Of a DNA stretch of 64,000 bases, positions 1 through 64,000 are shown one piece after another (the first letter of the stretch is position 1; every line of letters begins with the position of its first letter). Under the pieces are notes generated by a model. That model was not told the DNA's origin, did no database searches, and saw nothing but the letters and a program-made list of their open reading frames with translations. The DNA comes from Yamagishiella unicocca (Eukaryota > Chlorophyta > Chlorophyceae > Chlamydomonadales > Volvocaceae): positions 496,001-560,000 of the forward strand of contig BDSL01000018.1 in the NCBI GenBank assembly GCA_003116995.1. The letters run 5' to 3'. Both the position numbers and the translations under genes were made by a program.

Positions 1-1403
1 TAGATTGTCGGCGACGAAGTGAGCGTGCCTTAAGTTGTGGGCAGGGTTTCCCTTAACACAAGGCATACAATTTCATCGGAAATAGTTGATTAGTAACTTC
101 GATATCGCATAACAAAAGTTGTCTTCTACTCGATGTAACTACCGCAAGTACGACAATGAACCGCGGCTGATCATGCTGCGCTCCCGCGTACCCGTCGGCC
201 GAAGCCGGCAATCCTTCACCTCTCGGCATTTTCGACACACAGCCTGCCGTCTGCTCAGGCCAGGGATACCCAATGCGAAGCGCGTACAATGGCCAAGGCA
301 CGCCAAGGAAGGACCTTCGCCAATGCGCGAGGGAAACCTGACTGGCTTGCCCCCTAGCTTGGTATGGCCGTCAGCGCTGAGAGCCAGAGGTTCCTGAGCC
401 ACGTAGCTGTACACACTACATGCACTGACTTACATAACTTGGCCCCTCCTGCCATCATCGAACTGATGGGCTTGCAAGCGCACGCGCACTTAACATTGGA
501 GGTACCAAACACACGCAGGAAACAGACACCTTAATTACCGAGACACGAGGCACGAGCACGCAAAAACGCAGCGTACGGCAAGACCTATCCCACTGCGACG
601 GTTTGTACGATAAAAGAGTCCTCGACAAATGTTGCACGAGGCTAAACGTCCCCATAAACGTTATCGTCCTGCAAGAGTAGCCCGCATCCTACTGACTCTG
701 CCATCGAGATGCTTTAGTCAACCAGCGCAAAGATCTGGTCTCCGAAACCAAGCAAGCAAGCATGCATGTGCTCAAATCGCACGCAAGGACACACTAGGTA
801 CGCAGAGACGCTACTGCGCGGGCCGGTTCCAATATGGACGGCTCCGCTTCGCAACCACCGTTTCGAACAAATTTTAGGGGTTTGTGTTTTTACTATTAGC
901 ACCTGAGACACTACAGTCAATGAGCAGTGGTAGGCGCGGTACACCTCCGCGACATCCAGGCACAGCAGTGGGGAGGACTGCACAGCAGCTAGACACAGGG
1001 CCGCACATAACTTCCCTGCATTAAGCCATAACGTGCGATCCGTGTTGTGCCGCAGCTGTTGCCCCGCCCCTAGCCGTATGTCGGCCTCTCCCACAGCCTG
1101 CCGGCGCCAACCACCGCCGAAATTCCTCCCGTCAAGCCAGAGCTGCTCATTTTGCGCAACACCACCCACCCGCAAGCCCCGCGAGCGCCACATCCTGCCT
1201 TGCCCGCCTGTCCATCCAGCTCTAACGACAGCACAGAGTCAAGTCAGGAATATATATATGTGGAATACATGGCATCAGCAGTCAAGCGCCGATTTCGCGG
1301 ACAGGGGCCGGCAGCCCCTGCAAGATGACGTCACTATAAGGCGATAAGATCAATAACAGACCGAGAAGAAGTGCCCAGCGCTCCGAGCGGCCGCCAGCCG
1401 CCT
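1..1403. other. 3' flank of the CRAL-TRIO gene, no gene seen
   Basis: No convincing coding sequence on either strand; the open frames are short, overlap each other and have no recognisable motifs. A TGTAA motif on the minus strand (plus-strand TTACA at 429-433) could be the polyadenylation signal of the neighbouring minus-strand gene, which would give a 3' UTR of nearly 1 kb. That is long but possible for volvocine algae. Confidence 0.4.
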
Positions 1404-4400
1404 TCACGCCGCCGCCACATCCGGCGGCGGAGGCGAACCCCCAGGGGCAGTGGCACCCGGCTGCGCCTGCTGCAGCGCCTCCGAGCCGTTGGCCACGCTG
1501 GCGTTTGGCGTGCTCTTACGGAGGTGCACCTGCTCCATGGCCTCCCGGTGCGCCTCCTCAATGGGGTGCCAGTCGCCCTCGCCGCCCAGCTCCTTGGGCA
1601 ACAGCTGCACGGCACGAGGTCAGGTCAGGGAGGGGTTTCCGGAGGTCGTGAGATAGATGGGAGGGGTTTAGGAGCGAGGCCGGGGCATGGGGAACGGGGC
1701 TTGCGTGCTGGTTCGCCGAGCCGCTGCCAGGGGGCGACATCAAGAGCCCTGTGCTGCTGTTGCGGTTCCGGATGATCGTGACAGCCGGGCCTGGTGCTGC
1801 GCGGGAAGATCTTGCTGCGGGCCCCTTGATCCCAGCCCATGCCGCGCGCCCAGAACCAGCCTCTCCGCCACTGCCCCCGCGCCCACCTGCAAGTCAAAGA
1901 CCTTTCCGAACTCGTCATGCGCGGTCTTAGCGAACACGAAGTTGATCTTCGTCTTGGTGACCGGGTCAATCTGAGGTGGCGGTGGCACGAGGGAAGAGAG
2001 GGGAGGGGAGGGATCAGTCAGCAGCGCGGGAGGGGGATCAGATCGTCAGCAGCGCGGGAGGCAGGCAACGGCTGAGGCAGAACTAACAACAGAGTTCAGC
2101 ACGACGCCGGACATACACCTGGCCCAGGTAGCCCGTGTATGCAAAACCATAGCTGAACACGGCAGTCGCACAACGACGTACGGCAGCCACCACTCGATCC
2201 GCGCCCAACCCACCCCACCCACTGGGTGCCTGCAGCCGCCAGATCCCTGAGTGTATGTGCACCCTAATTCCAATACACTTGCCGCCCCCACTTACGAAGG
2301 GGCTCACCGCCCGCCACAGCGCGTAGAAGGCCATGGGCGCCTCGTACAGAAACAGCTGACCCAGGCGCTCCGGGTCTGTGGTGGGAGGTGGGAGGTGGGG
2401 TTGTGACTGCGTCTCTTCCCGAGGTTAGCGCCAGTATGCGGCGAGCCTGGAGGTGTGCCCCAGTCGCACCAACATTCTTAACCCAGTTGCCCCCGTTGAT
2501 GCTGCACGCACCCACGCACCCACAGTGGACTATATTCCCCAAGCGCAACGGCGCAATGGGCAAATGGGATGAGAGGTTGGGTGCGCCGACTGACCCATGG
2601 GACATCCCAACTGGGTGGAAAGCCGACCGCGCATGAACGACGACATACGACAAGGCCCGGCAGCGGCGCATGACTTACAGTGATTTTGTAGGAGCTCGAA
2701 CATGACTTGCAGCGCCGTCAGGTCCGCATTCTTCATGCTGAGATCTGGGGTGCGAGGGGCAGGCGGGGCAAGGGTGGGACGTGCTAAGTCCAGACGTCGT
2801 TGTTGCCGCGCGCCGCGCGGCGTGGGAGGGTGTGACAGCGCCCGTTCAGAGAAAGATCTTAAGTCGTGGCTGTCGGGCTGCAGCGGCAGCAATGCGTGCA
2901 GACGCGACAGACCAGCGGTGATGATGGCGGTGTCGGTGGTGAGCAGCTGCTCTACGGTGCCACCAGGCTGAAATGCAGCAGCAGGCGGGGAACAGTAGGT
3001 CGTGGGTCCCCCAAGCAGGGCGCGTGCCCCTAGTGGTGTCCGTTCCCGCCGCACTCACTCCGCAGGTCGAACAATCCAGTGAGCTTGCCATCCCACGTTT
3101 CATGTGAGTTCCTGGGGGGTTGGGTTAGCGGCGGGTTAGGGTTAGCGGCGGGTTAGGGTTATCGGAGAGGCGGTGGGAGGGTGAAGCTAACCAGGAGGCG
3201 ACCGGCAGTGACCAAGTGTCTGCCCCATGCCACTCCCTGCCCCTTCCGCCTCTGCCAACACGTTCGTCCCATCAGCTTTTGGCCCATCAAGCATACGCTG
3301 CGCCTCGCTTCCATACTCGCTGGTCGACGGTGCCAATAAGGTCCGCCTGTCGTTCGTCAGGGGCTCCTCCCTTCTTGGGGTCGGGAAAGGGGCGGCGACG
3401 ACGTCACCCGATAACAGGAAATATGTGTCGTCTCACCCGATGCGTACGGCAGTGTCGAGGGCGTATATGCAGAAGCCCACGGCGTCCTCCTTGCTGTCGA
3501 ACTTGCGGTGCCGCGCCCCCACGCCCAGCACGATGGGCCGACCCACCTTGTCCAGCCCCTGCAGAAACACCTGCGTGCGCGAGGGGAGGTATACTGGAGT
3601 GTGTCAGCTCAGAACGAGCAGGCGAGGGTACCATGTTTGCATACTTCAGAGCGAGTAAGCGGGAGAAGGACATGGCAAGGGCTGCGAACGCGCTTGGAAA
3701 GGGGCGCACGGTTTGTGAGGCAGCGGGAGCAGCGGCAGCGGCAGTGGCTGCAGTGTGTGTGCACGGAGGTTGCGCTTGCCTCCAGCCAGCGGGAATGGTC
3801 ATTCATCGTCTCGCACTCGCAGAGCACAACGATGGCGGCAGGCCCGGGTCCAGGTGGAGGTACCACCACCCACCACCTGCCTCCACCCTTGCCAGTGATG
3901 TTGCGGAACAGCACTGCGTGCAGGGCAAACCCCGGATCGAGCCCCGCCCGGTACTGATGCACATACGCGCTACGCGTTCATCCACACCGGCCAGGAGACC
4001 CATCCAGCCACAAGCACGCGCCAGCCCACCAGCCACCTGCTTCCGCGAACAGACCCCCCTTACACGGGTTTCCTCGGCCCCCCTCCCGTTCTCCAGCATG
4101 CATCTCAAAACGTCTGTTCTAAACGGGTTTTTTCTCGCATCCACGGGTCTTCCTCGGCCCCCCTCCCGTTCCTCTTTACCACATCACACCCAGCTCGCCC
4201 ACCTTCTCTTGCTTTAGATTAACCTGGACGCCATGGTGGTCCTCCTCCACCGGGCGCCCGGGGCCCCGCCGCCAGGTGATGTGCTTTTCAAGCATAACTG
4301 CAGCGGCCTGCAGGGGGCCGGGTGAATGGAGGAGGAGCGGCGACCGCTGTGGAGTAACGATTAGGCAGGCTTTGATGTTTCGGGGGCCCTCCCGTTGGGG

Positions 4401-5094
4401 GATCCGTCGGAGGCCGTAGCGGCAAAGGCGACGGTGGGAGGAAGTTTCCAGGGTTGAGCATTTAAGGGCACAGTGCAGGCTGGAGAGGACGGCGGGGAGA
4501 GGGACTCACGCACGGGAACGTCAGCAGCGCGGAGCAGCCCGGCGTGCAGCAGTACGCGCCGCGTTTAGAGCGTCAGCAAGTGCTTAGTAACTGCGTGACG
4601 GCAATGTGAGGACTATTGAGTTGCTGTTGACATGCTGTTTTAGGTCGTGCAGGAACGCACTTCAAAATGCAGCACCTCGAGACGGCAAACGCGGGGCGTG
4701 ACCCATGGGTGTGACCTCCGATGCAACTACCCGAAGTGGAAAGCCAATCGCATCAGCCAGCAGGAGGTGCAGGACACACGGCCTTATACTGTATTTAAGA
4801 ACCTTTCTGTAGCAAGAGTTGCTTACGAAGGCATCTTTGTGCACGAAAACCCAAACGGCATGCTGAGCCCGTCCGACCGCTCAACCGAGGTTACATTATC
4901 GCAACCCCTTTCATCTGACCCTGCCCACGCACCTTGATATCTCCTTTCCGTGCCACCAGCCATCGAGTCAGCAGCTTGTCTGTCAGGCCTCCTTCAAAGG
5001 CGCTCGTGAGTACTTCGTGCGCATCGTGGGGCAAAAGCTTCCGCAGTTCGTCTATATCATGTTGATTTGGATGATAAGTGGGATGCGGCGACAT
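1404..5094 (-). CDS. Sec14-like CRAL-TRIO domain protein
   Basis: Eight exons: 5094-4933, 4307-4224, 3570-3437, 3111-3059, 2744-2679, 2375-2296, 1970-1887 and 1604-1404. They join in frame to 287 residues. The N-terminal CRAL-TRIO-N helices (LTDKLLTRWLVARKGDI, then VMLEKHITWRR) precede the lipid-binding fold (LDKVGRPIVLGVGARHRKFD, TWDGKLTGLFDLRNLSMKNA, YPERLGQLFLYEAPMAFYAL, IDPVTKTKINFV, LLPKELGG near residue 222). These are the diagnostic Sec14 blocks in the right order. The family shuttles phosphatidylinositol, phosphatidylcholine or tocopherol-like ligands between membranes; the ligand here is unknown. No GOLD or nodulin domain follows and the C-terminus is Pro/Ala-rich, so this is a short, probably cytosolic type. 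The ATG at 5094 is the first Met of exon 1; an upstream exon cannot be excluded. The gene is divergent from the M16 homologue. Confidence 0.9.
3122..3166. repeat. Short GGGTTA/GGCGGGTTA tandem repeat
   Basis: Repeated GGGTTAGCGGC and GGGTTAGGGTTA units in intron 3 of the CRAL-TRIO gene. They resemble degenerate telomeric DNA but are too short to be a true telomere tract. Confidence 0.6.
4071..4171 (-). mobile_element. Intronic short interspersed element, family A, with 21-bp direct repeats
   Basis: Lies in intron 2 of the CRAL-TRIO gene. A 59-bp core (4092-4150, sense on the minus strand) carries GAGGAAGACCCGTGGATG-like and GATGCATGCTGGAG-like blocks that recur in other introns of this window. 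It lies between two exact 21-bp copies at 4071-4091 and 4151-4171, which look like a target-site duplication. No coding capacity. Confidence 0.7.
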
Positions 5095-5433
5095 CTCGTG
5101 CAAACAGATCGGCAAGGCAACGAGAGAGTGACGTTGTCAAATAACTCGGAGATACCGGTAGCAGAGGCACAGGCAAAACTTAAACAACGGATTGTTACAA
5201 CCAATTGGCATTTAAATATTGATTAGATTGATGCGCACCGCTCACCACTTGCTCGCTCTGGCAAGTGGCAACGCTCCAATGCATGAGACATTTCCGTACA
5301 GAAACCGTACATACGTTTCCTACAACTCGCTCCTTTTGTGCAATCGTGGGCATGCTATGTATGACATTGCAGGTGCTGTAATTGCATTTGCTTGTTGACC
5401 GTGTACCATTGCTCCATTGGTTGCACATCACCA
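5095..5433. promoter_or_regulatory. Divergent promoter region, CRAL-TRIO / M16 homologue
   Basis: The two start codons face away from each other across about 340 bp, so both promoters and both 5' UTRs must fall here or overlap the first exons. The stretch is less GC-rich than the flanking exons. No clear TATA box could be assigned. Confidence 0.45.
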
Positions 5434-8400
5434 ATGCTAGAGGGCGTGGGAGCGCGCCATGCTTCATGGACAGGCGCGACGAAGCAACTGAGCGGACACC
5501 ATACTGCGCTTTTGCTGCCGAAACCCTCGCGTCCATCTGTGCTCCGACGCTTCCGCCAGCCCTATGCCACCGCTCCACACCAACTCCTTGCCATCCCTGC
5601 CACCACCGCTGCTGGCCCTGTCGACAGCATCCAGAACGCCGCCAGCACTAGCGGCAGGCCGATCGTTCCAGAGGGACCAGCGCACCAAAGCCGCTCTCGG
5701 AGCGCAACACCCCTCCGGCAGCTCCGGCCCCCCACCAGCCCCGGCCAGCTCCTCCAGGATGTGCCCCTCGCGATGGCCGCAGCAGCACGATCCGCGACGG
5801 CGGTCCTGCTGGCGGCCGCCGTCTCCCTGACGGCGACGCTTGGTCTCCCTGACGCCGCCGCCGCAGCGGCGCTTGTGCCGCCACCGACCGCCCTGATCAC
5901 AGCCCCAGCGGAGGCGCTGGCGCCGGCGCCGCTGGCCGAGCCCGCCACCCTCACCGCGTCCCCGCCGCCACCCAGTGAAGCCTCCCTCCGCTTCACCAGC
6001 CCGGACATGTTGGAGCGGCTGCCGCCCCTCCCCACCGACTTCCCGCCGCTGCCGGAGTTCAAGCTGCCCAGATACACCACGGTGCGCCTGCCTGTGTCCT
6101 CATTGCTGAGTTGCGGTATGCTTTCGAGAAAGGTGGTTAACGGCGGGCTCGGGTGTTGGATGGCTCACCCAGCCTCTGCAAGTCTCTGCTGCCGTCCCGT
6201 GCAGGCCCGCTGCCTCACCGGGCCCCCAGTGCCGACCCACGGGTTTCCTCTCACACACATACCCCTCCTTCCCCGGCCGCCGCTTAACTCACCCTATAGA
6301 AAAAAAGAACCCGGTGTGAGGGGGGAGCCCGTCGGGGGTTCTCCCCCTCACACCGGGTTCTTTTTTGCTATCCCCCGCTCCTTCCCAGGCCCCCGCTCCA
6401 CTCGCTCCATGTGCCCCCCCCGCTCCACTCGCGCTATGTGTCCTCCCCGCTCCACTCGCTCCATGTGGCCCCCCCGCTCCACTCGCTCCATGTGCCCCCC
6501 CCGCTCCACTCGCTCCATGTGGCCCCCCCGCTCCACTCGCTCCATGTGGCCCCCCCGCTCCACTCGCTCCATTTGCCCCCCCCGCTCCACTCGCTCCATG
6601 TGGCCCCCCCGCTCCACTCGCTCCATGTGCCCCCCCCGCCCCTCCCCCTCCCCCCCGCTCCTCCCCAGGCCCAGCTGCGCAACGGCCTGCGGGTGTTCCT
6701 GCTGCGGGACGACGAGGTGCCGCTGGTGAGGGCGACGCTCATCATCCGCGGAGGCCAGTACGGCAGCCCGCCGGATAAGGTGCGGTGGAGCAGGGGACGA
6801 AGATGGGGCCGGGGGCGGGAGACGTGGGGGGCAGGGTCCGTCCCTCGGGGAAGGGGGGACACTGCGGGGAAGGCGGGACACCGCGGCTGAGGGCGAGCTG
6901 GGCCAAGGGGCGGGTTACGCTGGTTGCACAGCCTTACAAGGCTTGCATGAAATGTACCCCACTTCTCCCACGAATAGCACCCATGCAGCACACCGGGTGA
7001 GGCGACCACTAATACTACGCCACTCCTTACCCGGGACCCTCCCTTCCCGGCTTCCCGCCCGCCCCATGCCCCGCCCCCCCGGCGCAGGTGGGGATGGCCT
7101 CGGTAACGTCGTACGTGCAGCGGGCGGGCGGCAGCACAGCGCACCCCACCCCCGCCCTGGACAACCGGCTGGAGGAGCTGGCCGCAAGCATCGAGATCGG
7201 GGCGGGTCCGCAGGCATTCAGCGCGGACATGCAGTGCCTGGAGGAGGACACGGAGGAGGTGATGGGCCTTATGGCGGAGATCGTCAGGTGGGGGGGCAGA
7301 CAGCGGGGGGCGGTGAGGGGCCCTGCGGGGGGCCGCTGTGCAGGCGGCGGCGGGGTATTGAGGGGGGCCCGCCTCGGCCGATCTAGCGGCGGAGGTTCCT
7401 CGGCTCCGGCAGCAGCAAGCGGCAGCAACGGCGCACAGTGACCCACGTTGCGTTGGGCGCCGTCTGTTATTGCGGCATGCGGTCAGCGCGCCGCGCCGTT
7501 TTGACGACCACGTGTGCTGCCACACGACCCGCACCGCACCCACACTGCCGCCAGGTCTCCCGTCCTCCCGGGCGACAAGCTGGCGCTGTACCAGGCGCAG
7601 CTGCTCAACGCGCTGGACCACCAGAATGACTCCCCGGGGGCGGTGGGCCGCCGCAAGATCACCAAGCTGATGTACGGCCCCGACTCCATCTACTCGCGCA
7701 CGCCCACCAAGGCCGGCGTGGCGTCCATCACGCCCGAGGACATGCGGTCCTACGTGGCCACCTGGGAGCGCCCCGATGCGGCGGTGCTGGGGGTGGTGGG
7801 TGACTTCGAGCCGCGCAAGATGCTGGCGCTGGTGGAGAAGGAGTTCGGGGGCTGGGCGCCCGCGCCAGGGCAGCCGGCGGAGCCGCCGGCGGTGCCGCGT
7901 GGCGCGCCGCCGGCGGTGCCGGCGGTGGTTCAGGCGGCGGCGGCGGCGGCGCAAGCCAGCTTGACGCCCGATGTTGCCAGGGGGCCAGTGTCGTCCGACC
8001 CTTCCTCCTCCTCCTCCTCCTCCTCCTCGTCACCCTCCTCGTCACCCTCCCTTGCCCGCCCGGCGTCGGCGGCGGCGAGGCGGCCCGTGGTGTACCTGGT
8101 GGACCGGCCGGGGCTGACGCAGGTGAGCCAGCTGCGTGGCGGTCCCACCGATTGTCCGATTCGTTGTAGGGAGAAGTGACGGGCAAAATCCGTCGTTTGG
8201 TACCCGGAGGGTCCTAATTCCTAAGCCCCAGCGGCTTCAGCAGCGGCCCCCAGCCCCACCGCAACCACCCGCGTTGGGGCGGCTCTGCTGCTTTCGCCCT
8301 CGCTGACTGCATCACCCCTCGCCTACGCTTGGGCTCAAGTCCCCACTGTTGCCAACGCAAGCCCCCTCTACCTCCCAATACGTTCATCTCCCGCCCGCCT

Positions 8401-10172
8401 GACTTCCCCCTGGCGCGTGTTCCGCCCGTGACGCCCCAGGCCAACGTGCTCACCGCCGAGCCCGGTATCTCGCTGTCCGACCCGGACATGTTCGCTCTGG
8501 ACGTGCTGGGGGGCGTGTTCAACTCGTTCGGCGGCCAGCTGTTTGACACGATCCGCAGCCGGGAGGGGCTGGCGTACTCGGTGTCGGGCTCGTGGGACAG
8601 CCCCCCCGACCACCAGGGGCTGTTCCTGGCAGGTGGGAGGGGCGGGGAGGAACAAGTAAACCGAAACCAAAACCGCAACAAAACCGAACGCCAGTGAACC
8701 GAAGCCAAGGAGGCGTACCTGGGCGCCCCCAGTGTCACCCCAACGCACAAGACATGGACAATAACAGCAGCCGCTGCGTAAAAAGGAGCTGATGCTTAGG
8801 GTCGGGACCCGAGGGGGGCTCCCAGGCGTTTGCCCCTGTCCCTGGCCGACCCAGGGAAGGGTGAGGGAGGGGCATGGCCGGAAGGGGCTCCCGGGAACCA
8901 TGCGCCCACAACACACCCGTTGCTCGTGCTGTTTGCCGCCGGTTCCTCGTCCCACCTCGCCGCCACCTGCGCCCTCCCCTCTACTCTCGTCCAAGCGAGT
9001 AGTGCCTCGTGTGTCCTTTGGCGACTCACCGGTGGTCTCCTCCCCCCTCCCTGGCCCTCCCTGGCCTTCCCTGGCCCTCCCTGGCGCGCCAGGCGGCCAG
9101 ACGTCCTCCCCCGGTGAGTTCCTCAAGTCCCTGCGCCAGCTGCTGGCCCGGGCGGCAGTGGAGCCGCCCAGCGAGGACGAGCTGGAGGCCTCCAAGGCGG
9201 AGACGCTCAACTCGTTCGCCTTCAACTTCTCCAGCACCTCCAACCAGCTGCAGCGCATCCTGGTATACGACCTGCTGGGGCTGCCACAGGTGGGTGCGTG
9301 TATGTGCGTGTGTGTATGTATGCGTATGTTAAAATACACATACGTGTCGGTGTACATGTTTATGTATCAGGCGTAAAAGTCTATCCATGTATGTGAGTAT
9401 CGGTTTGACGCTAAGCCTCGAATACGAGGTGGTAGGGAGGAGACGCTGCTGCAGGGCCTTATTATGACCCCTGCATGGTCGCCCCTCGGGGCTCGCAGCA
9501 CACGCGACCTACGTTGCGCCAAAAGTGGCGACAGCTAAACTCCGGGATGCGCGGTCCCGCTCGCGGACGCGGCACCTTAGGGCTGCGGGGGTTACTGATA
9601 ATGTTTATCTTCGTCGAGCCGAGTGTGGGGTCGCTCAATATGGGGTACAGCGGGGGACCGGGGGCGTGCGTCAACCGCCGCAGCTAAGCCGCGCTTCCAC
9701 TGTGGGCCTGCGCAAGGACAGCCCACGGCTCCAGGGGCGGCCCTCCGCGTCGCGATTTGCGCCGTCAACAGCCTCCCACGTCGGATCGGGGCGAATCCAA
9801 GGACAGAAGCGCACGTGAGAACTTTTGCTATGTGCAAACACTTGTCAAGTACGCCTCGCTGTAGAGTGCGCTTCGCTGATAAGCGCGCTTCATCCTCCTG
9901 TCCTTCCGTCCTTCCTCCTTTCTGATGCTGCTTCCGCTGCTGCTGCTCCCGCTGCTGCTGCTGCTTCCGCCCCCCTGCCTCAGGACTTCCTGTTCAAGTA
10001 CTTTCGGGGCATCGAGGACGTGGACCAGCGCGCCGTGGCGGTGGCGGCGGCGGCGCACTTGCACCCGGAGCTGCAGGCCGTGGTGGTGGTGGCGGACCGC
10101 GAGGTGGCGCAACCCAGCCTGGAGGCGGCGGGCTTCGAGGTGCTGCCCATGCGGCTGGACGATGCGGCGTAG
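5434..10172 (+). CDS. M16-family (insulinase-like) peptidase homologue, plastid-type, HxxEH missing
   Basis: Seven exons: 5434-6081, 6669-6779, 7088-7287, 7555-8122, 8440-8632, 9093-9289 and 9984-10172. They join in frame to 701 residues. The M16 fold is clear: LRNGLRVFLLRDDEVPLVRA (from residue 218), LDNRLEELAASIEIGAG, LYGPDSIY-like block, ATWERPDAAVLGVVGDF, then the second half with DPDMFALDVLGGVF, IRSREGLAYSVSG and GGQT. The helix that should carry HxxEH reads VGMASVTSYVQRAGG, so the zinc site is absent. This resembles the non-catalytic partner of bacterial and organellar M16B pairs. The first 216 residues are basic/Ser/Ala-rich and then contain a hydrophobic Ala-rich stretch after a Met at 5773, suggesting a bipartite plastid (possibly lumen) targeting region. 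The start could therefore be 5434 or 5773 (588 residues). Poly-Ser and Ala/Pro inserts lie near residue 470. Confidence 0.88.
6301..6366. repeat. Perfect 24-bp inverted repeat (hairpin)
   Basis: The arms at 6301-6324 and 6343-6366 are perfect reverse complements around an 18-bp loop, inside intron 1 of the M16 homologue. The arms begin and end in A6/T6 runs. It could be a fold-back element remnant or an intronic hairpin; no coding sequence is involved. Confidence 0.85.
6394..6645 (+). repeat. Minisatellite of about 27 bp, nine copies
   Basis: Unit GCTCCACTCGCTCCATGTGG followed by a variable C-tract, tandem in intron 1 of the M16 homologue just before the acceptor at 6668. Because 27 is a multiple of three, long open frames appear on both strands here (HSLHVAPPL repeats), but they are artefacts of the repeat. 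Confidence 0.9.
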
Positions 10173-10228
10173 CCGTAGGCGGGTGGGAGGGTTGTATGCA
10201 AACAGGAAGCGTGCAGTTTGGCTGTGAG

Positions 10229-10233
10229 TGTAA
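10229..10233 (+). terminator. TGTAA polyadenylation-type signal after the M16 homologue
   Basis: TGTAA lies 57 bp past the TAG stop. It is the usual volvocine polyadenylation motif. Another TGTAA near 10497 is an alternative. Confidence 0.45.
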
Positions 10234-12105
10234 CCAGGGGTGGTCGTGGTCGAGTGCGATCTAGGCGGCAGGAGATGGTAGGAGGGTTTGCGGAAGGTTT
10301 AGCTAGAACACGCTGGGGCAGGATGATGTTTATCCGAATGGCGAACTGGACGGAAAATTGGATGGTCATTGTTGCAAGCGCAGTGTGAGATCGGCACTGA
10401 GAGGTGTCTTGGCTGGGTACTGAAAGCTTTGGAATGGAACCTGGAACGCGAGAATCTCGAGGAGCACCCGCAAGGATCGCGATGCACGTTTTGTCTTGTA
10501 AGTGTGGCAAAGGGAGTGCGTGGCGCCGACGCGAAGCGCAAACGGTGTGAGGTAGACCCTACGCTGCTGAACACGGCTCGACTTCCTCTCACGCGCTTCA
10601 CGCTAGTGTCGGTTCATGCAGGTCCTTCTGAAGACGTTTTTACACATTGAGGATGACTGCATTAGGGGTGGCCCATGCCGCGCAAGCAGGATGCCGTTGG
10701 TAGGCGAAGAGTCGGTCATGGCGACTACGGGTATACGGAGCGTAGCGGAGAGCCTCAACCTACAGTGCTCTCAAGCTGTGTTGTAGATAGAGATTACCAC
10801 TATATTACAGGACCGTTGAGGCCGGCTGCAAGGGCTCGGCTTCCGACGAACCCGGCGGGCGACGCTACGGACTGACAGCTCTCCTTGGATCTTCTGCGGT
10901 TACTCTAGGGATCAACCTGCCCTGGACACTCGTCATTGAACTGTAATAGCTTAGTAAACTCGCGTGGGCTTTTCGGCCTGCTTCGGAAAGATGGCTTGCT
11001 AGACGGATGTGGCCGGCTCTCACCGCAAGTGCAGTGACAAGTTTGGCAACAGGAGTGTTGCTGAGAAATAGGCGCAATAGCGGCCGATCTACAAGAGGCA
11101 AAGCGGACGAGGAGACTGGCTTGCGCCAGGTGCGTCACGCTCTCTTGAAGGGACCAGTAAGGTGTGTGTGACCATTGCTGTGATCGCTGTGCAACTGCAT
11201 TCGGTTTATATGTTACGGGGAATCTGATGCCGAGTTGCTTAGAGTTTTAGCTATTTGCTCGACGCGTTACCTCGAGGAGACGCGGAGAGCCCCACCAATT
11301 TGCAGTACGCGTCATCGATATTTGCCACTGTGGTAGGCCATTAGCGTGACATCACGTGCTAGCCTGACTTCGAGGCCTCGGACAGCCCTTTGCGCGCGAA
11401 GATGATTCAATACTTGCCGCACGCGCCTTCGCTAGAGCCGTAACGCAGTCCCTGCAGTGTCACAAAAAGATATAAACATATAATACTCGCCAAGGCACGC
11501 GGCGAGTGCTTGGCCCTTGCCTTGACCCTGCATCCAACCACCAGGAGCGGAGTTTGCCGGAGCCATTGGGAGCGCGCAGCAACTTAACTGGCGCCCTTGA
11601 CAGGGCGAACTCAGCCCACGAAACCTCAGGCGGCAACGGCGCAAAGGCCCCAAGCGGCTCCCCATCAGCGCCACGGACGCCCTCGGGCGCCCCTCTTAGC
11701 CTGAACAGCGGCCCCAGCATACGGAGCCCGCCACAAGGCGGCGAGGCCGACCCAGAAGAGGTCGCGGCAACGCAGGACCGTAGCGCGCAGCCCCCGACCT
11801 CGGACAGCAGCAGCGGCCCCCGGGTCTCCCTCCAGGCGCGCCTCGAGGCCGCTTCGGCCGATCCTGCGGCGGAGCCGCCTCATAGCCAGCAGCAGCGCCA
11901 GCAGCAGCAGCAGCTTCCGGCAGATACCAGCGCCGCGGCAGCAGCTGCAGCGGAGTGCGGCGCGGAGGCAGGACCCACGGCTGCTCACGCCGCGGAGGCG
12001 CCAGCCCTAACGCGCGGCAGCCCCAGCCCCTCCTACCGCGGGCGGGTGCGGGAGCAGTGCGAACAAATCACCAAGCGGGTGGACATCAACCCCACTACCA
12101 CCACC
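10234..12105. other. Intergenic region and 5' leader of the large coiled-coil gene
   Basis: No gene recognised from 10.2 to 11.4 kb. A TATA-like stretch (GATATAAACATATAATA, 11469-11485) could be a promoter element. From there to 12106 there is no ATG in any frame, which fits a long leader. The frame upstream of 12106 is nevertheless open for about 600 bp and Ser/Ala/Gln-rich, so an unseen upstream exon that adds N-terminal sequence remains possible. Confidence 0.5.
11469..11485 (+). promoter_or_regulatory. TATA-like element upstream of the coiled-coil gene
   Basis: AT-rich TATAAACATATAA in an otherwise GC-rich setting, about 620 bp before the proposed ATG. The assignment rests on composition and position only. 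Confidence 0.3.
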
Positions 12106-15100
12106 ATGTCCAAGGCCCCAGCCGCCGACGTGGCGGCGGCGGCGGCATATGAGGGCAGCGGCGGCGGCGGCGGCGTCCCAGCGGCGGAGCTTCAGGCCCA
12201 TCAGGCCAGGCTGGCGGAGGTGGAGGCGCGCCTGGCGGAGACGCAGGCGGCCAATGGGCGACTCGCCGCCGCACTGGAGGCGGCGGAGGCGGAGAACGCG
12301 GCGATGAATGCGAAGCTGGCTGCGGCGGCGGCGGCGCCGCCATCGGCGGAGCCGTCACCGCGTAGTGCCGTGTTGCCCGCCACTAGCCTGCAGTCCGACC
12401 CGGCTCTGCTGGGCGTGCAGGACAAGATCATAAAGCTGACTCGCGAGCAGAGCACGGAGCGGCAGCAGGTGCTGACGAGCCTCAAGGAGGAGCAGCGGCG
12501 TCTGGCGGCCATCCGGAAGGAGATCACGGAGACGGAGCGGACGAACGCGGAGCTGAAGAAGAGCCTGGCGCGCACGGACATCAAAAAGCTGCGGGAGCAG
12601 AAGGACGCGCTGGGGGCCAAGGTGGGGGGGCATCAAACCCATCGACGCGACAACACCGTTCATGGACAGGATAGTTGGCGCGTCGTGGGTGGGGGCAAGG
12701 GCCGGAGGACGGGTCGGGGGCATGTGCTGACGGACTTGGCCGCACCTCGGCGCTGGTTGTGGAACTAACTCCCCGCCTCACCCGCCCCCTGCCGCCCCCC
12801 TTCCAGGCCGCCGAGGCGGAGCACCTGGCGGCGCAGGTGGCCTCACTGGCCGCCAACGCCAACCGGCTGGCGGCGCTGCAGGCGGACCGGGCCCGGCTGG
12901 AGCCGCTGTCGGGTGAGGTGGCGGCGCTGGAGGAGCAGCTCAAGGAGCTGAGGCAGCTGGAGGCGACACGCAACTCGCTGCAGGTGCGAGAGGGGGCGGG
13001 GGCCTGCGTGGGGCGGCAGGGGGGTTTCGAGGAAGACCCGTTGGGCAGGGGGGGGGCGGCGTGGGAGGGCAAGAGAGGCCGGGGTTTTAAGCCGCGCGGG
13101 CTTGTCGGGTGGCAGTTGCGGTTCGGGCGCTGGAGGGAAAGCTCCTCCACGGCTCGATTACCCCAACCCCCGCGCTGGCCCCAGTGTACGCCCCTCACCC
13201 CTTGTGGAGGTATTACTAACGCACCCAACTACACCCAACTGCCCGACGCAGGTGGAGGTGGCCGGTCTGCAGCCCGCCGCCGTCATGACGGAGCGCCTGC
13301 GCAAGCAGGTGGCGGCGCTGCGTGCTGACGCCGCCGCCTCCGAGGCCCTTCAGGAGCAGGTCTCCGCCCTCAGCCCCGTGGCGGAGCAGCTGCCGGGGCT
13401 CAAGGCGCTTCACGCCAAGCTGCAGGCGAGCAGCGCGGAGGTCAGGCAGCTGGAGAAGCAGCTGGAGCAGCGGGACAAGATGGAAGCACTGAGGCAGCAG
13501 CTGCAGGGGCAGCTGGAGGAGCTGCAGGGCAAGGTGGCGGACATTGAGGAGCTCAAGCGGCGAGTGGAGGGGGCGCAGCTGGCGGCGGGGGAGGTGACGC
13601 AGCTGGAGGCGAGGTTCGCGGCGCTGCAGTCGGTGGCGGCGCGGCTGCCGGTGCTGCGGGGGCAGCACGACAAGCTGGCGGCGCAGTGTGCGGAGGTGGC
13701 CGACTTGGAGCTGCAGCTGGCGGAGCTCAAGCAGCAGGTGCGAGGGGGTGGTGCGAGGAAGACCCGTGGATGTGAGGAAAACCATTTAGAACAGACGTTT
13801 CGGGATGCATGCTGGAGGACTTGGTTGAGGAAACGAAAGACGGAGGTCGTATGTCGGGGGTGCAGGCGTTACGGAAAAGAACCGGTTACTCGTCATGGGA
13901 GGTGTAGCAGGTGCGGGGGGTGGGGGAAGGGAGAGTGGGGAGGGGAGGGGAGGGGGTTGGGGAGGAAACCCGTGCACACGACCATAGGAGAAAGGGGGTA
14001 AGATCCAGGAGTTCAGGGAGGGGGAAGGTGCTGGCGGAAGGGTACGACCGAAGGGACACGCGAAGGGGTTGCGTCCGGAGGTGGAGGGCTTGCTGCGATC
14101 GCTTGGGTTACGAAGTGGGTAGTGGCCAGTTCTAGGCGCCGAACACGACCCATGGGGCGGCGGGGACCTGACCTCTGCAGGGGGGGCCTGCCGAAGGCAC
14201 CTCCTCCGTTATCCGCCCATACCTGCCTCCGTGTGGACGTCAGTACTCCCCCTAGCCGTCTAGCGCCCCCGCGCCTACGTGCACCCCCCCCATCCCGCCA
14301 CTCCGCCCCCCCCCCCACACACACACCCTGCTCGCCGACCATGCGCCAACTATCCTGTCCTTTTCGCGTCAACGGTTTTTACGCCACCCCCCCAGTAGCC
14401 TGCGCGCGCGTCCCGGTGTCCGAAGGCTATGCACCCACTACATTTCCCCAGTCGCGTTACCGGTTCCTTTATTGCACCCCCCCCTCTGCCCGCAGGTCGC
14501 CTTCCGCAACGCGCTGCAGCAGCAGATCAACATCCTGGCGCCCAAGGCCGCGGGGACGGAGTCCCTCCGCGCGGCTCTGCGGGAGATCGAGGCCCAGGTG
14601 GCCTCCAGCGACGACCTGGCCCTGCAGCTGGCGCAGATGCGAGCAGTGGTTCAGGAGCGACGGCGCGACGGCGCCAGTCAGTTCGTGGAGGCGGTGTCCA
14701 TCCTGGGGCTGGTGCCGGCGGTGGAGCAGCCGCAGCACCACACAGGCGAGGAGCGCTCCTCCGCCGGCGGAGCCGGCGGCGAGTTGCGGCGCGAGGAGAG
14801 CTTCAGCAACGGCGGCGCGGCGTCTTCTGCTGGCGGAGCGGCGCAGGAGCGGCTGGCGAGTATGGTGCCCGCGGGTGGACTGGCGTTCCCGGCGCCGCAG
14901 CCGGTTGCCCGGTGCCCCTCGGCCGCGGTCACTGCGGGCGGCGCGCGGGATAACAGCCAGTTCAGTGAGGCGGTCAGCAGCCTGGGCTTCGAGCTGCAGC
15001 GCAGCACAGCGGGTCAGTCGGCGGCCGTGGCGCTGCAGCCGCTGCCGCCGCCGCAGCAGCCCTCGCCGACCAGCGCCCACGTGACCCCGCGGAACTCGAT

Positions 15101-18100
15101 CTCGCTGGGGCCGGTGGTGGGGGGGGGGGCTCCGATTCGCGGCAGCCCGCCGGGTACGTTGCTGTCGGTGGAGCAGCTGCAGCAGCAGCAGCAACACGAG
15201 CGGGACTATCTGGACCGGCTGGCGGAGCTGGAGTCTCAGATGCGGGGCGCGGCGGCGGAGGCGTACAGTCGGGAGGCGGAGACGCTGCGCGCGCGCGCGG
15301 CGGCGCTGGTGCTGCCGCCGCCGGCGGAGCTGGAGGAGCTGCGGGCGGAGGTGGCGGCGCTGGAGAGTGCGGCCAACGAGGCGCTGCAGCTTCAGGGGCA
15401 GGTGGCGGAGATGCGGCTGCTGGCGGGGCAGCGGCAGGAGCTGCAGCTGGACATGGAGAAGAGCCTCAAGGTGGGGCGGGGTGGGGTGGGGTGCTGGCTG
15501 GGGAAAAGGTCGGGGGGGGGTGAGCGAGACCCGTGGGTTGGCACTGACGTTCGGGGGGCTGGCATAAAGACCGGTTACACGACATAGGTAGGATGTCTGG
15601 CGCATTCGGGGCGGGGGGGTACCACCCATGGAGTGTGTTTTTTTTGTGAGTGGGTGGGCAGCGTAGCCCTGCGTGCCTGGGTGGGTGGTGGGGCGAGGGT
15701 GTATGTGTTTTCGGAGCCTGGGCTCCCTGGGTTTCGATCTACAGGCGGGGTCTGGCTGGCGTACGGGGTACGTTTGGGACTGGTGACACTAGCAGCGGCG
15801 GTGTCGTACTCGAAAGACAGCTGGCTGGGCCGCCTTGACCCGCGGCTGCACCCGCCGCGGCTGTCCCAATCCAGAAACCTTCCCTCCCCCCCTCCCTCCG
15901 TCCCCTCTCCCCACCGCGCTGCAGTCCCAACTGGCCCTGCTTGAGGATCAGGCCCGGGAGGCGGAGGTTCTGGAGCGGGAGGTGCAGCAGAAGAGCGACG
16001 TGGTGGCCCGCAAGCACGAGCTGGAGATGCAGCTCACGGAGCTGGAGGCGACAGCGGCGGAGGTGAGGGGAGGGGGGTGGGGGAAGGGCGAAAGGGTTGG
16101 GGGGTGTATAAGGAAAAAGGGTTTGGGAGGGGGCCAGGGGAGGGGTAATGCAATACATGTACATTAAGCAGGATGTGGCTGGATGGATGGCGGGTGTGTG
16201 GGTGTGCTGTTGGGGATTTAGGGATTTAGAGACTTGGCGCGGAGGTGGAGCGGAGCCGAATCGGAGGGCCACGGCCAGGCGGCGACGGGCGCGAGGGTGC
16301 CCGGGCCTTGTGGCGCTCCCGGGGTGGTTCCGGAGCGCAGACGGATGTCGTACCTAGCCTCACATCCCACCTCACCCATTACCCATCCGCACTCCCCCCC
16401 CCCGCGGCCCCCTCTCCACACCGCGCCACCCCCCCCCCCCACACACACGCACCCCTCCCCCCTCCCCGCCAGATCTACCTGCTTGACCGGCTGGTGGCGG
16501 GCAGGAAGGAATCCATCTCCCGCCGGCCGGAGCTGGAGGCGGAGATGCAGCGAGTGCAGGTGCGGCAGCTGCCCGGAGGGTCCGAGGAAGACCCGTGGAT
16601 GCCCGAAAAAACCGATTAGAACTGCCCGGAGGGGGAGCGGACGGGGCGGGCGGGTCTTCTTCAGGGCTGGGAGCTAGCGCGACAGCGGCAGCGGCAGGCG
16701 AGGGCACTACCTCCCTCCGTCAGCCACAGCTGCAGCCGGGGCTGCAGCTGTGCGTGTATGGCGCTGCACCCCTCCCCCCCTGCACCCCTCCCAGGTCCAA
16801 TCCATCTCCGCATCACAGATCTCTATCCGCTGTCTTTCTGCATACCCCCGCTACCCGCCACCCCTGGAGCGAACACCGCCTGCTGCCCCTGCTCCCTCTG
16901 CCACCACCTCCAACCCCGATGCCTCTTGATCCCCTTCTGCTCCCCCCGCCACCACCGCCCCCCCCGCCACTCCGGTGCAGTCCGAGGCGGAATCTGCCGA
17001 GGAGCTGCGGCAGCGGGTGGAGCTCATGCAGCAGGCGGCGGCGGAGCGGCCCCACCTGGAGCTGCGGGTGAACGAGCTGCTGCCGGTGCAGGAGGAGGTG
17101 GAGGCGCTCAAGGCGCAGGTCAGGACCTGGGGGGGTCGGGGGGGAGACCCGGGACCTGGGGGAGTCAGGGGGAAGACCCGGGGATCGAAATTAGAGCCGG
17201 CGGGGGAGTCCTGAAGGGGGACCGCACCTGGTGGAGGGGCGGCTCCACGCACCAGCATCACCCCAAGGGGCCGCACGGGGAGGCGGCAACAGACCAGCAG
17301 GTCCGAACCTCTGCCAGCTTACGGTGCTCTGAAGCCGTACGACAAATCCGCGCCGTACATCAAAATTTCGGCTCGCGTGTAGCTTCATACCGTGTGACCT
17401 GGCAGGGGCTCTTGTGCGGGCTGGGGAGCGGAGGGTTTGGCGCCAGGGGCCGAGGAGGGGGGGTACACAAAAGAACCGGTGACTCGGGGGGTTTACATCG
17501 AATGATTGCCGACTGGGTGTGTGTGAAAACCGTTTTACGCAACGGGACAGGATAGTTGGCGCATGGTCGTCGGACACCAATTTGTGGGCGCATGCTGGAG
17601 CACTGGAACTGACTACCGGCAAACCTGTGGAGGCGCCGGTGGGGGTAACATGCGGGAGCCTCGGACTCAGCGCGCGAGTACGGCTCTTGACTCGGGACTC
17701 CCTCGTGTCTGCCTCTTGCGGTGGCTCGCAGGTTTCTGCGCTGGAGTCGGTGGCTTCGGAGCGGCTGCCTCTGGAGGCCCGGCTGCGGGAGCTGCAGTCG
17801 CAGGTGGCGGAGATGGCGGCGCTGGAGGCGCAGCTGGTGCAGGCGAGGGCGCTGGTGGGTGCCGGGGGGCGGGGGGCGGGGGCTGGCGGCGGTGCAGCTT
17901 TGGGCAGGGACGGCTTCGCTTGCAGGGCCCAAGCGGATGGGGGGGCAGGGCGGAGGGGTATACTTCAGGAGTGGCGCATCGGCGTCAGCAAGGCCGCGTC
18001 GGACTTGGCACTTTGATGACAAGTGGTGGGGGGTGGTTTCGCCTCCTTAAGCGCGCACTGCATCGCGCTGCGTGCGCCTTAGGGTCCATGTCTCTGGCTC

Positions 18101-20643
18101 TGCTAGCGCTGGCCTGCCCGCATTGCCGACCAGCACACGGCAAAGGACCGCGGACTCACACGGCCCCCTCCTCCCCCCGGCCGCTGGTGCAGGTGGCCCA
18201 GCATTCGGACCTGGCTACCGAGCTGGGCCGGATTGCGGGGCCCGCCGCCGAGGCCGCGGCCCTCAAGGCGCAGCTGGAGGAGCAGAGGGCGCTGACGGAG
18301 AGCGTCCCGCAGCTGGAGGCGGAGATAGAGGCGGTGGAGGTGGAGGTGGCGCGGGTGAGGGGGTTTCGAGGAAGACCCGTGGGTGGGGGGGGGAAGCCGC
18401 CGGAGGGGGGGAGGTTTCAATAAAATAACCGGGAGGGGAGGGGGAGGGGTGCGGTGGGCAGAGGGACGGGGGAACGGCAACGGAGCGAGGCAATCATATT
18501 CGTGTCGTACCCTGGTGGCGTTCCCGCCGAGCGACATGGCCAGGCCATGTTGCCTCGTACCAGCTCCATCTAGCTTCGCGCCTGTGCTTGTCGGCGTATC
18601 GTCCCCCCTCCCGGTTTTATGCCACCCCTGGTGCCGTGATTTTTCTCTGGACCACCACCTTCATCGCCTTCATGGTTTGTCGGCCGTGACTTCGCGGATT
18701 CTCTTATAACCCCCCGTCCCTCCCTCATGGACCTCTCTCCCTGGACCGCCGTCCCTCCCTCCCTGGACTCCTCCCTCCCTCCCCCAGGTGCGCACGCTCG
18801 AGTTCATCGTCAACCAGCTCCGCGCGGAGATCAGCAAGGGCTCCGTGCTGCAGGACGAGCTGCGCGGCCTGAACGACACGGCGGAGCGCCTGCAGCACGC
18901 GGACGAGGTGCAGCTGCGGGCGGAGCGGGACGAGGCGCGGGTGCGGGTGATGCAGCTGGAGGGGGTGCTGGCGGAGCTGGAGGCGCAGCTGCAGAGCCTG
19001 GAGCAGCGGGCGCCAGCTGCCGCGGCGGTGGTGGCGGAGGTGCCTAGCGAGGCGGCTCTGGCGGAGGCGGCGGAGGCGGACGCTGAGGGGCAGATGGCGC
19101 CGATGCAGAGCCAGATGGCGCGGCAGCAGCAGCTGATGGACCAGCGGCAGTTCCTGCAGCAGGAGCTGAAGGACCTGAAGGTGTGGACCGGGGACCGGGG
19201 AAGGAAGCGGCGGTGCTGCCGCCCCCCCCTGTCGGCCATCACTACCACCCACTACCCACCAAACAGCCGAACGCCGCCACGCGAGTCGCCACCTCTCCCA
19301 CGCGCCTGCGCCATGTTATCGTACATATTAACCATACATTAGGAAACGTGAATTTGACAGATTTTCTTCTTCGTGTGCATAAAACGACTATGAATGAACC
19401 TCGCTTGCCCTCCCGGTCACTGCGACACGCCTACGTCTGCAACACACTAGGCTGGCACAGCACCACAACCAACGTAACAACAACACCAGCACAACCACCG
19501 TAACACCACCACAACCACCACAACAACCACCACCTCCCCTCGCAGGCCGTGGAGGCGGACGTGGTTCGCCTGCAGGCGGCCATACGCGCCCTGGCGCCGC
19601 TGGCGGAGCAGCGCCTGGCCCTGCAGGCCGAGCTGGAGGAGATGCATCGCCAGGCCGGAGCGGCAGCCACATCGCTGGCGGGCCCTATGCACGCGTCGCC
19701 AGCGCAGCCCGCGCGGGCGTTGACCGCGTCCCCACCCCCGGTGCAGAGGTCCCCCAGGTACCCGTACACATCCAGCGGCGGCGGCGGCGAGGCCTGTGAG
19801 GGGCCGCTGGGTCGCGGCGCGCTGCCGATGCTCGGCCAAGACGACGGCGGCGGCGGCGGCGCGGGCGCACGTTTGGAGCCCGAGGCGCCGCTCCCGTCGG
19901 ACCCGACGGCGGCGGCGACGGCGACAGCGTACGAGGCCGACGCCATCGCCGCCGTGGCGCAGCAGCGGAGCATGCTGACGGAGGAGGTGGAGGCGCTGCG
20001 GGTGCAGGTGGCGGTGGTGGCAGCCCTGCGGGAGGAGCGGGAGGCGCTGCGGGTGGTGGAGGAGGAGGTGGTGGCACTGTCGCACGAGATCCCGCACCTG
20101 GCGCCCTACGTGGAGCTGCTGCCGGCGCTGCGCGCCGAGCACACGCGCCTCACGGAGGCGGTGGCGGAGGCGGAGCGGCTGCGGAGCGGCGTGGAGACCA
20201 TGTCGTTGCAGCTGGATGTGATGAGGGCGCTGAGGGAGGCGGCGTCGCCGGTGGCGGACCGCGGAGCGTCGAGCGTGGGGTTGGGGACTGAGCAGGACCA
20301 GCACCACCTGTCGGCGCCGGCTGGCGCCGAGGAAGCGGACTCGGGCACGGGCGAAGATGACTGCAGCCCCGGGGGGGTGACGCCCGGGGGGCGGAGCGGC
20401 GAGCTGAGCGGGGCTGAGGCGTGCAGCCCCCGGCCTGTGGGCGAGGTGGAGTCGTCGCTGACGGCCGTGTTTGCGAAGCTCAAGTCCTTGGAGGTCGACA
20501 AGCACGAGCTGGAGGAGGAGAACGGAGAGCTGCGGTCCACCATTGATGACCTCAGGCACCAGCTGGAGAACAGCGCGGAGGCGATGCAGAAGCTGCGCGG
20601 GGTGGCGGAGGCGCTCAACATGCTGCGACGGACCAACATGTAG
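12106..20643 (+). CDS. Large coiled-coil protein (1430 residues), function unknown
   Basis: Eleven exons: 12106-12621, 12807-12983, 13252-13737, 14496-15470, 15925-16062, 16473-16559, 16981-17118, 17732-17854, 18193-18354, 18788-19180 and 19546-20643. Nearly the whole protein is Ala/Glu/Leu/Gln/Arg heptad sequence (for example LEEQLKELRQLEATRNSLQ, LEKQLEQRDKMEALRQQLQG), broken by low-complexity Ala/Gly/Pro linkers. It ends in a cleaner coiled coil, VDKHELEEENGELRSTIDDL. No catalytic or membrane segment is seen. All ten introns are phase 0, mostly after a Gln or Lys codon (CAG or AAG before GT). The ATG at 12106 has the strong context ACCACCATG and is the first ATG for over 600 bp. Centrosomal, flagellar, Golgi-tether or myosin-like roles are all possible and I cannot choose between them. 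Several introns carry interspersed elements. Confidence 0.8.
13751..13820 (+). mobile_element. Intronic short interspersed element, family A
   Basis: Starts 13 bp after the exon 3 donor of the coiled-coil gene. It contains GAGGAAGACCCGTGGATG, TTTAGAACAGACGTTT and GATGCATGCTGGAG in the same order as the copies at 4.1, 30.6, 61.4 and 63.5 kb. Confidence 0.65.
14338..14486 (-). mobile_element. Two interspersed element copies (families B and C) filling an intron end
   Basis: 14338-14395 matches family B (GCGCCAACTATCCTGTCC core, also near 17.55 and 58.62 kb). 14424-14486 matches family C (TTTCCCCAGTCGCGTTACCG core, also near 31.56 and 57.35 kb). The second copy runs to within 10 bp of the acceptor at 14495. 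Confidence 0.6.
16569..16633 (+). mobile_element. Short family A element with 12-bp direct repeats
   Basis: A 41-bp core (16581-16621) containing GAGGAAGACCCGTGGATG lies between exact copies of CTGCCCGGAGGG at 16569-16580 and 16622-16633. It begins 9 bp after the exon 6 donor of the coiled-coil gene. Confidence 0.7.
17520..17606 (+). mobile_element. Intronic interspersed element, family B
   Basis: Carries AAAACCGTTTTACGC, GACAGGATAGTTGGCGCATG and GCATGCTGGAGCACT. The reverse complement of the same sequence lies at 58584-58676. It is in intron 7 of the coiled-coil gene. Confidence 0.6.
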
Positions 20644-22326
20644 GCGGCGCGCTGGCGGGGTTGTAGGGTACGACGACCGTACGACGATGAGTAGGGTACG
20701 GCGTGCGACAGGCAGCGGCAGGTACGGCAGGCTGAGAGGCAGGCACGGCAGGCAGTGGGGACTAGGGGGGGTCGGATTTGCTGTGCGGAGTACGGTGTAG
20801 GGTCAGCAGCGGGGCGCAGCGTTTGTCACACAAGACGGCTGGCAGGGCAGGCAGGGCCGGGTCCTCTCGGCGGGCAATGCAGCATGGGGCAGTGACTGAG
20901 CCGGGAGGGTCTGGGGCTGTAACGGAGGCAGCAAGGGGCTCCAGGGAGGTGTAGACAGGTCCCGGGAAGCCAAGCGCAGGCTGTTCTCGCGGAATGGATC
21001 CAGATTATGGATCCGGACGTGCATGTGCGTACTGGGACACTGAATGCTGGATTTGGCCTGCTGGATTTCGCTGTTGTAGAGGACATTATGCTCCAGCTCA
21101 ACAGACACTGGTCGGATGCAGGGGTGGGGCGACATGTCGAGGCGCCTATGTCATGCCATGCTATGCACGTGCGAATGGGTCACACCACACCAGGTTTTGC
21201 GCGAGTAGGTTCGCGAGTTTGGACGCTAGTGTTGTCGGACTTCTTCGGTTTTAGGAGTGTATGGAGTGGTGGTCCGGATGTGTCCCTTCAGGTGCTACGT
21301 TTGGCTCGGAAAGCCAGGGGCCGGTCTCCGCGTTGTCGTGTACAGGTGAAGATGCAAGTTCCGGACATTTCGCCCTGCGGGATGCCTGCTCGGCGGTGAA
21401 TCACACAAATGTAAGTTGAGCAATCCCCTTGTTCACTTCAACAGGCTCCGTGGGTAGATGGTCGGGTACGAGCGCCTCTCGACACTTACGATACTGATGA
21501 ATGTCCAGCACAGCGCGCAAGCCCTGGTGTCGTCTCATTGTCAGCGACCATGAGGAATGACTGGCCAGGAGTGGCACTCTTAAGCATTTGGCGACATGCC
21601 TTGAGACCCCGCACCGCACCGTTCCCGCACAGCTGTCCGCAAACGCTGCCACACTGCGGTAACAAACATGAAAACATACACTACAAGACACAGGTACATA
21701 GCGTGGTCCCCTCCTACGTCCTACCCCTCGTACTACAACACACAGGTACATAGCGTGGCCCCCTCCTACGTCCTACCCCTCATCTTACTCGCCACCCAGC
21801 TACCCCAGCGGCTAACCGCCGCGGCAGGGCAGCCGGGGGTGTATTGGGGGCCTCGACAGCCCAGGCCCCAACGGCTTTGGCCAAGGTGGATAGTAACACG
21901 GATTCATCGTGAGAGGCTACTGCTGCCGACAGGCGTGCACCAAAGTCACCCTGGGCGATTAGGGCAGAGGACCCTGGACCCAGGACTGTCGCGATGACTG
22001 TTTAACGGACTGCACACGTAAGCTGATAAGATAACGCATCAAGTGCGTTTCTCCGTATGTTTTTGCAGACGCATGCTGGCATGCACATATGCGCGGGAAT
22101 CAGATCGACGCTGCGCGCTGACGTGCGGTTTCAGTCAGCTGCCATCCCAACTTGCCAAGTAGTGGCGGGCTGACAGCCAAACAATTATCTTAACTTTATG
22201 TAGAACATAATATAGGAAACGATCTCGTTCGCAAGGACGCATTTGAGTGTACCAGCCTTCGTTGACCTTTGGACACGCTGTCAGCTGCATTTTAAAAATT
22301 TGGCAGCACCAATTTGCTTCTTTACA
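20644..22326. other. 3' UTR and intergenic region between the two coiled-coil genes
   Basis: TGTAA motifs at 20918-20922 and 21410-21414 are candidate polyadenylation signals for the upstream gene. No coding sequence recognised. A 52-bp tandem duplication lies near 21.7 kb. Confidence 0.45.
21689..21782. repeat. Tandem duplication, 52-bp period, two copies
   Basis: CACAGGTACATAGCGTGG followed by CCCCTCCTACGTCCTACCCC occurs at 21689 and again at 21741 with one substitution. Confidence 0.85.
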
Positions 22327-25073
22327 ATGGCACCTGGATCAAATGGCATAGCTTCACCTGCAGCTGAAGCTGCCGAGGTCTGTGGGTCGCGGGTCGGGAG
22401 CCAGGATGGGTAACTTGGTAGGGACGTCCACAAGGGTTTGCGGAGGTGTCCATTTGGGCTGAAATACATGATTTCATTATGGGTGGGCATAGAAGACGTG
22501 TTGCGGTCGCGCCCCCTCGCCTTCTGCAGCATCGTCCCTATGCTCAAGGTCGGCGCTGGCAGGGTCCAATCCTGTACGGGGGTGTTTATCCAGACTAGGG
22601 TTGAAGGGTTGCCTTGGGTGCAGTCAGGATAGCAGGGTGACGCCCTGCGGGCTCAAGCATAACCCGCAGCGGAGTGCCATCCGAGCATGTGGATGGAAGC
22701 TGCGGGGCACTGGAAAGTTCGCATCTGCCCTCTCTTGATCCAATTACCCACTGTTCCATCCCTTCCTCCCATTGCCCTGACGTCGCAGCCTGCGGGCCCC
22801 GGCTCCACGCCAACGCCTACAAAGGCGCAGTCCGTCATATCAGCAGCAGCCCGTGCTGCCAGTATTGAGGGCGTCCAGGCCCGCATGGCGCGAACCAACC
22901 TGCAGCAGGTAGGGAGCCCGGGCGTCGGAGCCGCTGCCACGGGGAGCGCACAGAGTCGGACGCACAGGCTTGGGTTGCGGCAGGGAGGGGGCATCGGCCA
23001 TGGCCGGTCCTGGGCTGTCGGTGCTGAGTCGGGGCCTCCCCTCCGGTCCTTCCCCCCTGCAGGCGGAAGTGGACCGACAATACAAGGACGAGCTGCGCTG
23101 GCTTCAGAAGGTGAGGCCGCTGCCGACTGCTGGCATCTCCTGTGCACCGTCCGCATCCCAGCAGCAGCGGCAGCAGCATTGCCTGTTGCGGTGCCGTGGC
23201 AGCCGAATTACTGCATTGCATCCCATGCCGCATCCGATCGCCACACGCCCCATAGGAAGCTGACCACCTGAAAGCCGAGCTGGAAGTCAGCCGCCGCCGT
23301 CGCACGGACGCCGACGAGGAGATCGCCGCCCTGCGGGCGCAGCTGGAGACGGCAGGGCAGGAGGTGGCCGCGGCGCAGGCCGAGGCGGCGGAGGCGCGAG
23401 CGCGCGCAGAGGCGGCGCGGAAGGACGGTTCTCGCGCTGAGGTGGAGCGGCTGCGGGCGGAGCTGGGGGCGGCGCGGAAGGCCGCGGCGCAGGCGTCGGT
23501 GGAGGCGGTGGAGGCGCAGCGCACGGCAGCGGCGGCGACGAAGGAGCTGCGGGGAGTGCAGGCGGAGTGCGCGGCGCGGGGCGGCAGGCTGGAGGCGGTG
23601 GAGGAGGAGGCCCGCGGGGCGGCAGCTGAGGCGGAGGCGCTGAGGGAGCGGATGGCGCAGCTGACGGCGGCACAGCAGGAGCTGGAGCGGGAGCTGTCAC
23701 AGACGCGTGTGGAGCACCGCACGGTGCAAGGGAAGCTGGAGGTGGCTTCGCGCGATCTGGCGGCGGCGCGAAGCGACGCGGAGGCGCGCGGAGCGGAGCT
23801 GGCGGCGGCGCAGCAGCGGCTTTCCGCAGTGACGGAGGTGCAGGCGGAGGCAGAGGCCGCCGTGGCGGCAGCGGCGGAGCGCGCAGACGCCGTGCAGGCC
23901 GAGCTAGACCAGCTGAAGGAGCTGACCGGGTCGTCTGCGGCGTCCGTGGCGGCGCTGCGGACCAAGCTGTCCACATCCGAGACGGACCTGGCGGAGCTCC
24001 AGACGCAGTACAGGTGGGTCAGTGGGAGCAAGCCGCAGGATTTCGCACAAAGAGCCATACGCCGCCCATCTATGGGTACGGGGCGTACGGGCTGCGGGTC
24101 CCCTGCATTGCATGCGGCATGGAAGCGCAAAGCATTGGGAGGAGCAGAGGTGGTGTGTGCGCTGGGCGCATGTATCGGCGGTCATCTCTCTCCTTACGGG
24201 CGGCCTGGCTTACGACACAAGGCGGGACTGCGGCGGTGCGGATCGCCAGTGCGCCACCCATGGCCGCCCCCTCCGCACTCACCTGACTCTGGTGCCTCTT
24301 GCGTTACCCACTCCGCCCACCCACCCGCCGTCTGCGCAGTCGGGTCGTGTTCGAGCACGCGAAGGCACGTGCTGAGCACACCGAGATGAGCGGTAAACTA
24401 TTAAGGGTGAGCAGGGGCGGGGCGCAGAGCCGCCGGGACGCAGTTGCAAGATGCACATAGAGGGGGCGGGGTGATGGCGGCGCGCTGGGATGCAAGTTTG
24501 CGTGGAGCTAGGGCCTGCGGCGCCCGAGTGGTTGCGGTGGCAGACAGCTGTGGGGGCGTTTGGCGGGAGGGGCGCGGGCGGCGCTGTGGAAGGCCAGACG
24601 AGCTGGTCAGGGATTCAGGCTGGATTCCTGCGGGAGGCGGATCCGTAGATATCCAGCCAGTTGGCTTCGGAGACGAAACACCGCACTCCCTGTCATGGGG
24701 TTGCGGTGGCTGCACCTGTGTGCCAGGTCAGGCCAACAGCCATGCGGCGATACCTGCAACCAAACACCTGCTGTGTGTCCCTTGGCTTTGATGTACGGTG
24801 CAGACCCAAGAGGAGCTGGGACGAGCTGTGTCATACTACGACGAGGTAGTCACGACGCTGCGGCGGCAGCTGAGCGGGCTCGGCGCCGAGCCGGTGGGGC
24901 TGCCGGAGCCGCCGTACTTGCCGTCATCCACGCGGCATCAGGCAGGGGGCTCGGCGGGTGGCTCGGCGGCCGCGGCCTCAGTGGCTGCGGGTAGCGCCCG
25001 GCGGCTCAGCGTTGGTCGACGAGACAGCGGCAGCGGCGGCGGCGGTGGCGGCAGCATTGCCAGCGACTCGTAA
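22327..25073 (+). CDS. Coiled-coil protein (437 residues), function unknown
   Basis: Six exons: 22327-22377, 22789-22908, 23063-23110, 23256-24013, 24340-24406 and 24804-25073. They join in frame. The centre (about residues 70-320) is an uninterrupted Ala/Glu/Arg-rich coiled coil (IAALRAQLETAGQEVAAAQA, LTAAQQELERELSQTRVEHR). The C-terminus is a Ser/Gly-rich tail. Exon 1 is the weakest part: its ATG at 22327 gives 17 codons before a poor GTCTGT donor, chosen because it keeps phase with exon 2. No enzymatic domain is visible. It lies in tandem with the larger coiled-coil gene, but I see no clear sequence homology beyond composition. It is convergent with the exonuclease gene. Confidence 0.72.
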
Positions 25074-26586
25074 CCGGGCTGCACGCAGCGGGGCTGCACA
25101 TGCACTGTGTCCCTTCATTCGCATCCGGTCGGCAAAGCCCCGCGGGTCGCCGCGAGCGGATGCGGCGGCTGTCGGGGCAGTCCCCCGCACTTTCATGCTA
25201 TTTCGGACGCTGCATCTCAGGAGGCTGACGGCATTGGTTCGGCGGCAGCGCGCGGCCCAGGGTGTGACGTGTGTTGCTTTGCGTGACCGCTCAGGACAAT
25301 TACTTCCGACATGGCGTCAGGCAAAAGAGGCAACGCAGGCGGACGTTGTGCGGCCGGGGATGTGGAGCAGCAACCGCGCAGCAACGGCTCCGGGGGTCGG
25401 CGGACAAGGGGCTGCGGTGCGAGCCGCGCGGGATGAGGTCGCAGGCGTACAGCGGGGGGTCGAGGGTGCCGACCTGCGTGACGAGGTAGGCCACCACGAT
25501 GCCGGTAATTAATGACGGTGGTGGCGGTGATGCATTGCCCCGTCCGTGTTTCGGTGGTGCTGCTGCGAGCAGCGTCCGCCCGCTGCAACGAGGCGCGGAA
25601 GGCAGCGGGCGCCGGCAGGTGGGCGACGCGCGGAGCGAGTGCTGGGGATACGACGCACGAGGGACAGCAAGGGAGCAAGGGCAATGGGAGGGCAGCAGCC
25701 GGGGGCGTGCGGTGCGGCGTGTCATGTCGTTTGGGATGTGGGTGGCTTCGGTCCGTCAAGACGTCACGATGACGATATTAGGGCAGCGCGGACTGGCCGG
25801 TGGCTGGGTTGTGTGGGTGCGGAGGGGGGGTCGCGGCCGTTGCGTTAGTTGGTGGGATGAGATGTGACGGTTGTGTTCATGTCGCAGGGTTTAGTGCGTG
25901 TATGGACGCCGCGCGTATGGGCCTCACCGAGCCGGACATTTTGTGTTACACACTTCCAAGGGACAGTGTCCTGCCCCACAGCAGTGTCCTTATCCACAGC
26001 AGTCTTCGGCGGTGGCGGACACCAGTGTTACACCGGCCGTGCTGCTGTGCTTTCCCTAGCTGGATGAGGCTGGCCGACTCCAGGCCTGTTTCGTACGGTA
26101 TCGAAAGCGCTCAACAGCTGACCAGGCTGAAGACACAATGACAAAAAGGTCGAGCGCCGCACGCTACCTCTTCCGGGTGCTGACCCGGGACTTCCTGACT
26201 CCCGGGCGAAGCGCAGCCCACAGCTGCACTGTTACTTGCGGGGCAACAGACGCTCGGCACTGTCGTTACACGTCTGCAACTGGGCACCTCGTCAGAGGGG
26301 CACGGTCATAACAAAGCAGTTGCGAGGTGTCGCACACCAACAGTCGCGCTTCAGATTCGCGTCTCCCAAACGGCACCGAAACCACGACTAGTGCCCTCGA
26401 AACGGCTATTATGCCTGTGCTAGGGCAAGACAACAGCGACCCTTCTAGGCCCACCACGGGAAGCGCCCTGTCCCTGTCCCACCTCATCCTGCAGGCGGCA
26501 GCATCCAGCCTTCCAGCCCCTAGCGGTCAAGAAAGCGGAAGATGTCGTTCCTGAATTTCACAGCTTACATTTCCCACGCAGCTCAG
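25074..26586. other. Convergent intergenic region
   Basis: Holds the 3' ends of two converging genes. The open frames are short and unrecognisable. TTACA at 26266-26270 (TGTAA on the minus strand) is a plausible polyadenylation signal for the exonuclease gene; another TTACA at 26565-26569 lies only 18 bp past its stop. Confidence 0.4.
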
Positions 26587-28303
26587 CTAAAAGTTGGGCG
26601 CAACGGCGCGTTCCCTGCCTTTGATCAACATGTGGTACGGCGTGTCGTACTCCCGTGTGCGAGTGGCGCTGAAGACCATCACCTGCGCGGAAGGGTAGGG
26701 CCGGCGGCAGTCACTCCCTCCCCGCCCGCGCGCCCTGCGTCCCCCCCCCCTCAGCCTGTGGCCCTCATCCACGACACCTACCCGCTGCACCAGCGTCGAC
26801 TCCCGCGTCTGCAGGTGGCCCATGAGGACCTCCTGCAGGGCGTGCAGGTAAGCCACGTCATCCGCCGCGTACTGCACCTGCTCGTCGGTCAGCGGGCGCC
26901 GGTCCCAGAACTGCGGGATGATGTACCCGGGGGGTTCGAGGGAGAAGGGGGAAGCGGGAAGCGTGTCCGTGGGTATTATGGAGAAAAGAATGGGGCGTGG
27001 CGGCCCCATCCTTTCCCGTGGCGGCTGTTCGCGTATCACACGACCGCCAGTGATGGACCCGGTCTTCACAATGATCTGGTCCACGACGTACTGCCGGAAG
27101 CTGGTCAAGGAGCTGGTCGAGACTTCTTGGGCGTGGGCGTGTTCCACGACCGGCCGTGCACGTGAACGACTAGGGGCTCATAACCAAGATCAGGGACATC
27201 GTCTTCTCCTCGGGCGGGTGCGAGGCCAGGATCAACGACGACTTCACGGCGACGTACAAGATCAGGTTCATGGCATACGACGAGCCCGTCTTCCCGACCG
27301 CGTTGCTGCTCAATGGCCGAGGGGCGCTAGCGGCACTCCGCAGCTCGCAGGTCGCACCTGGGGATCTTTGTTGAACTTCACACACATGACCTCCTTGCTG
27401 ACGCCCGTTGTACAGCGCTGTACAGCAAGGTGACGCGGCAGGTGGTCGTCCAGCGCCCTGGACAGTCCCGACACGAAGTTTGTTTCCAGGTACAAATGTC
27501 GCAGGACGTAGCGGCGAACAGCCAGCTCTACGTTTCCGCATGTGGGGCAGAGGGCAGAGGGCATTGGGGGCGGGGGGCGGGCGTACCCGACCTGCTGCGG
27601 CCTGCTGCGCGGCTCAGGGTATCGATGCGGCGCAATAAACAACACCCATGCTGCCGCTTTCTTCAGCAGTCTGCAAAGGTAGGAAAAGCAGCAACCTGTG
27701 CCCCGAAGCAGCGCACACGGCATATCCCCCCCCCCCCCTGGATGGCTTCCTAGAACACGGTCTCCCTTCACAGTCCCCAACCCCTGAAGCATGCACGTTG
27801 CGCCCTTCCTGTATGGTAAAAGCCAGCAGCAGCACGCTCAGACGCCGCCACCCCACTCCCCGCTCACCTGCCACCTGCAGATCCAGGACGTTCTGCAACC
27901 GCACGCCGTACTGGTGGTACAGCGCGTCGCTATCACACCGCACGTCGTACAACAGCTTCCGTACGGCGGCGCCCTCCAGCAGGCCCTTGACGGTCTGCCC
28001 GCCGCCGTCCTCCTCCGCCGGGGTGTCAAAGGCGGCACTGCCCAGCTGGCTCACGTCCAGTAGGAAGACCTTGTCCATGGAGGGCGACAGCGCCAGCAGG
28101 CAGAGCTTGCCGTGGCGGTCCAGGTTCAATCCCTCGCAGTCCACCGCCAGATCGGTCGCGTCGCGCAGCTCCCGTAGCATAGCGCGCAGGCTGGGCACTG
28201 AGTCCACCAGCTTGGTGCACCGCCGCTTCGGTGCGCTGCTGGAGGAGCCTGGGGCGGCAACTGACAGTTCCTCCAACAGCTCGGCAAGGGTGATATCGGC
28301 CAT
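26587..28303 (-). CDS. 3'-5' exonuclease domain protein (EXD1/WRN-exo type, DEDDy)
   Basis: Four exons: 28303-27868, 27527-27358, 26910-26782 and 26682-26587. They join to 276 residues. Exonuclease motif I is LAVDCEGLN with Asp55 and Glu57. Motif II is in LLYDVRCDSDALYHQYGV, followed by LQNVLDLQVAELAVRR. The FVSGLSRAL segment and WDRRPLTDEQVQYAADDVAY supply motif III with the Y-x3-D pair of the DEDDy class. This class hydrolyses RNA or DNA from the 3' end; EXD1-like members also act as RNA-binding adaptors in small-RNA pathways. With all four acidic positions present, an active nuclease is likely. The exon 2 acceptor (ACGTAG) has a poor pyrimidine tract but is the only choice that keeps frame. 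The short C-terminal exon is poorly conserved. The start ATG at 28303 is preceded by repeated GGTGATCTCTTTAGG-like units. Confidence 0.88.
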
Positions 28304-29195
28304 GGACGGAGTGGATTGGGGATGGGTGGCGAAGCTAGGTGATCTCTTTAGGCGCTAGGTGATCTCTGTGATCTCTTAAGGAGCTCGGTGGTCTCTCTTT
28401 AGGCGCAAGGTGGTTTCCTTAGGCGCCTTCTACGCGCGCGCGGTCACGCGATGTGAGGAACTGCTTCGAGCATTGTAGCGAAGCGTCGTGCGCCGCTGGC
28501 TGGTCCTAGGCTGGGTACCCATGAGAGCATAGATTTGTCCAAGGGCTCGTGCAGGACCCTCCCAAAGTGCAGCCCGTGAAGGCCCGTGGTGTCTCGAGTA
28601 AAACGCTCTGCTGTGAGGCTGCTGCTGGGGATTGAGGCGCATCACGAGTTGCGCCACTGAAAAGCAGTTATGATGCGGACGTAAAACACGTTAGAATGCA
28701 ACATCGCGATATTGTCATTATTGGGTGCGTGGCCCCGTGGGTCGTTGTGGCCTCCTTGCCGATGGGTGCATCAGAGATATGGCTCAGGGATGCTGGATGA
28801 TGACATGATGGTTGCATTCACGTCGCCGCTCAGGCCCCACGGCCAGCAGCAGACTGGCTCGGTCTCAACCGTCCCTTTAATTCCGCGAACCAGCCACCCC
28901 AACCGCGGCACCGCAGACGGACGTGGCGCACCTACAACGCAGAACGCAGAACAACGCCACCACACAATATACCCGAGGAATCTACAACCTCCACTAATAC
29001 TCATCCATCTGCGTTGCTGATATCACGCGCGAACGCGTCACAACTTTGTTCAGGTTTGAACACAGCAGCAACGTCGTAGGCCGATCCTTTGCCACCCTCG
29101 CGCAGCCCGCTTGCTGCATGATGTAGACTCGCATCCCCTCCTGCAGCGCCCCCCACCCCAAATGCGTTCCGACGGTGCCGTCACGCCAGCTCATG
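28304..29195. other. Promoter of the exonuclease gene and 3' flank of the helicase gene
   Basis: Both neighbours are on the minus strand. 28338-28425 has imperfect repeats of GGTGATCTCT and TTTAGGCGC just upstream of the exonuclease start. No gene seen. No TGTAA was found on the minus strand close to the helicase stop. Confidence 0.4.
28338..28425. repeat. Imperfect direct repeats in the exonuclease upstream region
   Basis: Units built from CTAGGTGATCTCT and CTTTAGGCGC recur three to four times within about 90 bp upstream of the start codon. They could be regulatory or a simple-repeat remnant. Confidence 0.5.
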
Positions 29196-36646
<7,451 letters not shown>

Positions 36647-36921
36647 AATAATGTCTGTTTGCTGCTATTAACTCAATTGTAAGAAACTACCGGTATGAGC
36701 AAGATTGTGAATAGACAGAACTATTGCAAAAACAGCAGACGTTAGTCCTGACAGCTCTTACGTTACACATTAATTTGGCAGGCATAGTTAAGGGTACGTA
36801 AATGTGTATGCTGCCATGTCGGTGCTCCAGAACCAATAATAGTACGGCGAATATGCAATCGGACGCAAGCAGGCACGAACTGCAGGAATCCTGTACAATA
36901 CTGACATATTTAACTACGAGG
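36647..36921. promoter_or_regulatory. Divergent promoter, helicase / LYR protein
   Basis: Only 275 bp separate two start codons that face apart. The composition is AT-richer than both genes. No specific element could be assigned. Confidence 0.45.
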
Positions 36922-37176
36922 ATGAGTTCAACGCGTACAAAAGTCTTATCGTTGTTTAGGGCGTTCCTCAGGGAAGCTCGCCAAATGCCGACGGAGGTTC
37001 GGCGGACACATATACGCAAAAAGGTCCGCGCCGAGATCGAGGCTAATCGTGACGTGTCTGACCCAGAGAAAATGGCGTTCCTTCTTGGGCTAGCAGAGGT
37101 GCAACTAGATAATGCAAGCCACCAGCGTGTTCATCTTCTAGCTCTGCAACGAGCTGGTCACCTGAAGTGCTGGTAA
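36922..37176 (+). CDS. LYR-motif (Complex1_LYR) family protein
   Basis: An intronless 84-residue frame starting at the ATG at 36922. The sequence VLSLFRAFLREARQMPTE has the LYR-family first helix with LFR in place of LYR. It is followed by basic HIRKKVRAEIEANRDV, DPEKMAFLLGLAEVQLDNAS and a C-terminal helix. LYR proteins are small mitochondrial assembly factors that bind acyl-carrier protein and help iron-sulfur delivery or complex I/II/III assembly. Length and layout fit, but I cannot tell which member it is (an SDHAF1-like or LYRM4-like role is possible). A GTAAGG immediately before the TAA stop could serve as a 5' splice site, so the true C-terminus may lie in a further exon. The upstream in-frame extension to 36802 looks non-coding. 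Confidence 0.75.
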   Translation: MSSTRTKVLSLFRAFLREARQMPTEVRRTHIRKKVRAEIEANRDVSDPEKMAFLLGLAEVQLDNASHQRVHLLALQRAGHLKCW

Positions 37177-39195
37177 GGCGCTGTGGTGTATAGCACATGG
37201 GGATTGCTTGGGTGGGGAGCGTTGGAAGGTAGGGTTAAGGTTTGCCTTTCGGCTTGGTTTCGCGGGTATCGTTGGTGTGCGCCCGACGGTAACAGGCGGA
37301 AATATGAGGGCATTAGAAATGAAGGGTTACAAACTGTTGCAGTCGTTGCAAGCATGCACCCGAGACGTACTCTTTGGCCGTGTGGAACCCTGTTGTGTTT
37401 TTGAGGTAGCTCTAGATATTAACAGGGAAATAGCGGTTCGGTGCTGATCGTGTCTAGCGCCTGCCAAATATATGCGCCCTCTCCCTATCTGAACACGCGA
37501 CATCTGTTCCCTCCTGATCACCAGAGATGGTTAAAGGTCATTGGCTGGTCAGGGCTGGTAGTGCTGACGCATATGCGCCATTTCATGGGCTGCCAACCCT
37601 TGCCAACCGTCCACGTCAGTCCATGATGATATTAAAGATACAAGGAGCAGGCACAACAACCGGTGTCCGCACCTGAGCTTGTAGGCCTCCTTTAGGGCCA
37701 CTCGGATGCCATTATACTTGTGGTTTGGGAGGAAGGTGTGGCATTGTCAAATGCGGTGTTGGTCTCACCGTGCGTTGCCAGCAACTTGCAGGCGTCTAGA
37801 ACTAGTCATACGCCCGTTGATGCCAAGCAGGGTTTGCTGCGGCACGCTATTGACATGGAATAAACGGCTGCATTTGTAGCGTTAGGCAAGACGGCGCCAT
37901 CCCCGCTCCGCATATGGCATCCTACATCAATAGTACAATATGCAGCGCTTCTGCAACGCGGTACATGTAGGCAACATGACCCTACGTGACAGGCAATATG
38001 ACATGTTTCGACAAGTTTGATCCTGACGTGTTCGTTTTATGGAACTGCTCTTGTGGACAGGACTTGATTCGATCTGTGTTTCGTGGAAAGCACGGGCTGT
38101 TGATGCTAGCGGTTTATAGTTCCCCGTACTGGCGACACGGGGCTGGCAAGGGCTGGTGACCTCCATGAGGCTGCATGTACCACAGTGAAGCTCATGCCGT
38201 CTTGTTTTGTCTACGACTGCAACTACTGTCCGGAGACCCTGCTCACTCGTGCGTCAACACGTCCGATTTGCAGTTAACCAGGCGGGGGCAGCGAGGGAGG
38301 TCACTAAGGGGCCTCTACCAAGTCGTAAAGCGTTGGGACAGCGTTCCGGAAATTGCGTGGCTGCGTCGTCGTTCTTGCTTAGGTAGCTCTCGCACAGGAA
38401 ACGTGCTAATGATACTGTTGTAAGGCATGGAGGCCGCTTCTCCTCGGTCTATAGGTTGTTTGACGTGACAGTTGCCGATGGCAAACACTCAATACGCAAC
38501 TTATAGTGTCGACAGTCAGCTGTCAACGGCAATGAAATAGATGAAACCAGATGGTAAGTATTGTTTTGAGTACGCAGAGTACCCGCTGTGCTGTGTGTCG
38601 ACCAAGATGGGCGTGTACGGCTATTAACTTTTGGCGGGCTTGCTTGGAAAACTCAAATCCGGCATTTGGCTCCAATGACAACATACTTTCTTGTGAGCAA
38701 CGTAGTAGCACGCCAACATAATAGTGTTAACCTAGGTCAACTTCGCCTCCAGACAGTCCAAGCGCTTGCACTATTGTGTTCAAGTGTCGCGCAGTTTGCT
38801 CGCGCCAACTGGTCTGCCAGCTGCCCTTGTCCATTGTGATACGAGTTACATTTTAGTCAGTCTTGTACCTGAGCTGCCTCTTGTAAGCTTCTCGAGCGTC
38901 GCTCAGCGAGGAGCACCAAGATGCACGCGACCGGACCGGCAGCTGTGCGTCAGCCCACTATGATTCCTGCCGCAGGGCAACGAGCACGGTGCGTGCGCTG
39001 AGTATGAAAAATAGGCTACAGAGCTCCTGTAATAGGAAAGCTAAGGCTTCGCTTGCGCGCTTCACCACGCAGGGGCGGACCTGCTCAGACGTCTGCGCCA
39101 AGGCCAATCAGCGCTGTGCAGGTGCGGGCAACTCAAATTCCTTCGAATATCCATGGCCTGCTATGACATATAGCTGAGACTGCAGTAACCGCTCT
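37177..39195. other. Intergenic, lower-GC region, no gene recognised
   Basis: Open frames are below 90 codons and show no family motifs. Base composition is close to even, unlike the GC-rich exons and introns to the left and right. Confidence 0.45.
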
Positions 39196-41856
39196 ATGGT
39201 GCAGGCACCTACGACATGCAGCCGCAGCTGCTCGTTCGCCAGCAGCCACAGCCATCAGCTGCGTAGCCGTCGTCGTGTCCAGGCCGCTGCTTACCAAGCT
39301 CCTGAGGAGGAGGGCTTTACCGCGTCGCCAAACGACATGCAGGAGGCTCGCATCATCGTGGTCACGTCGGGCAAGGGTGGCGTCGGCAAGACTACCACTT
39401 CCGCAAACTTGGGCATGTCTATCGCGCGGCTGGGCTACAAGGTCCGTACCTTCGTAGGGTATTCACGCCGTTGAAGTTATTGGTTCTGGGTTGCTGGGGG
39501 AATCTAGGGACGCTGATTTTACCATGGGGATGCGCACGACGACTCCCCAGTGCCAAGGCGCAGGCGCCTGGACACGATATCGCATTAGCAAGAAATGTCC
39601 AAATCTGAACACCCCTGAGCGTAGACTGTGCAGGACTTTACATGAATCTGGTGTTCTACCCTTAGCATTGACAATGAATACTCTACCCCTGGTACCGACA
39701 ATGGGGCGAACGCTCATGTACTGTGTTTTAACCCTGCGGGTATACGGATTTCACCGTCTTGGCCACACGTCCACAACCTGTTTACTGTGAAGGCGACTTG
39801 AGCGCTTTGCGCGAGCACTAAGCACAGGCGAGAATGCCGTGATCAACACTTATGACGAGTGCTTGATTGATGAATTGTGGGCATCTACTCCCCGTGTAGA
39901 TGAGGCCACCATACGGCGCAGCACAACACCCTTCATCCCGTCCACATAGCATGTCGCTTTCCTTTTGCGCTGACCACGATGGGGACTGATCCTTCCGCCC
40001 GCAGGTATGCCTAATCGACGCGGATATCGGACTCAGGTACGGCTGACAGGACGGTCGTGTTGGCGGCTCCAGTGAAGTGCATACAAGCTTTCAGTTCTTA
40101 ATATGCAGTGAAGCGTACATCGCCAGCCACTGCCGCCTTGCTGGCGGTCAGTTGCTTGGCATGCTTACATTGGAGCCCTAGACGCACTCCTCCATGGTGG
40201 TATATGTATTCCCAAATTCATCCTTCTGTCGCAACGTCATCCCACTCCACAGGAACCTGGACCTTCTGCTGGGCCTTGAAAACCGTATCCTCTACACTGC
40301 CATCGACATTTTGGACGGCGAATGCCGCCTGGACCAGGCTCTCATCCGAGACAAGCGCTGGAAAAACTTGTCGCTGCTCTCCATGAGCCGCAACCGACAG
40401 CGGTAGGTTTCATCGCGACTCCTTTGACTTCGGTCGCCTCGCTACCCGCCCGACCTATCGACATCGCCATCTGCATCGTTGGCACAACATCTTGCAGATT
40501 GCGCATTTCGGATTGACTACGCGGGCTCCAACCCTTAAACTTCTCATCAATGTCTTGCCACGCACGGGCACTGAATTGTCAAAGACACTCCTTTCACCCA
40601 TGCTCTCCATCAGGTACAACGTCACTCGCGCACACATGGTCCAGTTGTGTGAGGCCATCATCGCCCTTGGCTACCAGTTCATCGTCCTCGACTGCCCCGC
40701 CGGTATCGATGTCGGCTTCATCAACGCCATCTCGCCCGCCAAGGAGTCCCTAATCGTGACCACGCCAGAGATCACCTCTATCCGGTGAGACAGCAACGCA
40801 GTATATAGGGAAAACGCACCAATGTACCGTACGCACCAATAATGGTGGTTCACGTCTGACTCGCAATATCCGAATACCCTGCCGATACCGTCCTGATGTT
40901 TTACGCATTCATGTCTGCAGCGATGCTGATCGTGTGGCGGGGCTGCTCGAGGCGAATGGAATTTACAACGTCAAGCTGCTGGTCAACCGGGTTCGCCCAG
41001 ACATGATCCAGAAGGTGAGGTTAGGGCGAACCAAACGCACAGGCCTTGTGGGTATGTGCCTAGTCAAGGAGTGGGGTACGGGAGGCCATGGGCGGCACGT
41101 GATCCCGCAGGCGGACCCGTCAAGGTTGTACTGGCCAGTAGGTCGATCAGATTGCATGTATTGTTCTTCCCTCCTGCGTTTGTTGGCACGGTGGCGAGCC
41201 CCAGCCTGTTTTGAGCACAGGGCGTACATCGCTTTACCAGCCCTTGCATACTCCACATTGCATGCGCTGCCTGGGTCAAGCTGACGTGGCCGTTCGTTAA
41301 CCCTGGCCTTACCCTGCATTAATCGGCCTCGTTCTTGCGACACGCCTTCAGAACGACATGATGTCGGTAAAGGACGTACAAGAGATGCTGGGCATCCCGC
41401 TGCTAGGTGCCATCCCGGAGGATCCGCAGGTGCGCCACTTCTCAAATCAGCAACAGTCGAAAACCTTTTTCCTACGCAGCAACAGTCAATAAAAGCCGTG
41501 AAGGGTTGCAGCCCGTGCGTCCCTTGAACTGTCAGACAAGGCTCAGATTCGCGGTGGGACATACATGTTTGTGTTACGGAGGTGCTTGACTCTTCTGGAG
41601 ACAGCGTCAAGGGCCGCGTGCTTTTTACATTTTCCCTCTCGCCCGAACTCGGCCTCGCTAATCTCGTGGCCAAACGCAGGTCATCATTTCCACCAACCGC
41701 GGCGAGCCGCTGGTGCTCCAGAAGCAGCTCTCACTCAGCGGCATTGCGTTCGAGAACGCGGCGCGGCGGCTCATCGGAAAGCAGGATTACTTCGTCGACT
41801 TGAACAATCCCCACAAGGGGCTGTTCCAGAAAATTGGCGAGATGTTCAGCAACTGA
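39196..41856 (+). CDS. MIND1: Septum site-determining protein MinD, plastid
   Basis: Seven exons: 39196-39441, 40005-40036, 40253-40402, 40614-40784, 40921-41014, 41352-41429 and 41680-41856. They join to 315 residues. The deviant Walker A KGGVGKTT is at residues 60-67. The other ParA/MinD motifs follow: LIDADIGLRNLDLLLGLENR, FIVLDCPAGIDVGF, VTTPEITSIRDADRVAGLLE, KLLVNRVRPDM, VQEMLGIPLLGAIPEDP and STNRGEPLVL. The C-terminal GLFQKIGEMF resembles the amphipathic membrane-targeting helix. The first 45 residues are Ser/Arg/Ala-rich, as in a chloroplast transit peptide. MinD is a membrane-associated ATPase that positions the FtsZ ring and so places the chloroplast division plane. In Chlorophyta it may be nuclear or plastid encoded; introns and the transit peptide show this one is nuclear. 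The first donor (GTCCGT) is weak but keeps frame. Confidence 0.95.
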
Positions 41857-42915
41857 GCAGGGTATTCGTTCGATACCATCATTGGGGATGGATGGGGGGG
41901 ATCTGAGTGGATTACGTCTGTTCGATGACGTCGTGGGATGTTTCGATACATACGGCCATGGGACGCGTGCGACATGAGAGGAGGAACGTTAGGTAAATTT
42001 TCGGTCGGAATGCAGGGGCAGATAACGCGAGCGTGCTGAAAATGTATCGGTGTCTGATCGGCGCGCTGTTGGGATGCAATGTGGGCACGGTCGTCAAATT
42101 GAAGACGTCTGTGTTGGCCATGTCACGGAAAAGGTGTCAGGAGGGACAACGCCGTCGCCATGTTTCGAGGTTGCCATTGACGCCAGGTTGTCGTTGCGTG
42201 GCATTTTGCAAGGTACCAGTGCTGCCCGATATGGAAGGTCAAGGTATCAAAGATCGTTAGAGACACGCGTCGGTCAATGACAACGGTGCCGTTTCGCCGA
42301 GAAAAGTTGGTTTATAGTGGCAACGTCAACTGTACAAAAGTGCTGTGGTGGGGGGGGCCCAAGCAGGTATCTTCCGGGGACAACCGAGCTCGTGCTGCTT
42401 ACATGCCAACTGAACTGGAGGTGGTTCTTCATCCTCTTACAAGCATCATTGACTTCAAGATAGCCGGCGGGTACACCGATTGCCAGAAATTCTCAACTCG
42501 CAGCTATAGCGGGGATCAAGCGACAACTCCTTATGTAGGATATTCAGGGGCAAAGGGTTTGTAGAGCCAACGGCATAGAGCGTTAGTGCTGCGAGTTATC
42601 ATAACTTTTCCAGACATTCAAACTTTTCTTTATGTCCAACTCTACTTTTTAGAGACATTCAAAAAATTGAATGTGGGTGTAAGGGTCGAGGTTGGCGCGA
42701 CATGACGCGATCAATGATGCGACACAAGCAAAATTAAACGTGGAATTCCATGGCGAGTTTCCCTTTCGTCAGTAGAAAGAATTCCCGGGTTTCGCTACAA
42801 AACAGGAATGGTCAATTACCGGTAATTCTCAGGGATCAAGTTGTCTGGCATGTCTCCGCGTTGAGTGCGTTTAGCTGCCTGGTGTTGAACGCGACAGGGT
42901 TCATAACGGTATTAC

Positions 42916-42938
42916 AGTGTCCTCAAGCCCGGGCGAGC
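42916..42938 (+). repeat. Dispersed repeat copy 1
   Basis: A 23-bp exact match to 44290-44312, containing GTGTCCTCAAGCCCGGGCGA. Probably part of a degraded repeat family. Confidence 0.6.
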
Positions 42939-43732
42939 TCAGGCTCCATACCGAGACCGCGCTGTACAAGAAACGACCGCTAGCTGCCAGCAGACGCCCG
43001 AAAAGGCACAGGGTTTACCTCCGACCATTGAAAAACACCTGTCTCCTTTGTCTACATGCAGCAATCGGGAGGGCGACGTGTGGGATGGGGGAAGTTGCGC
43101 GGTCCCGCGCCGACCCCCGTTTGGGCGCTGCCCCGGCGCCGCTCTGCTGTCAGTGATCCTTCACTCTCAACTCCCCCCGGTCGGCGGCAAAAGGACAAAA
43201 AGGGAGGGGCGGGTGGGCCACGAATCCCAAAGGCAACTTGGAGCGCGGTTGCGCGTGAAATCGGTCCCGGCAAAACCGGCCGCTGAGATGATTCCCGTTC
43301 TCAAGCGCGGTTAAATAACACACGGTAGAAACTCTCGAGGAACGTTTAACCTCCACATTCTGCTGCGCGCCACCCGCCGCGTCCGAGAGCCCTACGTCCG
43401 CTTAGAAACCAATTTTCGGAGCAGTGTCCAAAAATACCGCTTCGTCATCAAGAATCTACACCAACTTTTATAACGTTGATAAAGAAGACTATGCTGGTGT
43501 TTGCTGTTCCTTGTGCAAATTTGTTTTGATATCCGTCACACTTTCCCATTGGTATCGCCGGAAATGATATGCGATAACTTCGGTGCCAACCTGACAAAAA
43601 ATTTAAAATCGATTTACGTTATGCTCGGATCAACGCATTGAAGGACACGAAAACATTGAAAGCCGTAATACGGAGAGCCTCCAGGGAGGGGCGTGTGTTC
43701 CCACGTTCATGAAACGAAGATGATACAGTTTT

Positions 43733-43815
43733 CTGAAGCCTGGACGAACCCAGGACAAGAAGTAGAGCCCATATCCGTGGGCTCACCATATGAGAGCCGG
43801 GGCTGAACCCACATG
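43733..43815 (+). repeat. Dispersed repeat copy 2, diverged
   Basis: GAACCCAGGACAAGAAG, GGCTCACCATATGAG and TGAACCCA parallel the order seen from 44300 to 44365. Confidence 0.5.
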
Positions 43816-44289
43816 TTTGCCACACTTGCGACGACGTGAACGTTGCAGTGTAAGGGATCATGTGCTTAACCGACAAGAGGGTCCCGATTCCCCCATGTGT
43901 TCCGTATTCCGTTTCTTCGTGAGATGGGGACGTTGTTTAGTCGTGCCTGGTTCGTGAGGGTCCTTCTTTGTCGTCCTATCCGACGAGCCGCACAGCGTAC
44001 GACTGTACGCATCCAACCAAGGCTTGATTCCCTTCGCATATTCCATTCCATTTGGCTGAGTGGTGACGGATTTGTTCGCCAGGTGCCGATACGTCTTCCC
44101 GCGACCTGTACTCATGTGTCTGTGAACGCATGGAGAATATTGCAGTGTGAAAGAGGAAGTAGGAGGACCACTGTGTGTGGCAACGACAAAGACAGTTTAG
44201 TTGAGCGGCAAGTTTTCCCTCCTTAAGACTCGCGGTAGGACCTGCATCTTGGGACCTGCATCACCTGGCCTATATTAATGAGAATGTTG

Positions 44290-44370
44290 CAGTGTCCTCA
44301 AGCCCGGGCGAGCCCAGGACATGAAGGGAGGCCTCTGTCCATGGCCTCACCATATGAGTGAACCCAGCGG
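44290..44370 (+). repeat. Dispersed repeat copy 3
   Basis: Shares its first 23 bp exactly with 42916-42938. Its remainder (AGCCCAGGACATGAAGG, GCCTCACCATATGAGTG) resembles 43745-43815. Confidence 0.55.
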
Positions 44371-45206
44371 ACGTCCTGAAGGGCACAAAAAAACAAGACA
44401 GCCACAGAGACGGCCCTCTCCTCAAACAGCAGCCACAACGGGACAGCCACACCCAATCGACTCCACGGCCATAAATAAAACGGAACGAACACCCGCACGA
44501 AACAGCGGTGATGGGTGGCAACAGAAGCCCGTGCAGTGCAGCCCAATGCCACATCAGACGATCAAAAGGAGGGTTGGCAAGTGGCATGGGGAACACCCAA
44601 GGACGGCCACAACCCACACATGCACCTGCAATATGGCCTTGATCATCGGCTATTGGATGCAGCTGAGTGCAAATAAGCAGTCTTGATGTGATCTACCTAA
44701 CGGCTCAGCGCCCTAGGCCGGGCTCCATTCCAGAGCCTGAGCTGCCGCCTTCATTCTCAAACCCGATGGCCACTTGCCGTAGGCGTCCATATGAGACGAT
44801 GGTGGCGAAATCCTTTCGCACATCAACAACGTCCAGGTCCTTTCCTATCTTCTGCTCCTTGAATTACAGCAGTAGGGATAGCACGATGGTTGCAAACACC
44901 CATATGCTGGTAGTGTTGTAATGCAGCGGGCAGGAACATGCTCCTGCCCTGCTCCTGCCCTCAACTGACTGAGCTCGAAACGGCCCAAGAAAGTCACCGT
45001 ACCATATTATTATTACCATTACCGCTTAGGCTGGTGTTGTCGTGACACAGTGCGTGATTGACACAGTGTAGTCACTTTGCTGTATTCACGGTTCTAAGTG
45101 CGTGGGCTGCAGTGTCTAAGTGGATCCGTTATTGTCGTACGAGCGTTGCGATGCGCTGGTGCTAAGGGACCGTGTGGTCCCTGTGCCAGGCAGTCCGTGA
45201 CTGCCT

Positions 45207-45250
45207 GGAATCGAACCCACAGTTGTGTAACGTATACAGTGAGCTATTTC
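45207..45250 (-). other. tRNA-like A/B-box pair (possible SINE or tRNA relic)
   Basis: On the minus strand GGTTCGATTCC (45207-45217) is a perfect B box. TAGCTCACTGT lies about 30 bp upstream as a near-A box. The spacing is too short, and the T and anticodon stems do not pair, so this is not an intact tRNA. Confidence 0.3.
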
Positions 45251-46918
45251 TCGTGAAGTCTGGCCCTTGCGCATCAAGGCAGGACCGGGATGCTAGGCTG
45301 AACTCGGACTCATTCTCGAACCAGCCCCTGACGTGCACTCCGAGCAGTGGCAGTCATGCAGCTAGGTTAACCACGCCCGAGTGCGTGCGCGTATCGCCTT
45401 TACACAGTCTGTTGCCTGCATACGAGGATTGCCGTTGCCAGGACTGTGTCGCGACAGTGTTAATCCACGGTTAAGCCACGGAGGTGCGGAGGCCAGTGTA
45501 TACAAGCACTGTCGCAGTCCGTTTAGGAAGCATGATGAACATACACGCTCGAAACTGAAGGGTTTGGGATGTGGGTCGGCGCTCGCACGGGTTAAGTTTT
45601 CTGGTAGCTCCTGCATTAAATGGACGCAGGCACAATCACGACAACCCTCACCTGCCGGTGTTTGCCTCCGTCAATATTGCTTCTGGTTACAGCATGGACT
45701 TGTCCCCCACGCAATACCACGACCTGCCCCCATGCCTGTTGTGTACCCACGCCCTATCCCTTCAGGTCCCATGCGGGTCGCCTGCGACTCCAAGCCGGTT
45801 AACCTCGGTACGCCTCCTGCCTACAACACATTTTCCCCAAAAAATGCATGGAAGCATGCCCGAAACCTTCTATAGTCCATCCTTTCTGTGTGGGAATGAA
45901 TCAAGTGCGAACGCTTGTGCATCAGCACCCACTTAAGCAATTATGTTAGCGACGTGAAACCATAGTCAACGTGTGGACGTCACGGTATACTTAACGCTTA
46001 CACTGCAGCGAATGTATGCCGAAGTGGAAGGTGGAAAAGGCCGTCGCTAAGGCGTGGCTCAAGCCAACCGGCACGTGTCGTATCTGGTTGCGACGGATCT
46101 GGCCGCGACTGACATCTTTGTTTGTTCGCTCTTAAATTGGTAAATCTCCACATGAAGTAATATTGAGCACGTCAGGCCATAATTGATAAACTCGGGTAGT
46201 CAACCGTTGCACAGGCCACATAAAATAGTGTCGTCACGAAGAATTGTTGCAACCGGAGTATACACCGGTTCTTAATTATGTTGGTGTTATACGTTAAGGA
46301 AAGAATGCGAGTATGATACACTCTTTGGACGAGCCGATACGACACTGACTCAACGCATTGAGTACGTCCCCACGGCGTAAAACGTGTCAGTAAATGTAAA
46401 AATAGTAAATGTCCAAATGAACAACATTGGCTGGTAACATGGTTGCGAGACGAGAGAAACACGGAATGGTGCTTTGATAGGAAATCGTCAAACACAGGAC
46501 TCCTTTGTTGATCGGCGATAATTGTTCTCTTAGGGACCAGTTGTGAGAATGCAGACTAATTGAGGGAGGCCGAAGCCTCACCTCCTGGAGCACCGTACCT
46601 CTCGTACATCCCACCACGTGGGGTCCATGTGACGCTGACTGAACCTAGCTTCCCAGCCCTCTACAGCACTTTCGTAATTACATATAGCCGTTTTACAAAC
46701 CTTTAATGCAGCGCTAATCAATTGTGGTACAGCGGCAGGGAGGATCGCTCTTTTTTGGGGGGTGAAGGTTGTTACAGCCGCCGCGTGGGACCCCGCAGGC
46801 TGCACGGGGCTAGTTAATAAGTGTCCTCGTCCTGTCGAGTATCTGTCGGGCGATTTTGCCTTGTCCTTTACTTGACGGGCACAGGTTTTTCGACTTTTAC
46901 GAGCAGCTAGCAACACTT

Positions 46919-48188
46919 ATGAGCACCTACAGCGCGGCACCCCCGGAGGGCAACGAGGCCGGCGAGGCCCCTCAGCTGGCTGCCTACAACCAGGCAGCTG
47001 GGCTCATATCCTCGCTCACCGGTGCGCCGCACCACTCGCCCAGTATCGGCGCAAACAGCTACTCGCCATCCCTCGACCTGCTCACCCAACACGGCATACA
47101 AGTACCGCTAGGCTCAGGCCAGGGACAGGCGCAGCAGCAGTCCACCCAAGGCCCTGCAGGAGGCTTGGCTTTCGGCGGCCTGGGCGCAGGCCTAAGGTCT
47201 ACCGGGCCGTTCGGCGCGCCGGTCCCCGATGCAGGGCGAAAAGCCGAGTCCGGGGAGAAGCAACTGTGCACGTTCTTCTTACGAACCGGCACCTGTGCCT
47301 ATGGGGATCGCTGCAAGTTCAAGCACCCGCTGGACCGCCCTCCGCCTCAGCTGAATAGCAGAGGTGCGCTGAGCACGTGGACGTTAGGATACTTAGGTCG
47401 AGCACACAGCAACTGCCTCAATTACTTTACGGATGCACATTGCTGTTAGATTTGAACGGACAAAGGACCTGCGTGCATACGCGTGGTCGGCTTGCGCTTG
47501 GGACTTACATCTGTCATGTCATGGCCTGTTCGGTAATCGCTCCTTTCCAAGATGCCGTTTCCAACTTACTTATTGAACTCAACGGATCAAAGAATTAGTC
47601 GGCTAACTGCAACGTATGGCTTCCTCCTCTGCCGCAGGCTATCCCGTTCGGGCCGAGGAGCCAGACTGTGCACACTACCTGAAGAAAGGCTGGTGTGCGT
47701 TCGGCCCTACCTGCAAGTTCAACCATCCCGAGATTCAGCCTTCTATCCTGAACTCATATGGCCTCAGCCAGGCTCCGACAGCTTACGTCAGCCTTCCCAC
47801 GACAACCTTCCCCAGCGCCGCTGTCTACTCTGTGCCCTCCGCCGTGCCAACCCTTTACTACCTTCCTCCTGGAGTTGGCCCCAACCAGCTGGCAGGCAGT
47901 GCCCTAAACCTGCTCCCCTCAAACGTGGGTACCGTCTCGGCATCGCAGGCAAACCAGCTGGCCTTCTCTCAGCAAAATGTGCTGGGCGGCGCTGCGCAGG
48001 CCCAGATGTACCGGCAGCAGGCCCCTCTGATGCAATATGGCGGCATGGGCGGGGGCGTCGGTGGCGGCATGGGCGGCGGCATGGGCGGCATGGGCGGCGG
48101 CATGGGCAGCAGTGTGTCAGCTCTGCAGGAGGCTTTCCAAGGCCTCGCGCTGGGGCGCTCCGGCGGCCTGGGCGGACGAGGCAAGTAG
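46919..48188 (+). CDS. CCCH-type zinc-finger protein, two fingers
   Basis: Two exons: 46919-47363 and 47638-48188. They join in phase 1 to 331 residues. Finger 1 (about residues 117-136) is CTFFLRTGTCAYGDRCKFKH. Finger 2 (about 159-178) is CAHYLKKGWCAFGPTCKFNH. Both fit C-x8-C-x5-C-x3-H. Tandem fingers of this spacing, as in plant HUA1/ZFN-type proteins, bind single-stranded RNA and act in mRNA processing or decay. The N-terminal 110 residues and the C-terminus are low-complexity; the latter ends in a Gly-Met run (GGMGGGMGG) and VSALQEAFQGLALGR. The first in-frame ATG at 46919 is used. A CACAG at 46880-46884 leaves room for an upstream exon, because the reading frame is open above the ATG. 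Confidence 0.85.
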
Positions 48189-51141
48189 AGCGACGACGCA
48201 AGCTGCATCTGCCATGTTTTCCCCGCTGCTAAATGTCAGCGGCAGTTGCCATTATCGTTATGGGGTCGAGTTATTTTACGCGACAGGCGAGTTCCGGGTT
48301 GCGGCGGCAATGGGCCCAAATACCGCGCGCGCTGTGTGCGCTGGGCCCGTGAGGGCTGGTGCGAGCGAGGCGGCATCTCGCGAGTACTACTCACGCGTCG
48401 GGAGGACTTAGTGGCGGCGTTGGTCGGCCCTTCAACGCGCGCGAGGCACAATAAGTGGACGACATCACCAGTCCCAGTGCACCGGGCTAGACGTGGGAGC
48501 TGTCGCCATGGGCAGCTCGCCACACCGGCGGAGTTCGCGGGTAGCATATGTCCAATTGCTGATGGCGTCTTGACGGCGTAATAGATTTGGTTGTTCGGCG
48601 ATGAAGCGGATGTGTACGAGAATGTATCCTCCTGGGCTGGCGGGTGCCTTATGATCCTACTGCTCACGATGCACTCACCGTGCGATGCTCTCACAGATAG
48701 GAGGCCGTAGTCAGAACTTGGCGGATGCGGGGGGAAGTGTTCTTATGAGATGGATGTGCCGGTGTGTGATTCTCTTTTGTATCACTTTCAAACGCTTGCT
48801 TGTTGGGCTGGCTCCGGAGTTAGAGCACACACGGTCCGGTGGCTGTGCGTTTACGTGTGGGTTAAGCGCGTGGCAAGAAGCGCACATAACAGATCCGCAT
48901 ATCCCTATTACTGACATCTGCCCGTTGTTATCATGCAAATTCGTTATGGTGTTGTGGTGCCCTGTGTCACGCAACCTAACGGGCAATGCAAACTGCAGAT
49001 ACCGGGACGACAACACCTCGCGTGTTATTTCCCACAGGAGTCAACTTTGCCGGGTAATTGTTCGGCTCGGGGGTTATACAGCCCTTGGAGGGCTTTGGTC
49101 TTTCCTTGGAGGAGTTTGTTCTTGCGGGTTGACCGCAAAGCTGCATTTAGGAGTCTGGCGTAGCACCATGAATTTGGGCTTGCGAGACGAGCGGGTCGCT
49201 GCGGACATTGAAAATGGATGGCTTGCGTTCGGTAATTGTAGTGCACTGCAAATGATCGCGCCATAGTAGAGCGCGCAGCACGTCGAGCAGTGTCATTCCG
49301 AGGCCGGGGAACGCGGGCATCGCATTATGCCTGGTGGGTTTCAGGGCGCATATGCAGTGCTACTTGAGCGCGCGTGCGTGCCAGGCACCTGGGAGCTATG
49401 TGGATGGTGTATTGGTGTTGGGTTGGGGTTGGGTTGTGGATGCGACGGCTGCCCAGGGCCGGCGGCGTCAGGTGCGGGTCTTCAAAGCGCCAATATGTCT
49501 GTGGGTTTTAGGGGGAGGGCGCAGGGTACATCTGGAGTGGGTACGGTCGCAGCGGGTGGTTTGAAGATGCGAGCGAGATTGGGCGCTATGGTTGGTGTCT
49601 CCAGGTCACATTGCCGGCGGAAACCCAGCGGAAACGCGGCATTCAGGGCGGCCGGGAACTCGAGTGAAGAACCGTCATGTCGGGGATGGGGAAACGGCAC
49701 TTCGGGGCAGGTGGCATTCTGGGGCAGGACGCGGCAGCGGTGGTTGTTCGTGTTGGCTCCCGCCTTGACGCTTTCCTGTGTGAATACCCTTCATTTCATT
49801 GGCAATGGCCTAGCATACGGCGGCGAGGGGCCACCGGGCAGGCAGCAGGCAGGAACCCCTATCGGCGCTATGGAGGCCATGATGCCGCTTCTGGCTGGCT
49901 CACTTGGCTACGAGCTCAAATGCTTGAACGCTGGAGTCGTGGACCAGGGCTCAATTGGACGTTGGCGCATTGGGCGTGACTGCGCGTCGCGGGAGCCCAC
50001 TGTCCTTGCGGCCCTTGTGCTGCCCTCCCTGCTGCATTCCCCCGGCAATGTCACGTGGCATCGTGCCAGGGTACGACGCAGCTGGTGCTGCTGCGACCGC
50101 GTGTCGATGCCTGCCTGCCTAGCTGTTTCCAGCGAGCGTGCCGCTGCTGCACAGGAACGTAGCGAGTGCGCTGGCAGAGCCTGGTGCGCGTGGGCGGGTC
50201 TATCTGGGGGCCGAAGTGCGCCAACATGTATTAAGTAACCTGCCGTGATGCTCTGCAAGGGCTGCCTTGGCCAGCAGCCGTGGAAGGGAATATCCACAAA
50301 TGTAATAACTGCACCGTTATTCGTGCAGTGTCCACCTGCAGCGGCACAGATGTGCACCGGCGGAGCACCGAGACGTCCCGTCACCAAGCCCGGGCACACG
50401 CAGGCCGTCGCAATGCGAAGCAGCCTCTACAAGACCAGCTGATCAGCATGAACGCTCAACGCCTTACGCGCTCATTCTATAATTCCGACCTCCCAAAAGC
50501 CAAAGCACGCTCGCAACAAGCCCCCCCCCTTGGATCGGCCAGCAACGGCATACCCCTCGGACACGGGCCACCGCCCCCGGCACCATAGGACAGCCGCACA
50601 GGTGTGGCGGCCACGGGAGGACCACACACCCGCACCCGCCGGGCCCTATGCGCTCGCTTGGGGCCCCCAGTCACCACCGCGCCCGCCGCTCATCACAACC
50701 CCTCCTCCTTCGAATCCCAACCCCGAGCCCCGAAACCAAACACCAGAATCCCACCACAGCAGTTATGGCGGCCTAGTGCTGCACCACCCTATGTTCACAA
50801 CAGCGCCATGCAGATCGCCCCACAAGTCAAGCCGGTCAAGCCAACACAGTCCGCGAGCTGCCCTCCCCCCCCGCGCCCCCCGTCTCTTCATGTCATGTAA
50901 CCGGGTCATTTCGCCACCTCTCCACAACAACAACACGCAAGCCAAGGCCGCGTTTAATAGCGACCTGGTTTGCGTTGATAGCCGCGAGCTGATGCGGCGT
51001 GTGCGGTCCCCAGCGTGTTGCACGCGTGGCTTCCGCCCTCCCCCCCGGAAGAGGCGGAGGAGAACGAGGAGGGGGGAGCAGGAGGCGCCGAGGAGGAGGG
51101 CGCGGAGGAGGGGGGGCGAGGGGAGGCATCGCCGCGGCATC
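48189..51141. other. Intergenic region, no supported gene
   Basis: Contains one 303-codon open frame (49327-50238) with no recognisable motif and no splice or context support. The 3' ends of the CCCH gene (plus) and FAB1 (minus) converge here. No TGTAA was found near either stop. Confidence 0.4.
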
Positions 51142-54100
51142 TTAGACATTGGCATCTGGGTCCTTGGGCACCTCCGACCCCGCGGATCCCGGCACCGCTG
51201 TGAAGTACTGCTGCATGGCCGCCCGGAAGCGCCGCATGTACTGCTTGGGCGAGATGATGGTGGGCTCCTTCCCATTGCCGCCCAGCATGCCGCTGCTCTT
51301 GACCCACGTCTCAAGCTGCTTGTCCCAGGTGTACTGCAGGACAGAGACACAGGACAGGTTCGCGCGGATCGGAAGTCAGGGGCTAGGTACCGGGAGGGGC
51401 CGTGTTTTTCCTTTACACCCCCCGGGACAATGAGGAAGACGAACCGTTGCCCCCCCGGGATAACGGGAAGAAATAAACCGTTGCCCCCCAGGACAATGGG
51501 GAAGACGAACCGTTGGCCCCCCACTCGGGACGGGAGCGTCTCCTGACGGGCGCTTCGCCCCTGCCTCCTTGTACTCGGTCATTGTACTGTCTGCCACTGC
51601 CGGCTGCCCACACTCCCGCTCGTCTGCCCCGCCCCCGAGGCCCGGGTCCGCTGCGTCTGTGCGATCTCCCACCTGGCGTATGAAGTCTATGATGGCCAGC
51701 GCCAGCACCCCGTTGTCCTTGTCCACCCCCACCAGCAGGCTGTAGTCCATGACGTCCTGCCCGGACAGGAAGGATGTGTCCGCCCACACCGCCTGCTCCA
51801 TCTCGTGGCGGCTGCGGGCGTCTACGAAGATGGGGTTGGTGTGCATGGAGCGACGCAGGTTGTCGTCCAGGTGCACCTGGGAGCGGGGGGGAGGGGGGGG
51901 CATAAAAACCGGGAGCGGGGGGGGGGTACATAAAAGAAGCGGTAACGTGACCAGAGCGGGGGGGAGGGGGAGGGGGCATAAAAACCGGTTACACGACATG
52001 GGTAGGATAGCCGCCCTCCGGTGCAGCCCTGCCGTCATGCTCCCTTCCCTTCCCTTCCCTCCCGTCCAGGGCTCCCGGGTGTCGCACCTCCAAGCTGTCC
52101 TCGGGCCGGCTGGCCGCGTCCGGGTTGAAGCGGTTGCGCTCCGAGCCCTTGAGGTCGTAAATGCGGGCCACTGGCCGGTCGTAGAAGCAGTTCTCCATCA
52201 CCAGCAGGTCTTGGGTGAACTCCTGAAGCAGGCGGTGGTGGCGGTGATGGCGCCATGCCAAGTAAGCGGTGGGGGTGGGGGTACTACGAAAGGCAGGCCG
52301 CGGACAGTAAGACCTCCTGGTGTTACTGACCCTTCATAGGGTGTACCCGTTTTGTGATGGATCTAATCTTAAAAACCTTAGATCCCTAAACCCTTCGCAA
52401 GCCCTAAACCCTTAAACCCCTAAACCAGACCGCCGCGGGCCCACCCGCAACCCAGCCAGCCCCCCACTCACCCGGTCCTTGAGCTCCTTGATGAGCGCCG
52501 CGCTGGCAGCCGCCCCCGAGGGGCCCCCGCCGGCCCCCGCCTCCAGCCCCGTGGCCCCCGGCTGCGGCTTGAAGATCACCGAGTAGACCCCCAGGATCTT
52601 GGCCAGGCAGGTGGGGGAGTCGCGGTTGAGCAGGTGGCGGCCCATGTGGGTGAAGTAGTGTGGGGCGAAGTTCATGAGGGAGGCCTTCTCGGACTGGAGG
52701 CACAGGAGGGGGCGAGGCGGGCAGATAATGGTTACGATCTTGAAGGCGGGTGCGGGCGAGTGGTATGAAAACCGGGGGGGGGCAGGGAAGGAGGGGGGTG
52801 GGCGGGTGGGGTGCGGGAAAGGAAGGCAGACGACCCGCGGTCGTGAGCAAAAAAAAATCACATGGCCCGTCAGCCGGGGAGCGGACCGCCCTTCGTCTCT
52901 TGCCCAAACTGCTCCTCCCCTCCCCTCCTGCTCGCGCAGTCCCGTCCCCACATAGCCGCCCTGCACCCCTGCCTCCGCCGCTCATCCCCTTACCACGCCA
53001 CCCCTGATATTGGCCCACAGGTCGGGGCCCACAGGTCGGGGCCCACAGGTAAGGGTAAGCGCCGTCTTCGCCTCGCATTCGACAAACCACCCGCCCGCCC
53101 GCCCTCCAGCCCACCACACTACCTTGGACAGGCTCTTGATGATGTAGCGGTCGTCCCGCGTCTTGGCGAAGTACGCGTTGGACTTGCCGCCGCGGCTCTC
53201 CCAGCGCTTGCAGCGGCACATGCTGGCCACGTAGGCCCCCTCGCCGCCCTGGATGCAGCGCCGCCGCAGCTCCGCGAACTGCGGCGCGAAGTGCGCCACG
53301 ACGCTGAACTTGGCGCGCGCCCAGGGCATGCTCCGCGCCTCATCCTCAAAGGCCACCCGCACGTGGCAGGCCTCCCTGGAGGTGAGCACCGTCCACCAGT
53401 CGGCGTCGGGGCTGGCGGCGGGGGGGCACAGCAGCGGCGGCGGGGGATGAGCCGCCGGCGGCGGGCTGCCGGAGGGGCTGGGGAACGACGCCCCCGCCGA
53501 GCCGCTGTGCTGGTGCGAGTGCGGGTGCGTCGCATGGTGGTGGGGTGCTGTGCTCGTCCCCAGGGTCGCCCCCAGGGGTGGCCCCTGCGGGAGGCCCGAG
53601 GGGAAGGACGCGCCGGAGGCTGCGGGCTGCTGCTGCCCACCGGCCTCGCCCCCGTTGGCGGCCGAGCCGTACGCCGCCGCCGACGGCGGTTGCTGCTCCG
53701 GAACCACCGGAGCGGCGGCCGGCGCCGTCGGCTCGCGGTCGCGGTCGCGGCTGCTGTCCGCGCGCGCCTTGCCGAAGATGGCCTTGTAGCCGGCGTTGAT
53801 CTGCTGCTGGTAGCCGCGGGTGGAGAGCGCGTAGGCGATGATGGAGGTGGGCTCGCTGTCGAAGATGGGGATGACGATGTCGTTGACGCCCAGGGACATG
53901 GTCGCCCGGCCGGGCAGCGGGATGAAGCCGCGGGCCAGCACGCCGCCGCCCAGCGTCGCCGCCGCGGCGGACTCCAGCCGCCGCCGTACGTTGAGGAGCA
54001 GCTGGCGGCGTGACGCGGGGGCCGCGATGGCGGTGGCCACGTCGGTGGGTCCGAAGCCGGAGAACGCCTCCGGCGCCGGAACCAGCGGCACGGGCGGGCC

Positions 54101-57100
54101 GTCCGCCGCCGCGGCGGCGGCGCCGATGGGCACGGGCGCCGCTGCCGCCAGCGCCGCCGGCAGCGTCGCGCCGGCGGCGGCGGCCGGCGAGTGTACGGCG
54201 GAGCCGGACGCAACAACAATAGCTCCCGCGGCCGCCGCCGCCGCCGCGGTTGCTGACGCCACCTGGATAGTCAGTCCCGACACGCCGGCGGCGCCCTGCA
54301 GCACCTGTTGCGGGTGCTGGTGCGGGTGCTGGTGCCCCTCCTCGCCGCCGTCCGCCGCCGTTCCGTGGCTGAACAGGGCTCGGTAGTAGTAGGCGCCGTC
54401 CGCCACCTCGTCCGCCACCTCGTCCCCGCTGTCGCCGCCAGCCCGGTCGCCCAGAGCGCTGGAGCGACGGGCGGCGGTCCCCGAGCGGCGCATCGGTCCG
54501 CGCTGGAAGGCCGCGCCCCCCTGGGAGCCCATGAAAGCCAGGAAGCTGTCGTGGTCGGGCTCCTCCTCCTCCTCCTCGTCCGCCTCCTCCACTGCCTCGT
54601 CGTTGTCCTCGGCGCCGCTGTCGCCGCCGATGCCGCCTGGTGGGGGAGGACGTGGGTTTGGTTGGGGGTTGGGGGCTTGGGGTTAGCCGACGCTACCTCT
54701 TGGTTGGTGTGTGACCGACAGCTGGGAGGACGCCGCAGCGCACGCAGCACACGCAACACAGGCTCACCCATGTACGACATGTCCGCCAGGTCGCCAATGG
54801 TGCTGACGGACGTGGAGCGGGGCAGGCTGGTGCCCCGGACGCCGCCAGCAGCTCCGGAACCGCCAGCGGCAGCAGCAGCAGCAGCGGCTGCGGGCCCCGG
54901 TCCGTCCAATCCCGGGATGGCACCGCCGCCCACCGAAACGCGCCCAACCAGCGACAGGCGCTTCGAGCTGCTGCCGGCCGCGATGGATGGCAAGCGGGCC
55001 CCCCCTGGAGCGGGGCCGCTCTCTTCAGACCCCGGCTGCTGTGTATGTGGCGCGGCGGGCTGAGCGGGGGGGGCCTGAGGCGCCTCGGCAGTACCGGCAA
55101 CGGCTGCGGCGGCGGTGGGGCTGGTTGTGGGGAGGTCGGGGCGCGAGGGCCCTCGAGCGGGGCCTGGGCGGCTGCTGGGTGGCGGTGCGGCTGCGGCAGT
55201 CGCGGAGGTGCCCCCGCCGCCCAGCAGCGCCCGGCTGCCCTCCAGCAGCTCCGCCCCGCCCCGCAGCTCCTGCTGCGCCACCATCTCCGCCACGGCGTGC
55301 ACCGAGAGGGGCCCGTTGGTGTGCGGCACGATGGGGATGGGCAGCGCGTGCGCGGTGGTGCCTGCATGCGGCGGGGGGGTGGGTAGGTGGGTGGGTGAGT
55401 GGGTGAGTGCAACAGCAGATGGATTGAAGGAAAACGTCTGGCAAACAGCGGAAATGGGAGTCCAGGGTGCCCTGGCGCGACAAGCCTCCTCTCTCTCCCG
55501 CCCGGCCCGCAAGCCCCGCTCCCTCCAAGCCAGCCCGAACCAGCCCACCCGCGGACTGCTCCTGGTTGACCGGCTCCAGGGAAGCCACTGCGGAGGAGAA
55601 GCCGATGGTTTCGGAGGCCGCACCGGTGCCGGTGTGCCCCGACATAAGGCCCAGCCGGTAGGCCGCCATCGCGGGCGTGGCCGAGCCGAACAGCGAGACG
55701 GAGCCCTCGCTGGCGGCGAAGCTGTGTTCCTCGCGGAAGGGCCCGGTGGAGGGGGCGAAGGGGGCGGCGTCGGAGGGGGCGAAGGGGGCGGCAGTGGGGG
55801 AGGGGCCTTGCGGCGAGGCGGCGGCGGCCAGGTGAGGGGGCGGGGGCGGAGGGGGCGGGGGCGCCGGCTGGGGCTGGCCCCTGGGTGCCAGGCGGCCTGT
55901 GGGGTGGGGTGGGGGGGATCGGGAGTGGCGGCAGAGGGCAGGTGAGGGGAGGAGCAGCGTATGAGGTGATGTATGGGTCGTGAGCGGAGGAACAGAGGGG
56001 AAAGGCGTTGCCGGTATGGTGCTGCCCGGTGCTGTGCCCGGTGCTGCGCCCGGTGCTGCGCCCGGTGCTGTGCCCGGTGCTGTGCCCGGTGCTGTGCCCG
56101 GTGCTGTGCCCGGTGCTGTGCCCGGTGCTGTGCCCGGTGCTGTGCCCGGTGCTGTGCCCGGTGCTGTGCCCGGTGCTGTGCCCGGTGTGGCGTAGGCTGT
56201 GTGCCACACGGCCAGGTGATGCTGTTTGGATGCAAGCAAGACGAGGCGACAGCCAACGCGAGAACGCTTTCATCGTACAACCACCCATCCCCTGGCTTCA
56301 CCCCGTCCTCCGGTGAAGGCTACAAGTTCACCTGCGATGATCCGACCCAAACCACCACACTCTGCCCCTGCCGCCAGCCCCTATCCCTAGCCCCTGCCGC
56401 CAGCCCGTATACCTCTAGCCCCTATCCCTATCCCCAGCCCCTGCCCCCCTCACCTTGCGGCCCCACCCCCGACGTCACCCTGCTGTAGTGCGCCGCGAAG
56501 CCCGCCGGGTCCTGCAGCCGTGACGCCCACTGCAGCACCGCCTTGGCCAGCACGGAGCGCAGCCGATTGAGGCCGCGCAAGCCGCCGATGACCTGCTCGT
56601 CCCACGGTACGGCGCCGCCGCCGCCGCTGCTGCCGTGTTGCGGGTACGGCGGCGGAGCGCTGCGCTCCATGCAGTCCGCCACCAGGGACAGGAACGACTG
56701 GCGGTCCTTGCGCACCGCCACCATCAGCGGCGTAAGGACCACGGCGGCCGGCGCGGCGGCGGCGGCGGCGGCGGCGCCGCCGCCGCCGCCGCCGCGCGGC
56801 GAAGAGCCGGGAGTGAAGCCAGCGGCGGCGGCGGCGTCCCCGTCCGCCGCCGCCGCTCCGGCGCTCTGCAGCACCGAGACGCCGGCGGCGGCGGCGGCGG
56901 CGGCGCCGCCGCCGCCGGCGACCTCCCAGCTGCCGCCGCCGGCGCCGCCAAAGTACGGGCTCTCCCCCAGCATGAGCTCAATGAGGTCGAACGCGTCGTT
57001 GGCCTCCTGCACCAGCTCGCTGCCCTCCTGTCTGAGCCACTTGGACTGCGCCTGCTGGCTGTACGACATGATGACATCGGGCAGCTGCATGACGTACACG

Positions 57101-60100
57101 CTGGTCCGCTCGGGGAACATGCACACCAGGGTGCGGCCCAGGCCGAAGTAGCGCACGTGGTCGAAGTGGAGGGAGCGACCGAACACGTCCAGGCCGTCTG
57201 GGCGTGGGTGGGTGCGTGGGGGAGGGAGCGGGGCGGGACGGGGCGCGGCGGGGCGGAGGCCCGTGGGTGAGAGGAGCGGGGGGGTTGAAAGAGAATCCGC
57301 GAAGGGGGGGGGGTTTGAAGGAGAATCCGCGAGCGGGGGTTACAATAAAAGAACCGGTAACGCGACTGGGGAAACGTAGTGGGTGCGAGCGGGGGGAAGG
57401 GGCATGAAAACCGTTGACGCGAAAAGGACAGGAGCGGGGGGGCGGCAGAAGAGCAAATCCCAGTGGTCCGACTTGATGCGAGGAAGGAAGGGGTGTGGGG
57501 GCTAGGGAAGGTGGGTAGTGAGGTGCGCGCGGAGTGAGTGTCGAGTAGAAATAGAAACTGAAAAGGCTAGAAAAAGTCCAATACCGGCGAGCAGTGCATG
57601 TCAGGCGGGGTGTTGGGAGGCGGGGGAACGACACCCCGTTATACGCCCATCGGTTGGGCGGGGGGGTGGGGGTGACGCACTGGGCTGAGGCCGCCCCCGC
57701 AAGCAAGCAAGCGCGGACGCGGGCGCAAGCACCCTCCACACAAGGCCCCAGCGGCGCCCCCCCTTCGCTGCGCGCCAGCAGCAGCAGCTGCTGCCCCGTG
57801 TTCCGCACCCGCCGTGAAGGACAGCTCCAAGAAGCGCCCCATGCTGATGTAGCAGGAGTCCTGAGACAGTGGCACGCGGCGGCACCAGCCGGCGCCGTCG
57901 CGGCCCCGACCGATGGGCCGAGTCCAGTGCCAGATCTGCCACCGCGGGAACGTCCGTCGCCGGCGCAGGGGGGGGCATAACAACCGTTCAACCGTTTACG
58001 CGACAGGGACAGGATAGAGTTGGCGCATGGTCGGCGGCGCAGGGGGTTTAGGGGGGGAGTTGTCAGCGAGAGCACAACGAAACACACAAGCACCGACACA
58101 CGAGGAAAGTGGGCGGTGGTGGGGAGGGATGCAGCGAGGCGGCGGGCTTGTACTAGGGCTTCTACTGGTGCAGGGGCCGCACCTGGTTCTTCTCCTCCCC
58201 AGGCAGGGCCTGGACGGGTGGCAGTGTGGAGTAGAAGATGGTCAGCTTGCGGCCGCCGAAGAAGAAGACGCTTTCGTGGGCGGTGAAGGGGTCGGGGCAG
58301 CCGGCCTGCAGGGGGGGAGGGCGAGGAGGGAGACGGCGGGGGGAGGGGGGTGGCATAATGACCCGGGGGGGTGGCGGATGACGCCGGCGGATGAAAGCTA
58401 GAGAGGCAAATGGTTGGCGGATCATTGTGGTGCGGCGGGGAGTGTGCTGAGCAGCGAAGCGGCCGGCGACCCATTGCGGGCGGCGCAGGGGGAAGAGCTG
58501 CCGTACGGGTCTACACACCGGGCCACAGCCCATCAGCGAGGTCGTCCCCTCTTCTTCTGCGCTTCCCCCCCCCCGCGGGCCCCAGTGCTCCAGCATACGC
58601 CCACAAAATAGGCGTCCGCCGACCATGCGCCAACTATCCTGTCTCTGTCGCGTAAACGGGGTTTATGCCACCCCTCCGGGCCCCCCCCTCCGGGGCCCCC
58701 CCTCCGGGCCCCTCCCCTCGCTCGGCGGCTCACCCCCGGGCATGTCCAGCCCAGCTGCGTGCACATCTTGATGTAGCGGATGAGCGGCACGTCCGAGGAG
58801 CGGTGGTAGAAGTCGATCTGTTTCACCTGGAAGGGGTCGCACAGGTTGCGGTCGCGACTGCGCCTGCGGGGGGGCACGGCGGGGGGAGGGGGGTTGGGAA
58901 GGGGGTTGGGGAGGGGGTTGGGGAGGGGGTTGGAGAGGCAGAAGACGGGGAAAGGGGGAGGCCGTAACCCGCAAGCGCCGGGGAGAGCGCTGGGGAGATG
59001 GGGGTGGAGCTCAAGGGCAACAGGCTAAGAGGCAGTGAGCAGGTAGGACGCAGGAGGGTGGAGGGTGTGTGTGGAGTGGGGGGGAGGTAACCCGGATCGA
59101 GCCATCACGTGTTTGAGCATTACGTCGCCCACCCAGTGCTGCACCCCGCGCAAACCCACCGACGACAACCATTCCCCCGCCATCCCGCCAGCAGCGTGCC
59201 CCGCGGTACGACCGCCTGTCGTATACGTCCTGCCGCACATGCGACCCGCACATCCCCCCCAGTCGCCTCAAGCCCCCCATCGCGCCCGCCCCCCAAACTC
59301 CCCGCCCCGCCCACCGCACCTGAACATGCAGGTCACGAAGATACGCTGGTGGTTGTAAATGCGCTGCCCCTGCAACACCATCACCGCGCTCTGCTGCGGT
59401 AGCGCCTGCTGCTGCTGCTGAGTCGCCGCCGCCACCGTCTGTTGCTTCTCCACGGCTTCCTCCTCCACAGCGGCCGCCCCAGCACCGGCGCTCTCCTCCA
59501 CCGGCCCTGCCCCCGCCGCGGGCACAGCCGCAGACGCACCCGCCCCGCCGGCATCCTCCGGAACCACAACCACCTCGGCCTGTCCCTCAACGACCGGCGC
59601 CGCCGCTGCTGCTGCGGCATCCGCAGCTGGCGGCTCATCGCCCTGGCCCGGGGCCGCACCCTCGTCGCCGCCCAGCCCCTGGCCGGCCTCCGCTCCCACC
59701 AACGGCGCGTTCGCCAGCGCGAAGGGCGAGTTCATCGTCATGGCGGAGGGCGCATGCGCCCCGGGCGGGGGCGACTGCGGCTCCGCCGCCGCAGTAGCCG
59801 CGAGCTGCTGGGCGTCTTCGGCGCCCCCAGCCGCCTCCGGCGCCGGTCGAACCTCCGCCGCTGGCGCCGCTGGCGCCGCTGGCGCCGCTGGCGCCGCTGG
59901 CGCCGCTGGCGCGGCGGCGGCGCCCTCTGCGTCCGACGCGTCCTCCGCGAGCGCGAAGGTCATCTCCTGCTCCAGCTCCGGCGCACCCACCGCGGTACCA
60001 CTCACAGTCGCGGCCGCCGTGGCCGCTGGATCACGGAGCTCCGAAGCTGTTGCTGCTGCAGATGCTGCTGCAGATGCTGCTGCAGATGCTGCTGCAGATG

Positions 60101-63100
60101 CTGCTGCAGATGCTGCTGCAGATGCTGCTGCAGATGCTGCTGCAGATGCTGCTGCAGATGCTGCTGCAGATGCTGCTGCAGATGCAGATGCTGGTGGCGA
60201 TGGTGGCGCGGCAGCTGCCGGTCCTAGCTCCCCCGGGCCGCCGGCGGCAACAGCGGCAGCCCCAGCCTCGCCGGGCGGCCCGCCCTCACCACCTGACCTT
60301 GCCAGCGGAGCTGGCTGCTGCTGCGAGTCAGGCAGGGCCAGGGGCTGCGTCTGGTGCGGGAATGTGAAGCCCTGCTGCTGCCACTCGGCGATGAGGCTGT
60401 CGTCCCAGGCGTTGCAGTGCGGGCTGATGGACAGCAGGATGCCGGGCGCGCCGGAGGCGCTGGCGGCGAGCACGGAGGCGCGCACGGCCCGCTCGGCGTG
60501 CTGCCGGAAGAAGGAGAGAGAGAGGGAGAGGGAGGGGGCCGGGGGGGAGGGCGGCAGGGGACCGGAGGCCATGGAGGTGAGGTTGAGGGAGGGGGCGGTC
60601 TGGAGGCCGCTGCCCGGGCTCCCCCCCACAGAGGCCGCGTGCGCTGCGGCAAGGAGCGGGAAGAGGAGGGGGGGTGGCGGAGGGGTGGAGGGAGGGGGGT
60701 TATGAAAAAATCTGCGAATCCACGGAGGGGTGGAGGGGGGCCGAGTGGGGCGGGAGCCACGTGATAGTACGACGGGGGCCGTGCGGCAGGTGGAAAACTT
60801 GGGTGTAGGTTAGGAGAGGGTGTGCAAAAGTAAACCACGCCGTTCCTCGAACGGGCCCACCGCCAGCTGGGCAGGGACAAGGCCGGGGGGGGGAGGGGTA
60901 TATGAAGCCCGGGTGGGGTTCGAGGGAGACCGGGTGGGGAGGGTAGCGAGAAGGACCGGCTACACGGCACCCCGGGGGGTTTGGTAAGAGAATCCGCGAA
61001 TCCACCCCGGAATCCGCGAATCCACCCCGGAATCCGCGAATCCACCCCGGAATCCGCGAATCCACCCCGGAATCCGCGAATCCACCCCGGGGGAGGGCCG
61101 GCGCGTGCAGCGGCGTACCTTCCTCTCCCGCCGCCACCACCGCCGCAGTGAGCAGGTCCGTGAGGAAGGACGACTCCAGCCGCTGGTTCCACGCCGTCAG
61201 CACCGCGAAGCCCACCACCGGCTTGAGCCTCTTCAGCAGCTCCACGCCGGCGCCCTTGAGCAGCACAGTGGCGGTGGTGGGGCGGCAGCCCTCGAAGTAC
61301 ATGAGGGTCACCTGGGGGGGGGCGGGGGGGCCGGCGGGGGAGGGGGCGGGGCCCTGCGGGGGGAGGTTCGAGGGAAACCCGTGGATGTCCGAAAAAACGT
61401 TTATAAACAGTAGTTTTGAGATGCATGCTGGAGAACTGGGTTGGGGATACGAAAGCCGAAGGTCGTAATATGACCTTTGGCAGCTAAGCTATAGCGGCTA
61501 CGGCGAGACGAAGAGAAGCGAGGACCCCACGCGACGCACGGAAAGTTTTCGCAGAATCGACTTTTGGGCGCTAGCAGGAAAACTGTGGGAGTTGGTGCGC
61601 TATGGGAGAGCGGCCATCGTGGTCCGGTCCCAGTTCCAGTCCTAGTCGGAGTCCCCGTCCCGACCCGCCCGAATACCGACCAAATGCGTGAGGAAGCTGG
61701 TCGTTACCAGAGAAGGTCCGCGGTCGTCCAGGAGAGGAGGCCGAAGCCGCGCCGCGCCGCTATGGGGGACGCGAAAGCCCAGACGCAGGTCCCGACGCCC
61801 GCAGACAAGAACGCAAGGACTAGCAAAAAACGACTAGAACAGAGGCCCAACCCAGCGGCGGAACTCACCTGGCCAGGGCCCAGAGCGGGTTGGGAAAGCG
61901 GTCGACGCAAAGCATGCGGGCAGGGGGCAGCAGGGGGTTGAGAGGAGGGGGGCAGGGGGAGAGGGAAACCAGCGTGAAGCGACGGCTCGGCACAGAAGCA
62001 GAGCTGCAAGGGCGCTATGTCGGACAGACAGAGAAGAGGCAGCAGCAGCAGCAGCACCCCGAGGGGAGCCTCACCGTCCTGCCCAGCGCGGGATGAGACC
62101 CCGGAGCAGCTGCCGCCGCGCCGCGCGCGTCCCCCGCCGCCACCGCCACCGCCGCGCCGCCCGGCCTGTCGCCGCCCGCCGTCGCCGACGAGAAGCTGCC
62201 CCCCGCCGTCGCCGTCGCCACCACGCCTGCCGAGCGCACCACCGTGGACGCGACCCCGCTGCCCGCCGACACGCAGGCCACCGCCGCCGCCGCGTTGGGT
62301 CCCGAGCCCAGAGCCTTCATCATCATGGCGGCCGACAGCGACGTGTAGTTTCCCTGCTGGCTCTCAGGCATCGAACGAGGCGCCACAGACGGAGGCGGCG
62401 CGGGCGGCTCGGGCGGCGGCGCCGGCTGGGAGGAGCTGTCGCCACCACCACCGCCGCCCTGCGTCGCCTCTCCGCCAGCAGCAGCAGCCGCGGAAGGCTG
62501 GGGCTCGTCCTCAGGCGTCGGCGCCTGGCTGGCGCTGGCGCCGGTTTCGGCTGCGCCGGCTCCGCCGGCGTCCGCCGGCGCTGGGGCTGCCGTCGCCGGC
62601 GGCGCTGGTGCCGCCGCCGCCGCCGCCGGCGCCGCCCCTGCCGTCTCTATGGTCTCCGCCTCCACTCGGAACACCTTGCAGTCCCCCAGGTAGAGGTGCG
62701 CGGTGGCCGGGGAGAGGTGCTCCACGGTGGGGGTCACCTTGACGCCCATGCAGCGCGCAAGGCGCTCCAGGACCTTGGCCTTGATCTTCTGGGCCACGCT
62801 GATGTTGCGGGACTGCGCGGCCGGGGGGAGAAGGGCGGGAGGGCGGAGGAGGATACAGACAGGAACGGGTTACTCGACATGGGCAGGGCGGGGGGAAGGG
62901 GGAATCAGGGGGGTTAGGGGCGGGGGAGGAGCTAACGCATGCGACGGGGGCAAAAGGTGAGCGGTGGAGGGAGGGGCGGTTGTGTGGTTGCAGAGAAAAC
63001 AACACGGATCGTCGGGTAGGAGGCCAGGAGGCCGAGAGGGGCTGACAGGTTCTGCAGCGTCAGTCAGCGAGGATGGCAGCGGGCTCCTGCTCTCGCGGTG

Positions 63101-64000
63101 CCGTCCAATACCACCATCGGGGCTTCCACGACCTCACACCTCCCTTGCCCGCGTAATCCCCCTGCCCGGCACCGTCCCCTGATTTATTCTCCTCGGTGTA
63201 CTATGTCGTATCAACCAGGTTTAGGTTTCCTCGGCCCCACCCTCGCCAAAACACACACCACTGTCCCCCCTGCCCTCCACTAAAACCCTAAAACCCCAAC
63301 CCTAAAACCCTAAAGCCCCACCAGCAGATCCTCCTGCGCCATCCTGGCCACACTGCCCTCCACCAGCACCACGTCGGGCTTCAACACGGACAGCCGCGCG
63401 ACCGCGTTAGCCAGGTACTGCCGGTCCTGTGGGCAGGAAGGGGCGGAGGGGGGGGCAGGCGGAGTGGAGGGCAGGGACGGTGGGTCGGGGGTGGCGGGGT
63501 GCGGTAACGCAGCCAGGTGAAGCCTCGGCGTGTGGGTTCGAGGAAGACCCGTGGATGCCCGAAAAACCCGTTTAAAACAGACGTTTTGAGATGCATGCTG
63601 GGCGTGTGGGGGGGGGGGGCTAGGAATGCGGCCCCGTATCGCCTGCTTCCCTCCTCGTGATGCCCAACACCCTCTCCCCTACCCCCTCTCCCTTGCCCTC
63701 TCCCCTGCCCTCTCCCCTCTTTCCGCCCCAAAGTGTGGACCACCGGGTCTCCTATCACACCCGGGCCCCCGCCAGGCGCTCACGTGGTCCATCAGGTCGA
63801 AGCTGGAGAGCTTGTTGGTCTCCCGCTGGTACTCCAGCGACCCCGCAAGCAGCAGCACCTGGGGGCGGGAAGGGGGGGGCATGAGAGGAAACCAGTAAGT
63901 CGCCATTGCATTGGAAAACCGGATGTGTGCGGGGTAACCAGGGCCAGCTGATCCTGCTGAAACCCAGCAGGAGGTGAGGCAGGGGCCCCTGCTGGGCAGC
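51142..64000 (-). CDS. FAB1: FAB1/PIKfyve-type phosphatidylinositol-3-phosphate 5-kinase, 5' end beyond the window
   Basis: Partial; sixteen exons seen: 63858-63784, 63426-63322, 62812-62075, 61311-61119 (end uncertain), 60500-59320, 58863-58734, 58305-58183, 57935-57809, 57197-56454, 55896-55549, 55361-54768, 54636-53123, 52693-52472, 52222-52088, 51876-51673 and 51333-51142. Together they give about 2200 residues. The GroEL/TCP1-like domain has [38 protein letters not shown] and LMYFEGC. The Cys-rich region has [31 protein letters not shown] and [16 protein letters not shown]. The kinase has [30 protein letters not shown] (catalytic Lys), [41 protein letters not shown] and the specificity loop [14 protein letters not shown]. 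It makes PtdIns(3,5)P2 on endosome/vacuole membranes. A FYVE domain, if present, would lie off the right edge. Ala-rich inserts are unusually large, including (SAAA)11. The exon 4-5 junction does not close in phase with the best donor. Confidence 0.93.
51928..52010 (+). mobile_element. Two short intronic elements (C-like and D)
   Basis: 51928-51958 contains AAAAGAAGCGGTAACGTGAC. 51977-52010 contains AAAAACCGGTTACACGACAT followed by GGGTAGGAT. Near-identical D sequence lies at 15565-15595. Both copies are antisense within a FAB1 intron. Confidence 0.5.
52375..52426. repeat. Interstitial telomere-like repeat
   Basis: CCCTAAACCCTT, CCCTAAACCCTTAAACCCC and CTAAACC in a FAB1 intron: degenerate CCCTAAA units. 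Confidence 0.6.
56026..56190. repeat. 12-bp minisatellite, about 14 copies
   Basis: Unit GGTGCTGTGCCC (a few copies with GCGCCC) in a FAB1 intron. Open frames (PGTA and HSTG repeats) through it are artefacts of the repeat. Confidence 0.9.
57340..57435 (+). mobile_element. Adjacent interspersed elements, families C and B
   Basis: 57340-57385 carries AATAAAAGAACCGGTAACGC (the reverse of the 14.45-kb copy). 57404-57435 carries GCATGAAAACCGTTGACGCG and AAAAGGACAGGA, a truncated B copy. Both are in the FAB1 intron between 57198 and 57808. Confidence 0.55.
57971..58035 (+). mobile_element. Interspersed element, family B
   Basis: ACCGTTTACGCGACAGGGAC, AGGATAGAGTTGGCGCATGG. It is in the next FAB1 intron, antisense to the gene. 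Confidence 0.55.
58576..58684 (-). mobile_element. Full-length family B element
   Basis: Its reverse complement matches 17520-17606 along its length, from GTTTACGCGACAGAGACAGG to GCGTATGCTGGAGCACT. The flanks carry CGGGCCCC on both sides (58576-58583 and 58677-58684), a possible but low-complexity target duplication. Confidence 0.6.
59866..59916 (-). repeat. 9-bp coding repeat, (APA)-type
   Basis: About five GCTGGCGCC units within FAB1 exon 5, encoding Pro-Ala-Ala repeats on the minus strand. Confidence 0.8.
60050..60187 (-). repeat. 12-bp coding minisatellite, (SAAA)11
   Basis: Eleven GCTGCTGCAGAT units in FAB1 exon 5, in frame on the minus strand as Ser-Ala-Ala-Ala. The 12-bp length keeps the frame whatever the copy number. 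Confidence 0.9.
60991..61090. repeat. 20-bp tandem repeat, five copies
   Basis: AATCCGCGAATCCACCCCGG, five exact copies in a FAB1 intron. Single related copies (AATCTGCGAATCCACGG, CCCGCGAATCCACGG) occur at 60708 and 32940, so the unit is itself a dispersed motif. Confidence 0.9.
61367..61436 (+). mobile_element. Intronic element, family A
   Basis: AAACCCGTGGATGTCCGAAA then TTTTGAGATGCATGCTGGAG. Antisense in a FAB1 intron, beginning about 55 bp from the acceptor of exon 4. Confidence 0.6.
63280..63315. repeat. Interstitial telomere-like repeat (CCCTAAAA)
   Basis: CTAAAACCCTAAAACCCC and CCCTAAAACCCTAAAG. The unit CCCTAAAA is the Chlamydomonas-type telomere repeat. It ends 6 bp before FAB1 exon 2, inside the intron. 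Confidence 0.65.
63527..63610 (+). mobile_element. Family A element with 10-bp direct repeats
   Basis: A 64-bp core (63537-63600) running from TTCGAGGAAGACCCGTGGAT to GAGATGCATGCTG lies between GGCGTGTGGG at 63527-63536 and at 63601-63610. It is the cleanest consensus copy in the window. Confidence 0.75.

What the first reader, a model, noticed from the sequence alone, without database searches (positions are those of the whole stretch)
4071..63610. Introner-like short elements resident in introns, with target-site-type duplications
At least eight loci share a roughly 40-75 bp unit (GAGGAAGACCCGTGGATG ... CAGACGTTT ... GATGCATGCTGGAG): 4.1, 13.75, 16.58, 18.37 (fragment), 30.6, 31.83, 61.4 and 63.5 kb. 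All lie in introns, in both orientations, often within tens of bases of a splice site. Four have exact flanking direct repeats of 21, 12, 17 and 10 bp. The copies I can see are non-coding. This combination is what introner-type transposable elements produce. I know of introners in Micromonas and several other eukaryotes; whether this family has been described I cannot tell.
Basis: partly seen in the sequence, partly recalled or inferred. Interest (0 to 1): 0.85.

Follow-up and report, generated by a model that had tools for sequence, protein, structure and literature searches.

The report
Truncated Penelope-like retroelement tails in introns
The short repeats that looked like intron-making elements are the clipped ends of a telomerase-related jumping gene that copies itself into runs of G, which in this alga are densest near the ends of introns, so they sit in existing introns and do not appear to make new ones.

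Summary
The repeats are real: eight of eight reported copies were found, four with exact flanking duplications. The leading 18-mer occurs 6,784 times in the 133-Mb genome against 6 for a reversed control. Copies keep one end; the other is cut at varying points. Longer copies run, on the opposite strand, into a reverse-transcriptase (RT) ORF. That RT is of the Penelope-like element (PLE) type: a relative's model matches telomerase RTs best, and in relatives a GIY-YIG-like domain and a CxC motif precede it. So these are 5'-truncated PLE copies, probably Chlamys type, median 48 bp in a 17-copy sample. They sit at G-runs. G-runs cluster after splice donors and C-runs before acceptors, which explains the closeness to splice sites. 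None of 42 complete predicted introns, holding 55 copies, is made of the element alone; at least 150 bp remains. Two of 27 duplications straddle a splice donor: donor duplication, not shown intron gain.

The parts
4088..4155 (-). copy 1: 5'-truncated PLE tail, about 68 bp, fixed end at 4155; 22-bp flanking repeat copies at 4150-4171 and 4070-4091; a micro-stub GAGGAAACCCGTG follows
   Evidence: intron of a minus-strand CRAL-TRIO gene, roughly 48 bp from the donor (by eye)
   Evidence: predicted intron 12984-13251
13751..13851 (+). copy 2: about 97 bp tail, 17 bp from the donor, sense; no duplication of 8 bp or more
16569..16633 (+). copy 3: about 39 bp tail with 12-bp target duplication CTGCCCGGAGGG on both sides; intron 16560-16980
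18364..18382 (+). copy 4: about 15 bp micro-copy, 13 bp from the donor, sense
30546..30652 (-). copy 5: about 69 bp tail with 17-bp target duplication (30546-30562 and 30636-30652); the second duplicate spans the exon-intron junction at 30640/30641
   Evidence: DEAD-box helicase gene
31820..31871 (+). copy 6: about 48 bp tail, antisense, 29 bp from the acceptor; intron 31795-32026
61366..61631 (+). copy 7: about 262 bp tail of the GAGGGAAACCCG subfamily seen on three RT-bearing elements; antisense, 58 bp from the predicted acceptor (exon edge uncertain by up to about 14 codons)
63527..63610 (+). copy 8: about 62 bp tail with 10-bp target duplication GGCGTGTGGG; antisense; intron 63427-63783
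   Evidence: flanking exons align without a gap to a Volvox reticuliferus protein

Best explanation
The repeats are severely 5'-truncated insertions of a Penelope-like retroelement (PLE), probably of the N-terminal-endonuclease, Chlamys type. Shown: one fixed end, which is the 3' end of an RT-bearing element, and one variable end; copy counts that fall from the fixed end inwards; target duplications of variable length; a G-run at the fixed junction; linkage to a telomerase-like RT. Inferred: the element's endonuclease nicks G/C-run DNA, the RNA 3' end is reverse-transcribed from the nick, synthesis usually stops within tens of bases, and repair leaves duplications of about 8-22 bp. G-runs follow donors and C-runs precede acceptors, so surviving insertions lie inside existing introns: gene-sense near donors, antisense near acceptors. 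No exonic copy was seen in the sample, presumably through selection.
Against: No Pfam family is listed for this genome's own RT frame. In relatives, GIY-YIG passes its cut-off only in P0026 and P0027, and RVT_1 stays below its cut-off in all ten scanned. P0001's N-terminal segment has no Pfam match, and profile comparison of the N-terminal domains gave 7.6% probability although E=0.0046. Half the sampled copies (41 of 82) show no exact duplication of 8 bp; part may be decay. The 39:15 sense excess (p=0.0015) is not explained by G-run numbers (96 sense, 140 antisense in the window). 30 of the 82 copies were picked as best matches to a 101-base query, and some of the long repeats lie in tandem micro-copies.
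Confidence: 0.9

Rival explanations
1. Introners: elements whose insertion creates the intron, with splice sites in the element or in the duplicated target.
For: Copies in introns, target duplications, both orientations; two duplications include a donor. In L003 the duplicated AGGTGGGT could in principle supply both a donor and an acceptor around a 45-nt stretch.
Against: None of 42 complete introns (55 copies) is made of the element alone; at least 150 bp remains. After subtracting copies, bearing introns (42, median 445.5 bp) are no shorter than the 119 without (median 323 bp). Position relative to splice sites follows the G-run distribution.
Confidence: 0.05
2. A SINE or LINE family, 5'-truncated, using a LINE machinery.
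For: 5' truncation, variable target duplications and short non-coding copies are shared with LINEs and SINEs.
Against: The linked RT is PLE/telomerase-like; two of the five linked loci were reached from the tail itself. No tRNA was found in the window and no Rfam match in the window or in 6 element loci.
Confidence: 0.04
3. A MITE-type DNA transposon.
For: Short, non-coding, abundant.
Against: One end varies from copy to copy and duplications vary in length; copies grade into an RT-bearing element. Terminal inverted repeats were not searched for separately.
Confidence: 0.01

Closest known systems
Chlamys-group Penelope-like elements
   Same: PLE RT of telomerase type, with an N-terminal endonuclease-like domain and a CxC motif before the RT in relatives; C. 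reinhardtii homologues at 47-52%. Many copies, few intact: Ectocarpus has 4,782 PLE/Chlamys copies, 27 intact (PMC12477816, passages).
   Different: Here the copies in the length-unselected sample are mostly tens of bases long and sit at G-runs. Recalled, not read: Chlamys-type elements were described elsewhere as biased to microsatellites.
Canonical Penelope elements (rotifers, Drosophila)
   Same: Partial tandems, 5' truncation, pseudo-LTRs and target duplications such as 8 and 10 bp (PMC3846280, passages).
   Different: Endonuclease C-terminal in canonical Penelope (recalled); N-terminal here by position. The rotifer families are of very low copy number (abstract passage).
Introners (Gozashti et al. 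2022)
   Same: Short, abundant, intronic, some families flanked by target duplications.
   Different: Introners create the intron; some earlier families have 3-9 bp duplications and/or terminal inverted repeats, others lack them, and splice sites come from the element, the duplication or the neighbouring exon (PMC9860276, passages). Element-made introns were not seen here.

Membership tests
Introner | the insertion itself is the intron (boundaries at or beside the splice sites) | tested here: not met
   0 of 42 complete predicted introns (55 copies); smallest remainder 150 bp
Introner | intron absent at the orthologous site where the element is absent | not testable with these tools
   the genome tool states that no relatives are held
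Introner | target-site duplication (some families) | tested here: met
   41 of 82 copies at 8 bp or more against 7.8 expected; shared with many transposons, so not diagnostic
Penelope-like element | RT related to telomerase RT | tested here: met
   P0001 model: top 14 Foldseek and top 16 VIA rows are telomerases; P0001 is 69% identical to this genome's RT over the 428-aa query
Penelope-like element | tandem / pseudo-LTR arrangement | tested here: met
   identical tandem of at least 2,064 bp at C68; same-strand tail pairs 2.0-2.1 kb apart on C3, C12, C13, C23, C29, C39 among the 100 listed places
Penelope-like element | 5' truncation and target duplications of variable length | tested here: met
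Chlamys / N-terminal endonuclease PLE | GIY-YIG domain N-terminal to the RT | tested here: inconclusive
   order supported: N-terminal region upstream of RT at C110. Signature GV.YA..Y.G.T..R...H aligned in 3 relatives; Pfam GIY-YIG hits 1 of 3 segments and P0026, P0027, not P0001; profile comparison weak
Chlamys / N-terminal endonuclease PLE | CxC motif between endonuclease and RT (definition recalled) | tested here: met
   seen by eye in the ten relatives of alignment A1 that reach this region; not read in this genome's own copy
LINE or SINE | LINE-type RT linked to the tail | tested here: not met
   5 of 5 linked RT loci examined are PLE-type; three of the five were found with the PLE RT, and no whole-genome survey of LINE ends was made
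MITE | two fixed ends and constant target duplication | tested here: not met
   one end variable, duplications of varying length; inverted repeats not searched

The most novel reading that the evidence does not exclude
PLE insertion at G-rich donors acts as a splice-donor duplication and intron-lengthening process: by copying the exon end plus GT into the target duplication it preserves one working donor, moves intron ends, and now and then (duplicated AG|GT as in L003) may seed a new intron, so an RNA-based retroelement could be an occasional source of introns.
Probability: 0.12. Interest if true: 0.75.

Novelty: new member of a known kind. Interest (0 to 1): 0.45.

Why it matters
Thousands of short scraps of a telomerase-related retroelement can look like introners: they share a fixed sequence, sit in introns near splice sites and often carry target duplications. 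Their placement tracks G-runs at intron edges, so screens for similar introns in GC-rich algae need this control. The two duplications that straddle a splice donor give a concrete, testable route by which a retroelement could lengthen introns without harming the exon.

Tried and rejected
Introner, SINE/LINE and MITE readings were considered and set aside (see rivals). Rfam and tRNA scans of the window, and Rfam on six element loci, gave nothing. A general RVT_1 search returned 150 matches; 30 of those loci were fetched and none held a copy of this tail at up to 3 mismatches. In L081 a minus-strand ORF at 3171-5000 looked like a LINE C-terminus by eye, but that tail copy ends at about 791 with a target duplication, so the ORF is outside it. 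A distant RT paralogue (45% identity, C302) was checked for the known tails in 2.3 kb downstream and had none, so the other short families (F2, F3, F4) remain unassigned. A profile search of PDB sequences gave no RT hit; only fold comparison showed telomerase. The VIA-align rows covered model residues 363-1070, so the N-terminal domain was barely tested there. The paper recalled as defining the Chlamys group is not held; searches did not list it, and two works that use the name were seen in passages. A search for introner with volvocine returned 0 papers. I do not claim that this family is undescribed.

Three predicted proteins or parts of them matched Pfam domains, and one gene was aligned to Volvox homologues. 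At the junction flanking copy 7 (aa 314) the homologue has 14 extra residues, so that exon edge is uncertain.

Full report
Observation. The eight reported loci are all in the window. Read in one orientation, each begins after a G-rich stretch with a form of GAGGAAGACCCGTGGATG and then runs for a different length. The bases just before it are usually TTC, but not in every copy. The 18-mer with up to two mismatches occurs 6,784 times in the 133.4-Mb genome, against 6 for the reversed control. A pattern that includes the G-run and TTC, with one mismatch, gives 6,138 against 0.

Anatomy. Thirty-eight fetched loci (8 first-listed places and 30 best matches) showed the left end fixed and the right end variable. 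Counts fall along the element: 6,784 at positions 1-18, 2,709 at about 51-70 (control 2) and 546 at about 190-211 (control 0). Differences between subfamilies contribute to this fall, so the figures are rough. In 17 copies not chosen for length (9 in the window, including one doubtful, and 8 from the start of contig C1) the recognisable part has a median of 48 bp, range 15 to 262. In a sample of 82 copies, 41 have an exact flanking repeat of 8 bp or more, against 7.8 when right flanks are permuted among copies; for 10 bp or more it is 28 against 1.8. Some of the longest repeats lie in tandem micro-copies (L013, L028, L042) and are not independent. Of the 82, 38 are focal copies, 30 of them selected as best matches to a 101-base query.

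What it belongs to. Long copies continue for about 2.7 kb from the fixed end and, on the opposite strand, reach an ORF conserved between two loci; the substitutions between them are uneven by codon position (29, 10 and 14). The RT segment has 79 match pieces genome-wide. In 5 of 5 close RT loci examined the same tail lies downstream of the RT. Two of these were reached by extending tail copies and three by searching with the RT. The last three carry the GAGGGAAACCCG subfamily seen in the window copy at 61.37 kb. So the fixed end is the 3' end of the retroelement, and the short repeats are 5'-truncated copies. A more distant RT (45% identity) had none of the known tails in the 2.3 kb read.

PLE-type structure. 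At C68 a segment of at least 2,064 bp (the fetched stretch ends there) is repeated in tandem with 100% identity downstream of an RT. Pairs of same-strand tails 2.0-2.1 kb apart recur among the 100 listed places. Partial tandems are described for Penelope. Rfam found no ribozyme in six element loci.

Target. In 75 copies (the 82 less seven copies of the L013 array), G makes up 75-93% at positions -5 to -9 before GAGG, against 33% G in the window.

Gene context. My gene model was extended to the fetched loci. Of 82 copies, 65 fall in introns, 17 in unassigned sequence and 0 in exons; the bases are 44%, 37% and 19% respectively. The 4.1-kb copy, among the 17, lies by eye in an intron of a CRAL-TRIO gene. 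In complete introns, 36 of 41 sense copies are nearer the donor and 13 of 14 antisense copies nearer the acceptor. Runs of five or more, with copies masked, show the same polarity in the window: 79 of 96 sense G-runs are nearer the donor and 118 of 140 C-runs nearer the acceptor; over all loci 265 of 359 and 284 of 352. Runs are about twice as dense in introns (10.8 per kb) as in exons or unassigned sequence (5.2 each, all loci). G-run placement therefore predicts the closeness to splice sites. It does not predict the 39:15 sense excess among position-collapsed copies (p=0.0015), which may reflect selection near acceptors.

Introner test. Fifty-five copies lie in 42 complete predicted introns. 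After removing all copies the smallest remainder is 150 bp (an intron with two copies, 59% element); for single-copy introns it is 180 bp. The 42 introns have a median of 445.5 bp after subtraction; 119 introns without a copy have a median of 323 bp. Of 27 intronic duplications of 8 bp or more, 25 touch no splice boundary. In two, L003 and the window copy at 30.6 kb, the duplication spans the donor. At 30.6 kb it copies the last 12 exon bases plus GTGAG, leaving the upstream donor intact. This fits insertion at the edge of an existing intron. Orthologous introns in other volvocines could not be compared.

Verdict. A new family of a known kind: a PLE, probably Chlamys type, in a volvocine alga (the best protein matches of one window gene are Volvox reticuliferus, V. 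africanus and V. carteri), unusual for the shortness and number of its remnants and for its G-run placement. Not an introner on present evidence.

Noticed in passing
window 14451-14478 (-), 31565-31592 (-), 57339-57366 (+): A second short family (F2, TTACAATAAAAGAACCGGTAACGCGACTGG) with the same habit, a G-run then a fixed end; 1,123 matches genome-wide, control 0. Its autonomous partner was not found.
   Followed up: partly
window 17526-17551 (+): A third short family (F3, AAAACCGTTTTACGCAACGGGACAGG), 725 matches genome-wide, control 0.
   Followed up: partly
window 15563 and 51977 (+): A fourth tail-like unit (F4, CATAAAGACCGGTTACACGA) after G-rich stretches, also in L005 and L043.
   Followed up: no
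L013, about 2637-2861 (-): An array of seven micro-copies of the tail, 15-16 bp each, after G-runs.
   Followed up: no
contigs C12, C13, C23, C39 and others of genome G000: Many places match only about residues 1-93 of P0001 in a frame of 115 aa, some lying between two same-strand tail copies; they look like a non-autonomous, internally deleted PLE.
   Followed up: partly
window 6336-6705, 55987-56223, 60046-60237: Minisatellites of 27-bp, 12-bp and 12-bp periods.
   Followed up: no
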